Shown: piece after piece, positions 1 to 64,000 of the stretch
Numbering within the stretch: the stretch's first letter is position 1
How the letters are laid out: every line of letters starts with the position of its first letter
Source of the DNA: Salipiger bermudensis
GTDB taxonomy: Bacteria; Pseudomonadota; Alphaproteobacteria; Rhodobacterales; Rhodobacteraceae
Assembly (NCBI RefSeq): GCF_020171625.1
Contig: NZ_JAIUZY010000001.1
Span: 310,001 to 374,000 of the forward strand
Length of the DNA stretch: 64,000 nt
Reading direction: 5' to 3'
Notes under the pieces: model-generated
Databases searched by the model: none
Told to the model about the DNA's origin: nothing
Seen by the model: only the letters and a program-made list of their open reading frames with translations
Program-made: the position numbers and the translations under genes

Positions 1-1
1 G

Positions 2-1261
2 CTGGACATCGCCGAGGCCCACCCGCTCTGGGCCGAGCGCGCCGCGATCCGGGCCGGGCACGAGGCCGAGGGCCGGACCTACGGCACCGGCCTTGCCATG
101 TCGCTGCAGGCCTACGGCACCTCTGGCGACGGCATGGTCGCGGCGGTGCATCTCGAGCGCGACGGCACGCTGACCGTGCAGTCCGACGCGGTCGACATGG
201 GCAACGGCTCGGCCACCACGCTGGGGGTGACCATCGGTCCGATCCTCGGGGCCAATGCGGCGCGCGTTGAGATGGGCGGCTACACGCTTTTCGCGCAGAC
301 CGGGCTGAGCGATGACAGCGCCAATCACCAGCGCTGGAGCGATCCGATGTGGACCCAGAAGGGCACCGGCTCGTCCTCGGCCTGCCTGACCGGTCTGCAT
401 CAGGTCAACACCGTGCAACAGACGGCGCAGGCGCTGCTGCGCGGCTCGCTTCTGGTCGGGGCGGCGAAGCTCTGGGGGCGCGGGCCGCTGTCGGCAGACG
501 AGGTGGTCTGGGAGGCCGGCGCGCTGCGGCCCGCCGGCGGGGGCGGCGCGCCGCTGACGCTGGCCACGCTCGCCCGGGCCGTGCACGAGATGGGTCTGCC
601 GACAGGCGCGCTCGGACATGCCTATTTCCAGAACGTCTGGGCCGAGGCCGATTTCGACACCCCCGGCGGCGCGCTGCATCTGCAGCTCGACGGGCTGGCC
701 TATTACCGCGGCAGCAAGACCGCGCCCCTGCCGATCCCGCGCCGCAACGGCCGCTACCCCGCGCCCGAGACCCAGCGCTATTCGCGCTATGTCTGGGCGC
801 CCTGCGTCAACGTGGTCGGCCTGACGCTCGACCGCGCCAGCGGGCGGGTGCAGATCGAGAACGTGCTGAGCGTGCTCAATGCCGGACACATCCACGTGCC
901 CGAGATGGTCTCGGGCCAGAGCCAGGGTGGGGTGGCCATGGCGATCGGCTACAGCCTGCTCGAGGATATGCCGCCGGGGATGGCGGGGCCCGCCGACGGG
1001 CGCTGGAACCTCAACCGCTACCACGTGGCGCGAGCCGGCGACGTGCCCTTGGGCGATCGCTACGTGCCGGGCGCCCGGGCGCAGGAGTTGATCACCATAC
1101 CGCAGCCGGAGGGCAGCAAGCGGGTCGGGCGCGGCATCGCCGAGGCGGTGATGTGCTCCATTCCGCCCGCGATCTCGAACGCGCTGCGCGATGCCACCGG
1201 CGTGCGCTTCGCCTCGCTGCCGATCACGCCGGAGAAGATCCTCGGGGAACTCGCGCCATGA
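2..1261 (+). CDS. Xanthine dehydrogenase-family molybdopterin-binding large subunit (C-terminal part, cut by window start)
   Basis: The frame is open from base 2, so the N-terminus lies outside the window; about 419 residues are present. The product resembles the molybdenum-binding subunit of IorB/AldG/CoxL-type hydroxylases, which oxidise aldehydes or N-heterocycles using water. A glycine- and serine-rich stretch (QKGTGSSSACL, near base 355) and the C-terminal IAEAVMCSIPPAISNALRDA block (near 1137), which lines the cofactor pocket and ends the family domain, support this. The stop overlaps the next start by four bases (ATGA at 1258-1261), followed by the 2Fe-2S subunit and a cytochrome c, as in three-subunit periplasmic aldehyde or isoquinoline dehydrogenases. 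The substrate cannot be told from the sequence. There is no sign of degradation. Confidence 0.88.
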   Translation: MDIAEAHPLWAERAAIRAGHEAEGRTYGTGLAMSLQAYGTSGDGMVAAVHLERDGTLTVQSDAVDMGNGSATTLGVTIGPILGANAARVEMGGYTLFAQTGLSDDSANHQRWSDPMWTQKGTGSSSACLTGLHQVNTVQQTAQALLRGSLLVGAAKLWGRGPLSADEVVWEAGALRPAGGGGAPLTLATLARAVHEMGLPTGALGHAYFQNVWAEADFDTPGGALHLQLDGLAYYRGSKTAPLPIPRRNGRYPAPETQRYSRYVWAPCVNVVGLTLDRASGRVQIENVLSVLNAGHIHVPEMVSGQSQGGVAMAIGYSLLEDMPPGMAGPADGRWNLNRYHVARAGDVPLGDRYVPGARAQELITIPQPEGSKRVGRGIAEAVMCSIPPAISNALRDATGVRFASLPITPEKILGELAP

Positions 1262-1779
1262 CCATCCGTTTCTCTGTCAACGGCGTCGGTTTCGAGCTGC
1301 CGGACAGCCGCGGCCAGGACACGCTGCTCGATTTCCTGCATGAGGAGCTGAACCTCACCGGCACCAAGCTCTGCTGCGGCATCGGCGTGTGCCGCGCCTG
1401 CACCGTGCAGGTGGTCAAGCCACCAAGCCCGGCGCCGGTGCCGACGATCAGCTGCTCGACCGCGCTGGCGACGCTCGACGGCACGCAGGTCTCGACCATC
1501 GAGAGCGTCGCCCGCAACGGCCGGCCCGGCCCGGTGCAGCAGGCCTTTCTCGACGGCTTCGCCTTCCAGTGCGGCTATTGCGCGCCGGGCTTCGTGATGG
1601 CGGCGCGGCTGTTCCTGAGCGGGCTGCGGGCGCAGCCGGTGCCGCCCGACCAGCTCGAGGCTGCGATGATGGACGCCATCGGCAGCCATATCTGCCGCTG
1701 CACCGGCTACGTGCGCTACTTCGACGCGCTGCGACCGCTCGCCGAGGCGGTCAATGCGGGGGAGGCGATCGAGCTATGA
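1258..1779 (+). CDS. (2Fe-2S)-binding small subunit of molybdenum hydroxylase
   Basis: 173 residues, the usual length for CoxS/IorA/XdhA-type small subunits that carry electrons away from the molybdenum centre. The N-terminal plant-type ferredoxin domain has C40, C45, C48 and C66. The C-terminal helical domain has C105, C108, C146 and C148 (CGYC, then CRC). All eight cluster ligands are present, so both clusters should form. The start at 1258 is set by the ATGA overlap with the upstream large subunit, and its stop overlaps the cytochrome gene in the same way, which indicates a translationally coupled operon. An upstream extension of this frame into the large-subunit gene is a shadow. Confidence 0.93.
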   Translation: MTIRFSVNGVGFELPDSRGQDTLLDFLHEELNLTGTKLCCGIGVCRACTVQVVKPPSPAPVPTISCSTALATLDGTQVSTIESVARNGRPGPVQQAFLDGFAFQCGYCAPGFVMAARLFLSGLRAQPVPPDQLEAAMMDAIGSHICRCTGYVRYFDALRPLAEAVNAGEAIEL

Positions 1780-2759
1780 GAGCGCTCTTTCTCTTCGTCG
1801 CGCTGGCGCTGGCCGCCCTCGCGTCGCCAGCCGCCGCCGAGACCCCACACGCGGTCTACGGCGCGGCCTGCGCCGCCGCCATTGCGCCGATCCCGGGGTT
1901 CGACTGCGCCGAGGGGGTGACCGTGCCGATCACCATTGACGGCGTCGAGATCACCGACCGCGCGCCCGAGACCTGCGACCGACCGGGGCTGCTCGACAAC
2001 GGGCCGGGCTCGGACGGGCAATGCGTGCCGTTCTCGCGGATCCTCGACCTCTCGACCGGGACCGCGCAGGTCTCGGTCATGTGCCGCCAGAAACGCTTTC
2101 GCAGCGCCGACAGCAGCGCGTTCGACGAGATCGACGTGATCGCGCACAACCCGGCCACCGGCGCGACCTGCTGGTTCCAGGCCGAGGGCACCGAGGAGGC
2201 CCCGCTCAGCGGCGCGGCGGTGCCGTCGCCGACCGGGCCGGAGGGGGCGGGCTTCTGGGCACCGCCGGCGACCGTGGCCGCCGCGGGCTGCGGCACCTGC
2301 CACGACAACGACCCGTTCATGTATTCGCCCTTCGTGGGTCAGGTCTGGGGCCATGTGCCGACCAACCCGCTCGGGCCCTATGCGCATGTGGATGCGGGCT
2401 TCGGCTTTGCCGACTGGCCGACCCACGAGATGCAGCCGCGCGACAACACCTGCCTTGGCTGTCACCGCATCGGCACCGGGCACCTGACCCCGCCGGACCC
2501 TGCGGCGGAAAAGCCCGGCTCCTGCGGCCAGCTCGCCGCGTGGATGACCGGCGCGCCGGCGCCGGGGGCCGATGCGGCGGCCCGAAGCTATCCGCTCAGC
2601 CACGCCATGCCACCCTATTTCGGGCTGTCGGAAGAGGCATGGCACGAGATTTACGGCGACTCTGTCTCGGTGGTGCGATCTTGCTGCGCCGACCCGGCCC
2701 AGCCCATGTGTAACACGCGCGAGATCCGCGCCTATCTGGAGGACGGACCTGTTCCATGA
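1776..2759 (+). CDS. Exported diheme cytochrome c, likely electron acceptor of the molybdenum hydroxylase
   Basis: 327 residues. An N-terminal signal peptide (MRALFLFVALALAALA, cleavage probably near AAAE) sends the protein to the periplasm. Two CxxCH haem-binding motifs are visible, CGTCH near residue 172 and CLGCH near residue 226. The large N-terminal part has no domain I recognise. Position after the Mo and 2Fe-2S subunits, with ATGA overlaps on both sides, argues that it takes electrons from that enzyme, as the cytochrome subunit of AldFGH-type dehydrogenases does. That role is inferred from context. It is shorter than the triheme cytochromes of many such operons, so it may belong to a separate subtype. 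Confidence 0.82.
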   Translation: MRALFLFVALALAALASPAAAETPHAVYGAACAAAIAPIPGFDCAEGVTVPITIDGVEITDRAPETCDRPGLLDNGPGSDGQCVPFSRILDLSTGTAQVSVMCRQKRFRSADSSAFDEIDVIAHNPATGATCWFQAEGTEEAPLSGAAVPSPTGPEGAGFWAPPATVAAAGCGTCHDNDPFMYSPFVGQVWGHVPTNPLGPYAHVDAGFGFADWPTHEMQPRDNTCLGCHRIGTGHLTPPDPAAEKPGSCGQLAAWMTGAPAPGADAAARSYPLSHAMPPYFGLSEEAWHEIYGDSVSVVRSCCADPAQPMCNTREIRAYLEDGPVP

Positions 2760-3451
2760 AGAATGCAGTGGCCTTTCCGCATTTGCTGAGAGCGCGGATC
2801 CTCTCGGACCTCCCCGGGGAGGACAAGGCGGCGTTCCTGAACCGTTGCGAGAAACGCAGCTTTGAATTCCCGGAGGTGCTGCTGGATCAGAACGAGGTGC
2901 CGCCGGGCCTGTTCCTGGTGGCGCATGGGCGCGTCGACGTGGTGCTGATCGGGGAGCGCGGCGAGCAGACGCTGCTGGCGCATCTCGGGCCGGGCGAGAC
3001 GGTGGGCGAGATCGAGTGCATCTCGGGCGAGACCTGCATCGCGCGGTGCCGCACCCAGCCGCTCACGACGCTGCTCTTCTGTCCCACCGCGGTGGTCTAC
3101 GAGTTCCTGCGCGCGCCGCTCTTTATGCGCAACGTCGCTGCGGTGTTCCGCGGACGTATGGCGCAGGACAATGCGGTCAAGGCGCTCGATCAGCACGGCT
3201 CGCTGGAGCAGCGGCTGTTCCTGCGCCTGCGCACCATGTGCGACGGGCGCGACCGGGTCCGCGCCAACCAGGCGGAGCTGGCCGAGATCCTCGGCTGTTC
3301 GCGTCAGAGCGTGAACAAGGCGCTGGGGCGCCTGCGCTCGGAGGGCATCATCGACGCCTCCAAAGGGCAGGTGGTCATTCTCCAGTCGAACCCCTCTCTC
3401 GACGTGCTGGGGGCCGACGCGCGCGTCGACGCGGTGCGCAAGAGCGGCTGA
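2756..3451 (+). CDS. Crp/Fnr family transcriptional regulator
   Basis: 231 residues: an effector-binding beta-roll at about 10-120, a long dimerisation helix at about 125-160 and a winged HTH at about 170-197 (AELAEILGCSRQSVNKALGR). Cysteines at 31, 88, 94, 98 and 109 do not match the classical FNR cluster layout, so oxygen sensing cannot be inferred. The start is fixed by an ATGA overlap with the cytochrome gene. Being the last gene of the operon suggests it regulates the hydroxylase, possibly in response to an aromatic or aldehyde substrate or to redox state; this is inference. Its stop is followed by a bipartite repeat element. Confidence 0.9.
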   Translation: MKNAVAFPHLLRARILSDLPGEDKAAFLNRCEKRSFEFPEVLLDQNEVPPGLFLVAHGRVDVVLIGERGEQTLLAHLGPGETVGEIECISGETCIARCRTQPLTTLLFCPTAVVYEFLRAPLFMRNVAAVFRGRMAQDNAVKALDQHGSLEQRLFLRLRTMCDGRDRVRANQAELAEILGCSRQSVNKALGRLRSEGIIDASKGQVVILQSNPSLDVLGADARVDAVRKSG

Positions 3452-3499
3452 CACGGGATCGGCGCCTGTCTAAGGCCGGGGCCATGTGGGGGGCGACGA

Positions 3500-3612
3500 G
3501 GGGGCGCTGCCCCCGCCCGCGCTGCGCGCGGACTCCCCCGGGATATTTTCGGCCAGAAGAAGACATGGGCGCAGCTCCCCTGGCTTCTCTTCGTCAAAAA
3601 TACTCCCGCCGG
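3500..3612 (+). repeat. Post-stop bipartite repeat element E1, with adjoining inverted arm
   Basis: Begins 49 bases after the Crp-type stop. A perfect hairpin (GGGGGC-GCT-GCCCCC, 3500-3514) is followed by a CG-rich palindrome and an arm ending GGATATTTTCGGCCAGAAGAAG at about 3541-3562. Bases 3582-3612 carry the arm in inverse orientation (GGCTTCTCTTCG then AAATACTCCCGCC). The order hairpin, second hairpin, TATTT...AGAAG arm is shared with E2 and E3. Confidence 0.7.
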
Positions 3613-3789
3613 AGGCAGGCCGGACAGATCGGCCGGGCGCGGCGCGGGGGCGAAGAGACGCGGGCCGGGGGCAGGTGGCTCCGAAGTTGCGGAGGGAGGC
3701 GGTGCGAGGCACCGAGGACGCGGTTTGCGGCGCCGCGTGGGCCGGGCGATCGTCATTGATTTCTTTCAATCTGGAAGCTGTGTGGTAAC

Positions 3790-3804
3790 GTTCCTGAAAT
3801 GTTC
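3790..3804 (+). promoter_or_regulatory. SOS box (LexA operator) of uvrA
   Basis: GTTC at 3790-3793, seven bases, GTTC at 3801-3804. This is an exact match to the direct-repeat LexA operator GTTC-N7-GTTC of alphaproteobacteria, 67 bases before the uvrA start. It predicts DNA-damage induction of uvrA. Confidence 0.88.
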
Positions 3805-3870
3805 CGGCATTGGCATTGGCCAAGCCGATGCTTTCACCTATGTAACGGGCAATCCCGTCTCGGAGGTCTC

Positions 3871-6747
3871 ATGCCAGAGCTGAAGCAGATCGAGGTTCGC
3901 GGTGCGCGCGAACACAATCTGAAATCCATCGATGTCGATATTCCCCGCGACGAGCTGGTGGTGATCACCGGCCTGTCGGGCTCGGGCAAGTCCTCGCTTG
4001 CCTTCGACACCATCTATGCCGAAGGGCAGCGCCGCTATGTCGAGAGCCTCTCGGCCTATGCGCGGCAGTTCCTCGACATGATGGAAAAGCCCGATGTCGA
4101 CCATATCGCCGGTCTGAGCCCGGCGATCTCCATCGAGCAGAAGACCACGTCGAAGAACCCGCGCTCGACCGTCGGCACGGTGACCGAGATCTACGACTAT
4201 CTCCGCCTGCTCTTCGCCCGCGTCGGCACGCCCTATTCGCCCGCCACCGGGATGCCGATCGAGGCACAGCAGGTGCAGGACATGGTCGACCGCGTCATGG
4301 GCATGGAAGAGGGCACCCGCGGCTACCTGCTGGCGCCGATCATCCGCGACCGTAAGGGCGAGTACCGCAAGGAGTTCCTCGAACTGCGCAAGCAGGGCTT
4401 CCAGCGCGTCAAGGTCGACGGCCAGTTCTACGAGCTCGACGAGCCGCCGACGCTCGACAAGAAATTCCGCCATGACATCGACGTGGTCGTCGACCGCATC
4501 GTGGTGCGCGAGGGGCTCGAGACCCGGCTGGCCGACAGCTTCCGCACCGCGCTCGATCTGGCCTCGGGCATCGCCATCCTCGAGACCGCCCCGAAGGAGG
4601 GCGAGCCCGAGCGCATCACCTTCTCGGAGAATTTCGCCTGCCCGGTGAGCGGCTTCACCATCCCCGAGATCGAGCCGCGCCTGTTCTCGTTCAACGCGCC
4701 GTTCGGGGCCTGCCCGGAATGCGACGGGCTTGGGGTCGAGCTGTTCTTCGACGAGCGTCTGGTGGTGCCCGATGCCACGCTGAAGGTCTCGGACGGGGCC
4801 ATCGCGCCGTGGCGCAAGGGCAAGTCGCCGTATTTCCTGCAGACCATCGAGTCGATCGCCAAGCATTACGAGTTCAATAAGAACGAGCGCTGGAAGGACC
4901 TTCCGGCGCATGTCCAGCAGGTCTTCCTGCATGGCTCGGGCGACGAGGAAATCCAGTTCCGCTATGACGAGGGCGGCCGGGTCTACCAGGTCTCGCGCGT
5001 GTTCGAGGGGGTGATCCCCAACATGGAGCGGCGCTACCGCGAGACCGACAGCAACTGGGTGCGCGAGGAGTTCGAGCGCTACCAGAACAACCGTCCTTGC
5101 GGCAGCTGCGGCGGCTACCGGCTGCGCGAAGAGGCGCTGGCGGTGAAGATCGGCAGCCCGGACAATCTTCTGCATATCGGCCACGTCGTCGAGATGTCGA
5201 TCAAGGAGGCCCATGCCTGGATCGAGACGGTGCCGGGCAACCTCACCGGTCAGAAGAACGAGATCGCCCGCGCCATCCTCAAGGAGATCCGCGAGCGGCT
5301 CGGCTTTCTCAACAACGTCGGGCTTGAGTACCTGACCATGAGCCGGGCCGCGGGCACGCTCTCGGGCGGCGAGAGCCAGCGCATCCGCCTCGCCAGCCAG
5401 ATCGGCAGCGGCCTGACCGGCGTGCTCTACGTGCTCGACGAGCCGTCCATCGGCCTGCACCAGCGCGACAATGACCGGCTGATCGGCACGCTGAAATCGC
5501 TGCGCGACCAGGGCAATACGGTGATCGTCGTCGAGCATGACGAGGACATGATCCGGCAGGCCGACTACGTCTTCGACATCGGCCCCGGCGCCGGGGTGCA
5601 TGGCGGGCAGGTGGTGAGCCACGGCAAGCCCGAGGAGATCGCCGCCGATCCCGGCAGCCTCACCGGTCAGTACCTTGCCGGCACGCGTGAGATCGCGGTG
5701 CCCGCCAAGCGCCGCAAGGGCAACAAGAAGAAGCTCAAGGTGGTCAAGGCGACGGGCAACAACCTCAAGGAGGTCACCGCCGAGTTCCCGCTGGGCAAGT
5801 TCGTCTGCGTCACCGGCGTGTCGGGTGGCGGCAAGTCCACCCTGACCATCGAGACGCTCTACAAGAACGCCGCGATGAAGCTCAACGGCGCACGCGAGAC
5901 GCCGGCGCCCTGCGAGACCATCAAGGGGTTCGAGCATCTCGACAAGGTCATCGACATCGACCAGCGCCCGATCGGCCGCACGCCGCGCTCGAACCCGGCC
6001 ACCTATACCGGCGCCTTCACCCCGATCCGCGATTGGTTCGCGGGGCTGCCCGAGGCCAAGGCCCGGGGCTACAAGCCGGGGCGGTTCTCCTTCAACGTGA
6101 AGGGCGGGCGCTGCGAGGCCTGTCAGGGCGACGGCGTCATCAAGATCGAGATGCACTTCCTGCCCGACGTCTATGTCGAGTGCGAGACCTGCAAGGGCAA
6201 GCGCTACAACCGCGAGACTCTGGAGATCAAGTTCAAGGGTAAGAGCATCGCCGATGTGCTTGATATGACTGTGGAAGAGGCGCAGGAGTTTTTTACCGCA
6301 GTGCCCTCGATCCGCGAGAAGATGGATGCGCTGATGCGCGTCGGGCTGGGCTACGTCAAGGTCGGCCAGCAGGCCACGACGCTTTCGGGCGGCGAGGCGC
6401 AGCGGGTGAAGCTGTCGAAGGAGCTGGCAAAGCGCTCGACCGGGCGCACGCTCTACATCCTCGACGAGCCGACCACCGGTCTGCATTTCGAGGATGTGCG
6501 CAAGCTGTTGGAAGTGCTGCACGAACTGGTCGAGGCCGGCAATACGGTGGTGGTGATCGAGCACAATCTCGACGTCATCAAGACCGCCGACCACATCATC
6601 GACATCGGTCCCGAGGGTGGCGATGGCGGTGGTGAGATCGTCGCGGTGGGCACACCCGAGGAGGTGGCCGAGGTCGCGCGCTCGCACACGGGGCACTACC
6701 TCAAACCGATGCTGGCGCCCGGCAAGGGGGCGGTGGCCGCGGAGTAA
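3871..6747 (+). CDS. uvrA: Excinuclease ABC subunit A
   Basis: 958 residues, full length. UvrA scans DNA for bulky lesions and loads UvrB in nucleotide excision repair. Both ABC ATPase modules are complete: Walker A GLSGSGKS at 34-41 and GVSGGGKST near 649; signatures LSGGES near 496 and LSGGEA near 838; Walker B with LDEP in both. Zinc-finger cysteine pairs (CPEC, CGSC, CEAC near 748, CETC near 771) are present. The ATG at 3871 is preceded by GGAGG (3862-3866) and matches the family N-terminus [17 protein letters not shown]; a longer in-frame start at 3799 overlaps the SOS box and is unlikely. An SOS box lies upstream and a bidirectional terminator downstream. Confidence 0.98.
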
Positions 6748-6824
6748 GCGCCTTGCGTGCTTCAGGCGCTGGTGCTGACTTGTTTCTGCACTTTAGGATT
6801 GGGCCTCAGCCCTCTGAATGAAAT

Positions 6825-6857
6825 GAAAAAAACCGCGCCTTGATGGGCGCGGTTTTT
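6825..6857. terminator. Bidirectional rho-independent terminator after uvrA
   Basis: Stem AACCGCGCC (6831-6839), six-base loop, GGCGCGGTT (6846-6854), with an A-run before and a T-run after. It can end transcription from uvrA and from the convergent small gene. Confidence 0.88.
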
Positions 6858-6880
6858 GTCTTTCCGGGGTAGGGGCGATG

Positions 6881-7228
6881 TCAGTCCGCCAGGGCGGCGA
6901 TTGCTCCAATGACGTTCAGCACCTTCCGGGTTTCGGGGTCGACACGATAGACCACGTCGTCATTGCGGTAATAGGTGCCGTCCGGCAGCCCGTAGCGATC
7001 CGGGTTGCGCAGGATGATCACGTCGCCGTCGATGCGGTCACCGGTGCGGTAGCGATAGCGGTAATCGTCGTCGTGCCGGTCGGTATAGCCCTTCACGTGG
7101 CCCGGCGGGTTACACCCGTTCTGCTTCTTGGCAAGGCCGGGCGGGCAGCCCTTGGGAGCGGCGCTGGCGGCGATCGGCATGGTAAGGGCGCCCGCGGACA
7201 GGGCGGCGAGGGCGAGGGTGCGGAACAT
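6881..7228 (-). CDS. Small exported protein, RcnB/CigR-like C-terminus
   Basis: 115 residues. The ATG at 7228 follows AAAGGAGAG with good spacing and starts a clear signal peptide (MFRTLALAALSAGALTM, cleavage near ASA). The mature part opens with CPPGLAKKQNGCNPPG, then a Tyr/Arg/Asp-rich stretch and a C-terminal segment with RYGLPDGTYYR and VYRVDPETRKVL. That layout recalls RcnB-type periplasmic proteins (nickel/cobalt homeostasis) and similar small proteins of this order; the assignment is tentative and no metal-binding role is shown. It faces uvrA across a shared terminator; the proximity is probably not functional. Confidence 0.75.
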   Translation of the reverse strand: MFRTLALAALSAGALTMPIAASAAPKGCPPGLAKKQNGCNPPGHVKGYTDRHDDDYRYRYRTGDRIDGDVIILRNPDRYGLPDGTYYRNDDVVYRVDPETRKVLNVIGAIAALAD

Positions 7229-7569
7229 CTGGGCTCTCCTTTTTCCGGAGAGTATAACGCAGCACGCGACAGGATTTGTTCCCCCTTGGTAAATGTGGGC
7301 GGTACACCGCTTATCGGTGCATTGGTGGGCCTTCCGCCTCATGTCGGGGCCCGACTTGATCTGCGCATGGAGCTGGTGGCAGGCGTCCAGCGGCGGCAAG
7401 GACTGCGCATTTGTGCACGCCTTCGACGGGAAAGCGATGCCCGCAACGAGGCGCCGGGGCTGGTCGATCTGCCCCAGTCTATTGGTGGAATGCGCTCTGG
7501 CGTTCGTGGCCCCGACAGATGGCCGCGTGTCCCATGCCCGCCCCCAGTATCGCGCCCAGCAAGTGTCGC
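7229..7569. other. Intergenic region with no recognised feature
   Basis: 341 bases upstream of the small exported protein and downstream of the enoyl-CoA hydratase gene, both on the minus strand. I see no hairpin followed by T's and no credible small gene; open frames here look like chance. Confidence 0.5.
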
Positions 7570-8355
7570 CTACCGCGCCCAGTCCGGAGGGCGCTTTTCG
7601 AGAAAGGCCGCGATGCCTTCCTCGGTGTCGCGCCAGAGCATGTTTTCGACCATGACCGCCCCGGCATGGGCATAGGCCTCATCAAGGCCCATCTCGGCCT
7701 GCGCATAGAAGGCTTCCTTGCCGATCTTTACTGCCGCGCCGAGCTTGCCGGCGACGGTCCCGGCCAGCGTGGCCGTGGCCTCGGCCAGTTCCGCGCCCGG
7801 CACGACGCGGTTGATCAGCCCCATCTGCACCGCCTCCTCGGCCTCGGCAAAACGACCGGTGGACAGCAGCTCGAAAGCCTGCTTGCGGGGGATGTTGCGG
7901 GTCAGCGCCACCATCGGGGTCGAGCAGAACAGGCCGATATTCACCCCGTTGACCCCGAACCGCGTGCCCTCGGCGGCCACCGCGAGATCGCAGGAGGCGA
8001 CGAGCTGGCAGCCGGCGGCGGTGGCGATCCCGTGCACCTGCGCGATGACCGGCTGGGGCAGGCGCTGGAGCCCCGTCATCACCTCGGTACAGCGGGCAAA
8101 GAGGTCGGCAAAGTAGGCCTTGCCGCCATCCTCGGCCTGCCGGCCCTGCTGCATCTGCCTGAGATCGTGGCCCGCGCAGAATGCCTTGCCCTCGCCTGAG
8201 ACCACCACGGCGCGGATCTCGCGATCCTCCCGCAGCGCGTCGATCTGCGCCTTGAACGCGGCGAGCATCTCGTCCGAGAGCGCGTTCAGCCGCTCGGGCG
8301 CGGTCATGCGCAGATGCGCGACCGCCCCGGTGTCGTGACGTTCCAGCAGAGCCAT
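7570..8355 (-). CDS. Enoyl-CoA hydratase/isomerase family protein
   Basis: 261 residues, a standard crotonase-fold length. The oxyanion-hole segments are visible: GEGKAFCAGHDLRQM near residues 52-66, and VHGIATAAGCQLVASCDLAV near 105-125. In place of the usual catalytic Glu pair, the region after HGIATAAGCQL fits the ECHDC3-like subgroup better than classical short-chain hydratases. The ATG at 8355 follows GGGAGGACAAG. It is divergent from a hotdog thioesterase whose start is only 58 bases away, suggesting shared control and a role in acyl-CoA handling. The substrate is unknown. Confidence 0.88.
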   Translation of the reverse strand: MALLERHDTGAVAHLRMTAPERLNALSDEMLAAFKAQIDALREDREIRAVVVSGEGKAFCAGHDLRQMQQGRQAEDGGKAYFADLFARCTEVMTGLQRLPQPVIAQVHGIATAAGCQLVASCDLAVAAEGTRFGVNGVNIGLFCSTPMVALTRNIPRKQAFELLSTGRFAEAEEAVQMGLINRVVPGAELAEATATLAGTVAGKLGAAVKIGKEAFYAQAEMGLDEAYAHAGAVMVENMLWRDTEEGIAAFLEKRPPDWAR

Positions 8356-8413
8356 CTTGTCCTCCCACTCCGTTTGCGCTGAGGTTAGCCCTGCGGCGAG
8401 CGGGAGGACAAGC

Positions 8414-8842
8414 ATGGCGCTGACGATGACGGTTGAGGAGGTCGAGAGCTACCTCGCGGAGGTGTTTCCGCAGGTCGACGGGATGTTCGGCATCGACCGG
8501 CTGGACGACGATCTGCTGGTGATGCGCCTGCACGTGTCCGATGCCCACCTGCGGCCCGGCGGCACGGTGTCCGGGCCGTCGATGTTCGCGCTCGCCGATG
8601 TCGCGGCCTATGTGGCGACGCTGGCGCGGATCGGGCGGCAGGCCCTGACGGTGACGACGCATTGCTCGATCGACTTCATGCGCAAGCCCGAGGCGGGCAG
8701 GGATCTGCTGGCGGAGGCGCGACTGCTCAAGCTCGGGCGCAGCCTGAGTGTTACCGATGTGCTTCTTTATTCCGAAGGCTCTGACAAACCGGTGGCGCAC
8801 GCGTCGCTGACCTATTCGATCCCGCCCGCGCCGGTTGGATAG
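8414..8842 (+). CDS. PaaI-type hotdog thioesterase
   Basis: 142 residues, one hotdog fold. HLRPGGTVSGPSMFALADVA at about 43-62 corresponds to the conserved N/HGG...D helix region of PaaI-type acyl-CoA thioesterases; THCSIDFMRKP follows. Such enzymes hydrolyse acyl- or aryl-CoA thioesters in the cytoplasm. The ATG at 8414 follows GGGAGGAC. An upstream in-frame ATG at 8357 lies inside the divergent hydratase leader and lacks a ribosome site. Confidence 0.85.
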   Translation: MALTMTVEEVESYLAEVFPQVDGMFGIDRLDDDLLVMRLHVSDAHLRPGGTVSGPSMFALADVAAYVATLARIGRQALTVTTHCSIDFMRKPEAGRDLLAEARLLKLGRSLSVTDVLLYSEGSDKPVAHASLTYSIPPAPVG

Positions 8843-8921
8843 GGCCGGGAGGCTTGTCCGATGCACGTTCAGTGATGCGTGACGCGGCTTCGTCCTTTGA
8901 AAAGCCCGCGACTCCACAATG

Positions 8922-8949
8922 AAAAAAGGCGCGAGGAATGCCTCGCGCC
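8922..8949 (-). terminator. Rho-independent terminator of the DUF1127 gene
   Basis: Perfect stem GGCGCGAGG (8928-8936) / CCTCGCGCC (8941-8949) with a four-base loop. On the minus strand it runs into six T's. It lies between convergent genes. Confidence 0.85.
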
Positions 8950-8979
8950 CAGGGGAAGAGGTTCCGGCAGGTCCGGGGA

Positions 8980-9207
8980 TCAGCCCTGCCAGAACATGCG
9001 GCGTGCCTCCTTGTAGGCGACGTGCCGTTCCAGGCCGACATCCCGCAGCAAATGATCGTCGAGCTGGCCAAGCGCCTTTCGGGTGCGCCGGCGCTCGGAC
9101 CATTTGGCCAGCACCACCGCAGTTCGCAGCGCAATTGCCGCGAGCAGCGGCAGCGGGCGCTGCGCCTCGAGATAGGCAATATGCGGGGCGTGGGTGGTGG
9201 TGGTCAT
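8980..9207 (-). CDS. DUF1127 domain-containing small protein
   Basis: 75 residues. The C-terminal part carries the DUF1127 (YjiS-like) pattern: WSERRRTRKALGQLDDHLLRD, then VGL and a basic tail. Members are small Arg-rich proteins; in other alphaproteobacteria they have been tied to RNA turnover and stress or phosphate responses, but this copy's role is unknown. The ATG at 9207 follows GGAG. It is divergent from a MocR-type regulator across about 50 bases filled with ATTGT/ACAAT half-sites, so that protein probably regulates it. Confidence 0.85.
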   Translation of the reverse strand: MTTTTHAPHIAYLEAQRPLPLLAAIALRTAVVLAKWSERRRTRKALGQLDDHLLRDVGLERHVAYKEARRMFWQG

Positions 9208-9224
9208 GGGGTGGCTCCGATTTT

Positions 9225-9311
9225 GTATTAGTACAATACCCTTGATTGTCGTGTTCAAATGATACATTGTGCAAATATGAGCGTCGAGAAGAACATTGTG
9301 ACCGATACAAT
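9225..9311. promoter_or_regulatory. Candidate operator cluster for the MocR-type regulator
   Basis: A perfect inverted repeat GTATT-AGTAC-AATAC spans 9225-9239. Five ATTGT/ACAAT half-sites occur at 9233-9237, 9245-9249, 9266-9270, 9295-9299 and 9307-9311, the last two forming ATTGT-N7-ACAAT. They lie between and into the divergent DUF1127 and MocR genes. Their role as binding sites is inferred from position and symmetry. Confidence 0.5.
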
Positions 9312-10701
9312 ATCCGAGCTGTTCGAAGCGCAGCCCGGTGGACCCAAGTACCGGGCGCTGTCAGCCGCGCTGCGGCAGGGCATCGCCGCCAAGCAGCTCG
9401 GCAATGGAACGCAGCTTCCGCCGGTGCGCGATCTTGCCTGGCGGCTCGGGATGACCCCGGGCACTGTCGCGCGCGCCTATACGCTGCTGACCGACGAGGG
9501 GCTTCTCGTTGCCGAAGTTGGCCGGGGCACCTTTGTCAGCGGCGCGCCGGAGCCGCGCCCGCCGCTCTACATCACCTTGCCCCAGAAGGAGGCGCCGGAC
9601 GGCGCCGAGATGGTGAGCCTGTTCACCGCGCGGCTTCCGGACCTCGGGCAGGTGGCGCTGATCCGGCAAGGATTTCAGCGCATTGCCGAACAGGAGGGGC
9701 GGGATCTGCTGGACTACCCGTCGGCGGCGTCCTTCGCGCCGGCGCGGCAGGCGGTGGTCGACTGGCTGGCCGGGGTTCCGCTCGGCGCGCTGCATCACGA
9801 GGACGTGGTGCTGTCGCACGGCGCCCAGAGCGGCATTTCTCTAGTGATGCAGGCCGTTCTGCGCGGGCGACGGCCAGTGGTGATGGTCGAAGAGCTGGCC
9901 TATCCGGGCTTTCGCCGCGCGGCCGAACTGCTGCGGGTCGAGATTGTATCGGTTCCTATGGACGAACACGGGATTGTACCATCCGCGCTCGCCGAGCTGG
10001 CGCGCCGGCACGAAGCGCAGCTGCTTTGTACCTCTCCCGAGCTGCACAATCCCACCGTCACGATCACCCCGCAGGACCGGCGACGCGAGATCGCCGCGGT
10101 GGCGCAAAGCTGCGGCTTCGACATTCTCGAGGATGACAGCACCTTCCTTGGCGACAGCCGCGCCGAGAGCTACCGGGCGCTGCTGCCCGATCAGGGCTGG
10201 TACGTGGCATCGATCTCGAAAACGCTCACTCCGGCGCTGCGCATCGGCTTTGCCATCGCCCCGCAGCGCAGCCGTACCGCGCTTCGGCGCGTCGCCGAGA
10301 ACGGCTTCTTCGGTCTCGCGCGGCCTCTGGCGGATCTGACCGAGGATCTGCTCACCCGGGAAGAGACCCGCCAGATCGTGCGCTCGGTGCGGCAGCGCAA
10401 CGCAGCCTATGTGCGCAGCACGGTGAACGCGCTTGGCGGGTTCGATCTGAGCTGGCACGAGGACTCGCCCTTCGTCTGGCTGCGGCTGCCCGCTGGCTGG
10501 CGCTCGGCCGCGTTCTGCCTCGCCGCCGAGCAGAAGGGGGTGCAGGTGCGCCCGGCGGAGGATTTCGCGCCGCGCACCGGCTTTGCGCCGCACGCCGTGC
10601 GCATCGGCATGAACGCCCAGGTGGAGATGTGCGAGTTCGAGGCGGCGCTGGCGCGGCTGCGCAGGCTGCTCGACAATCCGCCGGAGCAGATTCTGGTTTG
10701 A
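9259..10701 (+). CDS. MocR-type GntR regulator with aminotransferase-like domain
   Basis: 480 residues. An N-terminal GntR winged HTH (about 30-95, with LPPVRDLAWRLGMTPGTVARAY) is fused to a fold-type-I aminotransferase domain (about 110-470). The PLP-binding lysine is kept in SISKTLTPALRIGF, so a cofactor-linked effector is likely. MocR proteins such as PdxR, GabR and TauR control vitamin B6, GABA or taurine genes; nothing here identifies the effector. ATGs at 9259 and 9277 both lack a ribosome site, so the true start is uncertain. The adjacent divergent gene encodes a DUF1127 protein rather than a metabolic enzyme. Confidence 0.88.
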   Translation: MIHCANMSVEKNIVTDTISELFEAQPGGPKYRALSAALRQGIAAKQLGNGTQLPPVRDLAWRLGMTPGTVARAYTLLTDEGLLVAEVGRGTFVSGAPEPRPPLYITLPQKEAPDGAEMVSLFTARLPDLGQVALIRQGFQRIAEQEGRDLLDYPSAASFAPARQAVVDWLAGVPLGALHHEDVVLSHGAQSGISLVMQAVLRGRRPVVMVEELAYPGFRRAAELLRVEIVSVPMDEHGIVPSALAELARRHEAQLLCTSPELHNPTVTITPQDRRREIAAVAQSCGFDILEDDSTFLGDSRAESYRALLPDQGWYVASISKTLTPALRIGFAIAPQRSRTALRRVAENGFFGLARPLADLTEDLLTREETRQIVRSVRQRNAAYVRSTVNALGGFDLSWHEDSPFVWLRLPAGWRSAAFCLAAEQKGVQVRPAEDFAPRTGFAPHAVRIGMNAQVEMCEFEAALARLRRLLDNPPEQILV

Positions 10702-10771
10702 GATTGTGGGGTATTATTATACCATAATTTCAAGCATATGTTTTTGCTTGATAAATTTGATTTTTGCCCGC

Positions 10772-10799
10772 TTGACTGCAATTTCCGGACGCGTATAAC
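10772..10799 (+). promoter_or_regulatory. Sigma-70-type promoter of rplM-rpsI
   Basis: TTGACT at 10772-10777, a 16-base spacer, TATAAC at 10794-10799. It sits in an AT-rich stretch about 75 bases before the rplM start, consistent with a strong housekeeping promoter. Confidence 0.78.
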
Positions 10800-10836
10800 C
10801 CGGCAATCGGAATTCGGACCCTCCACGGTGTCCGCT

Positions 10837-10860
10837 CAAGACAAGCTCCAAGACAAGCTC
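10837..10860 (+). repeat. Exact 12-base tandem duplication in the rplM leader
   Basis: CAAGACAAGCTC is repeated twice without a gap in the 5' leader, just before the AAGGG ribosome site. It may be a simple duplication or part of a leader regulatory element. Confidence 0.7.
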
Positions 10861-10872
10861 AAGGGCAACACG

Positions 10873-11331
10873 ATGAAAACCTTCTCTGCAACTCCGGCAG
10901 ACATCGAGAAGAGCTGGATCGTGATCGACGCGGAAGGCGTCGTTCTCGGCCGTCTCGCATCGATCGTCGCCATGCGCCTTCGTGGCAAGCACAAGGCAAC
11001 CTTCACGCCGCACATGGATATGGGCGACAATGTCATCGTCATCAACGCCGACAAGGTGCAGATGACCGGCAAGAAGCGTGAAGAGAACTTCTACTGGCAC
11101 ACCGGTCACCCGGGTGGCATCAAGTCGCGCACCAAGGCACAGATCCTCGAGGGTGCACACCCCGAGCGCGTGGTGTTCCAGGCCGTCAAGCGCATGCTGC
11201 CGGGCAACCGCCTGTCGCGCGCGCAGCTGACCAACCTGCGCATTTACGCCGGCGCCGAGCATCCGCACGAGGCGCAATCGCCCGAAGCGCTCGACGTCAA
11301 GTCGATGAACAAGAAGAACACCCGGGTGTAA
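10873..11331 (+). CDS. rplM: 50S ribosomal protein L13
   Basis: 152 residues, typical for alphaproteobacterial L13. L13 binds 23S rRNA early in large-subunit assembly. The family blocks W(I/V)[41 protein letters not shown] and [11 protein letters not shown] are present. The start at 10873 follows CAAGGGCAACACG; longer in-frame starts reach into the promoter and are wrong. It is followed after two bases by rpsI, the usual pair, and shares its promoter and terminator. Confidence 0.98.
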
Positions 11332-11333
11332 TC

Positions 11334-11822
11334 ATGGCTGAACAGATCAATTCCCTGGAAGAACTGGGCGCCGCAGCCGGTGTGGACGCAGCCCCGGAAA
11401 TCGAAGAAGCGCCGCGCGAGCCCGTCCGTGACGAGTTCGGCCGTGCCTACGCCACCGGCAAGCGGAAGGACGCGGTCGCCCGCGTCTGGATCAAGCCGGG
11501 CTCCGGCAAGGTCTCGGTGAACGGCAAAGAGCTGAACGCCTACTTCGCCCGTCCGGTGCTGCAGATGATCCTGCGCCAGCCGTTCTCGGTTGCCGGCGTG
11601 GAAGACCAGTTCGACGTCTACGCCACCGTCAAGGGTGGTGGCCTCTCCGGTCAGGCCGGCGCGGTCAAGCACGGTGTCTCCAAGGCGCTGCAGCTCTACG
11701 ACCCGTCGCTGCGTTCGGCCCTGAAGGCCGCAGGCTTCCTGACCCGCGACAGCCGCGTGGTCGAGCGTAAGAAGTTCGGTAAGCGCAAAGCCCGCCGCAG
11801 CTTCCAGTTCTCGAAGCGTTAA
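11334..11822 (+). CDS. rpsI: 30S ribosomal protein S9
   Basis: 162 residues. The conserved core starts at [20 protein letters not shown] (about 40) and ends with the basic tail [17 protein letters not shown] that reaches the ribosomal P site. The N-terminal extension of about 35 acidic residues is common in Rhodobacterales. It follows rplM by two bases and is closed by a strong terminator. Confidence 0.98.
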
Positions 11823-11846
11823 TCGCTTCCTTTACGCAAATTTCAG

Positions 11847-11879
11847 GGCAGCCGGAGCGTCTCCGGCTGCCCTTTTTTG
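11847..11879 (+). terminator. Rho-independent terminator of rplM-rpsI
   Basis: Perfect 12-bp stem (11847-11858 with 11862-11873), three-base loop, then six T's. Confidence 0.95.
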
Positions 11880-11895
11880 GGCGACGGGGCAGCAC

Positions 11896-12687
11896 ATGGA
11901 GAGGAATCGTTTCGAGGCGCAGGGGTTCGTCGTTCTCATCTGCTGCGACTCGAATTTCTTCGAATTGGCGCAAGTTTTCGAACGCAATCTGCTGAACGTT
12001 CAGGGTAGCTATCCAGTGATCGGTGATCTCGGCCTGACCGAGACACAGCGCGCCGCGCTTCAGTCGGAACTGATCGACCTGCGCAGCGACGGCAGCTTCC
12101 GCGAGTTCAGCGAGGCTGGCTATATCCTGACCACCCACAAGCCCGCCGCCATCCGTGAGGTGATCCGTCGGTTCGGTCTGCCTTGCCTGGCACTCGATGC
12201 GGACATGCTGCTGACCGCGCGCCTACAAGCTGGCGAATACGGCGGCGCCGATATCGCGGTGACTCCGCGCATGCGCCGCAGAGAAAAGCGGTTCGAAGAT
12301 CATCGCAATGGCTACCTCAATGCGGGATTCTTCTATGCCGCCGCCACGCCGGAAGCAGACGCCTTTTTAGTAGAATGGCAGCGCCGCTGTGAGGCTGGGG
12401 ACAAGTCCGACCAGCTGATCCTGTCGGAAATGACGCAGGATTGGAAAGGGGATCCGCTGGGCGCGTGCATATCTCGCGGGGGGCTGAGCCTCGTGAAGTT
12501 GGCGCCCTGGATCTACAACGACACCCGGCACTATCGCGGCAAGGTCGTCCATTTCAAGGCGTTGGGCCGCAGAGGTAAAAACCGCCTCAAATGGGAGCGC
12601 ATCGCGCGGCGAATGCAACGCGCGCCGCGTCTGTACGGCGCGCTCCTTGCACTGCTGCGGCGGTTCGCTCAGCCTTTCCCGCGCTGA
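11896..12687 (+). CDS. Putative glycosyltransferase (nucleotide-diphospho-sugar transferase-like)
   Basis: 263 residues. A DxD motif (LALDADMLL, D101 and D103) followed by GYLNAGFFYA near 139-148 and KVVHFKALGRR near 216 matches the layout of GT-A-like nucleotide-diphospho-sugar transferases in which a later His also binds metal. The family is not certain. The start has only a weak ribosome site. The gene lies between rpsI and two more glycosyltransferase genes, so a surface polysaccharide or glycan-decoration role is plausible. Its AT content and some codons differ slightly from neighbours, which may hint at accessory origin. Confidence 0.65.
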   Translation: MERNRFEAQGFVVLICCDSNFFELAQVFERNLLNVQGSYPVIGDLGLTETQRAALQSELIDLRSDGSFREFSEAGYILTTHKPAAIREVIRRFGLPCLALDADMLLTARLQAGEYGGADIAVTPRMRRREKRFEDHRNGYLNAGFFYAAATPEADAFLVEWQRRCEAGDKSDQLILSEMTQDWKGDPLGACISRGGLSLVKLAPWIYNDTRHYRGKVVHFKALGRRGKNRLKWERIARRMQRAPRLYGALLALLRRFAQPFPR

Positions 12688-13710
12688 TCACCAAACCGCG
12701 TTGCCGGTTTTCTCGAGGCTGCTCCAGCCGGTTAGCGGCACGGAGTGGGGCCCGAGGAAGCTGGCGTTCTCCTCGCGCATTTTCGACAGCATGGTTTCAA
12801 TGCGCAGGTAATCCTTGTTGCCCTTGGAATAGCCCCCCGTCTGCGGAGCCCATTCTAGCTTGCGCAGCATCGCGGGCGTGTAACGGTAGTGCAGCAGTGG
12901 CAGCAGGATGCGATGGCTCAGAGCGAGGGTGGTGCGGTGGCTGCTGTAGAAGGCCTGACCTGGCCGCCATTTCTGGATCAGGGGTTTCACCAGCGTGCCC
13001 GAGGGGGCCTTGCGCGCTCCCAGCAGGCGCAGCTTCAAACGGTTTTTGAGCCCGATCTCCTCCTTGCCGGCATAGGCCACGTCGAGCCTGTGGCGCACGC
13101 CCACGTAGCGATGGCGAGGAGATTTGTTCGGACGAAGTGAGAAGTGCCGCGCCCCGTCGAAGAACCATTCTGCCGCGGGCCAGGTGAAGCCGCTTTCGGG
13201 ATAGGCAGCAAGATCGGCGATGTCGCGGGGATAGAGATCGATCATCCCGGCCCAGGCACCGTTCGCGCCCTCGGCTTCAAGCCGCGAGATGACGTCGTTC
13301 AGGGTCTTCCCGTCCGGCAGAAGCACGAATTCGTCGATGTCGCATTGCAGCGCCCACTGGTTCATGCAGAAACGGTCCATCAGCTCGGTTCGCCAGACAT
13401 GGATCATGCGCAGATCGCCCCCGACGCGGACAATCCCGGGGCGTCGCTCAGCGGGCGGAATGTCGCCATAGCGGCTTGTCGAGGACAGCAGGCAGACGTC
13501 GGGCTGTTCCAGCAGGTAGTCGGGCGTTCCATCATTCGAGGCATCGTCGAGGATGAAGAAGCGCTTCACCCCGAGCGCGCGGTAGTGTCCCAGGAAATCC
13601 GGAAGGAATGGGCGCTCGTTGCGCACAACGAGGATCAGCGGAAGGCCGGGCGCGTTTGACAGGTCGTTGTTCCGGACCGAAACGTCTGGGGCGGGCAACT
13701 GGTCGGTCAT
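12688..13710 (-). CDS. Glycosyltransferase family 2-like protein
   Basis: 340 residues. The N-terminal RNERPFLPDFLGHYRALG (about 30-47), FILDDASNDGT (about 52-62) and LQCDIDEFVLLP (D124/D126) are the typical signature of the Glyco_tranf_2_4 group: acceptor loop, nucleotide-binding acidic patch and DxD metal site. The ATG at 13710 follows AAGGAGTTCCC; a longer start is less likely. It is convergent with the upstream glycosyltransferase gene and divergent from a GT4 gene; sugar and acceptor are unknown. Confidence 0.82.
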   Translation of the reverse strand: MTDQLPAPDVSVRNNDLSNAPGLPLILVVRNERPFLPDFLGHYRALGVKRFFILDDASNDGTPDYLLEQPDVCLLSSTSRYGDIPPAERRPGIVRVGGDLRMIHVWRTELMDRFCMNQWALQCDIDEFVLLPDGKTLNDVISRLEAEGANGAWAGMIDLYPRDIADLAAYPESGFTWPAAEWFFDGARHFSLRPNKSPRHRYVGVRHRLDVAYAGKEEIGLKNRLKLRLLGARKAPSGTLVKPLIQKWRPGQAFYSSHRTTLALSHRILLPLLHYRYTPAMLRKLEWAPQTGGYSKGNKDYLRIETMLSKMREENASFLGPHSVPLTGWSSLEKTGNAVW

Positions 13711-13826
13711 GGGAACTCCTTCAACTCGCAGTTTCGGATGTTGTACCGGGCGGCTCGGCGGCGGCAAGCCCTAGCACCACGGTGTTCGATATCGTAGTCA
13801 GGAGCTACGCTTGATCCGAGGATACC

Positions 13827-14939
13827 ATGCCGCGCCCCCTGAACATCTTGTTTCCCTATACCGGTGACAGCGTCGGTGGATCGCATATCTCATCGTTGCT
13901 CTTGGCGCGCGCCCTACGGGAGGGCGGGCATAACGTGACGCTGGGTCTGCATCGCGGGGTGGGGGCGCTCGTTGATCGTCTCGCCGCCGAGAACGAGCCT
14001 TGGGTGCCCTTGCCGGACGTCGAGGCGCCTAAACTGCGCGCCGCCTGGCGCTCGGCGCTGGCCCGGCGGCGCACGCGGCGCGGACTGGCGGAGTGGCTCA
14101 GCGCGCATCACTTCGATATCGTGCACACCCACGACATGCGCAACCACCTGATTTGGAACGCGGCGGATGGTCCCGCCCATGTCTGGCACCAGCGGACGCC
14201 TGCCTCCGGCAAGCATATGACCAATTGGGGCCTGCGCGCCGCGGCCTTCATTGCCGTGTCCCGATTTACGCTGCAGAGCCTTCCCGTTGCGCTGCAAGCT
14301 CATGCCAAGATGATCTACAATCCGTTCCTGCCGCAGCAGCCTGCGAGCGAAGAGGCCCGTGCCGCCTTGTGTGCCGCGCTTGGGGTCGCGCCGGGAACGG
14401 CGGTGGTCGGCTATGTCGCGAACTTCTCGGATCGCAAGCGCCCGGAGCTGTTTGTCGAGATCGCAGCGCAAGTCCGCGCGGTCCACCCAGGACCGCTGGT
14501 CTTTCCGATGTATGGGGCCTTGCACGAGCCGTTTCTGGGGCGCGTAAAGGCGCGGATCGCGAATCTCGGGCTTGGCGATGCCGTGCGGCTGATCGGTCCC
14601 CAGGCGCCCTTCGGCCCGGTGATGGCGGGCTTTTCAGCGCTCGTCGCCCCGGCGCGAAACGAGGCCTTGGGGCGGACGCTGATCGAGGCAGGGCTTGCCG
14701 GTGTCCCGCTGATCGCCACCCGCGAAGGTGGCAATACCGAGATCGTCGAGGATGGCGTGACGGGCCATCTCGTGCCGCCCGACGATGTGGAGGGTTTCGC
14801 GCGGGCGGTGCTTGAAGTGCTGTCGAATCCCGCGGAGTCGGCCGCGCGCTGCGCCGCCGCCCGCGCGCGCTGCGAGAGACTTTTCTCGCTTGGCGCCCAT
14901 GTGGCCGCCATCGAGGCAGTTTACGACGAGATCATCTGA
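13827..14939 (+). CDS. Glycosyltransferase family 4 protein (GT-B fold)
   Basis: 370 residues, two Rossmann-like halves. The N-terminal domain starts NILFPYTGDSVGGSHIS with the glycine-rich acceptor loop; the C-terminal domain has VGYVANFSDRKRPELF near 190-205 and the nucleotide-sugar EX7E region (NEALGRTLIEAGLAG, near 273-287), followed by REGGNTEIVEDG. This is the normal GT4 arrangement for retaining transferases using nucleotide sugars. Its two neighbours are also glycosyltransferases, suggesting a small glycan locus without obvious polymerase or export genes. Confidence 0.87.
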   Translation: MPRPLNILFPYTGDSVGGSHISSLLLARALREGGHNVTLGLHRGVGALVDRLAAENEPWVPLPDVEAPKLRAAWRSALARRRTRRGLAEWLSAHHFDIVHTHDMRNHLIWNAADGPAHVWHQRTPASGKHMTNWGLRAAAFIAVSRFTLQSLPVALQAHAKMIYNPFLPQQPASEEARAALCAALGVAPGTAVVGYVANFSDRKRPELFVEIAAQVRAVHPGPLVFPMYGALHEPFLGRVKARIANLGLGDAVRLIGPQAPFGPVMAGFSALVAPARNEALGRTLIEAGLAGVPLIATREGGNTEIVEDGVTGHLVPPDDVEGFARAVLEVLSNPAESAARCAAARARCERLFSLGAHVAAIEAVYDEII

Positions 14940-14942
14940 CCC

Positions 14943-15557
14943 TCAGTCCGGCGGGATGAGACCGAGTCCGCGCAGGTAGATGCCGATCCCGGTCTCGAGC
15001 AGCGCTTCGGGCGGGAAGGGCGACTGGGTGCCCGGCGAGTTGCGGGCGAACAGCTCGACAACCCCGTGCGAGAACGCCCAGACATGCGCCGAGACCATCG
15101 AGGGCGGCGGGCGCTTTTCCGGCGGGATGTGCTGCGACAGCTCGGCGGCGGCGCGCTCGGGAATGCCGCGGGCGCGGGCCGAGAGCGTGGCAAGCTCGGG
15201 CGAGTGGTTGACCGAGATGCCGCTTTCGAACATCGCGATGTAGTGCCCGGGATGCTTGCGCGCAAAGGCCAGATAGGCGCGCCCCGTGGCCTCGAAGGCG
15301 GCCAGCGCCGACGGCTTGCCATCGTCATAGGCATAGGCCATCAGGTCGGCGAAGATCTCGTAGCCCTGCCGGGCGGCCTCGGCGATGAGGTCCTCGCGCC
15401 CGTCGAAGTGGCGGTAGACCGCGGCGGGCGTGACGCCGGCGCGCTTGGCGGCTTCCGACAGGGTGAAGCCGGTCGGACCCTTCTCCTCGATCAGCGCGAG
15501 CGCCGCATCGACCAGCGCCTGACGCAGGTTGCCGTGATGATAGCCGCGCTTGGACAT
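14943..15557 (-). CDS. TetR/AcrR family transcriptional regulator
   Basis: 204 residues. N-terminal HTH at about 10-58 (FTLSEAAKRAGVTPAAVYRHF), then a C-terminal ligand-binding domain of the WHG/TetR_C_33-like kind. Its start overlaps the stop of ppk2 by one base (TGATG), so the two genes are co-transcribed and probably translationally coupled. Regulation of polyphosphate metabolism is possible but unproven. Confidence 0.88.
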   Translation of the reverse strand: MSKRGYHHGNLRQALVDAALALIEEKGPTGFTLSEAAKRAGVTPAAVYRHFDGREDLIAEAARQGYEIFADLMAYAYDDGKPSALAAFEATGRAYLAFARKHPGHYIAMFESGISVNHSPELATLSARARGIPERAAAELSQHIPPEKRPPPSMVSAHVWAFSHGVVELFARNSPGTQSPFPPEALLETGIGIYLRGLGLIPPD

Positions 15558-16459
15558 CAGGCGTCCCAGATCTCCGGGCCGCCCGCGATCTTCGGATCGG
15601 GCGCGCCGACCGCGCGGACGTCTTTCCCGGTGTAATCGAGATGGCTCAGAACGTGCCGGATCGCCGCGAGCCGCGCGCGTTTCTTGTCATCGGAGCGGAT
15701 CACCGTCCATGGCGCCGGGGCGCTGTGGGTGCGCGACAGGGTCTCCTGGATCGCGGCGCTGTAGGCATCCCAGCGCTTCAGCCCCTCGACATCGATCCAG
15801 CTCAGCTTCCACTGCTTGAGCGGGTCGCCCTCGCGCTTGAGGAAGCGGCGCAGCTGTTCGGCGCGTCCGACGTTGAGCCAGAATTTGAAGACCCGGATGC
15901 CTTCCTCGACCAGCATCTGCTCGAACTGCGGCGCCTGGGCAAAGAAATTCTCGCGCTCGGTCTCGGTGCAGAAGCCGAAGACCTTCTCGACGACGCCGCG
16001 ATTATACCAGGAGCGATCGAAGAACACGATCTCGCCGCCGGCCGGGAGGTGCTCGATATAGCGCTGGAAATACCATTGCGTCGCCTCGGTGTCCGACGGC
16101 TTGGAGAGCGCCACCACGCGGGCGCCGCGCGGGTTGAGGTTCTCGCGGAAGCGCTTGATCGTGCCGCCCTTGCCGGCGGCATCGCGGCCTTCGAAGACGC
16201 AGGCGATGCGCTGGCCGGTGGCCTTGGCCCAGCTCTGCATCTTGACCAGTTCGATCTGCAGCGCCTCCATCTCGCGGTGGTAGGCTTTGCCCTTCATCTC
16301 CTCGGAATAGGGGTAGGAGCTCGACAGGATCTCGTCCTTGTCGGCGCGCTTGAGCGCCTTGCGGATGTCATCGGGGGCTTCGTCGTTGAAGTAGCTGCTG
16401 ATGGCGCCGTCGAAGGGAGTGGTCAAGGCGGGTGTCCTGCTGGTGGCCGTGCGGGCCAA
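15557..16459 (-). CDS. ppk2: Polyphosphate kinase 2 family protein
   Basis: 300 residues if the TTG at 16459 is the start; a second TTG at 16426, preceded by AGGA, would give 289. PPK2 enzymes transfer phosphate between polyphosphate and nucleoside di- or monophosphates. The Walker [10 protein letters not shown] (91-99), Walker [10 protein letters not shown] (about 146-154) and PPK2 lid-region sequences are intact. The single-domain length suits class I (NDP-phosphorylating) PPK2, but subclass and direction cannot be fixed by eye. It is coupled to a downstream TetR gene. Confidence 0.9.
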
Positions 16460-16477
16460 TATGGAATGTAAATCGCC

Positions 16478-17428
16478 TTAACGCAAACCCGCGCGGGCGG
16501 CGACCCGGTCGATCGCGGCATACATCTGCGAGGCGGCGACGTGCTGCGCCGCGTGGCCGACGCCCGGCAGCACGATGAGATTGGCGCCGGGGATCTGCCG
16601 CGACGTGGGCACCGAGTGGATCTGCAGCCCGACGGTGGTGTCGGCATCGCCGTGCAGCATCTCGACCGGCAGGTCGAGCTGGCCGTAGCGCGGCACCATC
16701 TGCGCGATCTCGGATTTCAGCGAGGCCCGTTGCAACGCGTTCTCGCGCAGGCTCGCGGGGCGCAGCGCCAGCTGGGCGCCGATATGCTCGGCATAGCCCG
16801 CCGGCACCGGCTGCGGCGCGAAGACGCCGGCGATGGCGTTGAGCACGCGCTCCTCTCCGGCCAGCGCCGAGATCGCGGGGTTGGCGATGCCCGAGAGCGG
16901 CCCCGAGGTCAGGCGGTAGAAGAACGGCACCCCGGTGTCCCAGGTCTGCGAGGCGGCCGAGACCAGCACCAGACCCGAGACCCGCTCGGGATGCTCCACC
17001 GCCCAGGCCAGGGCCACGGCGCCGCCGTAGCTGTGGCCAAGCACGATCGGGCGCTCGGCCCCAAGCTGGCGGCTGGCGGCGCTGAGCAGAGCGGCCTGTT
17101 CGAAGATCGATGCGCCGTCATTGTCGATGCGCGGCGTGTAGCCCATGCCTGGCCGGTCGAAGGCGATGACGCGGTACCGCCGCGAGAGCTGATCGACGGC
17201 GCGATAGGTCCAGTCGCGCAGGTTGCCGCTGGCGCCGTGGATCAGCACGAGCGGCGGGCCGTTGCCCTTCTCGACATAATGCACGCGATGACCCGAGACC
17301 TCGAGAAACCGGCCCTCCGGCGGATAGGCCTCGAGCGCGGCGGCGCTGCTGCTGTCGGAGGCCTGATTGCCGGCGGCGCAGGCCGCGACGCCAAGACACA
17401 GGAGGGAAAGCAGCGCGCGTCGTTTCAT
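16478..17428 (-). CDS. Alpha/beta hydrolase lipoprotein
   Basis: 316 residues. A signal peptide with a lipobox ends at C17 (LCLGVAAC), so the protein is probably membrane-anchored in the periplasm. Catalytic features: LIHGASG oxyanion loop near 63, nucleophile elbow GHSYGG with S133, acidic residue in LHGDADTT near 260, histidine in GVGHAAQH near 290. The start at 17428 follows the metA stop by one base on the same strand, so it is likely co-transcribed with metA. The substrate is unknown; a haloalkane or ester hydrolase label would be a guess. Confidence 0.85.
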   Translation of the reverse strand: MKRRALLSLLCLGVAACAAGNQASDSSSAAALEAYPPEGRFLEVSGHRVHYVEKGNGPPLVLIHGASGNLRDWTYRAVDQLSRRYRVIAFDRPGMGYTPRIDNDGASIFEQAALLSAASRQLGAERPIVLGHSYGGAVALAWAVEHPERVSGLVLVSAASQTWDTGVPFFYRLTSGPLSGIANPAISALAGEERVLNAIAGVFAPQPVPAGYAEHIGAQLALRPASLRENALQRASLKSEIAQMVPRYGQLDLPVEMLHGDADTTVGLQIHSVPTSRQIPGANLIVLPGVGHAAQHVAASQMYAAIDRVAARAGLR

Positions 17429-17429
17429 C

Positions 17430-18383
17430 TCAGGGGCCCTTTCGAGTACGCCAGTCGGTGCTCTCGACGCCGATGCGGGCAAGATCGAAAGCGGTGGTCT
17501 GGTAGATTTCATTGATCCAGTTGCCGTAGAGCAGGTGGGCGTGGCTGCGCCAGCGGTTCAGCGGCATCTGGTCGGGATCGTCGTCGGGGTAATAGTTGGC
17601 CGGCACGTTGATCGGCTTTCCGCCCGCAACATCGCGGTCGTACTCTTCCTTCAGCGTGCCGCTGTCATACTCGAGGTGATTGAAGATATAGAGCGCCCGG
17701 TGGCCCGGATCCTCAACCAGCGCGGGGCCGGTGTCGGAGCTGTCGATCAACACCCGCAGGCCAGTCGCCTCGACCTCGTCGCGACGCATCTCGGTCCAGC
17801 GCGACACCGGCATTACCATGTCGTCGGAAAAGCCGCGCAGGTAGGGCGAGGCGGGCGCGAGGTTCTGGTGCCGCACGCAGCCAAAGGCCTTGGCCTCGAG
17901 GATGTGCTTGGGCACGCCGTGGAAATAGTTGATCATCGCCATGCCGCCCCAGCACACGCCGAAGGTGGAATGCACGTGGGTCTGGGTCCAGTCGAACACC
18001 CGCGTCAGCTCATCCCAGTAGGTGACCTCGGTGAAGGGCAGATGCTCGATCGGGGCACCGGTGATGATGAGCCCGTCGAACTTCTCGCCCGTGGCCTCGA
18101 CCTCGGCGAAGGGGCGGTAGAAATTCTCCATGTGGTCGGCGGCGGTGTTGCGTGTCTGATGCTCGGACATCCGGATCAGCGACAGCTCGATCTGCAGCGG
18201 CGTCGCGCCGATCAGGCGGGCGAACTGGTTCTCGGTCTGGATCTTCTTCGGCATCAGGTTGAGCAGCGCGATGCGCAGGGGGCGAATGTCCTGACGTCCG
18301 GCGCTGTCCTCGTCCATGACCATGACGCCCTCGTTGGTGAGAACGTCATAGGCGGGCAGGTCGGAGGGCAGCTTGATGGGCAT
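17430..18383 (-). CDS. metA: Homoserine O-acetyltransferase (MetA type)
   Basis: 317 residues. MetA activates homoserine with an acyl-CoA, the first committed step to methionine. The catalytic cysteine is C144 in FGVCWGGM. The residue that selects the acyl donor is E113 in TGAPIE; glutamate there, rather than the glycine of the E. coli enzyme, is associated with acetyl-CoA use, so acetylation is predicted. A P-loop gene lies 81 bases upstream on the same strand and a lipoprotein hydrolase gene one base downstream. I looked for a SAM-II riboswitch in the leader and found none. Confidence 0.95.
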
Positions 18384-18464
18384 TGTGGTTCACTTCTTCT
18401 CGGGCTGGACAGGTAGGGCGGCGCGCTGGGTTTTCCAAGCGCCGCGGCGGAGGGGCGGGCGGCC

Positions 18465-19322
18465 TTAGACGGGCAGGGCGGCGGCGATGACCTGCGTGAA
18501 ATCCGTCTCGTCGCGGACCGTGGCCATGTCGGCGGCCTCGACGGTGACGCCCCAGTTCTTCGCCATCGCCTCGTAGCGCGGCTGGCGGTGGGCCAGCGCG
18601 CGGGCATAGGTCCAGCGGATGAAGGCGTCGGGATCGACGGCGGCTTCGGAAAGCCCGGTCTCGTCGAGATAGGCGCGCCAGGCCGAGGCGAGGAATTCCG
18701 GCTGGTAGGCCATCGGCTTCGGCGCGCGGTCGAAGCGGCGGATCAGCTCTTCGGTGTGGGCCTCGGTGCCGCGGATCCAGACCATCAGCGCATTTCGCGA
18801 AAGCTCCGACAGGATGCGGTCCTTCGGGTTGTCGGGATCGACCCACTCGCAGATCGAGCCGCCGGTGTCGCAGACGAAATGCGGGTAGCCGTAAAGCTCT
18901 TCGGAGCGGTCGATGAAATAGCGCGTGTCGAGCAACGCCTGTTCCTCGGCGCGGCGGAACTGGTCCTGACGCAGCCGGTAGGTCTCGATCGGCAGGCCGC
19001 CCTTGGCGGTGTCGCCGGGCTTGCCGAGGTAGGCCGAGACCGGGGTCAGGTTGTCGAAGCTGAGATTGGTGCCGATATGGATCGAATCCGACATCAGCAG
19101 CTCGCGCAGGAACGGCACCTTCATCGCCTCGCGCTTGGCGTTGTCGGCGATGTACTCGCCCATGTAACGGGTGCCGATGCGGTAATCGATCGAGTAGTGG
19201 AACCAGCGCCCGGTCTGGCGCAGCATCGACGAGACATGCGTCTTGCCGAGGCCCGACATGGCGAACAGCACCACGCGCTTGTGCGGCGCGGTGCGCCAGT
19301 CGTTCGCGGTCGGGTAATACAT
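18465..19322 (-). CDS. P-loop ATPase-like protein upstream of metA
   Basis: 285 residues. A Walker A motif (FAMSGLGKTHVSSML, about residues 19-33) opens a kinase-like nucleotide-binding fold; a possible Walker B is FVCDTGGSICEW near 155. I recognise it as an ATPase family seen in this order but know no function. The ATG at 19322 follows AAGGAT. It precedes metA on the same strand, 81 bases apart, with a GC-rich hairpin between, so shared transcription is possible. The sequence is highly polar with no signal or membrane segment. Confidence 0.8.
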   Translation of the reverse strand: MYYPTANDWRTAPHKRVVLFAMSGLGKTHVSSMLRQTGRWFHYSIDYRIGTRYMGEYIADNAKREAMKVPFLRELLMSDSIHIGTNLSFDNLTPVSAYLGKPGDTAKGGLPIETYRLRQDQFRRAEEQALLDTRYFIDRSEELYGYPHFVCDTGGSICEWVDPDNPKDRILSELSRNALMVWIRGTEAHTEELIRRFDRAPKPMAYQPEFLASAWRAYLDETGLSEAAVDPDAFIRWTYARALAHRQPRYEAMAKNWGVTVEAADMATVRDETDFTQVIAAALPV

Positions 19323-19411
19323 GGGCGGGCATCCTTCGAGTCGTTCCAAGTACAGGTACTGAGGCCCGCGCATGGCGTCAAATGGCGCGGCTTCAGGGGC
19401 CAGAATGCAGA

Positions 19412-19441
19412 CCGCCCGGGTGCCTCTCGGCACCCGGGCGG
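19412..19441 (-). terminator. Strong hairpin after the FadL-type porin gene
   Basis: Perfect 13-bp stem (19412-19424 with 19429-19441) and a TCTC loop, 28 bases past the porin stop. There is no clear T-run, so termination may be weak or the hairpin may protect the 3' end. Confidence 0.6.
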
Positions 19442-19469
19442 GCCAACATGCTACTCGATGGCGGTGCCG

Positions 19470-20624
19470 TCAGAAGCGGTAGGCGACCTTGAGGCCGACG
19501 CCCCAGGAGTCGTTGTCCTCGAAATCGGCGCGGGCCACGTCGGGCGTGCCGGTCTCGGGCTTCGCGTCGCCAAGCCAGAAGTAGCTCACACCGCCGGAGA
19601 CGGTGACGGCTTCGTTGACGTTGTAGGAGCCGGCGAGGCGCAGCTGGGTGTAGCCGGTGGTCGGCGCCAGCGGCGAGACGAGATCATCGCCCGGCGCTTC
19701 GTAGGTCGCGCTGATGGCGGCGGAGAACTTGTCGTTGAAGCGGCGGCCGACGCCCAGCGTGTAGGCGGTGCTGTCCTCGAGATCGATCAGGCCGTTGCCG
19801 GTGACGAGGTCGAGGTTGTCGGGATCGACGCGGAACTGCGAGTGCTTCACGTAGCGGACGCCCCCGAAGAGCAGCGTGTCCTCGGCGATGCCGGTCTGGA
19901 ACTCGAGGTTCCAGCTTTCCGGGGTCTTCACCTCGGTCTCGCTGTCGCCGTCGAGCAGCGGCAGGGCCGGGATCGGGCCGGGGCCATCGGGATCGACCAG
20001 CGGGCCGGACTCCTTGGTGTCCATGTCGTGGGTGATCGACGAGTTGTAGGTCAGCGCCACGCGCAGCGCGATCTCGGGCACCTCGTAGGCCGCGCCGAGC
20101 ACGTAGCCAAGGCCGTTGGTCTTGTCGAGATTGACCTCGTAGCCGCTCACCGCGCCATAGGCCGCGCCCTGCAGGTGGATGTCGCCCTCCGCCTGCTGGA
20201 AGCGCAAGCCGCCGAACGCGCTCCAGTTGTCGTCGAACTGGTACTTGGCCAGCGCGGTCAGGGTGTTGGTGTTGGCTTCGGCAGTGGTGCCGCCGAGGGG
20301 AATGTTGCCGCTCTCATAGGCGATGTCGGCGCCGAAGGGGCGGTCGTAGATCAGTGCCAGCGCCAGCCGGTCGTTGACATCGTACTTGACGCTGAAGGAC
20401 GGCAGCCAGAAGCCGTCGGCCACGTCGTCGATACTCTGCGCCGGAAAGGGCGGCGAGATGTTCTTGCCCGTCAGCGACGGGTTGGCATAGCCGAGCGAGA
20501 ATTCCAGCACGTTGCCGGTCTCGTACAGGATCATCGCCGATTGCTGCGTCCGCTCGATGCCGCCCGCGTGCAGCGCCGTCGCAGACAGCGCCAGCGCCGA
20601 TGCACCGGTGAGTATAATCTTCAT
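19470..20624 (-). CDS. OmpP1/FadL family outer-membrane transport protein
   Basis: 384 residues with a signal peptide (ILTGASALALSATALHAGG). The mature N-terminus and alternating beta-strand pattern, with a terminal phenylalanine (KVAYRF), fit a 14-strand FadL-type barrel that takes up long-chain fatty acids or other hydrophobic compounds. The ATG at 20624 follows GGGAGAGGG. A perfect inverted repeat lies about 60 bases upstream. No fatty-acid genes adjoin it, so the substrate is open. Confidence 0.85.
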   Translation of the reverse strand: MKIILTGASALALSATALHAGGIERTQQSAMILYETGNVLEFSLGYANPSLTGKNISPPFPAQSIDDVADGFWLPSFSVKYDVNDRLALALIYDRPFGADIAYESGNIPLGGTTAEANTNTLTALAKYQFDDNWSAFGGLRFQQAEGDIHLQGAAYGAVSGYEVNLDKTNGLGYVLGAAYEVPEIALRVALTYNSSITHDMDTKESGPLVDPDGPGPIPALPLLDGDSETEVKTPESWNLEFQTGIAEDTLLFGGVRYVKHSQFRVDPDNLDLVTGNGLIDLEDSTAYTLGVGRRFNDKFSAAISATYEAPGDDLVSPLAPTTGYTQLRLAGSYNVNEAVTVSGGVSYFWLGDAKPETGTPDVARADFEDNDSWGVGLKVAYRF

Positions 20625-20682
20625 GAGTTCCCTCTCCCTAAGGTGTTCTCCTCCACCTCCAAACGCTAACGACGGGGCGGTT

Positions 20683-20705
20683 GCACGGTCAATCAATGAC
20701 CGTGC
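20683..20705. promoter_or_regulatory. Inverted repeat upstream of the FadL-type gene, candidate operator
   Basis: Perfect GCACGGTCA-N5-TGACCGTGC. No T-run follows on either strand. Its position between the DMT gene end and the porin start suits a dimeric repressor site. Confidence 0.5.
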
Positions 20706-20756
20706 GTAACTTTACGTGCCGCGTCGTAACGTCACTTTGGAGAGACAGTCGGGGAG

Positions 20757-21611
20757 TCAGCGCGTTTCCCGCAAGATATTGAAATAGTTTGCACCGAAGA
20801 TGATCGCAGCGCCAAGGAAAACAAACGGATCCAGCGCCTCGGCATAGAGCAGCATCCCCACAACCGCGACCAGTGGCAGGCGAGCGAAATCGATCGGCAT
20901 CACAACCGGAGCGGGTGCGAGGCGCAGCGCCGTGGTGAGACAGAAATGCGCCACGAGGCCGGCGACGGCGATCAGCGCCACCCACGGCCATGTGGCGGCG
21001 GCGGGCAGGGCGATGTCGCCATCGATCCCGGCGCATATCAGTCCGAAGACCGCCTGCATCACGGTCAGCCAGAACAGGATGCAGCCGGTGGAGGCGGTGC
21101 GGGTGAGCCTGCGGGTGAACACCGCCGAGCCGGCAAAGCCGATCCCGGCGAGCAGCGCCGCGACCAGCCCGGGGCTGAGGGTCTCGGGCGTCGGGCGGGC
21201 GACCACGAGAATGCCGATGAAGCCGATGCCGGCGGCGATGGCGCGGGTGGTCGTGATGCGCTCGCCCAGCACAAGCGGGGACAGCAGGATGACCCAGAGC
21301 GGCGAGGTGAACTCGAGCGCGAAGACCTGTGCCAGCGGGATCGTGGCGACGGCAAAGAACCAGCAGTTCTGACCAGCGAAATGGCTGATGTTGCGCGCCA
21401 CGTGCAGGCCGAAGCGGTCGCGGTTGACCTGCGAGAGCTTGCCCGTGGCGATGAGCACCGAGGTGACGATGATGGCGCCGATGATCGAGCGGTAGAGCAT
21501 GATCTCGAACGTATCGAGATCTAGGCTGACGGCCCGACCCGCCACCGCCATCGAGGTGAAGGAGACAACCGCACCGGTCATCCACAGAACGGCCTGAAGG
21601 GTCTGGCTCAT
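20757..21611 (-). CDS. EamA/DMT-family transporter
   Basis: 284 residues with about ten hydrophobic segments forming two EamA repeats, the normal layout for drug/metabolite exporters of the inner membrane (for example RhtA- or YdcZ-like). The start at 21611 overlaps the stop of the upstream monooxygenase-domain gene (ATGA), so both are coupled. The C-terminus ends in a short basic tail. The exported substrate cannot be told. Confidence 0.9.
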   Translation of the reverse strand: MSQTLQAVLWMTGAVVSFTSMAVAGRAVSLDLDTFEIMLYRSIIGAIIVTSVLIATGKLSQVNRDRFGLHVARNISHFAGQNCWFFAVATIPLAQVFALEFTSPLWVILLSPLVLGERITTTRAIAAGIGFIGILVVARPTPETLSPGLVAALLAGIGFAGSAVFTRRLTRTASTGCILFWLTVMQAVFGLICAGIDGDIALPAAATWPWVALIAVAGLVAHFCLTTALRLAPAPVVMPIDFARLPLVAVVGMLLYAEALDPFVFLGAAIIFGANYFNILRETR

Positions 21612-21880
21612 GCTTGGGTCACCTCGTAATCGCGCGGGCAGTCCGCGGTGACGCGCGCCCAGTCCCTTGCCAGCGTGCGGCGCTGATGCGCCTCGAAGGC
21701 GGCACGGTCGGTGAAGCGCTCGGCCACCGAGAACACGCCCGGCGCGGTCTCGGAGACCTCGAAGGCGAGGCAGCCGGGCTCGGCGCGGGTGAGGCGGATG
21801 TGCTCGGGCAGCGCGGCGCGGATGGCATCGGCGCGTTCCGGCGGGCAGGTCATGGTGCCGGTCAGGCGGATCTCGGGCAT
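21608..21880 (-). CDS. Antibiotic biosynthesis monooxygenase (ABM) domain protein
   Basis: 90 residues, one ABM/YgiN-like ferredoxin-like domain: RLTGTMTCPPERADAI, EPGCLAFEVSETAPG and FTDRAAFEAHQRR follow the typical strand-helix order. Such proteins act as small quinol or aromatic monooxygenases or are catalytically silent. The ATG at 21880 follows GAGGAGACCCC. It is coupled to a DMT transporter by a 4-base overlap, hinting that the pair handles one small molecule. Confidence 0.85.
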   Translation of the reverse strand: MPEIRLTGTMTCPPERADAIRAALPEHIRLTRAEPGCLAFEVSETAPGVFSVAERFTDRAAFEAHQRRTLARDWARVTADCPRDYEVTQA

Positions 21881-21944
21881 GGGGTCTCCTCGGCCGGGGG
21901 CGGCCTCCTCGACCCCCCGCGGACCGCGCGACCTTGGCGCGCGC

Positions 21945-21985
21945 CCGGAAAAGACACAAGCCCCGCATCGGGCGATGCGGGGCCT
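21945..21985 (-). terminator. Rho-independent terminator of guaA
   Basis: Stem GCCCCGCATC (21960-21969) / GATGCGGGGC (21974-21983), four-base loop. On the minus strand it is followed by CTTGTGTCTTTT. Confidence 0.82.
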
Positions 21986-22027
21986 GCAAAGACCATTCGT
22001 GTGCAATCGGTCACGCGCAGTGCGCGA

Positions 22028-23593
22028 TCACTCCAGTTCGATCGTACCCGGCGGCTTCGAGGTGCAATCGTAGAACACCCGGTTGATGCCCTTCACCTCG
22101 TTGATGATGCGGGTCGAGGTCTCGCCGAGGAACTCGTGGCTGAACGGGTAGTAATCCGCCGTCATGCCGTCCACGCTCGTCACGGCGCGCAGCGCCAGGG
22201 CGTAATCGTAGGTCCGCCCGTCGCCCATCACGCCCACGGTGCGCATCGGCAGGATGGCCGCGAAGGCCTGCCAGATCTCGTCGTAGAGCCCGTGCTTGCG
22301 GATCTGGTCGATATAGACCGCATCCGCCTTGCGCAGGATCTCGAGCTTGTCGCGGGTGATCTCGCCGGGGCAGCGGATCGCAAGGCCCGGCCCGGGGAAC
22401 GGGTGGCGACCGATGAAGCTTGCCGGCAGCCCAAGTTCGTGCCCGAGCGCGCGGACCTCGTCCTTGAACAGCTCGCGCAGCGGCTCGACCAGCTTAAGGC
22501 CCATCTTCTCGGGCAGGCCGCCGACGTTGTGGTGCGACTTGATGGTGACCGAGGGACCGCCGGAGAAGCTCACGCTTTCGATCACGTCGGGATAGAGGGT
22601 GCCCTGAGCGAGGAACTCGGCGCCTTCGATCTGGTCGGCGTATTTCTGGAACACGTCGATGAACAGCTTGCCGATCGTCTTGCGCTTGGTCTCGGGGTCC
22701 GAGACGCCCTCGAGCGCGCCGAGGAAGAGATCGGACTCGTCGGCGTGGATGAGGTTGAGGTTGTAGTTGTCGCGGAACATCGACACCACTTGCTCGGCCT
22801 CGTTGAGGCGCAGCAGCCCGTGGTCGACGAAAACGCAGGTCAGCTGGTCGCCGATCGCCTCGTGCAGCAGGATGCCGGTGACCGAGCTGTCGACGCCGCC
22901 CGACAGCGCGCAGATCACCTGCTTGTCGCCGACCTGTTCGCGGATCTTGGCGATCATCTCTTCGCGGTAGGCGGTCATCGTCCAGTCGCCGGTGAAGCCC
23001 GCGATCTTGACGAAGTTCTCGTAAAGCGTGGCGCCGTTCGGGGTGTGATGCACCTCCGGGTGGAACTGCACCGCGTAGAAGCGCCGCTCGAGATCGGCGA
23101 TCATCGCGAAGGGCGCGCCGGGCGAGGTGCCGTAGACGTCGAAGCCCGGGGCGATCTCGGCGACGTGGTCGCCGTGGCTCATCCAGACCTGCTCGCGCCC
23201 GGTGGCGTCGAGGAACCAGCCGTTGAAGAACTCGGTGCTGTGCTCGGTCGGCGTCACGTAGGCGCGGCCGAACTCGGCGGTGTGGCTCTCGCCCGCCTCG
23301 ATGCGACCGCCGAGGTCCTGCATCATCACCTGCTGGCCGTAGCAGATCCCGAGAATCGGCACGCCAAGCTCGTAGACCGCCTTGGGCGGGCGCGGCGAGC
23401 CTTCGCGGGTGACGCTGTCCGGGCCGCCGGAGAAGATGATCGCCTTCGGGGCGAACTCCTTCAGGAAGGCGTCGGAGACGTTCTGATAGGGATGGATTTC
23501 GCAATAGACGTTCAGCTCGCGCAGACGGCGCGCGATCAGCTGCGTCACCTGCGAGCCGAAATCGATGATGAGGAGGCGGTCATGCTGGGTCAT
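22028..23593 (-). CDS. guaA: GMP synthase (glutamine-hydrolysing)
   Basis: 521 residues. Converts XMP to GMP with glutamine and ATP. The class I amidotransferase domain (about 1-195) has C84 in LGICYGQQ and the His/Glu pair in FHPEVHHT near 175. The PP-loop ATP pyrophosphatase domain holds SGGVDSSV near 234; the C-terminal dimerisation domain ends [15 protein letters not shown]-like, here with IELE. The ATG at 23593 matches the family start [15 protein letters not shown]; a GTG six bases upstream is an alternative. It stands alone, with a terminator downstream. Confidence 0.97.
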
Positions 23594-23640
23594 GGCCACG
23601 CTTTAGAAGCGCTTGGCGCATTGCGCAAGAGGCCAAGGGC

Positions 23641-23826
23641 TCAGGCGCGGACCGGATCTAGCAGCGCCACGCCGCCCAGCCAGACGACACAGAGCACCGA
23701 TAGGGTGATGGTCGGGGCGAAGGCCGCCACTGCGACCCAACGGGCCGGGGGGGCATTGAGAGGAGAGGCGGGTTGCCCCACGGTTCCGGTGGAGGCGCGT
23801 TTGTACCGGTGATATGTCGCATTCAT
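23641..23826 (-). CDS. Possible small membrane protein
   Basis: 61 residues if the ATG at 23826 (preceded by GGATGGGGA) is used. A basic N-terminus (NATYHRYKRAS) is followed by one hydrophobic helix (WVAVAAFAPTITLSVLCVVWL). I recognise no family. It precedes guaA on the same strand by 47 bases. It may be a real single-pass protein or chance; the codon pattern is acceptable but the gene is short. Confidence 0.35.
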   Translation of the reverse strand: MNATYHRYKRASTGTVGQPASPLNAPPARWVAVAAFAPTITLSVLCVVWLGGVALLDPVRA

Positions 23827-23930
23827 TCCCCATCCGCCGCTAACACGCATCCGACGCGCCGGGCTGGGGGATAAGAAAAAGAGAACCTTGGGCGCAGGAA
23901 CGCGCCGGGAACGACGCGGGGACAACGAAC

Positions 23931-25460
23931 ATGGCCGAGGCGACGACGCGCAGGCGAAGCAGAGACGGCGAGGCGGGGCGCGGCTCGGCGGTGGTCGAGA
24001 CGGCGCGCTATATCGAGCGCAACATTCCCGATCTCGAGATCCTCGACGAGGAGGCGCTGCAGATCATCGAGCACAACGCCGAGACCGTGCTGGAAGAGAT
24101 CGGCGTCAATTTCGTCAACAACCCCGGCGCGCTCGAGCGCTGGCGTGAGGCCGGCGCCGAGATCGAGGGCGAGCGGGTGCGCATACCGCGTGGTCTGGCG
24201 CGTCAGCTCTGCGCCACCGCGCCGAGGCAGTTCACGCAGGTCGCCCGCAACCCGTCGCGGAATGTCGAAATCGGCGGGCGCAATCTCGTGCTGGCGCCGG
24301 TCTATGGCCCGCCCTTCGTGCACGACGCCGAGCGCGGGCGGCGCTATGCCACGATCGGGGATTTCCGCAATTTCGTGAAACTCGGACAGATGTCGCGCTG
24401 GCTGCACCATTCCGGCGGCACCGTCTGCGAGCCCACCGACCTGCCGGTGAACAAGCGCCATCTCGACATGCTGCACGCGCACATGACGCTGTCGGACAAG
24501 CCCTTCATGGGGGCGGTCACCGAAGCCAGCCGGGCGCAGGACAGCGTCGACATGTGCGGCGTGCTCTTCGGCGAGCGGTTCGTGCAGGACAACACGGTTC
24601 TGACGTCGCTGATCAATATCAGCTCGCCGCTGACTTTCGACGACACGATGATGGGCGCGCTCGAGGTCTATGCCGCCAACAATCAGGCCTGCATCATCTC
24701 GCCCTTCATCGTCTGCGGGGCGATGGCGCCGGTCTCGGTGGCGGGCACGCTGACGCAGGTGCTGGCCGAGGCGATGGCGGGCGTGGCCTATGCGCAGCTC
24801 GTACAGCCCGGCGCGCCGGCAATCTTCGGGGCGTTCGTGACCTCGATCGACATGACCTCGGGCGCGCCCACCTTCGGCACCCCCGAGGCGGCGCAGATCA
24901 CCTACGGAGCGGGGCAGCTGGCGCGCCGGCTGGGGCTGCCGTTCCGCTCCGCCGGGTCGTTCTGCGGCTCCAAGCTGCCCGATGCGCAGGCCGCCTACGA
25001 GAGTGCGAACGCGCTCAACAACGGGCTGCTGGCGGGGGTGAACTTCATGCTGCACGCCTGCGGCTGGCTCGAGGGCGGGCTGGTGGCCTCTTACGAGAAA
25101 TTCGTCATGGATGCCGACCAGCTTGGCGCGCTGCACAAGATGGCCGCAGGCGTCGCGGTAGACGAGAGTGCGCAGGCGATGGACGCGTTGCGCGATGTCG
25201 GACCGGGCGGGCATTTCCTCGACTGCGACCACACGCGGGCGCAGTCCGGCACCGCGTTCTGGCGCTCTGAGCTGTTCGACCACCAGCCGTTCGAGAGCTG
25301 GATCGAGGAAGGCGGGCGCGACACGCTGGCGCTGGCCTCCGAGCGGGTGCGCAGCCTGCTGGCAGCCTACGAGCCGCCCGCCATGGATCCCGCCACCGCC
25401 GAGGCGCTCGACGCGTTCGTGGCGGAGAGAAAGGCGCGGATGCCCGACAGCTTCATGTAG
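23931..25460 (+). CDS. MttB-family methyltransferase, non-pyrrolysine type
   Basis: 509 residues of the trimethylamine methyltransferase (MttB) superfamily: ETVLEEIGVNFVNNPGAL (about 48-65), GDFRNFVKLGQMS (near 142), SSPLTFDDTMM and PFRSAGSFCGSKLPDAQAAYES (near 340-360). The frame has no internal TAG, so this is the non-pyrrolysine branch, whose studied members demethylate glycine betaine and other quaternary amines onto a corrinoid protein. The start at 23931 is the first ATG; the ribosome site is weak. No corrinoid-protein or MtgA gene is in the window. The last eight bases overlap the convergent DUF6477 gene. Confidence 0.88.
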   Translation: MAEATTRRRSRDGEAGRGSAVVETARYIERNIPDLEILDEEALQIIEHNAETVLEEIGVNFVNNPGALERWREAGAEIEGERVRIPRGLARQLCATAPRQFTQVARNPSRNVEIGGRNLVLAPVYGPPFVHDAERGRRYATIGDFRNFVKLGQMSRWLHHSGGTVCEPTDLPVNKRHLDMLHAHMTLSDKPFMGAVTEASRAQDSVDMCGVLFGERFVQDNTVLTSLINISSPLTFDDTMMGALEVYAANNQACIISPFIVCGAMAPVSVAGTLTQVLAEAMAGVAYAQLVQPGAPAIFGAFVTSIDMTSGAPTFGTPEAAQITYGAGQLARRLGLPFRSAGSFCGSKLPDAQAAYESANALNNGLLAGVNFMLHACGWLEGGLVASYEKFVMDADQLGALHKMAAGVAVDESAQAMDALRDVGPGGHFLDCDHTRAQSGTAFWRSELFDHQPFESWIEEGGRDTLALASERVRSLLAAYEPPAMDPATAEALDAFVAERKARMPDSFM

Positions 25461-25749
25461 GCCGAGCGTCGGCCAGCGCCATCTGGCGCGCCTCGCCGAT
25501 CACCGCTGCCAGGGTCTCGACATGGCGCGCGACGGAATAGGCCCCGTCGCGCGCCTGTCTGCGCTCTTCCATCAGGCCTTCGATCTCGAGCAGCTCCAAG
25601 AGCGCCGCGCCGCGATGTTTCGGCGGCGCGCCTCGAAGGATGCGCGCCAGATGCGGGTCGCGGCGATAGTCCTCGGCGGCGATGCGCGCGGCGCGGATCA
25701 GCAGGCGCGGACGGTGGAGGCTGTGCAGGAGGCTGGTGAGATCGTGCAT
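25453..25749 (-). CDS. DUF6477 family protein
   Basis: 98 residues. The pattern SLHRPRLLIRAARIAAEDYRR near the N-terminus, then LARILRG and ARHVETLAAVIGEAR near the C-terminus, fits the small helical DUF6477 family of Rhodobacterales. The ATG at 25749 follows GAAGGACAGACCG; upstream in-frame starts lack one. It is divergent from the DUF6456 gene across a 223-base control region and overlaps the MttB-family gene end by eight bases. Function unknown. Confidence 0.75.
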   Translation of the reverse strand: MHDLTSLLHSLHRPRLLIRAARIAAEDYRRDPHLARILRGAPPKHRGAALLELLEIEGLMEERRQARDGAYSVARHVETLAAVIGEARQMALADARPT

Positions 25750-25834
25750 CGGTCTGTCCTTCGGCATGGTGACGCCCAACCATGCCACGTGAAATCCCGG
25801 TGTTGCGGTTCAACCAGAACGGAAGAACGCTCAA

Positions 25835-25849
25835 TTAAGAGTTGTTTAT
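25835..25849 (+). promoter_or_regulatory. Near-consensus CtrA site
   Basis: TTAA at 25835-25838, seven bases, TTAT at 25846-25849: seven of eight matches to TTAA-N7-TTAA. It lies 124 bases before the DUF6456 (candidate gafA) start. Confidence 0.45.
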
Positions 25850-25853
25850 GAAT

Positions 25854-25862
25854 TGTGGATAA
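25854..25862 (-). promoter_or_regulatory. Perfect DnaA box (1)
   Basis: TGTGGATAA on the plus strand is the exact complement of the strong DnaA box TTATCCACA. It is 111 bases before the DUF6456 gene. Confidence 0.6.
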
Positions 25863-25939
25863 TTTTCGATGTCCGGGGAAATCATTAACGTTCAGGACAT
25901 TTGAGCGCGCTGATTTTGTGGTCGGTCTGGGGAGTAACC

Positions 25940-25948
25940 TGTGGATAA
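25940..25948 (-). promoter_or_regulatory. Perfect DnaA box (2)
   Basis: Second exact TGTGGATAA, same orientation, 86 bases from the first and 25 bases before the DUF6456 start. Confidence 0.6.
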
Positions 25949-25972
25949 ACTTAGAGACCGAGGGGACTTACC

Positions 25973-27091
25973 ATGAATTTTTACTGTGGAGACAAAGCTG
26001 AAGCACCGACCTTTCCCGCGTGGGTGCCAGAGGAGGCGCGGCACTATCTCGCCCATACGGTAGCCGGCGAGGCCATCCGCAAGCTGGCGCGGGATGCGGG
26101 CTGTCATGCCTCGACCGTGCTGCGCCAGGTGCGCCGCATGGAGACGCTTCGGGACGACCCGCTGGTGGATGGTGCGCTGCGCCGTCTCGGCGCGATGCGG
26201 CCTCAGGCGATGGCAGTTCCCCCCACCAAGGAGTTCGGAGCGATGAACGAGATGACCGGCCACGAGACGGCCCCGGACGAGGTCAAGCTGGCGCGCGAGG
26301 CGCGCCGGGTGCTGCGCAGGCTTTGCGAGAGCGGCGCGGTGCTCGCGGTGGCCGCCGAAATGGACAAGGGCGTCGTGGTGCGCGACAGCGGTGAGGGCGG
26401 CTCGACCCGCACCGCGGTGGTCGATGCGCCGATCGCGCAGGCGATGGCGCTGAAGGGCTGGATCGCCTGCGATGCGCCCGGTCGGATCTCGCGCTATCGC
26501 ATCACCTCGGCGGGACGCGCGGCGCTGGGGCGGCTGCTGGCCGAACAGGAGACCAAGCTGCGGGGCTTTGCCGAGTCGCAGGCCGGGTTCGACAGCGGCC
26601 GTGCCGCCGAGGAGGCGATGCAGGCCGAGGAAGACGATCCCAAGACCCGCCGCCGCAACCTCATGCACGAGGTGCCTCTGGCGCTGCTGGCGCGGCGCCG
26701 AGACAAGGATGGCGCGCCGTTCCTCTCGGATGAGCTGGTGCGCGCCGGAGAGCGCCTGCGGGAGGACTTCGAGCTGGCCCAGATGGGACCGCGGGTGACG
26801 CAGAACTTGGACCAGTTCCTGACCGCCGGCGTCGATCGGGGCGTCTCGGGGGGCGGGCAGAGCGGGCCGGATGCGGCGCGCGCCCGGCTGACCGCGGCGC
26901 TGCGCGAGCTGGGGCCGGGCCTCGGCGACGTGGCGCTGCAATGCTGCTGCTATCTCGAGGGGCTGGAGCTGACCGAGAAGCGCATGGGCTGGTCGGCACG
27001 GTCGGGCAAGATCGTTCTGCGCATCGCGCTGCAGCGGCTGCACCGGTATTACGACGATCTCAATGCCAGGGGCGGCGGCATGATCGGCTGA
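25973..27091 (+). CDS. gafA: DUF6456 HTH protein, candidate gene transfer agent activator GafA
   Basis: 372 residues. The N-terminal HTH (about 27-60: AGEAIRKLARDAGCHASTVLRQVRR) resembles the DnaA-type DNA-binding helix pair; the C-terminal part from about 215 (LALLARRRDKDG through KIVLRIALQRLHRYYDDL) fits DUF6456. I recall the two-part protein GafA of Rhodobacter capsulatus, split as GafY/GafZ in Caulobacter, having this make-up; it directly activates the gene transfer agent cluster. The assignment is from memory of the family, not a search. Upstream lie a CtrA-like site and two DnaA boxes. GAGGGGACTTACC precedes the ATG. No GTA structural genes are in the window. Confidence 0.62.
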   Translation: MNFYCGDKAEAPTFPAWVPEEARHYLAHTVAGEAIRKLARDAGCHASTVLRQVRRMETLRDDPLVDGALRRLGAMRPQAMAVPPTKEFGAMNEMTGHETAPDEVKLAREARRVLRRLCESGAVLAVAAEMDKGVVVRDSGEGGSTRTAVVDAPIAQAMALKGWIACDAPGRISRYRITSAGRAALGRLLAEQETKLRGFAESQAGFDSGRAAEEAMQAEEDDPKTRRRNLMHEVPLALLARRRDKDGAPFLSDELVRAGERLREDFELAQMGPRVTQNLDQFLTAGVDRGVSGGGQSGPDAARARLTAALRELGPGLGDVALQCCCYLEGLELTEKRMGWSARSGKIVLRIALQRLHRYYDDLNARGGGMIG

Positions 27092-27133
27092 AAGGTTGGG
27101 GGGCCGTGCGACGGCCCCCCTCCCGGGCACGGC

Positions 27134-27781
27134 TCAGTTGCGCGGCAGTGCTGCGGCCTCGGCGGCCAGAGCGGTGATGCCCTCCCAGTCGCCCGAGAGC
27201 ATCTTGTCCTTGGGCGCGACCCAGCTCCCGCCACAGCACAGCACGTTGGACAGTCCGAGATAGTCGGCGATGTTGCCTATGCTGATGCCGCCCGTCGGGC
27301 AGAACCGGACCTGCGGAAGCGGCGCGCCGATGGCCTTCAGCGCCTTGGCCCCGCCCGCGGCCTCGGCCGGGAAGAACTTCTGCACCGTGTAGCCGCGCTC
27401 GAGCAGGGCCATCGCCTCCGAGGCGCTGGCGGCGCCCGGCAACAGCGGCAGGTTGGCCTCTTCGCAGGCGTCGAGCAGCTTGTCGGTGGCGCCCGGCGAG
27501 ACGCCGAACCTCGCGCCCGCATCGACCGCCTTCTGCACGTCGTCCGCGGTCAGCAGCGTGCCCGCACCGACCACGCCGCCCTCGACCTTTGCCATCTCGG
27601 CGATGGCTTCCAGTGCGCAGGGGGTGCGCAGCGTCACCTCCAGCACCGGCAGACCGCCCTTGACCAGCGCCTGCGCCAGCGGCGCGGCATGGGCGACATC
27701 GTCGATGACGAGCACCGGAATGACCGGGGCGAGGCGGCAGAGCTTTTCGGATTCGAGGCTGGCGGCGGCGGGGGTGATCAT
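27134..27781 (-). CDS. eda: KDPG/KHG aldolase
   Basis: 215 residues. Splits 2-keto-3-deoxy-6-phosphogluconate to pyruvate and glyceraldehyde 3-phosphate in the Entner-Doudoroff route, the main sugar pathway in roseobacters. The Schiff-base lysine is K135 in TVQKFFPAE, the general base E48 in LEVTLRT, and the phosphate-binding GGI is in CPTGGIS. The ATG at 27781 follows GGAGATCCGACC; a longer frame to 27859 is unlikely. The edd partner gene is not in the window. The two GC-rich genes upstream make glucosylglycerate. Confidence 0.96.
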   Translation of the reverse strand: MITPAAASLESEKLCRLAPVIPVLVIDDVAHAAPLAQALVKGGLPVLEVTLRTPCALEAIAEMAKVEGGVVGAGTLLTADDVQKAVDAGARFGVSPGATDKLLDACEEANLPLLPGAASASEAMALLERGYTVQKFFPAEAAGGAKALKAIGAPLPQVRFCPTGGISIGNIADYLGLSNVLCCGGSWVAPKDKMLSGDWEGITALAAEAAALPRN

Positions 27782-27865
27782 GGTCGGATCTCCTGGTTCC
27801 AAGGGCGTTGGCCCCGCGTTAGCATGTTTCCCCGGCGGGGTGTAGAGCGCTAACATCACCGTCCG

Positions 27866-29092
27866 TCAGGCGCCGCCGAATTCCTCCTGGTCCGCCGCCA
27901 CCGCCGCCCGGAAGTCGCTGAGCAGCGTCGGGTCGGCGGAATGCACGCGGTTCCACGTCGGGATGAAGGGCGTTTCCTGCGGGTTCTCGATGAACAGCTG
28001 GCCGGCGCGGGTGATGTTCTCGCCAAACAGCTCGATGCTCTGTTCCTCGGCGTGGCGGTCGATGCTGAGGCCGTTCATCTTGGCGTCGGCCCAGTAGGCC
28101 TCGAGCAGGTCGAGCGCGGAGCGGTAGTAGGTGGCCTTGAGGGTGCGGAACACGTGCGGCGTGAACACCGTGCCGTCGGCGGCGAGCTTGCGGTAGATCG
28201 CCTTGCAGATGTCGGTCGACATGCGCGACAGCCCCTGCGAGGCGTCTTCGGGCGACAGCTCCTGGTGCTTGTGGTCGTACTGGTCGGCGATCTCGACCTG
28301 GCAGACCTGGCGCGGCCCGAGGTTGCGCCATGCTTCCGACAGCACCCCGATCTCGAGCCCCCAGTCCGAGGGGATGCGCAGGTCCGGCAACAGCCCGGTG
28401 CGCAGGGCCATCTCGCCCGAAAGCGGGTAGCGGAAGGCGCGCAGGTAGTCGATGTAATCACGGTCGCCGATGGTGCGCTTGAGCGCGATGAGCAGCGGCG
28501 AGACCAGCAGCCGCGTCACCCGGCCATTGAGCTTTCCCTGGCCCACACGCGGGTAGAAGCCCTTGGAAAGCTGGTAGGGAAAGGTCGGGTTGGCCACCGG
28601 ATAGACCAGCCGGTCGAGCATCTCTCGCTTGTAGGTGACGATGTCGCAATCGTGGATCGCCATCACCGAGCTGTCGGCGCAGGAGATCAGGTAGCCCATG
28701 CAGCCCCAGACGTTCTTACCCTTGCCCGGCTCCTGCGGGGCGAGCCCCAGCGCCTCGAGCCGGCCCATGATCTGCGACATGCGCGGGCTGTCGTTCCAGA
28801 TCACCGTGGTCTGCTGCGGCAGCACGGAGAAGAACTCCCGCGCGTGGCGGTACTGCGCCTCGTCGGCGCGGTCGAGACCGATGATGATGCGGTGCAGGTA
28901 GGTGACCTGCTTCAGCTCCTGCAGGATGTTGGGCAGCGCATCGCCTTCCAGCTCGGAGAACAGAGAGGGCAGGATCAGCGAGATCCTGCGGCTTTGCGCG
29001 AAGGTCTCGAGCTCGTAGATCAACTCCTCGGTCGGGCGCGAGCGCAGGTTGTGGAACTGGGCGATGTTGCCGTTCTGCTGGAAGTCAGCCAT
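27866..29092 (-). CDS. gpgS: Glucosyl-3-phosphoglycerate synthase-like glycosyltransferase (GT81)
   Basis: 408 residues. Predicted to join a nucleotide-activated glucose to 3-phosphoglycerate, giving the precursor of the compatible solute glucosylglycerate. GT-A features: SLILPSLFSELEG near 38-50, GKGKNVWGC near 123-131, DxD-type site IHDCDI (D148/D150), then KGFYPRVGQGKLNGRVTRLL and FRYPLSGEMAL and DWGLEIGVLSEAW, blocks shared with mycobacterial-type GpgS. Its start lies inside the end of the phosphatase gene (8-base overlap). Mannosyl-type donor use cannot be excluded. Confidence 0.83.
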   Translation of the reverse strand: MADFQQNGNIAQFHNLRSRPTEELIYELETFAQSRRISLILPSLFSELEGDALPNILQELKQVTYLHRIIIGLDRADEAQYRHAREFFSVLPQQTTVIWNDSPRMSQIMGRLEALGLAPQEPGKGKNVWGCMGYLISCADSSVMAIHDCDIVTYKREMLDRLVYPVANPTFPYQLSKGFYPRVGQGKLNGRVTRLLVSPLLIALKRTIGDRDYIDYLRAFRYPLSGEMALRTGLLPDLRIPSDWGLEIGVLSEAWRNLGPRQVCQVEIADQYDHKHQELSPEDASQGLSRMSTDICKAIYRKLAADGTVFTPHVFRTLKATYYRSALDLLEAYWADAKMNGLSIDRHAEEQSIELFGENITRAGQLFIENPQETPFIPTWNRVHSADPTLLSDFRAAVAADQEEFGGA

Positions 29093-29888
29093 GTCGGTCT
29101 GCTCTCTTGCTGTATCCGAGCCTGTCGAGAAGCCGAAGAACGCAGGCGTTCCAGCCTGCGGGTCCGGGGGCTTCGCTGCGGAGGATGGTGCCTGTGGTTT
29201 CACCGGGGAGGGCGGGAATGCCCGGGCCGTGATCGTTGCGGACGATGACGCCGTAATCGGCGGTCTCGAGCATTTCGCGATCGTTCGGCGCATCGCCGAG
29301 CGCGACGGCGGTGTCGCATCCGAGATCAGCCATGATGCCGGCCATCTGCTGCGCCTTGGTGCCGCCATAGGAGAGCGTCAAAAAGCGCCCGCCGTGCCGC
29401 GCCGCGATGCCCTTTGCTTCGAGCGCCGCGAGGAACGCGGCCAGCCCGTCCTCGTCGCCGCTCCAGACTCCGGGCTCGGTGAAATTGCGCAGCCGCGCCA
29501 GACGCGCGCCTTCGGGCGGAAGACCGGTGATCTCCGCGACCTCCGCATCGGTCATGTCGCCGAAGCCGCGGTAGCAGGTGCGCACCGCGGCTGGCAGCTG
29601 GTCGAGCGCCCCGCGCAGCCGCTCGTAGGGGCTGCGGTCGTGCATGTCGGCGCCGGGGATCACCCGTTGCGCGCCGTTTTCGACGATGATCGGCCAGTCG
29701 CCAAGGCCAAGAGCCTGATGCAGTGGCGCAATCTCGGCGCCGGTCTTGGAGCTTGCGAGGATCAGGGGGATCTCCTGCGCCCGCAACGCCTGCAGCGCGG
29801 GCAGGGCGGCGCTGTAGCTGTAATCGCCGTGGTCCAGCAGCGTGCCGTCCAGATCCGTGAAAACGATAAGCCGCACTTGCCGCTCCAT
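29085..29888 (-). CDS. gpgP: HAD-IIB phosphatase, glucosyl-/mannosyl-3-phosphoglycerate phosphatase type
   Basis: 267 residues. HAD motif I FTDLDGTLLD (D12, D14), motif II near ILASSKTG, motif IV VALGDAPNDREML near 203-215 and a C2-type cap fit the MpgP/GpgP family that removes phosphate to release the finished solute. The ATG at 29888 has GGCGAGGG directly before it; a GTG 15 bases upstream is an alternative start. It overlaps the following synthase gene by eight bases, so product and precursor enzymes are made together. Expression from the same mRNA and osmotic control are inferred. Confidence 0.85.
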   Translation of the reverse strand: MERQVRLIVFTDLDGTLLDHGDYSYSAALPALQALRAQEIPLILASSKTGAEIAPLHQALGLGDWPIIVENGAQRVIPGADMHDRSPYERLRGALDQLPAAVRTCYRGFGDMTDAEVAEITGLPPEGARLARLRNFTEPGVWSGDEDGLAAFLAALEAKGIAARHGGRFLTLSYGGTKAQQMAGIMADLGCDTAVALGDAPNDREMLETADYGVIVRNDHGPGIPALPGETTGTILRSEAPGPAGWNACVLRLLDRLGYSKRADRHG

Positions 29889-30040
29889 CCCTCGCCGTTT
29901 CACCGGAGCGTAACCGGATTGCGGCGCGAGTGGGAACAGGGGGTGCGGCTTTGATTGATGAAGTTTGTGTAAGAGACGGATTTACCGCCTCTTTTCAGAG
30001 CGTTCCCGGCCGGTCGTCGGCGGGACACAGCCGATCGGCA

Positions 30041-30553
30041 TCACGCCCGGCGATGGCGCCCGAGCAGAGGTAGCGTGCGCGACGGGTGCCGCGCGACGCT
30101 GTCGCCTCCCTCGCTCTGCCGGCGGTCCGGCCAGAAGCAGAGCAGCAGGCCGATGCACCAGCTGATGGCAAACAGCATGAACGGGATCGAGGCGGAGAGG
30201 ATGGCGAATTCGCGTGTGAGATGCCCGGACAGACCAAGCGCCATGACCAGCCCCATACTCGGCACGACAAAGAGCAGCGGCAGCAGCGCGTTTCCAAGCA
30301 GAACCGCGGGCAGGTCGCGCATCGCAGACGGTCGGGAAAAACGCTCCGCAGCCCAGTCGGGCATCAGCTTCGGCCAAGTGAGGACCGCGGCGGCGGCGAG
30401 GGCGATGAGGGAAATGACGATCGGGACAATGACATGCCGCCCGGCCTCCAGCTGCCAGGGCACGCTGGCAAGAAAGCCCAGCGTTGTCAGACCGGCATAA
30501 ACGCCGGCGGTCCGGTGGGCGAGACGATAAAAGTTCGAGCAAAAAACGCGCAT
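30041..30553 (-). CDS. Four-helix inner-membrane protein of unknown function
   Basis: 170 residues from the ATG at 30553. Four hydrophobic segments: TAGVYAGLTTLGFLASV, VIVPIVISLIALAAAAVL, LLPLLFVVPSMGLVMAL and FMLFAISWCIGLLLCFW. The C-terminus is polar and basic. I recognise no family. GGAG lies 12 bases upstream of this ATG; a GTG at 30565 is possible. It stands alone between gpgP and metF. Codon use is a little less GC-biased than neighbours. Confidence 0.55.
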   Translation of the reverse strand: MRVFCSNFYRLAHRTAGVYAGLTTLGFLASVPWQLEAGRHVIVPIVISLIALAAAAVLTWPKLMPDWAAERFSRPSAMRDLPAVLLGNALLPLLFVVPSMGLVMALGLSGHLTREFAILSASIPFMLFAISWCIGLLLCFWPDRRQSEGGDSVARHPSRTLPLLGRHRRA

Positions 30554-30701
30554 TTGGAAACACACTCCATTGAGATGAGGAGCGGTCTAATGCTTCAAAT
30601 TGGCACGATTAGGGCAGGCTTTCGGCAAGACGGCGAAGTCTTGCCGACGACAATTGGCCCTCCGCTGCCACGCCCGGACCTGGAAGTTCGGGCGGCGCGG
30701 T

Positions 30702-31568
30702 TCAGGCCACGCGCTCGAGCTTGGAGTCGGGCGTCACGCCGAGGGCGAAGCAGACATCGCGGGTCAGCTCGGGGCGGTTGAGCGTGTAGAAATGCAGCTT
30801 GTCGACCCCGCCTTCGATCAGCTCCGAACACAGCTCGGTGCAGATCGATGTCGCGAGCAGGTCCTGCCGCCCGTCGCGCCCGGCCTTCTCGAACGCCTCG
30901 ATCACCCAGGTGGGGATCTTGGTGCCGCAGGACTCGGCAAAGCGGCGCGCGCCCTTCCAGTTCTCGATCGGCAGGATGCCGGGCACGATCGGCTTGTCGA
31001 TGCCGGCCTTCTCGCAGGCATCGCGGAAGCGGAAGAAGGTTTCGGCCTCGAAGAAGAATTGCGTCAGCGCTTCCGAGGCGCCGGCATCGAGCTTGCGCTT
31101 GAGCCACTCCACGTCGGCCTGGCCGGAGCCGGCTTCGGGATGGATGTCGGGATAGGCGCCGACGCGGATGTTGAAATCGCCCGCCTCGCGAAGCGCCTCG
31201 ATCAACTCGACCGAGCTGGAAAAGCCGTCTTCGTGCGGCGTGAAGCCGGTGGCGCCCTTCGGCGGGTCGCCCCGCAGGGCCACGATATCGCTCACACCGG
31301 CGGCATGGAACTGCTCGGCGATGGCGAGGGTCTCGGACTTGGTGGCGTCGACGCAGGTCAGGTGTGCGGCGACCTTCAGCCCGGAATGCTTGTGCAACGT
31401 CGCGACCACGTCACGGGTCAACTCACGCGTGGTGCCGCCGGCGCCATAGGTCACCGAGACGAAGCGGGGGTCCAGCGGTGCCAGCGATTGCACCGTGTCC
31501 CACAGGCGGAAGGTCGCCTCGATATTGCGCGGCGGAAAGAACTCGAATGAGATGTCGGGGCGTTGCAT
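30702..31568 (-). CDS. metF: Methylenetetrahydrofolate reductase
   Basis: 288 residues. Makes 5-methyl-THF, the methyl donor for methionine synthase. FEFFPPRNIEA near 9-19, SVTYGAGGTTRE near 39-50, VALRGDPPKG near 98-107 (FAD and substrate contacts) and YPDIHPEA near 143 are present; length is normal for bacterial MetF. The ATG at 31568 follows AAGAGGATCCCGGCA. The gene is divergent from metR with a MetR-type box between, so homocysteine-responsive activation is expected. Confidence 0.97.
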   Translation of the reverse strand: MQRPDISFEFFPPRNIEATFRLWDTVQSLAPLDPRFVSVTYGAGGTTRELTRDVVATLHKHSGLKVAAHLTCVDATKSETLAIAEQFHAAGVSDIVALRGDPPKGATGFTPHEDGFSSSVELIEALREAGDFNIRVGAYPDIHPEAGSGQADVEWLKRKLDAGASEALTQFFFEAETFFRFRDACEKAGIDKPIVPGILPIENWKGARRFAESCGTKIPTWVIEAFEKAGRDGRQDLLATSICTELCSELIEGGVDKLHFYTLNRPELTRDVCFALGVTPDSKLERVA

Positions 31569-31615
31569 TGCCGGGATCCTCTTTTGTTGCGAGGCTTGTC
31601 GCACATACCGCAATG

Positions 31616-31628
31616 TGAGACAAACTCA
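31616..31628. promoter_or_regulatory. Candidate MetR box between metF and metR
   Basis: TGAG-N5-CTCA is a perfect inverted repeat with the spacing of the enterobacterial MetR site TGAA-N5-TTCA. A second pair (ACTCAT at 31624-31629, ATGAGT at 31647-31652) lies beside it. Confidence 0.7.
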
Positions 31629-31662
31629 TAAATCTCAAGAACAACATGAGTGAAACGATAGG

Positions 31663-32568
31663 ATGCACATCGAGTTCCGTCATCTTCGCACGATCAAGGC
31701 GGTGCACGAGGCGGGCAGCGTGGCGCGCGCGGCCGACCAGCTCAACATCACCCAATCGGCCCTGAGCCACCAGATCAAGGGCCTCGAAGAGCAGGCCGGG
31801 ATCGAGCTGTTCGTGCGGCGCTCAAAGCCCATGCGGCTGTCGGCGGCGGGGACGCGGCTGTTGCGGCTGGCCGAGCAGGTTCTGCCGCAGGTCGAGGCCG
31901 CGCAGGCCGAGTTCGCGGCGCTGAGGGCAGGGCGCTCGGGCCGTCTCCACATCGCCATCGAATGCCACGCCTGCTTCGAGTGGCTGTTCCCGGTGCTCGA
32001 GGCGTTCCGGAAGAGCTGGCCCGACGTCGATGTCGACATCCGACCGGGCCTCGCCTTCGACGCGCTTCCGGCGTTGCAGAAGGAAGATGTAGACGTCGTG
32101 ATCTCGTCCGATCCAGAGGCGCTGAGCGATATCACCTTCACGCCGCTGTTCGATTACAGCCCGGTCTTCGTCGCCGCGGCCTCGCATCCTCTGGCCCAGA
32201 AGCCCGTCATCGAAGCGGCGGATTTTCGCGGTGAGACGCTGATCACCTACCCGGTGGAGCGCACGCGGCTCGATATCTTCTCGCAGCTTCTGACCCCGGC
32301 CAAGGTCGAACCCGCCGCGATTCGTCAGGTTGAACTGACCGCGGTGATTCTGCTTCTGGTGGCATCGAACCGCGGCGTCTCGGTGCTGCCCGACTGGGTC
32401 GTGCGCGAGGTGAAATACAACTCGGATTACGTGACGCGCCAGATCACCGAGAAAGGGCTGACCCGGACGCTCTATGCCGCGACGCGCAGTGGCGACCTCG
32501 AAAAGCCGTACATGGCCGACCTGATCCAACTGGCCGGGCAGGAAGCACACAAGCTTCAGACGCAGTAG
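31663..32568 (+). CDS. metR: LysR-type regulator, MetR
   Basis: 301 residues. N-terminal HTH (about 18-60: GSVARAADQLNITQSALSHQIKGLEE), effector domain about 90-295. The match to MetR is supported by AIECHACFEWLFPVLEAFR near 100-118, PGLAFDALPALQKEDVDVVISSDP near 130 and LVASNRGVSVLPDWVV near 235-250, and by divergence from metF. MetR uses homocysteine as co-activator. The ATG at 31663 overlaps the intergenic box region, allowing autoregulation. Confidence 0.94.
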   Translation: MHIEFRHLRTIKAVHEAGSVARAADQLNITQSALSHQIKGLEEQAGIELFVRRSKPMRLSAAGTRLLRLAEQVLPQVEAAQAEFAALRAGRSGRLHIAIECHACFEWLFPVLEAFRKSWPDVDVDIRPGLAFDALPALQKEDVDVVISSDPEALSDITFTPLFDYSPVFVAAASHPLAQKPVIEAADFRGETLITYPVERTRLDIFSQLLTPAKVEPAAIRQVELTAVILLLVASNRGVSVLPDWVVREVKYNSDYVTRQITEKGLTRTLYAATRSGDLEKPYMADLIQLAGQEAHKLQTQ

Positions 32569-32629
32569 CCCTGCGGCTCGGAATTGAGCCCGGCCCAATC
32601 GAGGGCCAAGGCAGTATTATCTTGGGAAA

Positions 32630-32836
32630 TCAGAGGGGTTTCAGGTCCGATGCCATCATGCGACCGTCACGACCTTCCTTGAGATCGTAACTCACCCTTT
32701 GGTTGTCGGCGAGCCCGGTGAGGCCGGACCGCTCGACAGCAGAAATATGAACAAAAACGTCTTTCCCGCCCTCTTCCGGCGCAATGAAGCCGTAGCCTTT
32801 GGTCGTGTTGAACCATTTCACGGTGCCACTCGGCAT
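32630..32836 (-). CDS. cspA: Cold shock protein (CspA family)
   Basis: 68 residues, a single OB-fold CSD. RNA-binding motifs RNP1 (KGYGFIAPE) and RNP2 (VFVHISAV) are intact. The start at 32836 follows AAGGAGCACGGGAAC; longer frames are leader sequence. Acts as an RNA chaperone. The 230-base gap to the divergent ArsC-like gene can hold a long 5' leader, as in other csp genes, but no cold-box was identified. Confidence 0.95.
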   Translation of the reverse strand: MPSGTVKWFNTTKGYGFIAPEEGGKDVFVHISAVERSGLTGLADNQRVSYDLKEGRDGRMMASDLKPL

Positions 32837-33065
32837 GTTCCCGTGCTCCTTCCAGTCGTCCGATGTTGTTGCCCGGCCTGGCCCGGGCGCCCCGTCACAT
32901 TCGCCTTTCAGGAAGAAAGAGAGCTTATATTGCTGCACTTTCGGCGCTGATCATCGAAGGTCACGAAGCAAAGCGTTGCACAGGTTCGGCAAAAATCAAG
33001 AGAAAGACTTCGCTCCCGAAGCGATCGGCGATAATTTGTCGCCGCAAGACGAAGGAGAAGGCGAG

Positions 33066-33386
33066 ATGCGGGTCTACGGGCTGAAAAATTGCGACACCTG
33101 CCGGAAGGCGATGAAGGCTCTGCCAGAGGCCGAGCTGATCGACGTGCGCGTCGACGGGGTGCCCGGCGAGGTGCTGGCCGAAGCGCAGGCGCGCTTTGGC
33201 GACAAGCTGGTCAACACGCGCTCGACCACATGGCGCGGGCTGTCGGAAGAGGCGCGCGCAACACCGCCGCTCGAGCTGTTGGCGGCGCACCCGGCGCTGA
33301 TGAAGCGGCCACTGATCGTCGACGGCGACGCGATGTATCTCGGCTGGGACAAGGCCACGCAGGGCGCGCTCGGCGTCAGCGCCTAA
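33066..33386 (+). CDS. ArsC/Spx-like thioredoxin-fold protein
   Basis: 106 residues. The N-terminal YGLKNCDTCRKAMKAL carries the CxxC (C9, C12) of the ArsC/YffB group, and MKRPLIVDGDAMYLGWD near the C-terminus is the conserved arm with the first arginine of the arsenate reductase triad. It may be an arsenate reductase or a YffB-type thiol protein; there is no ars operon nearby. The ATG at 33066 follows GAAGGAGAAGGCGAG. Confidence 0.83.
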   Translation: MRVYGLKNCDTCRKAMKALPEAELIDVRVDGVPGEVLAEAQARFGDKLVNTRSTTWRGLSEEARATPPLELLAAHPALMKRPLIVDGDAMYLGWDKATQGALGVSA

Positions 33387-33419
33387 GAACAAGCCGGCGC
33401 GCGGGACGCGGTGTCACAC

Positions 33420-33455
33420 AAACAAAACGGCCCCCGCGAAGATCGCGGGGGCCGT
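33420..33455 (-). terminator. Rho-independent terminator of thrS
   Basis: Perfect 13-bp stem (33427-33439 with 33443-33455), three-base loop, then TTTTGTTTG on the minus strand. It may also serve the convergent ArsC-like gene, although its plus-strand tail is weak. Confidence 0.9.
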
Positions 33456-33488
33456 GACGTCTGATATAAACTGTTCCGGGCGAACCGA

Positions 33489-35438
33489 TCAGCCGCGCAG
33501 ATCCGGCGGCGTCGCCTCGAGCCCGAGCTCCTGCGTGATTTCGTCCAGCGTCGCAACCTTGGTCTGCTTTTCGCCGAGGCGCCGCACGGTGACGGTGCGC
33601 TCTTCGACCTCACGGTGGCCGACGGCGAGGATCACCGGCACCTTGCCGACCGAGTGCTCGCGGACCTTGTAGTTGATCTTTTCGTTGCGAATGTCGGCCT
33701 CGGCGCGCACGCCCGCGGCTTTCAGCTCGGCGACGACCTCGTGCACGTAGTCATCCGCCTCCGAGGTGATCGACGCCACCACGACCTGCCGCGGCGCGAG
33801 CCAGAACGGCAGCTTGCCGGCGTGCTCCTCGATCAGGATGCCGATGAAGCGCTCGAACGAGCCGAGCACGGCGCGGTGCAGCATGACCGGACGGTGCTTT
33901 TCGCCATCCTGACCGATATAGCTGGCATCGAGCCGCTCCGGCAGGTTGGGGTCGACCTGCAGCGTGCCGCATTGCCATTCCCGCCCGATCGCGTCGGTCA
34001 GAGTGAACTCGAGCTTCGGGCCGTAGAAGGCGCCTTCGCCCTCCTGCAACTCGAAGCCGTAGCCGGCGGCCTTGCAGGCGTCTCCCAGCGCCGCCTCGAC
34101 GCGGTCCCAGCTCTCTTCCGAGCCGATGCGCTTTTCGGGGCGGGTGGAGAGCTTGATGCTCCAGTTCTCGAAGCCGAGATCGGCGTAGATGCCGGCGAGG
34201 AACTCGATGAACTTCTTGGTTTCCGCCTCGATCTGGTCGTCGGTGCAGAAGATGTGCGCGTCGTCCTGCGTGAAGCCGCGCACCCGCATGATGCCGTGCA
34301 GCGCGCCCGAGGGTTCGTAGCGGTTGCACGAGCCAAACTCGGCCATGCGCAGCGGCAGGTCGCGATACGACTTGAGCCCGTGGTTGAAGATCTGCACGTG
34401 ACAGGGGCAATTCATCGGCTTGAGAGCGTTGATGCTCTTCTCGCGGGCATGGTCTTCGTCGACCTCGACGATGAACATGTTCTCCTGGTAGTTGTCCCAG
34501 TGCCCCGAGGCTTCCCAGAGCTTGCGGTCGACCACCTGCGGCGTGTTCACCTCGACATAGCCGTCGCGGTGCTGCTGGCGGCGCATGTAGTCCTGCAGCG
34601 AGGTGTAGATCGACCAGCCGTTCGGGTGCCAGAAGATCTGGCCCGGCGCTTCGGGTTGCAGATGGAAAAGGTCCATCTCGCGGCCGAGCTTGCGGTGATC
34701 GCGCTTGGCGGCTTCCTCCAAGAAATTGAGGTAGCCCTGCAGGTCCTTGCGGTTGCGGAAGGCCACGCCCTGAACGCGCTGGAGCATCGGGCGGTTCACG
34801 TCGCCGAACCAGTAGGCGCCCGAGACGCCCATCAGCTTGAACGAATCCGCCGGAAGCTGGCCGGTGTGCTGCAGGTGGGGGCCGCGGCACAGATCCTGCC
34901 AGTCGCCATGCCAGTACATGCGGATCGGCGCGCCCTCGGGAATGCGATCGATCAGCTCGACCTTGTAGGGCTCGCCGTTCTCTTCATAGAACGCGCGCGC
35001 GCGGTCGCGCTCCCAAATCTCGGTGGTCACCGGCTCGCGGGCGTTGATGATGTCCTTCATCTTGGCCTCGATCTGACCAAGATCCTCGGGCGTGAAAGGC
35101 TCGGCGCGGTCGAAATCGTAGAACCAGCCATGCTCGGTGACCGGGCCGATGGTGACCTTGGTGTCGGGCCAGATCTCCTGCACGGCGCGCGCCATCACGT
35201 GGGCGAGGTCGTGGCGGATCAGCTCGAGCGCCGGGGCCTCGTCCTGCAGCGTGTTGATGGCGATCTGCGCGTCCTGCTCGATCGGCCACTGGAGATCCCA
35301 GTGCTGGCCGTCGACCGTGGCCGAGATGGCCTTCTTCGAGAGCGATTTCGAGATCGACTCGGCGACCGCAGCCGGGGTCACACCCTGCTCGTAATCGCGC
35401 TTGTTGCCATCGGGAAAGGTGAGAGAGATCTGGGCCAT
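33489..35438 (-). CDS. thrS: Threonyl-tRNA synthetase
   Basis: 649 residues with the full domain order: TGS domain (about 1-64), editing/second additional domain with HxxxH ([10 protein letters not shown] near 73), class II core (about 245-540: motif 2 [22 protein letters not shown] region, motif 3 [14 protein letters not shown]) and anticodon-binding domain (about 545-640). Zinc-binding Cys in [10 protein letters not shown] is present. The ATG at 35438 follows AGGAGAGCCGCT. The leader (35439-35701) shows no recognisable T-box, as expected in this group. Confidence 0.98.
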
Positions 35439-35701
35439 AGCGGCTCTCCTCGTCGGTTTGGCGCCCACGGAACGCCCGGTTGCGGGTTATGTTGCGCGGG
35501 TCTTGTGGCCGGGTGAGAAGGGGGTGTCAAGAACACTTGGCCGCGGCTTTGGCGTGACGCCGGGCGTATGGGGCGCGGGCACCTCACCGTGGATGGCGTC
35601 TTGCGGCGGCCCGGGGCATACGTCTTTGTGATCACCGAGCGGCGTGGTATCGCGGCGCGCCGGTGTTAACCTCACCCGGTATCACGACCATGGAGGACGC
35701 T

Positions 35702-36034
35702 ATGACCGCTAAGATCCTGACCCCGTGCCTCGCGCTTGTCTGCTGCCTCGCAACGGCGGCGGCGGCTGGCGTCCCGCGGTCTTCCGCCGCGACAGCGCTC
35801 TCCGGAGAAACGGCCTCCGCACCGCCGACGGGCGAGGCGCCGTTGCAGCTTGCCCTGACCTTCGGAGACCCGGTTCCGCTGACGCAGGGCGAGAAAGCCT
35901 CGATCCGCTTTCTGATGCCCGATGTCGATCCCGAAGCGTTCCCACCCGAGACATGGGGCGCAGTCCGAGGCGTGCTGCTGAGCAACGATTTCGATTCCGA
36001 GAAGCGGCTGCAGCTGAAGGCGCTGCTCCCTTAA
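35702..36034 (+). CDS. Small exported protein of unknown function
   Basis: 110 residues. A signal peptide (KILTPCLALVCCLATAAAAG) leads into a short mature region ending LSNDFDSEKRLQLKALLP. GGAGG lies eight bases before the ATG at 35702; an in-frame ATG at 35690 would lack one. No domain is recognised. It sits convergent to the M48 peptidase gene, seven bases away. Confidence 0.6.
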   Translation: MTAKILTPCLALVCCLATAAAAGVPRSSAATALSGETASAPPTGEAPLQLALTFGDPVPLTQGEKASIRFLMPDVDPEAFPPETWGAVRGVLLSNDFDSEKRLQLKALLP

Positions 36035-36041
36035 AGGGCGG

Positions 36042-36734
36042 TCAGCGCCGGCCAACCGCCTCCCAGCGGGCTTCGAGCTTTTCCAGCGCCGCGATGCGCT
36101 CTTCGGTCTTGGGGTGCGACATGAGCCAGGCGGGCACGGTGCCGCGGGCGTTGGTCAGCGCCTCGAGCTTGGTGAAGAGCGTCTTCTGAGGCGCCACGCC
36201 GATGCCTGACTTGTGCAGAAGGGCCGCGGCGTAGGCGTCGGCCTCGTACTCGTCCCCGCGCGACAGCCGCGCCGCCAGAAGCTTCATCGCCGCGGTGGCG
36301 AGGTAGGGGCCGACGCCGGGCAGGAACCGCCCCAGCACCATCGCCATGGCAGTGCGGATCGCGTTCTGGCCGGAGAAGTCGATCATCCGCCGCCGCGAAT
36401 GCCCCAGTGCCACGTGGCCCAGCTCGTGGGCGATCACCGAGGCCATTTCCTCGGCCGAGACCTCTCCCGCCCGGTAGCGGTTGTAGAAGCCGCGGGTGAT
36501 GAAGATGCGCCCGTCCGGCGCCGCGAGGCCGTTGACCGGCTCGATCTCGTAGATGTTGACGCGGATCCGTGACAGCTCGAGCGCCGCCGCCATGCGATCG
36601 GTCAGCGCCTTCAGCCGGGGATCCGCCAGCTCGGTGGACTTGGCGTCGAGCTCCTTGGTGGTGCGCCAGACCGACACGCGGTACATGGCGAGCGCGTAGA
36701 GAATGGCGAGAAGGATCGGGGTGAACTTCAGCAT
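36042..36734 (-). CDS. M48 family zinc metallopeptidase
   Basis: 230 residues. One N-terminal hydrophobic anchor (FTPILLAILYALAMY) then a catalytic domain: HELGH at 103-107 and the third zinc ligand E162 in the ExxAD motif (DEYEADAYA). This is a small membrane-anchored HtpX/Oma1-like peptidase of the M48B/C kind; the active site probably faces the periplasm or cytoplasm depending on topology, which cannot be settled here. The ATG at 36734 has no clear ribosome site, and a longer frame exists upstream. Confidence 0.9.
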   Translation of the reverse strand: MLKFTPILLAILYALAMYRVSVWRTTKELDAKSTELADPRLKALTDRMAAALELSRIRVNIYEIEPVNGLAAPDGRIFITRGFYNRYRAGEVSAEEMASVIAHELGHVALGHSRRRMIDFSGQNAIRTAMAMVLGRFLPGVGPYLATAAMKLLAARLSRGDEYEADAYAAALLHKSGIGVAPQKTLFTKLEALTNARGTVPAWLMSHPKTEERIAALEKLEARWEAVGRR

Positions 36735-36850
36735 GTGCCGAATATGGGGCCGCGCCGCGCCCCCTCCAAGAGCAAATGTCGCAGCCACTTCGCGCACCGC
36801 GACGCCAGCTGCCCCCGAACTTCTCCAGGTACCAAAAACCAGAAAAGCCC

Positions 36851-37076
36851 GCCCGCCACCGATCGGCCCCGCCGGGACCTCGCGCCGGTCAACTCACAAA
36901 GCCGCGCCAGCCGCCCCGCGCCACGTCCTGAGCTTCTCTACGTCCCAAATACTCGAAAAATTTGCCCGCCACTTATCGGCCCCGCCGGGACCTCGCGCCT
37001 GTCATAGCACAAAGCCGCGCCAGCCGTCCCGCGCCACGTCCTGAGCTTCTCTACGTTCCAAATACTCAAAAAAGAA
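36851..37076 (-). repeat. Two tandem ~113-base intergenic repeats
   Basis: Copy 1 begins at 36851 and copy 2 at 36964; they match at most positions (for example ATCGGCCCCGCCGGGACCTC and GCCACGTCCTGAGCTTCTCT in both). A more divergent partial copy lies at about 36800-36846. On the gyrA strand each unit includes GAGTATTTGGRACGTAGAGAAG, which resembles the arm of the post-stop repeats elsewhere in the window. Confidence 0.85.
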
Positions 37077-37107
37077 ACCTCCCGGCCAGGAACCCCGGCC
37101 GGGAGGT
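37067..37107 (-). terminator. Rho-independent terminator of gyrA
   Basis: Stem ACCTCCCGGCC (37077-37087) / GGCCGGGAGGT (37097-37107), nine-base loop, then TTTCTTTTTT on the minus strand. Confidence 0.9.
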
Positions 37108-37133
37108 CAGAAACCATGGCGATGCGGGACCGC

Positions 37134-39902
37134 TCAGCCTTCGCCGGCCTCGCTCTCACCGTCGCCCTCGTCCTCGTCGCCCTGATCGGCGATCCAGGCC
37201 ACCGAGACCACGGTCTCGCCCTCGCGGGTGTTGAACACCTTCACGCCGCCGGCGCTGCGCGAGCGGAACGAGATGCCCTCGACCGGCACGCGGATCGACT
37301 GCCCGGTGGAGGTGGCGAGCATGATCTGGTCTTCCATCTCGACCGGGAACGAAGCGACGATCTCGCCGCCGCGCATGGATTTCTCCCACGCGGTGACGCC
37401 CATGCCACCGCGACCGCGGATCGGGTAGTCGTGGCTCGACGACAGCTTGCCCAGACCCTTCGCGGTGATCGTCAGCAGCAGGTTCTCCGCCGCCGACATC
37501 TCGGCATAGCGCTCGGCCGAGAGCAGGCTGTCGGCATTGCCCTCGTCGTCGTCGCTGGCCGCCTCGGCATCGTCCGCAAGTCCCGCCATGGCGCGGCGCA
37601 TCTTGAGATAGGAGGCACGCTCGTCCGACTCGGCCTCGAAGTGCCGTATCACCGACATCGACACGACCTCGTCGCCATTGGAGAGCTTCACGCCGCGCAC
37701 GCCGGTTGAGTTGCGCGAGTTGAACACCCGCACGTCCGGCACCGGGAAGCGGATGGCGCGGCCGGAATTGGTGACCAGCATCACGTCGTCGTCTTCCGAG
37801 CAGATCCGGGCGTTGATCAGGCGGGTCGCCTCGTCGTCGCCCTCGAACTTCATCGCGATCTTGCCGTTGCGCATGACGTTGGTGAAGTCCGACAGCCGGT
37901 TGCGGCGCACCGAGCCCTTGGAGGTGGCGAAGACGATCTGAAGGTCGTCCCAGTCCTCTTCGGGGCGGTCAACCGGCATGATCGCCGCCACCGACACGCC
38001 CTGCGGGATCGGCAGGATGTTGACGATGGCCTTGCCCTTCGAGGTGCGTCCGCCCTGCGGCAGGCGCCAGCACTTGAGCTTGTAGACCATGCCAGCGGTG
38101 GTGAAGAACAGCAACTGGGTGTGGGTGTTGGCCACGAAGAGCTGGGTGACGACGTCGTCTTCCTTCAGCCCGCCGCCCGACAGGCCCTTGCCGCCGCGCT
38201 TCTGCGAGCGGTAGTCGGCCAGCGGGGTGCGCTTGATGTAGCCCGACTGCGTCACGGTGACGACCATGTCCGAGCGCTCGATCAGGTCCTCGTCGTCCAT
38301 GTCGCCGGCCCAGTCGACGATCTCGGTGCGGCGCGGCACCGCGAACTGGTCGCGCACGGCGGTCATCTCGTTCGAGATGATCTCCATGATGCGCTCGCGC
38401 GAGCCGAGGATCTCGAGGTATTCCTTGATCTTGCCGGCGAGCTCCTCGAGCTCGTCGGTGACTTCCTTGACGCCCAGCTGGGTGAGACGCTGCAGGCGCA
38501 GCTCGAGGATGGCCCGGGCCTGCGTCTCCGACAGGTTGTAGGTGCCGTCCTCGTTCATCTTGTGGGTCGGGTCGTCGATCAGCTGGATATAGGGCGCGAT
38601 CTCATGCGCCGGCCAGCGCCGGGTCATCAGCTTCTCGCGCGCCTCGGAAGCGTCGACCGAGGCGCGGATGGTGGCGACCACCTCGTCGACATTGGCCACC
38701 GCCACGGCGAGGCCGCACAGGATGTGGCTGCGCTCGCGGGCCTTGCGCAGCAGGTAGGCGGTGCGCCGCGCCACCACGTCCTCGCGGAAATCGAGGAAGG
38801 CGGTGAGGAAGGTGCGCAGGGTGAGCTGCTCGGGCTTGCCGCCGTTCAGCGCTAGCATGTTGCAGCCGAAGCTGACCTGCATCGGCGTGAAGCGGTAAAG
38901 CTGGTTGAGCACCACCTCGGCGGTGGCGTCGCGCTTGAGCTCGACCACCACGCGCACGCCCGAGCGGTCGGATTCGTCCTGCACGTGGGCGATGCCCTCG
39001 ATTTTCTTGTCGCGCACCGATTCCGCGATGCGCTCGATCATCGTCGCCTTGTTCACTTGGTAGGGGATCTCGTCGATGACGATGGCGTAGCGGTCGCGCT
39101 TGATCTCCTCGATGCGGGTCTTGGCGCGAATGATCACCGAGCCGCGCCCCTCGAGATAGGCCTTGCGCGCGCCGGAACGGCCGAGAATGACGCCGCCAGT
39201 GGGGAAATCCGGCGCCGGGATGTACTCGATCAGCTGCTCGGAGCTGAGATCGGGGTTCTCGATCAGCGCCAGCGTCGCGTCGATCACCTCGCCGAGGTTG
39301 TGCGGCGGGATGCGCGTGGCCATGCCGACCGCGATGCCCTCGGCGCCGTTGACCAGCACGTTGGGGTAGCGCGCGGGCAGCACCACCGGCTCGTTGCGCT
39401 CGTTGGCGTAGTTCGGGACGAAGTCGACCGTGTCCTTGTCGATATCCTCGAGCAGCGCCTCGGCGGTGCGCTCGAGCCGCGACTCGGTGTACCGGTAGGC
39501 GGCGGGCGGATCGCCATCCATGGAGCCGAAGTTGCCCTGACCGTCGATCAGCGGCAGCGACATGGAGAAATCCTGCGCCATCCGCACCAGCGCGTCATAG
39601 ACCGCCGAGTCGCCGTGCGGGTGGTAGCGGCCCATCACGTCGCCCACGGCGGTGGCGCATTTGCGGTAAGGTTTGGACTTGGTCTGCCCGTTCTCCCACA
39701 GGGTGTAGAGGATGCGTCGGTGCACGGGCTTCAGCCCGTCGCGCAGATCCGGGATCGCGCGGCTCACGATCACGCTCATGGCGTAATCGAGGTAGCTCGA
39801 CTTCATCTCGTCGATGATGGAGATCGCGGGGCCACTATAGGAAGGGCGCTCGGGTCCGCTCATTTCCTCATCGTTTTCAGGGGGTTCCGGCGTGTCGGTC
39901 AC
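37134..39902 (-). CDS. gyrA: DNA gyrase subunit A
   Basis: 922 residues, starting at a GTG. GyrA breaks and rejoins DNA for negative supercoiling. Catalytic tyrosine Y138 lies in YRYTES. The quinolone region reads [17 protein letters not shown], with S99 and D103 equivalent to E. coli S83 and D87, the drug-sensitive state. The C-terminal wrapping domain has the GyrA-box variant QKRGGKG near 570 and ends in an acidic tail. An acidic insert ([15 protein letters not shown], near 777) and the tail lengthen it over E. coli (875). A terminator follows. Confidence 0.98.
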
Positions 39903-40093
39903 GATGCTCGCCTGTCCGTTATTATGCTATATCTTGTGAGAGAGGCTTATATCAGATGCAGGATATGGGGCGCAATGGCAGCGGCGCGACAAAACTGGCA
40001 GCCACGGGGATCAGATGCTAACAACCTGTTTTAATTGAAAAAAGAGGAGCATCGCGGCAGGCTTTAAGCACGAAGAAAAGCCGAGGTAAAGCG

Positions 40094-40363
40094 ATGCAGG
40101 AAACACCCACCGAACTGATGCTCAAGGGCTATGGCCTGACGACGGCGGAGATCTTCTACCGGATGCCCGATTACCGCCACGTTCTCAATACCTTCGTCTG
40201 GCAGGACTACGACCTCGCCCCGGACCACCCGCGGCTGTTCAGGTTCGTCGAGTTCTGGCAGGACGAGATCGAGGGTCCGCTGCACTCGATCCGCTTCACC
40301 CACCGCAAGATGCTGTCCTCCGGCGAATGGCGGCACGTGGTGGGCGAATTCACGTACCACTGA
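40094..40363 (+). CDS. usg: Usg family protein
   Basis: 89 residues. ELMLKGYGLTTAEIFYRMPDY, VWQDYDLAPDHPRLF and SIRFTHRK are the conserved blocks of the small alphaproteobacterial Usg family, named from its place near trp genes in some species; its function is unknown. GAGGTAAAGCG precedes the ATG. It is divergent from gyrA, 191 bases apart, and is followed after 27 bases by a post-stop repeat element. Confidence 0.9.
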   Translation: MQETPTELMLKGYGLTTAEIFYRMPDYRHVLNTFVWQDYDLAPDHPRLFRFVEFWQDEIEGPLHSIRFTHRKMLSSGEWRHVVGEFTYH

Positions 40364-40389
40364 CGCAGCCCGGTGTGGCGGGGGCGGGG

Positions 40390-40459
40390 AGGGGCGCTGC
40401 CCCTCTTTCGCCGGCGGGCCTGCGAAATTCACCCCGAGGTATTTCAAGAACCAGAGAAG
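40390..40459 (+). repeat. Post-stop bipartite repeat element E2
   Basis: 27 bases after the usg stop. Hairpin AGGGGC-GCT-GCCCCT (40390-40404), second stem TTTCGC/GCGAAA, then the arm CACCCCGAGGTATTTCAAGA...AGAGAAG ending at 40459. The arm matches E3 at nearly every base. Confidence 0.85.
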
Positions 40460-40597
40460 AGGCGGGCGTCGGTCTGTCCGGTCACCCCCCGCCACGGCGG
40501 GCGAGGGGCTTCTCCGGTTGCGGTCATCGGCGCCTCCGCCTGTACCGCCCCTCGTCACTAGCGCGTTAAGGTTAATGATCCGTTCCCGACGCCGGCG

Positions 40598-40666
40598 CTT
40601 CTTTGGTTCGAAAATACCTTCGGGGGGTGAATTCGCGGATGCGAAGAGGGGGGCAGACAGCCCCCC
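40598..40666 (-). repeat. Post-stop bipartite repeat element E4 (reverse orientation)
   Basis: 33 bases after the stop of the minus-strand lipoprotein gene. Reading toward the gene end: arm CTTCTTTGGTTCGAAAATAC and CGGGGGGTGAATTC, a TTCGC-ggat-GCGAA stem (about 40632-40645), then a GGGGGGC/GCCCCCC hairpin (40648-40666). Confidence 0.75.
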
Positions 40667-40698
40667 TTACGCCCGCTGATCCAGGTGCGTGGCCGGGA

Positions 40699-41253
40699 TC
40701 AGGGAATGATCCGGGTGTATTTCGTACCTTCGAGCGTGGCGCCAAGGCGCAGCCCGGACTGACCGAAGATCACCGCGATCACCGGCGAGAGCGAGGTGGT
40801 GGTTTCCGCCGAGAGCGTGTCGCCGCGTTCCGGGGTGGCGTATTCGATATTCGCAGCGGCCGCCCAGCCCGGCGAGCGGCGGAAGTTGGCGAGCGCGTCG
40901 TCGGTCATGAAGAACAGCACATGCGCATATTGCTGGGCGCCGATCTGCAGACCGCCGGAGCCGCGCACCATCGAGTAGTAATCGACCGTGGCGCCGCCGA
41001 CGCGCAGCGCGCCGCGCCCGTAGGCGCCGCCGAGGCCGAGACCGGCCTCTGTCACCAGCGGCATCACCAGCATCCCGGCGGCCTTCTGGCCGAGATCGAC
41101 GGTGCCCGGAAACTGCGAGTACATCTGGCTCAGCGTGCTGTCCACGCGCGCGTCGATCGTGGCCGAGCCGGAGCTGCCAATGCCGTTGCCGCAGGCTGCG
41201 AGAAGCGGCAGCGCCGCCAGTCCGAGGGTAAAGCTGCGTCGGGTCATCATCAT
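40699..41253 (-). CDS. SYLF/YSC84-domain lipoprotein
   Basis: 184 residues. A Tat-like RR then hydrophobic stretch ends in a lipobox cysteine (LAALPLLAAC), so it is probably lipid-anchored. The mature part (GMLVMPLVTEAGLGLGGAYGRG and later SGGLQIGAQQYAHVLFFMTDD) is the SYLF lipid-binding domain. Its role is unknown. Three consecutive ATGs mark the start and the ribosome site is weak. It is followed by element E4. Confidence 0.85.
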   Translation of the reverse strand: MMMTRRSFTLGLAALPLLAACGNGIGSSGSATIDARVDSTLSQMYSQFPGTVDLGQKAAGMLVMPLVTEAGLGLGGAYGRGALRVGGATVDYYSMVRGSGGLQIGAQQYAHVLFFMTDDALANFRRSPGWAAAANIEYATPERGDTLSAETTTSLSPVIAVIFGQSGLRLGATLEGTKYTRIIP

Positions 41254-41391
41254 GGGGGTGCTGGTATCCTGTCTTGCCGATGCCTCTGGTCCGGCTGTCC
41301 CGCCGGTTTACATGTCGTGGTTATACGCTGCAAATGCGGGCCTGTCACGGCGCAAGCGCGCTTTGCAGCAGCGCCTGCGGCATTCCGCTTC

Positions 41392-42390
41392 TCAGCCGTT
41401 CAGCAGCCGGGCCGCCTGCGGTGCGAAATAGGTCAGCACCCCGTCGCAGCCGGCGCGCTTGAACGCCATCAGGCTCTCGAGCATCACCCGGTCGTGGTCG
41501 AGCCAGCCACGCTCGATCGCCCCCGCCAGCATCGCGTATTCGCCCGACACCTGGTAGGCGAAGGTCGGGGCGCCGAACATCTCCTTGGCGCGACGGCAGA
41601 TGTCGAGATAGGGCATCCCAGGCTTGATCATCACCATGTCGGCGCCCTCGGACAGGTCACGCTCGATCAGCCGCATCGCCTCGTCGGAATTGCCCGGCAT
41701 CATCTGGTAGCCGCTCTTGTCGCCCTTCAGCGCCCCCGCGGCGCCGACCGCGTCGCGGAACGGCCCGTAGAAGGCCGAGGCGTACTTGGCGGAGTAGGAC
41801 AGCAGAAGCGTGTTGCGGAAGCCCTCGGCCTCGAGCGCCGTGCGCATCGCGCCGATGCGCCCGTCCATCATGTCCGAGGGGCCGATCATGTCGGCCCCGG
41901 CGCGGGCCTGGCTCAGCGCCTGCTTGACCAGCGCCTCGACGGTCTCGTCATTGACGATCTCGCCATCGACCACGAACCCGTCATGGCCGTTGCTGTTGTA
42001 GGGGTCGAGCGCCACGTCGGTCATCACCGCGATCTCCGGCACCGCGTCCTTGATCGCGCGGGTGGCGCGGTTGGAGAGGTTCTCCGGGTTCCAGGCCTCG
42101 GCGCAGTCCTCGGTCCTGAGCGTCGCGGGCGTGTAGGGGAACAGGCAGATCGCCGGGATGCCGAGCGCATGGGCCTCGCGCGCCGCCTCGACGACCTTGT
42201 CGACCGAGAGGCGGTTGACCCCGGGCATCGAGGCCACCGGCTCGACCACGCCCTCGCCGTCGCGCACGAAGACCGGCCAGATGAAATCCGCCGGGCTCAG
42301 GGTGGTCTCCGCCGTCAGGGCGCGGATCGCCGGGGACTTGCGCAGCCGGCGCAGCCGGGTGGCGGGAAAGGGGGCCTGGGTGGGGAGCAT
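41392..42390 (-). CDS. hemB: Delta-aminolevulinic acid dehydratase (porphobilinogen synthase)
   Basis: 332 residues. Joins two 5-aminolevulinate molecules to porphobilinogen in haem, chlorophyll and B12 synthesis. Schiff-base lysines K202 (SYSAKYASAFYGPF) and K256 (VMIKPGMPYLD) are kept. The metal loop reads DVALDPYNSNGHDG without the zinc cysteines, matching the magnesium-dependent type common in alphaproteobacteria. It starts at 42390; the product is probably made from a single-gene unit. Confidence 0.97.
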   Translation of the reverse strand: MLPTQAPFPATRLRRLRKSPAIRALTAETTLSPADFIWPVFVRDGEGVVEPVASMPGVNRLSVDKVVEAAREAHALGIPAICLFPYTPATLRTEDCAEAWNPENLSNRATRAIKDAVPEIAVMTDVALDPYNSNGHDGFVVDGEIVNDETVEALVKQALSQARAGADMIGPSDMMDGRIGAMRTALEAEGFRNTLLLSYSAKYASAFYGPFRDAVGAAGALKGDKSGYQMMPGNSDEAMRLIERDLSEGADMVMIKPGMPYLDICRRAKEMFGAPTFAYQVSGEYAMLAGAIERGWLDHDRVMLESLMAFKRAGCDGVLTYFAPQAARLLNG

Positions 42391-42621
42391 GTCCGGTTCC
42401 TCGGTGTCGTGGGCGGCGTCTTCGGCGCGATACCCCCGTCGAATGCACCCCCGGCGGGGGGCTTGTCCAGACCCGCCGAGGGAGACTTCGCGTCGCAGCC
42501 CGGGCCGCGGCGCGGCGCTGCGGGCACAGGCGGGGCCTCATTCCCCGGCGCGGGGGGCGGGCTCTGGGCAAGCGGCAACAGGCGGGCTAGAAGGCGCAAA
42601 ACGGATTTCGCGAGGCACGCA

Positions 42622-43143
42622 GTGGATTGGTACCGGATCGTTCTTGAAACCATCGACATGCGCTCGTTCTCGAACCTCTGGTTCTGGATCGCGCTGGCGG
42701 TGGTCTGGTCGACCGCGAGCCACTGGGTGCTCGGCGTGCCCTTTGACATGGTGATGCGCGCCCGCCGCCACGGCGGCCAGGCCGAGCGCGACCTCGAGGA
42801 TATGGTCCGGATCAACGTGAACCGCCTGCTCTTCATCACCGAACAGGCCGGGGTCTGGGGCGTGGCACTGGTCTCGGCGCTGCTGTCGATGCTGGCGGTC
42901 TCGGGCTTCGGCTACGCGGTGGAGCTGGCGCAGGCGCTGTTTCTGCTGGCCTTCCCGATGTCGCTGGTCGGGCTGATGAGCATCGGCACCGCGGAGAGGA
43001 TCCGCGGGACGGGTCTTACGGGCGAGCCGCTGCGGCGCAAGCTTGCCGCGCATCGGTTCTGGGTTCAGGTGATCGGTCTGATCTCGATCCTCGTCACGGC
43101 GCTCTGGGGCATGGCGCAGAACATGTCCTTCGCGGTGCTCTGA
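42622..43143 (+). CDS. Small membrane protein of the mfd-linked 'component of SufBCD complex' type
   Basis: 173 residues from the GTG at 42622, which follows GAGGCACGCA and gives the N-terminus VDWYRIVLETIDMRSFSNLWFWIALAV; an ATG at 42658 would remove the first 12 residues. Three hydrophobic segments (about 17-33, 75-120 as two, 150-170) surround a basic loop. Databases often label this family 'component of SufBCD complex' without evidence I know of. It precedes mfd as it does in relatives; the function is unknown. Long upstream extensions of the frame are antisense to hemB and false. Confidence 0.75.
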   Translation: MDWYRIVLETIDMRSFSNLWFWIALAVVWSTASHWVLGVPFDMVMRARRHGGQAERDLEDMVRINVNRLLFITEQAGVWGVALVSALLSMLAVSGFGYAVELAQALFLLAFPMSLVGLMSIGTAERIRGTGLTGEPLRRKLAAHRFWVQVIGLISILVTALWGMAQNMSFAVL

Positions 43144-43490
43144 GCAAGGGCTTTCCTGAACCGCGCCGAGCGTGCCGCGCCCTGCGTTCCTCGATAGGGT
43201 CTGACGGTCCCTAAGACGCCCCCGAGCGCGACATGCCGTGCGTCTCACTCTGCGCGATGACCACTTTACTGTTTACTGTAGCCAAAGAGAGACAACCCGA
43301 GCGCGCTATCGGGCCTGACGCTCCATTCGACGCGCGCAAGCGCGACATGCCGTGCAACTCGGTCCAAGCGCGAACGTCCCTCGACCACGCCCAAAACGCG
43401 ACAGCCCGTGCGCCCGGCCACGCCCCACGCGCGCAAAGCCGCGCTATGAGCGGTTGACGGCGCCGCGTGCGCGCGCCACATCCCATTCCC
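43144..43490. other. Intergenic region before mfd with diverged short repeats
   Basis: 347 bases. GCGCGACATGCCGTGC occurs at 43226-43241 and 43340-43355, and a variant (ACGCGACAGCCCGTGC) at 43396-43411. No gene, terminator or clear promoter is recognised. Confidence 0.6.
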
Positions 43491-46400
43491 ATGTTACAGT
43501 CCCGCATCACCATGGGCGGCGCGCCCGAAGGCTTCGACGCGAAGCTGATCCTGGCCGAGGTCGAAAAGGCCGCCGGTCCCGTCATTCACGTCGCCCGCGA
43601 CGACAAGCGCATGGCGGCGCTGCAGGAGGCGCTGGCCTTCTTCGCGCCCGACATGCCGGTGGTGCGGTTCCCGGCCTGGGACTGCCTACCGTATGATAGG
43701 GTCTCGCCCAATCCCGACATCTCGGCGGCGCGCATGTCGACGCTGGCGGCGCTGGTTCACGCCATGCCGCAGCGCTTCGTGCTGCTGACCACGCTGTCGG
43801 CGGCGATGCAGTACATTCCCGCGCGCGAGCTGCTGCGCGATGCCGCGTTCTCGGCCCGGGTCGGCGACCGCATCGACGAAAAGGCGCTGCGCGATTTCCT
43901 CGTGCGCATGGGGTTCTCGCAGGCCCCCACGGTGACCGAGCCCGGCGATTACGCCATTCGCGGCGGCATCATCGATATCTTTCCGCCGGGCGAGGGCGGG
44001 CCGGTGCGGCTCGACCTGTTCGGCGACGTGCTCGACGGCGCGCGGCGCTTCGATGCGGTCTCCCAGCGCACCACGGAACAGCTCGACCTGATCGAGCTAG
44101 CGCCGGTCTCGGAGGTGATCCTCGACGAGGCGGCGATCACCCGGTTCCGGCAGAACTACCGCATCGAGTTCGGCGCCGGCGGCAGCGACGATCCGCTTTA
44201 CGAGGCGGTCAGCGCCGGGCGCAAGCAGCAGGGCATGGAGCACTGGCTGCCGTTCTTCCACGAGCGGCTCGAGACGCTGTTCGACTACCTGCCGGGCGTG
44301 CCGCTCTTGATGGACGACCAGCTCACCCCCGCGCGTCTGGCGCGGTGGGAAAGCATCGAGGACCAGTACCAGACCCGCCGCCACGCCATGGCGCAGAAGG
44401 GCCGGATCGACTCGGTCTACAAGCCGGTGCCGCCGGGCCAGCTTTACCTCGATGACACCGCCTGGGAGATGGCCACCGAGGGCCGCCGCGTGGTGCAGTT
44501 CCATCCGCTGCCGCAATCCAGCGGGCCGGGCGTCGTCGATGCCGGCGGGCGCATCGGGCGCAGTTTCGCGCCCGAACGTCAGCAGGAAAACGTCAGCATC
44601 TTCGGAGCGCTGGCGGATCACGTGAAGACGAAGATGCAGGACGGCCCGGTGCTCATCGCGTCGTGGTCCGAAGGCGCGCGCGAGCGCCTGACGGGCCTGA
44701 TCGAGGACGAGGGGCTGGCCGAGGCGATCCCGATCGGCAACGGCACGCGGATCGGCAAGCGCGGCCTGCATCTGGCGGTCTGGGCGCTGGAGACCGGCTT
44801 CGAGGCGCCGTGGGAGCAAGCCGGCAAGGGCCAGCGCCTGACGGTGATCTCCGAGCAGGACGTGCTGGGCGACCGGCTGATCCGCGCGCCGAAGAAGCGC
44901 CGGAAGGCCGAGAACTTCCTCACCGAGGCGCAATCCCTGACGCCGGGCAACCTCGTGGTGCATGTCGATCATGGCATCGGGCGCTATCAGGGCATGGAGG
45001 TGATCTCTGCCGCCGGCGCCGCGCATGAGTGCCTGCTGCTGGAATATGCCGAGGGCGCGCGGCTCTATCTCCCGGTCGAGAACATCGAACTGCTGTCGCG
45101 CTACGGCCATGACGAGGGTCTGCTCGACCGGCTCGGCGGTGGGGCGTGGCAGGCCAAGAAGGCCCGCCTCAAGGAGCGCATCCGCGAGATGGCGGACAAG
45201 CTCATCCGCGTCGCGGCCGAGCGGGCACTGCGCAAGGCGCCGATCATCGACCCGCCGCCCGGCGCGTGGGAGAGCTTCTGCGCGCGCTTCCCCTATACCG
45301 AGACCGACGACCAGATCGGCGCCATCGAGGACGTGCTGCAGGACATGACCAGCGGCAACCCGATGGACCGGCTGATCTGCGGCGACGTGGGCTTCGGCAA
45401 GACCGAGGTCGCCATGCGCGCGGCCTTTGTCGCCGCCATGTCCGGCGTGCAGGTGGCGGTGATCGCGCCGACCACGCTGCTGGCGCGCCAGCACTACAAG
45501 AGCTTTGCCGAGCGCTTCCGTGGCTTCCCGATCAACGTGGCGCCGCTGTCGCGCTTCGTCAGCTCGGGGCAGGCGGCCAAGACTCGCGACGGCATCACCA
45601 AGGGCACCGTCGACATCGCCGTCGGCACCCACGCGCTTCTGGCCAAGAATATCCGCTTCCAGAACCTCGGTCTGCTGATCATCGACGAGGAGCAGCATTT
45701 CGGCGTCGGCCACAAGGAGCGGCTCAAGCAGCTGCGCTCCGACATCCACGTGCTGACGCTGACCGCGACACCGATCCCGCGCACGCTGCAACTGTCGCTG
45801 TCGGGCGTGCGGGACCTGTCGATCATCGGCACGCCGCCGGTGGACCGGCTGTCGATCCGCACCTACGTCTCCGAGTTCGACGCGGTCACCATCCGCGAGG
45901 CGCTGCTGCGCGAGCATTATCGCGGCGGCCAGAGCTTCTACGTGGTGCCGCGGATCTCGGACCTCGCCGAGATCGAGGAGTTCCTGCGCGATCAGGTGCC
46001 CGAGGTGTCCTATGTGGTGGCGCATGGCCAGATGGCCGCGGGCGAGCTCGACGATCGGATGAACGCCTTCTACGACGGCAAGTTCGATGTGCTGCTGGCC
46101 ACCACCATCGTGGAGTCGGGCCTCGATATCCCGACCGCCAATACCATGGTGGTGCATCGCTCGGACATGTTCGGCCTGTCGCAGCTCTACCAGATCCGGG
46201 GCCGGGTCGGGCGCTCGAAAACCCGCGCCTATGCCTATCTCACCACCCAGCCGCGCGCCAAGCTGACCGACACCGCGCAGAAGCGTCTGCGCGTGCTGGG
46301 CTCGCTCGACACGCTGGGGGCTGGCTTCACGCTGGCCTCGCAGGATCTCGACATTCGCGGCGCCGGCAACCTGCTCGGCGAAGAGCAGTCGGGGCAGATG

Positions 46401-46967
46401 CGCGATGTGGGCTACGAGCTTTACCAGTCGATGCTCGAGGAGGCGATCGCCAAGATCAAGTCCGGCGAGATGGAGGGGCTGCTTGACGATGACGGCCAGT
46501 GGGCGCCGCAGATCAATCTCGGCGTGCCGGTGCTGATCCCCGAGGACTACGTGCCCGATCTCGACGTGCGTCTCGGCCTCTACCGGCGCCTGTCGGAGCT
46601 GTCGACCAAGGTGGAGCTGGAGGGCTTTGCCGCGGAGCTCATCGACCGGTTCGGCAAGCTGCCGAAGGAGGTCAACACGCTGCTGCTGATCGTGCGCATC
46701 AAGAACATGTGCAAGCGTGCCGGCATCGCCAAGCTCGATGGTGGCCCCAAGGGCGCGACGATCCAGTTCCACAACGACAAGTTCGCCAAGCCCGAGGGGC
46801 TGGTCTCGTTCATCCAGGACCCGAACAACCACGCCAAGATCAAGGACAACAAGATCGTGGTGCGGCGCGACTGGGCCAAGGACAGCGACAAGATCAAGGG
46901 CGCCTACGCCATCGCCCGCGATCTGGCCGAGAAGGCCGGTGCCATCCGTCTGCGCAAGGACGCCTGA
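43491..46967 (+). CDS. mfd: Transcription-repair coupling factor
   Basis: 1158 residues. Mfd pushes off RNA polymerase stalled at lesions and recruits UvrA. Order: UvrB-like N-terminal domains (about 1-340, PAWDCLPYDRVSPN), RNA-polymerase interaction domain (about 490-570, VHVDHGIGRYQGM), helicase motor with GDVGFGKTE near 631-639 and DEEQHFGV near 731, TRG motif with GRVGRSK near 905, and C-terminal D7 (about 1010-1140). The ATG at 43491 is the best start by homology, but no ribosome site is visible; GTG at 43467 is in frame. Together with uvrA in this window it covers transcription-coupled repair. Confidence 0.97.
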   Translation: MLQSRITMGGAPEGFDAKLILAEVEKAAGPVIHVARDDKRMAALQEALAFFAPDMPVVRFPAWDCLPYDRVSPNPDISAARMSTLAALVHAMPQRFVLLTTLSAAMQYIPARELLRDAAFSARVGDRIDEKALRDFLVRMGFSQAPTVTEPGDYAIRGGIIDIFPPGEGGPVRLDLFGDVLDGARRFDAVSQRTTEQLDLIELAPVSEVILDEAAITRFRQNYRIEFGAGGSDDPLYEAVSAGRKQQGMEHWLPFFHERLETLFDYLPGVPLLMDDQLTPARLARWESIEDQYQTRRHAMAQKGRIDSVYKPVPPGQLYLDDTAWEMATEGRRVVQFHPLPQSSGPGVVDAGGRIGRSFAPERQQENVSIFGALADHVKTKMQDGPVLIASWSEGARERLTGLIEDEGLAEAIPIGNGTRIGKRGLHLAVWALETGFEAPWEQAGKGQRLTVISEQDVLGDRLIRAPKKRRKAENFLTEAQSLTPGNLVVHVDHGIGRYQGMEVISAAGAAHECLLLEYAEGARLYLPVENIELLSRYGHDEGLLDRLGGGAWQAKKARLKERIREMADKLIRVAAERALRKAPIIDPPPGAWESFCARFPYTETDDQIGAIEDVLQDMTSGNPMDRLICGDVGFGKTEVAMRAAFVAAMSGVQVAVIAPTTLLARQHYKSFAERFRGFPINVAPLSRFVSSGQAAKTRDGITKGTVDIAVGTHALLAKNIRFQNLGLLIIDEEQHFGVGHKERLKQLRSDIHVLTLTATPIPRTLQLSLSGVRDLSIIGTPPVDRLSIRTYVSEFDAVTIREALLREHYRGGQSFYVVPRISDLAEIEEFLRDQVPEVSYVVAHGQMAAGELDDRMNAFYDGKFDVLLATTIVESGLDIPTANTMVVHRSDMFGLSQLYQIRGRVGRSKTRAYAYLTTQPRAKLTDTAQKRLRVLGSLDTLGAGFTLASQDLDIRGAGNLLGEEQSGQMRDVGYELYQSMLEEAIAKIKSGEMEGLLDDDGQWAPQINLGVPVLIPEDYVPDLDVRLGLYRRLSELSTKVELEGFAAELIDRFGKLPKEVNTLLLIVRIKNMCKRAGIAKLDGGPKGATIQFHNDKFAKPEGLVSFIQDPNNHAKIKDNKIVVRRDWAKDSDKIKGAYAIARDLAEKAGAIRLRKDA

Positions 46968-47359
46968 GCCGGCGCGCGTGCGCCGGAGGAGCGTCGGCGC
47001 GGAGGCGCGCAACAGGCATGACGTGCGGCCGTCCCCAACAGGCGGCCGCGGCGTCCGGCACGGCCAACCGCGCGGCGCGCGGTCGTCAAATCCGGTGGAT
47101 GCAGGACGGGGCAGCGCCGCCCGGCGACATCTGACCCCGACGTGCCGATCGGCTCGGCAGGGCGCTGCGAGATGCCTTTTCGGGCACTCGCTTCGCTTCT
47201 CCCGCCCAGCAAAGCGCCGGGCAGCTTTTCCCTTGTGAAAGCAGTTTGAAGGCCTTAACCGAAAATAAAAGCGTCCTGTCGCATCTCGCGCGTAGGGGAG
47301 CCGTCCCGTTCCGCATGTGTGCCAGCGGCCCCTGCCAGACCGGGAGACCAAGGGATTCC
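46968..47359. other. Intergenic region with no recognised feature
   Basis: 392 bases between mfd and the GH13 gene. Its left half is very GC-rich with short inverted stretches but no terminator; the right half becomes AT-richer (TTTGAAGGCCTTAACC and AAAATAAAAG near 47247-47272), a plausible promoter zone without a clear pair of hexamers. Confidence 0.5.
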
Positions 47360-49093
47360 ATGACCGAGAGCACTTTCAGCGCCAGACTGGCTTCGCTGCT
47401 TCACTTCATCTACCCCGACGTGGACGCTCACATTCTCGGCAGTCAGGTGGTCGAAGCCTTCTGGCCTGAAGACACCCATCGCCGCCGCAAGCCGCGCAAG
47501 CCGGGCAACAATCTCTGGACCCAGAACGACGCGTTGCTGATCACCTATGGCGACAGCCTGATCGACGGCCATCACAAGCCGCTCGACCTGATGCACGACT
47601 TCCTGCTTTCCCATATGAAGGGGGTGGTGAACGGGGTGCATATCCTGCCGTTCTTCCCCTACACCTCGGATGACGGCTTCGCGGTGACCGATTACCGCAA
47701 GGTGAACCCGCAGCTGGGCGAATGGGCCGACATCACCCGCATCGGCAGTGAATTCCACCTGATGTCGGATCTCGTGCTGAACCACGTCTCGAGCCAAGGT
47801 GTCTGGTTCAACGCCTACCGGCAGGGCCAGAAGCCCTACGACAAGTTCTTCTTCGAGGCCGACCCGTCCGACGATGTCTCGATGGTCACGCGTCCGCGCA
47901 CCACGCCGCTGCTGCAGGAGGTCGAGACCGCGATGGGCACCCGCTATGTCTGGTGCACCTTCAGCCACGACCAGATCGATCTCGATTTCCGCAACCCGGA
48001 CGTGCTGCTCGAGATCGTGCGCATCATCCGTCTGCATATCGACAAGGGCGTGCGGATCATCCGCCTCGATGCGGTGGCCTTCCTGTGGAAGGAGCTTGGC
48101 ACGACCTGCATTCACCTGCCGCAGACCCATGCGGTGATCCAGCTGATGCGGCTGCTGATGGATTACGCCACCGAGACGGTGATCCTGCTGACCGAGACCA
48201 ACGTGCCCAAGGCCGAGAACCTGAGCTATTTCGGCCACCGCAACGAGGCACACATCGTCTACAACTTCCCGCTGCCGCCGCTGACGCTGCACGCGATGAT
48301 GTCGGGCTCGGCGCGCTATCTCAACGATTGGCAGCGCCGGATGCCGCCGGCGCCGCTGGGCTGCGCCTATCTCAACTTCACCGCAAGCCATGACGGCATC
48401 GGGATGCGCCCCGCCGAAGGGTTGCTACCGCCCGCCGAGATCGGGCAGATCATCGACACCATCCATGAGGTCGGCGGCAAGGTCTCGATGCGCTCGCTGC
48501 CCGGAGGGGGCGAGGCGCCCTACGAGCTCAACTGCACCTTCTTCGAGGCGATGGGGCGCACCTTCAACGGCACCGACGATCTGCATATCGAGCGTTTCCT
48601 GTGCTCGCAGACCATTCCGATGTCGCTCGAGGGCATTCCGGCGTTCTACATCCACTCGATGCTGGCCACGTCCAACGATCTCGACGCGGTCGAGCGCCGC
48701 GGCATGAACCGGGCGATCAACCGGCACCGCTGGGACTATCCCGAGCTGCAGGAAAAGCTCGCCGATCCCGAGACCATCCATGCCCGCGTGCTCGCGGCGC
48801 TGTCCGAGCGACTGAAGCTGCGGGCACAACAGCCGGGCTTCCACCCCAACGCGACGCAGTTCACGCTGAGCGTGGATGACCGCATCTTCGGGCTCTGGCG
48901 GCAGTCGCTGGACCGCGCGCAGTCGATCTTTGCGCTGCACAATGTCAGCGGCGAGACCGTCGAGATCCCCCATGAGGATCTGAACCTGATCGCCGACGAA
49001 AACTGGGTCGACCTGCTCAGCGGCGAGACCGTCGAGGCCGGACCGGTGACGATGGCCCCGTATCAATGCCGCTGGATCACCAACCTCGTGTGA
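47360..49093 (+). CDS. GH13_18 phosphorylase, sucrose/glucosylglycerate phosphorylase-like
   Basis: 577 residues. A (beta/alpha)8 alpha-amylase-type enzyme: ILPFFPYTSDDGFAVTDY near 95-112, nucleophile Asp in RLDAVAFLWKELGT near 237, acid/base Glu in LLTETN near 278, NFTASHDGIGMRP near 340. This layout fits phosphorylases that split sucrose, glucosylglycerol or glucosylglycerate with phosphate to give glucose 1-phosphate. The presence of gpgS/gpgP in the window favours glucosylglycerate as substrate; this is inference. The ATG at 47360 follows GGGAGACCAAGGG. Confidence 0.85.
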   Translation: MTESTFSARLASLLHFIYPDVDAHILGSQVVEAFWPEDTHRRRKPRKPGNNLWTQNDALLITYGDSLIDGHHKPLDLMHDFLLSHMKGVVNGVHILPFFPYTSDDGFAVTDYRKVNPQLGEWADITRIGSEFHLMSDLVLNHVSSQGVWFNAYRQGQKPYDKFFFEADPSDDVSMVTRPRTTPLLQEVETAMGTRYVWCTFSHDQIDLDFRNPDVLLEIVRIIRLHIDKGVRIIRLDAVAFLWKELGTTCIHLPQTHAVIQLMRLLMDYATETVILLTETNVPKAENLSYFGHRNEAHIVYNFPLPPLTLHAMMSGSARYLNDWQRRMPPAPLGCAYLNFTASHDGIGMRPAEGLLPPAEIGQIIDTIHEVGGKVSMRSLPGGGEAPYELNCTFFEAMGRTFNGTDDLHIERFLCSQTIPMSLEGIPAFYIHSMLATSNDLDAVERRGMNRAINRHRWDYPELQEKLADPETIHARVLAALSERLKLRAQQPGFHPNATQFTLSVDDRIFGLWRQSLDRAQSIFALHNVSGETVEIPHEDLNLIADENWVDLLSGETVEAGPVTMAPYQCRWITNLV

Positions 49094-49872
49094 TCGGTGC
49101 GAACCTGATCGTGTCCAGAAAGTGGCGCAGATCCGGCTGGGGGTGGGGTCGCGGAATTTTTAGCCCGTGCTCGTTGTCGGCACTGGCCCAATCATTGCCG
49201 CAATTGTGGCGTTTCAGCCCGGTTGATTCGGGGCGCGCCGGGTGGGATTTGCAAAAATTGCTCGAAATGACGCTCTGCAGGGCGAATTGAACACGTTTCG
49301 GGAACAGGTCGCGCCACATTTGTGACCAGTTCCGCTCGGTCACAGCACTCGCGCGATGTGCGAAAAAGTCTGCCCTCAGGTTGTGCGGCGTTCCGGCGCT
49401 TACGTCGCATGTCCTTACGTTAACGGCTCGTTTACTTGAGTTAATCGCGCATCGACGCTCACTCAGCAGAAACGGAATTCAACTATCGGATTAGTGATCG
49501 CCCTAGCGTTGCGCGTCAATTTGTCAACTATGCGTTGTAAGGTGCCCAGAATATGCCTTTTTTTCCTTTGAGCGAATGAACGACCGGGTTTAGAAGATCC
49601 ACAAGCCAGACTGCGGCTTACAAGATAAGACCACGGGGGCGGCCGCTGACCTGTCAGGCATCTGCAAGGATGCGAGGGATGCGTATGGAGGTTTGCCCTC
49701 CGCCGCCGATTGTTGCTTTTCGTTCTCACCCTGTGTGGGGGCGTCAACAACAGCGACCCCTTCGTGACCTTGCAAGCCAGACGAGCGAAATAATGGTGAT
49801 GGCGTTTTGCGCCGTCAAAGTGCGTTGAGTTCCGGGTCCGCCCCGGTTGTAAGGTAATGAGGGTCGAATTTA
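49094..49872. other. Long leader region of the Hint-domain gene
   Basis: 779 bases, AT-richer than its surroundings. The minus-strand frame at 49463-49957 has no family features and overlaps the next gene's start. CtrA-like spacing occurs at 49420-49434 (TTAA-N7-TTTA). A T-rich tract lies at about 49556-49567 (CTTTTTTTCC), which could be a weak terminator tail. The long distance to the gene leaves room for a regulatory leader or ncRNA, but no structure was established. Confidence 0.45.
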
Positions 49873-51423
49873 ATGGCTGATCTGGTTCTGGACTGGAGTT
49901 TGCTTGGTGCCTACGGCACCGATCTCGAGAACACCGCATCCGACGGGGTGACCGCAAGCGTGGAGACCGGCGGCGTCGCCGTGGACATCACCTACACCGC
50001 CCAGGATGAGGGCGCGCAGGCCTTCACGGTGAACTTCACCGGCTACGTGCCGGAGGGGTCGGACACCGACGCGAACTCGCATCTCAAGCTGCTCGGCGCC
50101 GGCGGGAACGGGGGCGGCAGCACGACCGCCACCTCGACCACCGTGCTGAACTTCAGCTCGAGCAACGAGCTCTACGGCGACGAGGTGCAGAACGTCTCGT
50201 TCCTGCTCAACGACGTCGATGGCGGCGCGGGCGGCGACTTGGGCGATCTGCTCGACTACACGGCTGCGACCGGTGGAAGCTTCGAGGACAACGTGACCGT
50301 TCTCGCCTATGACGCGCAGGGCAACCCGGTCGACGTGACGCTCACGGCGCTGGGGGCGGGCACCAGCGTCGACGGCGACACCGCCACCGGCAGCGAGGTC
50401 ACGGATTTCGCCGAGCAGGACGGCACGCTTCAGGTGTCGATCGCTGGCCCGGTCTCGCGCATCGAGATCGTCTACGCCAATGGCGGCGATCAGGAGCAGG
50501 GCGTTCTGATCTCGGATGTCGACTTTTCGACCACCGATCCGGAACTGCCCCCGGAAGACGACGGCAACCGCCCGCCCGAGGCGATTGACGACATGATCAC
50601 CGTGACCGCGTCTGAGCCCGAGACGTTCGACCCGTCGGCAAACGACACCGACCCCGACGGCGACACGCTGACCATCACCTCGGTCGGCGAGGCGCAGCAC
50701 GGCAGCGTGACGTTGAACCCCGACGGCACCGTGACCTATGTCGCGGACGAGGGCTTCAACGGCAACGACAGCTACGAATACACCATCGACGACGGCCACG
50801 GCGGCACCGACACCGGCAATGTCACGATCGACGTGCTGCCGTGTTTCACTCCGGGCACGCTGATCGCCACGCCGCAGGGCGAGCGCCTCGTCGAGGATCT
50901 CGAGGTCGGCGACCGCGTCATCACCCGCGACAACGGCATCCAGCAAATCCGCTGGATCGGTCGCAAGGAGCTGACCGGCTTCGAGCTGTCCCGCAAGCCG
51001 CACCTCAAGCCGGTGCTGATCCAGCAAGGCGCGCTTGGCAAGAACCTGCCCGAGCACGACCTGCTCGTATCGCCGAACCACCGCGTGCTGGTCGCCAATG
51101 ACAAGACCGCGCTCTATTTCGAAGAGCGCGAAGTGCTCGCGGCGGCGAAGCACCTGACCGGTCTCGACGGCGTCGACGAGGTCGAGACGCTCGGCGTCAC
51201 CTACATCCACATGATGTTCGACACCCACGAAGTGGTTCTGTCGAACGGCGCGTGGACCGAGAGCTTCCAGCCCGGCGACCTGTCGCTGCGCGGCATCGGT
51301 GACGAACAGCGTCAGGAGATCTTCGAGCTGTTCCCCGAGCTCGAGCACGCCGAGGGCCTCGAGGCTTACGGCGCCGCGCGCCGCTCGCTGAAGAAGCACG
51401 AGGCGCAGCTGCTCACCGCCTGA
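49873..51423 (+). CDS. Hint-domain surface protein with cadherin-like repeat
   Basis: 516 residues. N-terminal beta-rich Asp/Gly/Thr region (about 1-225, acidic, no cysteine), a cadherin-like/Ig domain (about 233-320: NRPPEAIDDM to YTIDDGHGG) and a C-terminal Hint_2 domain from C324 (CFTPGTLIATPQGERL; later LLVSPNHRVLV). Hint domains cleave their own N-terminal peptide bond at the cysteine, so the N-terminal product could be released or joined. No signal peptide is visible; related proteins are exported by type I secretion, with Asp-rich, low-Cys content fitting this. The terminator follows at 51492. Confidence 0.85.
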   Translation: MADLVLDWSLLGAYGTDLENTASDGVTASVETGGVAVDITYTAQDEGAQAFTVNFTGYVPEGSDTDANSHLKLLGAGGNGGGSTTATSTTVLNFSSSNELYGDEVQNVSFLLNDVDGGAGGDLGDLLDYTAATGGSFEDNVTVLAYDAQGNPVDVTLTALGAGTSVDGDTATGSEVTDFAEQDGTLQVSIAGPVSRIEIVYANGGDQEQGVLISDVDFSTTDPELPPEDDGNRPPEAIDDMITVTASEPETFDPSANDTDPDGDTLTITSVGEAQHGSVTLNPDGTVTYVADEGFNGNDSYEYTIDDGHGGTDTGNVTIDVLPCFTPGTLIATPQGERLVEDLEVGDRVITRDNGIQQIRWIGRKELTGFELSRKPHLKPVLIQQGALGKNLPEHDLLVSPNHRVLVANDKTALYFEEREVLAAAKHLTGLDGVDEVETLGVTYIHMMFDTHEVVLSNGAWTESFQPGDLSLRGIGDEQRQEIFELFPELEHAEGLEAYGAARRSLKKHEAQLLTA

Positions 51424-51491
51424 AGCGGGGCGGGGCCGGACGCGGTATGCGGTCCGGCGCACCTCGAACCGGCGTTAGTACGATCTTAGGG

Positions 51492-51525
51492 AAACGGAGC
51501 GGTGAAGACCGCTCCGTTTTCTTTT
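51492..51525 (+). terminator. Rho-independent terminator of the Hint-domain gene
   Basis: Stem AAACGGAGCGGT (51492-51503) / ACCGCTCCGTTT (51508-51519), four-base loop, T-rich tail (TCTTTT). Confidence 0.9.
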
Positions 51526-51610
51526 GCGCGATGCCGGGGTTGGGCCTGTCGCCAACACGTAGGTGGCGGGAGCGGCGAACATGCCCAAGGCGGCTTGGAT
51601 CAGTCGGCAG

Positions 51611-51642
51611 GAAAAAGGCCGCGCCCGGAGGGGGCGCGGCCT
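51611..51642 (-). terminator. Rho-independent terminator of the TRAP operon
   Basis: Stem AGGCCGCGCCC (51616-51626) / GGGCGCGGCCT (51632-51642), five-base loop, TTTTTC on the minus strand. It lies 34 bases past the dctM stop. Confidence 0.88.
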
Positions 51643-51675
51643 GTGTTCTCAGAAGCTGTCGGGGCGCAGCCGCGC

Positions 51676-53103
51676 TCAGTTGCCGTAGGCCACCGAGGGC
51701 AGCCACGTGGTCAGTTGCGGGAACTCGAACACGATGAACAGGCCGATCAGCTGCAGGATCACGAAGGGCACGATCCCGCGATAGATGTGCGACAGCGACA
51801 CCCCCGGCGGGCAGACGCCCTTGAGGTAGAACAGCGCAAAGCCCACCGGTGGCGTCAGGAACGAGGTCTGCAGGGTCACCGCCACGAGAATGGCGAACCA
51901 CACGACCTGCGGGTCGCGCACTTGGTCATAGCCCGGGACCGCCAGCTCCAACCCCTGAATGATCGGCAGCATCAGCGGCATGATGATGATGGTGATCTCG
52001 ATCCAGTCGAGCAGGAAGCCGAGGCAGAACACGATGAACAGGATGAAGGCCAAGGTCCAGTAGGGGCTGTCGAAGGCCGAGAGCACCAGCTCCTGCACGA
52101 TCTCGTCGCCGCCATAGCGGCGCAGCACGTAGGCGAAGAAGTTGGCCGCAAGGAAGATGCCGACGATATAGCCCGAGGTGTTGAGCGTTGAGCGGGCCAC
52201 CTCGCGGAAGACCTTCCAGTTCAGTTTGCGAGCAAACAGCGCCAGAAGCGTCGCGCCGAAGGCCCCGAGGCCCGAGGCTTCGGTGGGGGTCGCGAGGCCC
52301 ACGAAGATCGATCCCAGCACCAGCAGGATCAGGAACATCGGCGGCACCACCGCGACCAGCACCTCCTTCACCTCGCTCCATCCGACGCGGGAGCTGCGCT
52401 CGGGCGCCGGCATCGCGTCTGGCGCGATGAACCCGTAGACCACGATGAACACGATGTAGAGCGCGCCGAGGATCAGGCCCGGGAACAGCGCGCCCATGAA
52501 CAGGTCGCCAAGCGAGATCGCAAGCTGGTCCGACATGATGACCAGCATGATCGAGGGCGGGATCAGGATGCCCAGCGTCCCGGCCGAGGCGATGGTGCCG
52601 GTGGCGATGGGCTTGGAGTAGTTCTGCGCCATCATCGCAGGCAGGGCCATCACGCCGAGCAGCGTCACCGAGGCGCCGATCACGCCGGTCGAGGCGGCAA
52701 GGATGATGCCGATCAGCAGCACGGTCAGCGACAGCCCGCCGCGCAACCCGCCGAACAGCTTCTGCATGGCGTGCATCATGCGCTGCGCCACGCCGGACTG
52801 GTCGAGCATCAGGCCCATGTAGATGAACATCGGCAGCGCCACGAGCACCGGGTTCTTGATGGTGTTGCCGAAGATCCGCCCCGACAGCGCCTGCAGCTTG
52901 CGATAATCGATGCCGGTGCGGTCGAAGGCCATGATCTCGCCCCAGAAGCGGCGATAGGGATCGAGCCCGATCTCGGCGATCAGCACGAAGACGAGGCTCA
53001 CGCCGACAAGGGCAAAGGCCACCGGGATGCCGCGGAACAGCATCCAGATGAAGGTGGCGAACATCGCCGCGACGGCGATTTCGTTGATGGTCAGCCACTC
53101 CAT
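51676..53103 (-). CDS. dctM: TRAP transporter large permease (DctM family)
   Basis: 475 residues and about 13 hydrophobic segments, the usual size for DctM/TakM. Typical motifs include VALPMFIYMGLMLDQSGVA near 86-104, GASVTLLGVMALPAMM near 143 and TPPVGFALFYLKG near 418. It couples solute import to sodium. Its ATG follows the dctQ stop by one base, so it is the last gene of a dctP-dctQ-dctM operon closed by a terminator. Confidence 0.95.
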   Translation of the reverse strand: MEWLTINEIAVAAMFATFIWMLFRGIPVAFALVGVSLVFVLIAEIGLDPYRRFWGEIMAFDRTGIDYRKLQALSGRIFGNTIKNPVLVALPMFIYMGLMLDQSGVAQRMMHAMQKLFGGLRGGLSLTVLLIGIILAASTGVIGASVTLLGVMALPAMMAQNYSKPIATGTIASAGTLGILIPPSIMLVIMSDQLAISLGDLFMGALFPGLILGALYIVFIVVYGFIAPDAMPAPERSSRVGWSEVKEVLVAVVPPMFLILLVLGSIFVGLATPTEASGLGAFGATLLALFARKLNWKVFREVARSTLNTSGYIVGIFLAANFFAYVLRRYGGDEIVQELVLSAFDSPYWTLAFILFIVFCLGFLLDWIEITIIIMPLMLPIIQGLELAVPGYDQVRDPQVVWFAILVAVTLQTSFLTPPVGFALFYLKGVCPPGVSLSHIYRGIVPFVILQLIGLFIVFEFPQLTTWLPSVAYGN

Positions 53104-53104
53104 G

Positions 53105-53902
53105 TCAGGCGTCCTTGCGGTCGAAGAGGCGCGCCACGACGATGGCGACGACGGTCAGGATGAGGGCGATGAGGATGGTCCAGCGCATCTCGTGCTGGCC
53201 GAACTCCCATGCGTCGAAGATCGGCAGGCGGCTCACGTCGCGGGCGCTCATCTCGGGATCGCGGGTGGCGTAGGCGACGCCGAAGATGGCGTAGTAGCAC
53301 ACGAGGTTGATGGCATAGGCCACCGACGGGAACGCGAAGAGCAGCTGTTTCCACAGCGCCGGGCGGGTGAGCTTTGCAAGCAGGCGAACATAGGCCGACC
53401 ACACCGCGATGGCGACGAAGATGAAGGCCAGGTTCATGAAGCCCTTCATGATCCAGAGATTGTGCAGCCCGTTGGGGCTGTCGGAACCTTCGTCGGCGCG
53501 GATCGAGGTCAGCGCGTAATCGAGCGTCACGTCCCAGCACAGCAGGATGAACGGCAGGAACAGCCAGACAAGCCCGAGGATGTCGGTGCGGATGCGCTTT
53601 CTCTGCTCGAAGTTGTCGTAGAAGATATCGACCCGCACGTGGCTGTTGGTGGTCACCGCGTAGCCGATCCCCATCAACACCGCGGCGCCGTAGAGCCACC
53701 ACTGCAGATCGTCGAGCCAGGCCTGATTGTGGCCCATCTGGCGCAGCACCACCTGCGCACAGATCGCGATCATCAGGATCGGGAACAGCCATGCGGCCAG
53801 GTTCGAAACCTGGATGACGAAACGGTCGCCACGATTATGGTCTGCGCGCCCGATCTCTCCCGGATCGGAGATCGCGGCCACGACCTCGGTTTGCTCGCTC
53901 AT
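53105..53902 (-). CDS. dctQ: TRAP transporter small permease (DctQ family)
   Basis: 265 residues, longer than most DctQ proteins (about 170-230). Segments: about 32-52, 70-87, 113-130, 155-175 and 240-258. The DctQ signature VLMGIGYAVTTNSHVRVDIFYDNF near 80-103 is clear. The added central loop (EGSDSPNGLHNLWIMKG) and an extra pair of helices fit the long TakQ-like subtype. The start at 53902 follows GGGAGGCAGGCTCG. Confidence 0.93.
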   Translation of the reverse strand: MSEQTEVVAAISDPGEIGRADHNRGDRFVIQVSNLAAWLFPILMIAICAQVVLRQMGHNQAWLDDLQWWLYGAAVLMGIGYAVTTNSHVRVDIFYDNFEQRKRIRTDILGLVWLFLPFILLCWDVTLDYALTSIRADEGSDSPNGLHNLWIMKGFMNLAFIFVAIAVWSAYVRLLAKLTRPALWKQLLFAFPSVAYAINLVCYYAIFGVAYATRDPEMSARDVSRLPIFDAWEFGQHEMRWTILIALILTVVAIVVARLFDRKDA

Positions 53903-53980
53903 CGAGCCTGCCTCCCTCAAGCATGTATGGCCGGGACGGAGATGCCGCCCCGGCCTTGGTCGGTATGGCTGACGCCGGGC

Positions 53981-55042
53981 TTACTGGTCGGCGACCGAGG
54001 TGTAGGGGCGCGGCAGGTAGATGTTGTTCGACCACAGCTTGTAGTCCTGACGGAACTGCTGCAGGTCGTCCCAGACCTCCTGGAAGAACGGGTCCTCGGC
54101 GCCAAGCTCGTCGGCAACCTCGAGCCACGCGCTCTCGAACTGCTGGAGTTGCTCCTCGCTCCAGTTCTTGATCTCGACGCCGTGCTCGTCGACGTTTTCC
54201 TTCATCGCCGGGAAGTTCTTGGCTTCGCCCTCGGCGAAGTTGTCGGCGAGGTTGGCCATGCAGGCGATCTCGATCTGGTTCTGGGCGATCTCGTCCAGGT
54301 CTTCCCAGCGGTCCTTGTTGATCAGCAGCTCGAACATGGTCGAGGGCTGGTGCCAGCCGGGGAAGTAGTTGTACTTCGCGATGTTGTAGAAGCCGAGGTT
54401 GGCATCCACCAGCGGCATCGAGAATTCGGTCGCATCGATCGCGCCGCGCTCGAGCGCCGGGAAGATGTCGCCGCCCGCGAGCAGCGAGGTCGACACGCCG
54501 AGCTTCTGCATCACTTCCGCGCCGAGGCCGAAGAAGCGCATGTTGAGGCCCTGCAGGTCCTCCATCGAGTTGATTTCCTTCTTGAACCAGCCCGAGGTTT
54601 CCGGCGCGTACATGCCGCAGAGGATGACCTTCACGTTGTAGCCGTTGTCGTCATACATCTGCTGGAAGTACTTCATACCGTCGTCATAAAGCATCCAGGC
54701 CAGCATCTCGCCCGGCTCGGGGCCGAAGGGCACCGCGGCGAAAAGGCCGGCGGCGTTCATCTTGCCCTGCCAGTAGCCGCTCGTGGAATAGGCCGCGTCG
54801 ACCGAGCCGTTCGAGGTCGCATCGAGCATCTCGAGCGCGGGCACAAGTTCGCCGGGGTTGAAGTGCTCGAATTCCACCTCGGTCGAGATCGAGTTGATCT
54901 TGTCGACGAAGTTGACCGACGCGGTGCCGAGGATCGGCAGGTTGTTGGCGTAGCCGCTGGTCATCTCGAACAGTTCCTGCGCCGAACCGGCGCCGGTCAT
55001 CACGAAAGAGGCCGCTACCGCGGCCGCGAAAGTCCGTTTCAT
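53981..55042 (-). CDS. dctP: TRAP transporter substrate-binding protein (DctP, TakP-like)
   Basis: 353 residues with a signal peptide (TFAAAVAASFVMTGAGSA). Periplasmic receptor for a C4/keto- or hydroxy-acid. LERGAIDATEFSMPLVDANLGFYNIAKYNYFPGWHQ, near residues 205-240, is the region that builds the TakP-type pocket; the substrate-contacting arginine in GLNMRFFGLGAE is kept. This suggests a 2-oxo monocarboxylate or lactate-type substrate, by analogy with TakP. The ATG at 55042 follows CAGGGAGGAAAACCA. It is the first gene of the operon. Confidence 0.9.
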   Translation of the reverse strand: MKRTFAAAVAASFVMTGAGSAQELFEMTSGYANNLPILGTASVNFVDKINSISTEVEFEHFNPGELVPALEMLDATSNGSVDAAYSTSGYWQGKMNAAGLFAAVPFGPEPGEMLAWMLYDDGMKYFQQMYDDNGYNVKVILCGMYAPETSGWFKKEINSMEDLQGLNMRFFGLGAEVMQKLGVSTSLLAGGDIFPALERGAIDATEFSMPLVDANLGFYNIAKYNYFPGWHQPSTMFELLINKDRWEDLDEIAQNQIEIACMANLADNFAEGEAKNFPAMKENVDEHGVEIKNWSEEQLQQFESAWLEVADELGAEDPFFQEVWDDLQQFRQDYKLWSNNIYLPRPYTSVADQ

Positions 55043-55367
55043 TGGTTTTCCTCCCTGTAAGTCCCTCGCCCTCTCCCGTGGGCGTTCGGCAGTCTCCAAT
55101 CTGCCGGGTCTAGACGGTAACGGGGGCGTGATGCGGTGTGAATACCCAATACTGCGCAGAGGCGTGCGTTTGCATGTGTCCCGTGATCGGACGCCGGATC
55201 TCTGCCGGCGTTGGTCCTCGGGCTGGTTGGCAGCCAGAGACGGGACGACGTCCCGGCCCGATCACGGGTGGTCCGCGACGGCCCGGCATTGTGAGCGCGC
55301 GGCGCTTGCGGGCGGTCACCAAAACCTCTTTAGCTGCGCGCAGCGCAGGTTGCAGAAGGACACAGCG
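55043..55367. other. Divergent intergenic region with a cloverleaf-like structure
   Basis: 325 bases between dctP (minus) and the DUF2157-like gene (plus). The centre holds four nested perfect inverted repeats (listed separately). The right end carries GAAGGACACAGCG, the ribosome site of the next gene. Promoters were not identified. Confidence 0.6.
55180..55268 (+). ncRNA. Candidate structured RNA, cloverleaf of four perfect stems
   Basis: P1 CCCGTGATCGG (55180-55190) pairs with CCGATCACGGG (55258-55268). Inside it are P2 ACGCCGG/CCGGCGT (55191-55197/55205-55211), P3 GGCTG/CAGCC (55221-55225/55231-55235) and P4 CGGGAC/GTCCCG (55241-55246/55250-55255). GTCCCG also occurs at 55178-55183 and could compete for the P4 strand. 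It is not a tRNA: there is no T-loop or anticodon arrangement. It may be a leader element of the downstream gene 100 bases away, or a DNA element. The strand is assumed. Confidence 0.45.
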
Positions 55368-56591
55368 ATGCACGCAGTCGCAGATACAGGGCGCCTGGTG
55401 GCGGACGGCATCATCACCCCGGCGCAGGCCGGCGAGATCGAGGCGCGGGCCCGCGAGGCGATGATCGCGCTGGCGGTGAATACGATCCTTGTCACCGGCA
55501 TCCTCGCCGCCACCGGCGGTCTGATCTTCTGGCTGGCCAGCCCGCTGGCGGTGGCCGTCGGCGGCACGCTGACGCTGCTCTGCGGGGTTGCGGTCCTGCT
55601 GCGCGGCGGCGCGATGCTGCGCATGTTCGGCAATGCCGCGACGCTGATCGGCGCGGGGATGCTGCTCGGAGGCGGCGCGCTGGAGCTGCTCGACAATCAC
55701 CCCGACCACGCCGGCGCTGTGATGCTGGTGACCGGCGCGCTGATCGCTCTGCTGTCGGCGCTGGCGCTGCGGCGGGCACGCGCGCCGGCACGCTTCTCCA
55801 CCGCCGCGATCCTGCTGATGGGGCTGGCGCTGCACCTCGGCGGCCTCGCCTATCTCGTGGGGGACAACGCGGTCTCGGGGCTGCCGATCAGCGTCTACTA
55901 CCTCTACACCGCGGCGGTGATCGCGTGGGGCGGCTGGCGCGTCGATGTGCGTCTGGTCACGGCGCTGTCCGTCGTGCCGTTCGCGCAGATGCTCGACACC
56001 TCGACGTTCTATTTCCACGCGGCCTACGTGTTCTTCTCGCCCGAGCCGACGCTGTCGATCCTGCAGATGGCGCTGCTGATCTGCGGCTGTCTCTGGCTCG
56101 CCGGGCGGAGCGACGAGCGGTTGGCGCGGCACGCGCGGGTGCTGATGGTTCTGGCCTTTGTTGTCGCCAATCTCTGCGCCCTCGTCGGGACCCTCTGGGG
56201 CGACGTGGTGGGCGAGCACATCTGGGGGCCGGGGCGCTATCGCTACGGCGATGCGACCTTTTCCTACGAGGAGTTCGCCGCCCTGCGCGAGCGCTTCCGC
56301 GACTCGACGCTGGTGATTTCGCGGCACGCCTACACGGCGCTCTGGGCGCTGGCGCTGATCGCGATGCTCGTCTGGGCCGGGCTTCGAAACCAGCGCGGGC
56401 TGTTCAACGCGGCTCTGACCTTCGCTGCGATCCACGCCTACACCCAGCTCTTCGAGAGCTTCTGGGACGAACCGCTCGCCTATGTCGTGGCCGGTCTCAC
56501 TGCGATCCCGCTGGCGTGGGGCGCGTGGAGGCTGAACCTCTGGCTCAGGAGCCGGGCTGCGCCGGCGCCTTCGCCGCGCGCCGCGCCATGA
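55368..56591 (+). CDS. DUF2157-like multi-pass membrane protein
   Basis: 407 residues. A short cytoplasmic helix pair (GRLVADGIITPAQAGEIEARAREAM, the DUF2157-type start) is followed by about ten hydrophobic segments up to residue 395. A polar loop at about 285-310 (GEHIWGPGRYRYGDATFSYEEF) and SFWDEPLAYVVAG near the end are conserved-looking. Function is unknown. AGAAGGACACAGCG precedes the ATG; the longer frame starting at 55128 would run through the candidate RNA. The last 47 bases overlap the convergent GntR gene. Confidence 0.8.
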   Translation: MHAVADTGRLVADGIITPAQAGEIEARAREAMIALAVNTILVTGILAATGGLIFWLASPLAVAVGGTLTLLCGVAVLLRGGAMLRMFGNAATLIGAGMLLGGGALELLDNHPDHAGAVMLVTGALIALLSALALRRARAPARFSTAAILLMGLALHLGGLAYLVGDNAVSGLPISVYYLYTAAVIAWGGWRVDVRLVTALSVVPFAQMLDTSTFYFHAAYVFFSPEPTLSILQMALLICGCLWLAGRSDERLARHARVLMVLAFVVANLCALVGTLWGDVVGEHIWGPGRYRYGDATFSYEEFAALRERFRDSTLVISRHAYTALWALALIAMLVWAGLRNQRGLFNAALTFAAIHAYTQLFESFWDEPLAYVVAGLTAIPLAWGAWRLNLWLRSRAAPAPSPRAAP

Positions 56592-57294
56592 CGGCGCCGG
56601 CGAGCTCGACCGTGTAACGCTCGAGCGCGGTGAGCGCGGCGTCGCAGGCGGCCGCGTCCTGCGCCTCGACCGCGTCAGTGACGGCCCGGTGCAGGGCGGC
56701 GATGCGGGCCCGGTCCCGGGCGGTGAAGGTGATCATGTTCATCAGCGGCTGCATCGCCTCGACCGCCCCGGCGAGCTGGTAGGACAGCACCGGGTTGGCG
56801 GCGGCATCGACCAGCGCCCGGTGGAAGGCCACGTCGGAGGCGCAGAACGCCTCGTCGCTGAGCTGCGCGTCGGACTGGCGGGCAAGCTCGGCGCGCATGG
56901 TGTCCAGATGCGCGCTCGTGCGCCGCGCGCAGGCCAGCGGGGCGCAGGCGCGTTCCATCGCGAAGCGGGCCTCGCAGGCGGTCTCGAGCGGGATGGCGTT
57001 CATCGACAGGAGCAGCGTCGAGGTGGTGATCTGCTGGCCATGCGCCGCCTCGTAGGAGAGGTGGTTGACGAAGGCGCCGCCGGTGGCGCCGCGTCGGCTC
57101 CGGATCAGCGACTGCGCGGCCAGCCGCTTCAGCGCCTCGCGCACCGTCGGCCGCGACACGCCGTATTGCTCGGCGAGCTCGGCCTCGGAGGGCAGCCGGT
57201 CTCCGACAAGCAGCCGGCCCGCGACGATGTCATCGCGCAGGGAGCGGGCGATCTCGGTGGAGCGATCGGTCTTCGGGGGACTTGCTGACGACAT
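56545..57294 (-). CDS. FadR-type GntR transcriptional regulator
   Basis: 249 residues. Winged HTH at about 12-70 (LPSEAELAEQYGVSRPTVREALKRLAAQ), FCD effector domain at about 95-225 with metal-binding-type residues (CASDVAFHRALVDAA near 150, LHRAVTDAVEAQD near 205). FCD proteins answer to small organic acids. The ATG at 57294 follows a typical GntR operator 15 bases upstream, so autoregulation is likely. Its 3' end overlaps the membrane-protein gene by 47 bases. Confidence 0.9.
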   Translation of the reverse strand: MSSASPPKTDRSTEIARSLRDDIVAGRLLVGDRLPSEAELAEQYGVSRPTVREALKRLAAQSLIRSRRGATGGAFVNHLSYEAAHGQQITTSTLLLSMNAIPLETACEARFAMERACAPLACARRTSAHLDTMRAELARQSDAQLSDEAFCASDVAFHRALVDAAANPVLSYQLAGAVEAMQPLMNMITFTARDRARIAALHRAVTDAVEAQDAAACDAALTALERYTVELAGAVMARRAAKAPAQPGS

Positions 57295-57308
57295 GAGGCG
57301 GTGTTTAT

Positions 57309-57319
57309 TTGTCAGACAA
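57309..57319. promoter_or_regulatory. FadR/GntR-type operator
   Basis: TTGTC-A-GACAA, a perfect palindrome that fits TNGTNNNACNA of FadR-subfamily regulators. It is between the divergent GntR and DinB genes. Confidence 0.7.
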
Positions 57320-57382
57320 TTGACTGTCCAGCGCCGAGTCTCCGTCTCGGCGCATGGCATAGCCAGAGAAGGACCCGCTGCG

Positions 57383-57898
57383 ATGCTGTCCCCGGACTAC
57401 GTGCTGAGCATGGCGCGCTACAATGCCTGGCAGAACCGCCAGATGAAGGCCGCGCTCGAGGCGCTGCCCGAGGCCGAGCTGAAGCGCGACCGGGGGGCGT
57501 TTTTCGGATCGATCTTCGCTACGGTCAACCATCTGCTCTGGGGCGATGCCATGTGGATGAGCCGGGTCTCGGACTGGTCAAAGCCGGATGTCGGTATCGA
57601 CGGCAGCACTGGAATGACGCCGACGCTCGCGGTCTGGAGCGCCGAGCGGTTCCGGGCCGATGCGCGGATGCTGCTCTGGGCCGAGCGGCTGCGGGCGGTG
57701 GATCTGACCGGCGACCTGCGCTGGTATTCCGGCGCCACGGGGCGCACGCAGGTCCGGCCCGCGGGCCAGTGCGTGGCGCATATGTTCAACCATCAGACCC
57801 ATCACCGGGGACAGATCCACGCCATGGTGACGGCAGCGGGCGGCGCGGGCTGGATGAGCGATCTCGTCTACATGCCGGGCGAGGGGCCGTGGCTGTGA
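57383..57898 (+). CDS. DinB family putative metal-dependent protein
   Basis: 171 residues, a four-helix bundle. The three histidines of the DinB/YfiT nickel- or zinc-binding site appear as H50 (FATVNHLLWGD) and two in AHMFNHQTHHRGQIH (about 132-147). DinB proteins often use low-molecular-weight thiols; this one's substrate is unknown. The ATG at 57383 follows AGAAGGACCCGCTGCG. It is divergent from the FadR-type gene and may be its target. A post-stop repeat (E3) starts 15 bases after its stop. Confidence 0.88.
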   Translation: MLSPDYVLSMARYNAWQNRQMKAALEALPEAELKRDRGAFFGSIFATVNHLLWGDAMWMSRVSDWSKPDVGIDGSTGMTPTLAVWSAERFRADARMLLWAERLRAVDLTGDLRWYSGATGRTQVRPAGQCVAHMFNHQTHHRGQIHAMVTAAGGAGWMSDLVYMPGEGPWL

Positions 57899-58509
57899 GC
57901 GTGGGGGCAGGGAGGGGCGCTGCCCCTCTGCCGCCCATGGGGCGGCATTCACCCCGAGGTATTTGAAAACCAGAGAAGCAGCCTGCCGGGGCTTGGGTGG
58001 AGAGAGCAGGCGCTCTGAGTGGGGCGCGTATGGTCGGGCCACTGCGACCAGCGCCGCGGTGCGCGGGATCGGATATGACCCGTTGCTGGCGGCGACGACG
58101 GCGTGGCGGTGGGGGCGGACATCCTGAACGGCAGGCAGCGGGTCGGTCTCCGCGGGGCGCGGGATGTGCTGATGGCAATGCCCGGCGGGAGGGCGGGTCG
58201 GCGCCTGCGAGGGACCCGCGGAGGGCGCGCGAGGGCCGCGCTTCGGGCCGCATCGTTGTGCATGAAAACCAGCGAACAACCAAAACGCGATCCTAGGAGG
58301 TCGCATTTGCGAATAAATGTCGTTTTTGGACAACTATGCGCCTTGTCCCTTTTTGCCTTAACCGTTAGGTGCGCTACCCTGCGTCATCGGCGGTGTTTTG
58401 CCACATCGCCGTAATCACGGGCCGACGCCGCGCTTTCGCACCCCTCGCAGGGCGGGCGGCGGTCGAAAAGCCGGGGCCAACCCGGGTAACCTGGACACAG
58501 GAGGGACAC
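57899..58509. other. Intergenic region between DinB and Usp genes
   Basis: 611 bases. The left end holds element E3. The middle (57985-58260) has only low-complexity GC-rich frames in several directions. From about 58260 AT content rises toward the Usp start, fitting a promoter zone; TAGGAGG at about 58295 could serve a 35-codon TTG-started frame, which I do not call. Confidence 0.55.
57913..57978 (+). repeat. Post-stop bipartite repeat element E3
   Basis: 15 bases after the DinB stop. Hairpin AGGGGC-GCT-GCCCCT (57913-57927), second hairpin GCCGCCC-ATG-GGGCGGC (57930-57946), arm CACCCCGAGGTATTTGAAAA...AGAGAAG ending at 57978. Arm and first hairpin are almost identical to E2, 17.5 kb away. 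Confidence 0.85.
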
Positions 58510-58923
58510 GTGTTCGAACGCATCATGGTGCCGGTCGACCTGACCCATGCCGAACGGCTCGAAAAAGCACTGCAATGCGCCGCCGATCTTGGCGCGCATT
58601 ACAACGCGACGGTGATCTATGTCGGCGTCACGACGGAGCAGCCGTCCGCGATTGCCCACACGCCTGAGGAATATGGCGAGAAGCTCGTCGCTTTCGCCAA
58701 CGAGCAGGCCACGAAGCGCGGCATTTCCACCGACGCCAAGGCCTATGCCAGCCACGATCCGAGTGTCGATCTCGATCCGACGCTGCTCAGGGCAGTTGAC
58801 GAGGTGAATGCCGATCTGGTCGTAATGGCGAGCCACATTCCCAATGTCGCCGACCACTGGTGGCCGGCGAATGGCGGCAGTGTCGCCACCAAAGCAAAAA
58901 TCTCGGTGATGCTGGTGCGCTGA
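58510..58923 (+). CDS. uspA: Universal stress protein family
   Basis: 137 residues from a GTG at 58510 preceded by AGGAGG. Single Usp domain: MVPVDLTHAERLEKALQCAADL, TVIYVGVTTEQP, and ADLVVMASHIPNVADHWW with SVATKAKISVMLVR as the C-terminal nucleotide-binding strand; the G-2x-G-9x-G(S/T) motif is not clearly intact, so ATP binding is uncertain. It precedes a BCCT transporter by 48 bases, like TeaD next to TeaABC, which suggests it modulates that carrier. Confidence 0.88.
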   Translation: MFERIMVPVDLTHAERLEKALQCAADLGAHYNATVIYVGVTTEQPSAIAHTPEEYGEKLVAFANEQATKRGISTDAKAYASHDPSVDLDPTLLRAVDEVNADLVVMASHIPNVADHWWPANGGSVATKAKISVMLVR

Positions 58924-58971
58924 CGGCGCAACCACGACACCGAATAACAACAAGAGAGGGAATTTCGTGCC

Positions 58972-60618
58972 ATGAGTGACACGAGCGACGATCAGGGAAT
59001 CCCGGCGCCAGAAGGCAATGCGGATCTCATCGACACCGATTACGTCATCGGTCAGGACAATATCGAAACCCAGATCGGGCCCTTCGGGCTCGACATTCAC
59101 AACCCCGTCTTCGCGATCTCCGGCCTCGCCGTCATCGCCTTCGTGTTCTACACGCTGGCGCTGCCCGAGCAGGCGGGATCTGTGTTCAGCTGGCTCTTCG
59201 ACAGCGTGACCAAGGGCTTTGACTGGTTCTTCCTCGGCGCGGCGAACATCTTCGTGATCTTTTGCCTGCTGCTGATCGTGACCCCGGTGGGCTCGGTGCG
59301 GCTTGGCGGGGCGGATGCGTCGCCGGATTACACCTATGCCGGCTGGTTCGCGATGCTGTTTGCCGCAGGCATGGGCATCGGCCTGATGTTCTACGGCGTT
59401 TCCGAGCCGATGAGCCACTTCTCCTCCTCCATCGGCGGCGTGGCCATGGGCGAGGACGGCGTGCGCACCGACTGGGCACCGCTTGGCGGGGCCGAGGGCA
59501 ACGAGGAGGCCGCGACCCGGCTCGCCTTTGCCGCCACGATCTTCCACTGGGGTCTGCACCCCTGGGCGATCTACGCGGTGGTGGCGCTGGCGCTGGCGCT
59601 GTTCTCCTACAACAAGGGTCTGCCGCTCACCATCCGCTCGGCGTTCTACCCGATCCTCGGCGAGCGCGTCTGGGGCTGGCCGGGCCACATCATCGACGTG
59701 CTGGCGGTGTTCGCCACGCTCTTCGGTCTGGCCACCTCGCTGGGCTTCGGCGCGACGCAGGCCAATGCCGGTCTGAACGAGCTTTTCGGCATCCCGGTCA
59801 GCTCGACCACCGAGGTCATCCTGATCTCGGCGATCACTGCCGTGGCGCTGATCTCGGTGCTGCGCGGCCTCGATGGCGGCGTGAAGGTGCTGTCCGAGAT
59901 CAACATGGGCCTCGCGTTCCTGCTGCTGATCTTCGTGCTGCTGGCGGGCCACACTATGGCGCTGCTCACCGGCTTCGTCGACTATCTCGGCGCCTACCTG
60001 CAGTACCTGCCGGCGCTGTCGAACCCGATCGGCCGTGAAGACGTCAGCTTCATGCAGGGCTGGACCTCGTTCTACTGGGCGTGGTGGATCTCCTGGTCGC
60101 CGTTCGTGGGCATGTTCATCGCGCGCGTGTCGCGTGGCCGGACCGTCCGTGAGTTTGTCGTCTGCGTGCTGCTGATCCCGAGCCTCGTCTGCGTGCTGTG
60201 GATGAGCGTCTTCGGCGGCAATGCCATCCAGCAGGTGCTGAACGACGGCTACACCGCCGCACAGGAAGCCGAGCTGCCGGTCAAGCTCTTCAAGATGCTC
60301 GACGTGATGCCGCTGTCCTCGATCACCTCGCTGATCGGGATCGTTCTGGTGATCGTGTTCTTCGTGACCTCGTCGGACTCCGGTTCGCTGGTGATCGACA
60401 CCATCACGGCGGGCGGCAAGGTCGACGCGCCGGTGCCGCAGCGCGTGTTCTGGTGCATCTTCGAGGGCGCCGTGGCCATCGTGCTGCTGCTCTCGGCGGG
60501 CGGTCTGGCATCGCTGCAATCGATGGTGATCTCGACGGGTCTCCCGTTCACCATCGTGCTGCTCGTCATGTGCTGGGCGATCTGGCGCGGCCTGATGTCG
60601 GAGCGGCGCAACACCTGA
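58972..60618 (+). CDS. BCCT family betaine/choline/carnitine transporter
   Basis: 548 residues, 12 hydrophobic segments. The BCCT signature WTSFYWAWWISWSPFVGMFIARVSRGRT falls near 364-391 (shown in part), and GMGIG with MFYGVSEP near 130-145 is the sodium-coupled type (as in BetP) rather than the proton or antiporter variants. The aromatic cage on segment 8 (YWAWW) fits quaternary-amine binding. It imports osmoprotectants such as glycine betaine. It is coupled to a Usp gene upstream; a terminator follows at 60649. Confidence 0.95.
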   Translation: MSDTSDDQGIPAPEGNADLIDTDYVIGQDNIETQIGPFGLDIHNPVFAISGLAVIAFVFYTLALPEQAGSVFSWLFDSVTKGFDWFFLGAANIFVIFCLLLIVTPVGSVRLGGADASPDYTYAGWFAMLFAAGMGIGLMFYGVSEPMSHFSSSIGGVAMGEDGVRTDWAPLGGAEGNEEAATRLAFAATIFHWGLHPWAIYAVVALALALFSYNKGLPLTIRSAFYPILGERVWGWPGHIIDVLAVFATLFGLATSLGFGATQANAGLNELFGIPVSSTTEVILISAITAVALISVLRGLDGGVKVLSEINMGLAFLLLIFVLLAGHTMALLTGFVDYLGAYLQYLPALSNPIGREDVSFMQGWTSFYWAWWISWSPFVGMFIARVSRGRTVREFVVCVLLIPSLVCVLWMSVFGGNAIQQVLNDGYTAAQEAELPVKLFKMLDVMPLSSITSLIGIVLVIVFFVTSSDSGSLVIDTITAGGKVDAPVPQRVFWCIFEGAVAIVLLLSAGGLASLQSMVISTGLPFTIVLLVMCWAIWRGLMSERRNT

Positions 60619-60648
60619 TCCGACGTCGCGATTGCACGTGAGTAAGAG

Positions 60649-60673
60649 CGCGGGCCCTCGGGCCCGCGTTTTT
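60649..60673 (+). terminator. Rho-independent terminator of the usp-BCCT unit
   Basis: Stem CGCGGGCC (60649-60656) / GGCCCGCG (60661-60668), CTCG loop, five T's. Confidence 0.88.
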
Positions 60674-60909
60674 CATTTGCGGGAGGGGCGCGTCCGGCGT
60701 CCGAGGCCTGATGGCCAAAGATCGACCCCACCAAGATCTGCGGTTTCTCAAAACCCAGTCGCCTTTGCCGGACCCCCGCCAGACGGCGCCTCATCCCCAC
60801 GTTGCATCACCGCCCAACCATTGCGGTTTCCCTCCTCCGGCCCGGCCCGCATCGCCTTGACGCCCCGCGACACAGCCGGTTTGGTGCAGCGCAAATCACA
60901 GGAGTCAGG

Positions 60910-62112
60910 ATGATGCTGGATCTGGAGTTCGTGCGCGGGCAGTTTCCCGCCTTTGCCGAGCCGTCGCTCGAGGGTTGGGCGTTTTTTGAGAATGCCGGCG
61001 GCTCCTACACCTGCCAGCCGGTGATCGACCGGCTCACGCGGTTCTACCACCAGCGCAAGGTGCAGCCCTATGCGCCGTTCCCGGCCTCCGAGGCGGCGGG
61101 CGCCGAGATGGACGAGGCGCGCACGCGCCTGGCCGGGCTGCTGGGCGTGGAGACCGAGGAGCTGAGCTTCGGCCCCTCGACCACGCAGAACACCTATGTG
61201 CTGGCGCAGGCCTTCCGCAAGTTCATGCAGCCGGGCGAGGCCATCGTGGTCACCAATCAGGATCACGAGGCCAATTCCGGTCCTTGGCGGCGGCTGGCCG
61301 AGGACGGGATCGAGATCCGCGAGTGGAAGATCGACCCCGAGACCGGGCATCTCGATCCGGCGGCGCTGCAGAAGCTGCTCGACGAGAAGGTCCGGCTGGT
61401 CTGTTTCCCGCATTGCTCGAACGTGGTGGGCGAGATCAACCCGGTGGCCGAGATCACCGCGCTGGCCCATGCCGCCGGCGCCTTTGCCTGCGTCGATGGC
61501 GTGAGCTTCGCGCCGCACGGCTTCCCGGATGTGGGCGCGCTTGGCTGCGACATCTACCTGTTCTCGGCCTACAAGACCTTTGGTCCACATCAGGGGATCA
61601 TGGTGATGCGCCGCGCGCTGGCCGAGGCACTGCCCAATCAGGCGCATGGCTTCAACGGCGACACGCTCTACAAGAAGTTCACTCCCGCCGGGCCGGATCA
61701 CGCGCAGGTCGCGGCCTGCGCCGGCATGGTCGACTATATCGAGGCGCTGGCGGCGCATCAGGGCGTCGCGCCGGGCGCGGTGGCCGGGTTGATGCATGAG
61801 CACGAGGTGCAGCTCATGCAGCCCCTGCTGGATTTCCTCGGGGCGCGTAATTCCGTCCGGCTGCTCGGCCCGAACACCGCCGCGAACCGCGCGCCGACGG
61901 TGGCCGTGGCGCTGCAGGGGCCGGCGGAGCCGGTGGCCCGGCGGCTGGCGACGCACAAGGTGATGGCGGGCGGTAGCAACTTCTACGCCGTGCGTGCGCT
62001 TCAGGCGATGGGCATCGATCCCGACGAGGGGGTGCTGCGGCTGTCCTTCACGCATTACACCGCGCCCGAGGAGGTCGACCAGCTGATCGCGGCGCTCGAT
62101 CGGGAGTTGTAA
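60910..62112 (+). CDS. Class V aminotransferase, cysteine desulfurase-like
   Basis: 400 residues, PLP fold type I. The lysine is K222 in FSAYKTFGPHQG; the GPSTTQNTYVLAQAF segment near 86-100 and CVDGVSFAPHGFPDVGAL near 195 shape the cofactor site. It lacks a clear active-site Cys loop of SufS/IscS, so cysteine desulfuration is unlikely; related proteins in the group act on other amino acids or ergothioneine-type substrates. The ATG at 60910 (or 60913) follows GGAGTC. Its neighbour is a photolyase gene 78 bases on. Confidence 0.82.
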   Translation: MMLDLEFVRGQFPAFAEPSLEGWAFFENAGGSYTCQPVIDRLTRFYHQRKVQPYAPFPASEAAGAEMDEARTRLAGLLGVETEELSFGPSTTQNTYVLAQAFRKFMQPGEAIVVTNQDHEANSGPWRRLAEDGIEIREWKIDPETGHLDPAALQKLLDEKVRLVCFPHCSNVVGEINPVAEITALAHAAGAFACVDGVSFAPHGFPDVGALGCDIYLFSAYKTFGPHQGIMVMRRALAEALPNQAHGFNGDTLYKKFTPAGPDHAQVAACAGMVDYIEALAAHQGVAPGAVAGLMHEHEVQLMQPLLDFLGARNSVRLLGPNTAANRAPTVAVALQGPAEPVARRLATHKVMAGGSNFYAVRALQAMGIDPDEGVLRLSFTHYTAPEEVDQLIAALDREL

Positions 62113-62190
62113 AGCTCTCTCGCGCCGCGGCAAGTCGGTTGACCCGTGGCGCGGGGCGCTACCTTGCTTTCGGAACCAAGCGAGGACCGC

Positions 62191-63612
62191 ATGAGCGACA
62201 AAAGCCCCATCATCGTCTGGATCCGCCGCGACCTGCGGCTGAGCGACCACGCCGCGCTGCACGAGGCGGGAAAGTCCGGTCGCCCGGTGATCCCGGTCTT
62301 CATCCGCGACCACACCGTCGACCAGCTGGGCGCCGCGCCGAAATGGCGGCTGGGGCTGGGGCTCGAGTGCTACGGCAAGGCACTGGCCGAGAAGGGCAGC
62401 CGGCTGATCCTGCGGGCAGGGCCGGCGCGCGAGGTGCTCGAGGAACTGATCGACGAGACCGGCGCCGGCGCGGTCTGGTGGCAGCGCGCCTACGATCCCG
62501 CCTCGGTCGAGCGTGACACCGCGGTCAAGTCGGCGCTCACGGACCGCGAGATCGACGCCGAGAGCTTTGCGGGGCATCTGCTGTTCGAGCCGTGGACGGT
62601 CGAGACCAAGCAGGGCGGCTTCTACAAGGTCTACACGCCGTACTGGCGCGCGGTCTGCGAGCGCGAGGTGCCCGAGCCGCTGCCCGCGCCGTCGAAGCTC
62701 GCCACGCCACAGAGCTGGCCCGAGAGCGAGGCGCTCGAAGACTGGGGGCTGGGCGACGCCATGCGGCGCGGCGCGGCGGTGGTCGCGCCCTACGTGCAGC
62801 TCGGAGAGCAGGCGGCGCAGTCGCGGCTCGGCGCGTTCACCTCGGGCAAGATCGCCGATTATGACAGCGGTCGGAACCTCGTCGCCGAGGATGGCTGCTC
62901 GTCCATGTCAGAGAACCTCTCGCTTGGAGAGATCAGCCCGGCGCAATGCTGGCACGCTGCGATGCGCGCCAAGGACGCGGGCAAGGAGGGGGCCGAGACC
63001 TGGGCCAAAGAGCTGGTCTGGCGCGAGTTCGCCTATCACCTGCTCTGGCACACCCCGCGTCTGGCCGAGAGCAACTGGCGAGAGGAATGGGAGGCGTTCC
63101 CGTGGAACGAGGACGAGCGCCGCAAGGAGGTGATCGCGTGGAAGCGCGCGCGCACCGGCATCCCCTTCGTCGATGCGGCGCTGCGCGAAATGTACGTGAC
63201 CGGGCGGATGCACAACCGCTCCCGGATGATCGTCGCGAGCTACCTGACCAAGCACCTGATGTGTCACTGGAAGATCGGTCTCGAGTGGTTCGAGGACTGC
63301 CTGATCGACTGGGATCCGGCCTCGAATTCCCTCGGGTGGCAGTGGTGCGCCGGCAGCGGGCCGGACGCCACGCCGTACTTCCGGGTCTTCAATCCGATCA
63401 CCCAGCGCGAGAAATTCGACCCCGACAAGGCGTATGTCGAGCGGTGGATCGCCGAAGGGCAGGACAACCCGCCGAAGACCGCGCTGAGCTATTTCGACGC
63501 CATCCCCGAAAACTGGGCGATGACGCCGGACGATGCCTATCCCGACCCGATCGTCGGCCACGATGAGGGGCGCAAGGCGGCGCTCGAGGCGTATGAGAAC
63601 CGGGATTTCTGA
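62191..63612 (+). CDS. phrB: Deoxyribodipyrimidine photo-lyase (class I)
   Basis: 473 residues. Uses FAD and a light-harvesting cofactor to split cyclobutane pyrimidine dimers. N-terminal Rossmann-like antenna domain (IIVWIRRDLRLSDH, near residues 7-20), C-terminal FAD domain with AKELVWREFAYHLLWHTP near 272-289, RMHNRSRMIVASYLTKHLM near 345-363 and LGWQWCAGSGPDATPYFRVFNP near 385-406. These match class I photolyases. The ATG at 62191 follows AGCGAGGACCGC. It is followed by trgA, as the trg genes are close to phr in Rhodobacter. Confidence 0.96.
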   Translation: MSDKSPIIVWIRRDLRLSDHAALHEAGKSGRPVIPVFIRDHTVDQLGAAPKWRLGLGLECYGKALAEKGSRLILRAGPAREVLEELIDETGAGAVWWQRAYDPASVERDTAVKSALTDREIDAESFAGHLLFEPWTVETKQGGFYKVYTPYWRAVCEREVPEPLPAPSKLATPQSWPESEALEDWGLGDAMRRGAAVVAPYVQLGEQAAQSRLGAFTSGKIADYDSGRNLVAEDGCSSMSENLSLGEISPAQCWHAAMRAKDAGKEGAETWAKELVWREFAYHLLWHTPRLAESNWREEWEAFPWNEDERRKEVIAWKRARTGIPFVDAALREMYVTGRMHNRSRMIVASYLTKHLMCHWKIGLEWFEDCLIDWDPASNSLGWQWCAGSGPDATPYFRVFNPITQREKFDPDKAYVERWIAEGQDNPPKTALSYFDAIPENWAMTPDDAYPDPIVGHDEGRKAALEAYENRDF

Positions 63613-63758
63613 AACCGTCACCCGGGGGCAGGCTGTCTCGCACCGGTCACATGCCTCTCCGCAATGACCTCGCGCCGGTGCCTTCGGCTTGCCAGCCATT
63701 CCCGGGCGTGGCTTTTTTGCCCCGATCCCGAGGTTGACCGGATGAGAGGCCCGCGCCG

Positions 63759-64000
63759 ATGTTCACAGCTGCCCGCCTGATTGCCGCCCTGTGCATGGCG
63801 GGGGTTGGATATGTCGCGTCGGACTACGCCAAGGGCCTCTATGACGGGGTGAAGAATGTCGGTCTTTTCACCTTCATCAACACCGCCATCGGCTTTCTCT
63901 GCGGCTGGATCATCGTCGGGCCGCGCGCCGGGCGTGGCATGTCCGCTGCGATCTCGAATGGCCTCACCGGAACCGTCGCGCTCGTGTTCTGGTGCCTGAT
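63759..64000 (+). CDS. trgA: TrgA family protein (3' end cut by window end)
   Basis: 80 complete codons to the window end. MFTAARLIAALCMAGVGYVASDYAKG opens with one hydrophobic segment (seen in part), then GLFTFINTAIGFLCGW as a second, then VGPRAGRGMSAAISNGLTG. This is the start of TrgA, a small membrane protein tied to tellurite resistance in Rhodobacter sphaeroides. GAGAGGC precedes the ATG at 63759. The order phrB-trgA recalls the trgAB region there. Confidence 0.85.
   Translation, partial: MFTAARLIAALCMAGVGYVASDYAKGLYDGVKNVGLFTFINTAIGFLCGWIIVGPRAGRGMSAAISNGLTGTVALVFWCL

Follow-up and report, generated by a model that had tools for sequence, protein, structure and literature searches.

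An abundant family of REP-like intergenic palindromic elements in Salipiger bermudensis and other Rhodobacteraceae

The genome of Salipiger bermudensis (Alphaproteobacteria, Rhodobacteraceae) contains hundreds of short, hairpin-forming elements between its genes, a real and widespread repeat that occupies positions in common with its relatives and whose core sequences differ between genomes. We suggest, with a probability of about 0.45, that these elements constitute a REP/BIME-like intergenic palindromic family of the Rhodobacteraceae without a recognisable REP transposase, and that in RNA they would form a hairpin-protected 3' border next to a cleavable AU-rich site.

Elements in the window and in the genome

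The window, the whole stretch of 64,000 nt that was analysed (positions 310,001 to 374,000 of contig NZ_JAIUZY010000001.1), exhibits the four elements described in the initial annotation, at 3500-3562, 40390-40459 and 57913-57978 on the + strand and at 40598-40666 on the - strand (elements 1, 2, 3 and 4, respectively). The AGGGGC-GCT-GCCCCT hairpin attributed to two of them is carried by the 40390 and 57913 copies, and the hairpins indeed start 49, 27, 15 and 33 nt (coordinate difference) from the called stops at 3451, 40363, 57898 and 40699. The single core ascribed to all four is found exactly in the 57913 copy only, and the other three deviate from it: five bases, not four, separate TATTT from ACCAGAGAAG in the 40390 copy, the core of the reverse copy reads CCCCGAAGG...ACCAAAGAAG, and the 3500 copy has a different core, GGGATATTTTCGGCCAGAAGAAG, which is type C in the classification below.

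The elements share a plan in which an exchangeable 5' hairpin module is followed by a 23-nt core, GRRRTATTTnnn...AGAAG, which comes in three types: A (GAGGTATTTnnnAACCARAGAAG), B (GGAGTATTTnnnACGAAGAGAAG) and C (GGGATATTTnnnGCCAGAAGAAG). The 5' module takes one of three forms: a GC hairpin with a second stem (stem 2) and a C-run; a hairpin joined to a C-run by a short linker; or the alpha module, GCCTCCGGCG, the exact form of which accompanies type B in 65 copies, type C in 15 and type A in none. Element 1, delimited from the sequence and the catalogue, comprises hairpin 1 (3500-3514), stem 2 (3515-3534), a C-run (3535-3539) and a type C core (3540-3562). It forms an inward-facing pair with a second arm (3584-3616, - strand; type B core 3584-3606, alpha module 3607-3616) that had been overlooked. 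Element 2 has hairpin 1 at 40390-40404, stem 2 at 40406-40427, a C-run at 40432-40435 and, at 40436-40459, a type A core with one extra base; the corresponding parts of element 3 lie at 57913-57927, 57929-57947 and 57952-57955, with a type A core at 57956-57978. Element 4 exhibits hairpin 1, stem 2, a C-run of six and a type A core (40598-40620). Two more B cores were identified on the - strand of the window, one without a recognised hairpin module (36933-36955) and one (37046-37068) within a segment at 37046-37108, where a canonical terminator-like hairpin with its T-run (37108 to 37076) is followed at once by the core. The type A pattern has two matches in the window and none in 100 shuffles. 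A search of the window against Rfam (E-value up to 1) returned three matches, all below the gathering score; one of these, to asX3 (E-value = 0.26), lies on the strand opposite to the 40390 copy and overlaps its start.

Genome-wide, GRRRTATTTNNNRMSMRRWGAAG with at most one mismatch has 225 matches (115 forward, 110 reverse), and the reversed pattern has none. A catalogue built from the stretches fetched around matches of the type list holds 239 copies in 536 kb (84 of type A, 91 of type B and 64 of type C). This number is a lower bound, since the looser pattern was run on the fetched stretches only and misses copies with insertions; the 40390 copy, for example, is absent from the catalogue because the pattern permits no insertion.

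Modular structure, compensated stems and inverted pairs

The initial annotation took compensated stems as a sign that RNA structure is kept, and stem 2 does exhibit compensation. In 132 distinct regions, the halves of stem 2 form 6.57 bp with their own partner, against 4.42 (sd 0.08) when partners are swapped between copies and 4.12 in shuffled regions. Of the 23 copies found with 5/5/5 runs, 22 are equal in length and were also aligned. There, 93.8% of the cells pair, and 36 cells are changed on both sides against 14.7 in shuffles, a value reached in none of 500 shuffles; these two-sided changes are spread over six of the eight stem 2 pairs, one stem 2 pair is open in 14 of the 22 copies, and further pair types do not exceed the shuffles (8 vs 7.2). 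Stem 1 is invariant in the same alignment and provides no information. Compensation is also observed between orthologous copies: the copy at C7:114041 and that at locus L143 read TTGCCCC/GGGGCAA, the one at L104 reads TTGCGCC/GGCGCAA, and a second copy at L104 reads TTGTCCC/GGGACAA. The lack of covariation that had been named as evidence against conserved RNA structure is thus not what we find. Hairpin modules vary widely in sequence; copies carrying them exceed mononucleotide shuffles in folding stability (mean z -1.9 for 142 copies), and alpha modules show no such excess (mean z 0.09 for 82 copies).

A further regularity concerns the lengths of the G-run and the two C-runs, counted in the 142 of 239 own copies and the 110 copies from other genomes that exhibit the plan of hairpin and C-run. 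The second C-run is as long as the first in 130 of the 142 own copies, where the three lengths correlate with rho of 0.84 to 0.88, and the runs are equal in 97 of the 110 copies from elsewhere. Counting distinct stem 2 regions, the runs are equal in 79 of 89 own regions and in 39 of 47 from other genomes without Salipiger, kinship still being present in these counts. The 4/4/4, 5/5/5 and 6/6/6 forms are not confined to one module class. A ground-state switch in which the G-run pairs with the second C-run was considered and rejected: forcing this pairing costs a median of 7.2 kcal/mol, and 3 kcal/mol or less in 18 of the 142 copies.

The catalogue includes 62 inward-facing pairs and no outward-facing pair within 200 nt; tandem copies within 300 nt number 17. 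The spacing is 44 nt in 43 pairs, 43 nt in ten, 45 nt in three, 42 nt in two and of other values in four, so that the regular spacing (42-45 nt in 58 of 62) and alternating orientation of BIMEs are both present. Sixty of the 62 pairs combine a hairpin-module arm with an alpha arm. Pairs of the same type are fewer than under free shuffling (9 vs 21.2), a shortage that could suggest avoidance of perfect palindromes; it is explained by the rule that one arm takes the hairpin module and the other the alpha module. Across 57 pairs, the resemblance extends some 20 nt beyond the alpha core and some 50 nt beyond the core of the other arm before it fades. Transposon ends were likewise rejected, as the ungapped profiles of these 57 pairs exhibit no sharp outer boundary (the other five differ in spacing or modules).

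Gene context and conservation among relatives

Placement was assessed with a gene finder trained here, which, on a stretch of a named Salipiger plasmid, recovers 28 of the 29 annotated stops without calling an extra gene. The 239 copies comprise 64 sense co-directional, 94 convergent, 51 antisense co-directional, 18 divergent, two that overlap a called gene and ten with incomplete context. Once copies that overlap a gene or lack a flanking gene call are set aside, the rest merge into 154 sites, of which 81 are co-directional, 59 convergent and 14 divergent. The baseline, the gaps of at least 60 nt in the window alone, consists of 23 co-directional, 5 convergent and 7 divergent gaps. Relative to it, convergent sites are enriched (59/154 vs 5/35, p = 0.006), and the depletion of divergent sites is not significant (14/154 vs 7/35, p = 0.08). 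These site orientations agree with the proposed location at gene ends and differ from the random placement that would have spoken against it. The further claim that the hairpin faces the stop on the coding strand does not hold as a rule: the single-copy sites are 29 sense, 21 antisense, 25 convergent and 10 divergent, and the co-directional ones do not differ significantly in strand (p = 0.32); unmerged unpaired copies are 41 sense and 28 antisense. Gene ends are favoured, and strand hardly so. In the annotated record L288, an element is antisense to both neighbour genes.

A pattern search of the order matched 82 of 121 genomes and 45 of 58 genera, with no match of the reversed control in any genome. 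Among those listed, genomes exhibit their own cores (for example GGAG...CCAAGATGAAG, GGGA...ACCCAAAGAAG or GGAG...CAACGAAGAAG), some of them two; carriers of the A core among the matches listed include S. bermudensis, Maritimibacter, Chachezhania, Tropicibacter, Marivita and Planktotalea. Comparison of the flanks of our copies with the loci of relatives reveals an element at the same place and in the same orientation within Salipiger and in some of the other genera, and many other aligned flanks exhibit no element of the three types. The core type is sometimes swapped at the same place (type C at C13:22164 against A at L185, type B at C6:206551 against A at L141), the type ratios at the compared loci being biased because these loci were chosen by the A pattern.

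The glcD-glcE gap was chosen independently of the element, and 28 of the 30 best glcE loci among 61 genera were resolved, the exceptions being L303 and L307. By eye, an element is present in 18 of 28 genera, always in sense orientation; one genus has a core only and nine have none. The plan of these copies is kept while their sequence has been turned over, and four of the counted copies are decayed (L292, L295, L296 and L309). On a tree of GlcD and GlcE, presence of the element needs nine changes, against a shuffled mean of 8.4, and at least four are forced. Presence is therefore unclustered, suggesting that the glcD-glcE element comes and goes and is not indispensable. At argJ-mutT, three of 30 loci exhibit an element, always antisense, and the other 27 no core, again by eye.

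Affinities and possible function

The elements look like a variant of REP-like repeats that is new to the searched literature, and we file them as REP-like, not as a REP. REPs and BIMEs are described in passages of PMC2817692 as abundant and palindromic, with inverted composites; those of Escherichia coli bind gyrase and IHF. The present family resembles GTAG-type, RAYT-associated REP/BIMEs in its high copy number (the 225 matches), its intergenic palindromes (2 of 239 copies overlap a called gene), its inverted composites and its several types per genome. It differs in having two hairpins, a 23-nt conserved tail and positions common to several genera, and in lacking a fixed GTAG/GTGG head: 24 of 146 copies have GTAG, GTGG or GGAG in the 12 nt preceding hairpin 1, where the sequence is G-rich. 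The initial annotation also raised the possibility of a mobile REP-like family. The layout fits this idea, but the REP transposase family (RAYT; Y1_Tnp, PF01797) has no match in the S. bermudensis genome; the controls match in 5 of 14. Y1_Tnp occurs in 13 of the 121 genomes of the order, three of which (G020, G075 and G079) also carry 19 to 33 element matches, and is absent from all seven survey genomes with at least 50 (G000, G035, G051, G065, G087, G089 and G099). We accordingly reject mobilisation of the RAYT type.

CGTC-tagged REPs, reported in passages of PMC3733652 from all alphaproteobacterial orders, are likewise palindromic repeats without a dedicated transposase and often dimeric. 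Their anatomy differs: a single stem of 8-9 bp closes a loop of 4-5 nt, with CGTC at one end and a short tail. In our copies, CGTC was scanned for before hairpin 1 and stands there in 10 of 146. Type B cores contain CGTC on their reverse strand. Six names of Rhodobacterales genera and six further taxon names of the order have no match in the text, figures apart, of PMC3733652, nor do five genus names of Rhodobacteraceae in passages of a 2025 REP survey (PMC12306157). Two further systems are set apart by description. The HRC-8-4 motif of Rhodobacterales is also a terminator-like stem in intergenic DNA, but passages of PMC8632094 tie it mainly to cco operons or hvrB, and it is not dispersed; a known intercistronic hairpin likewise lies between cistrons and affects message stability, but belongs to one site and to no repeat family, the distinction being by description, not by sequence. 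A literature search, judged mostly by the openings of abstracts, found no description of a repeat of this kind in Rhodobacteraceae, and the motif strings appeared only in two unrelated papers.

As to function, we infer that the hairpins would form a stable 3' border in a read-through transcript, and that an RNase E-type nuclease may cut the AU-rich RUAUUU adjoining them, leaving the upstream message with a hairpin-protected 3' end. Within operons such as glcD-glcE, the upstream message could in this way become uncoupled from the cistron that follows. The consensus for RNase E cleavage is R-N-W-U-U. It lies over TATTT in 235 of 239 copies, a match that the search pattern nearly forces, and the RUAUUU beside the hairpins fits an AU-rich RNase E site. 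In Rhodobacter sphaeroides, passages of PMC6238624 report AU enrichment at RNase E sites, and passages of PMC7866481 report that structured RNA hinders 3'-to-5' decay. The compensated stem 2, the compensated orthologous copies, the stable folds, the glcD-glcE element and the BIME-like pairs argue for such a border. Against it stand the antisense copies, nearly as common as the sense ones (21 vs 29), their orientation being kept also, as at argJ-mutT, the alpha modules that fold no better than shuffles and the unclustered presence of the glcD-glcE element; the border also gives no role to the conserved 3' half of the core or to the equal G- and C-runs. The elements may spread, or be homogenised, by some enzyme or by conversion between copies.

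The convergent enrichment could also be expected of transcription terminators, with hairpins ending transcription at UAUUU and the inward-facing pairs acting as two terminators tail to tail. A T-rich tract is present in alpha copies and in many hairpin copies, the hairpin usually lying several bases from it, and the B core at 37046-37068 directly follows a canonical terminator-like hairpin; a scan of the surrounding stretch found three terminator-like sites against 2.3 expected from shuffles. Antisense copies exist, and the core is conserved past the T-tract although it would there go untranscribed. The element between glcD and glcE, two subunit genes of one operon, is stable in orientation, which argues against a simple terminator and in favour of a message border. 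We consider terminators unlikely as the explanation. The weak strand preference, the gains or losses that different genera show at one and the same gap, the fixed-spacing inverted composites and the swaps of modules and cores would suit selfish repeats of REP or MITE type that have no function for the host, are mobilised in trans by some enzyme and settle where they are least harmful. This reading, too, appears unlikely, given the place and orientation common to several genera, the compensated stems at orthologous places, the absence of a sharp outer boundary in the 57 aligned pairs and the transposase distribution described above.

Nearly strand-neutral placement with convergent enrichment, a strict core with variable inner bases, and cores that differ between genomes as if tracking a partner are compatible with sites at which a chromosome protein (gyrase, IHF or another factor) would bind the DNA where transcription units end; the binding of E. 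coli REP/BIMEs offers a precedent. The partner would be hypothetical, and the hairpin modules vary widely in sequence; we regard this as very improbable. A broader proposal, to which we lend some credence while holding it doubtful, is a transposase-free system of hundreds of sites that retain both position and orientation, their cores and modules changing together from one genus to the next as if a trans-acting factor read the core. Strand exchange, a third-strand contact or templated correction might then hold the G-run and the two C-runs at the same length.

Returning to the message border, an abundant family of this kind amounts to a natural experiment, with comparable intercistronic hairpins and orthologous operon gaps that do and do not contain an element. 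It is suited to testing both mRNA border function and spread without RAYT, and the differences in core between genomes point to a trans-acting partner that can be searched for.

Repeats and contig ends beside the element

A unit of about 50 nt is repeated in tandem 5' of hairpin 1 at a paired copy in the survey genome G000 (locus L032, contig C3:149818), as well as at other paired copies. Each unit consists of a GC hairpin, a GTCGCACC-GAA-GGTGCG stem and an A-rich linker. Such arrays are found upstream of some of the type A/B pairs. Element cores also lie about 160-210 nt from five G000 contig ends (the end of C1 and the starts of C7, C11, C13 and C15), as if the assembly had been interrupted at the hairpin repeats.

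Other structured sequences

In one genus, the argJ-mutT gap (locus L324) exhibits a different perfect palindrome; the same place in others harbors the element or nothing. The window contains a sub-threshold Rfam match to the cspA thermoregulator (32670-33053, minus strand; 38.6 bits vs. a cut-off of 78, E-value = 2e-6).

Core end and downstream start codons

At three loci of the window's own genome (L024, L065 and L011), the AGAAG ending the core is located 2-14 nt upstream of a called start codon. The genes concerned are ksgA, glcE and one more, for which this AGAAG could serve as a putative ribosome-binding site.
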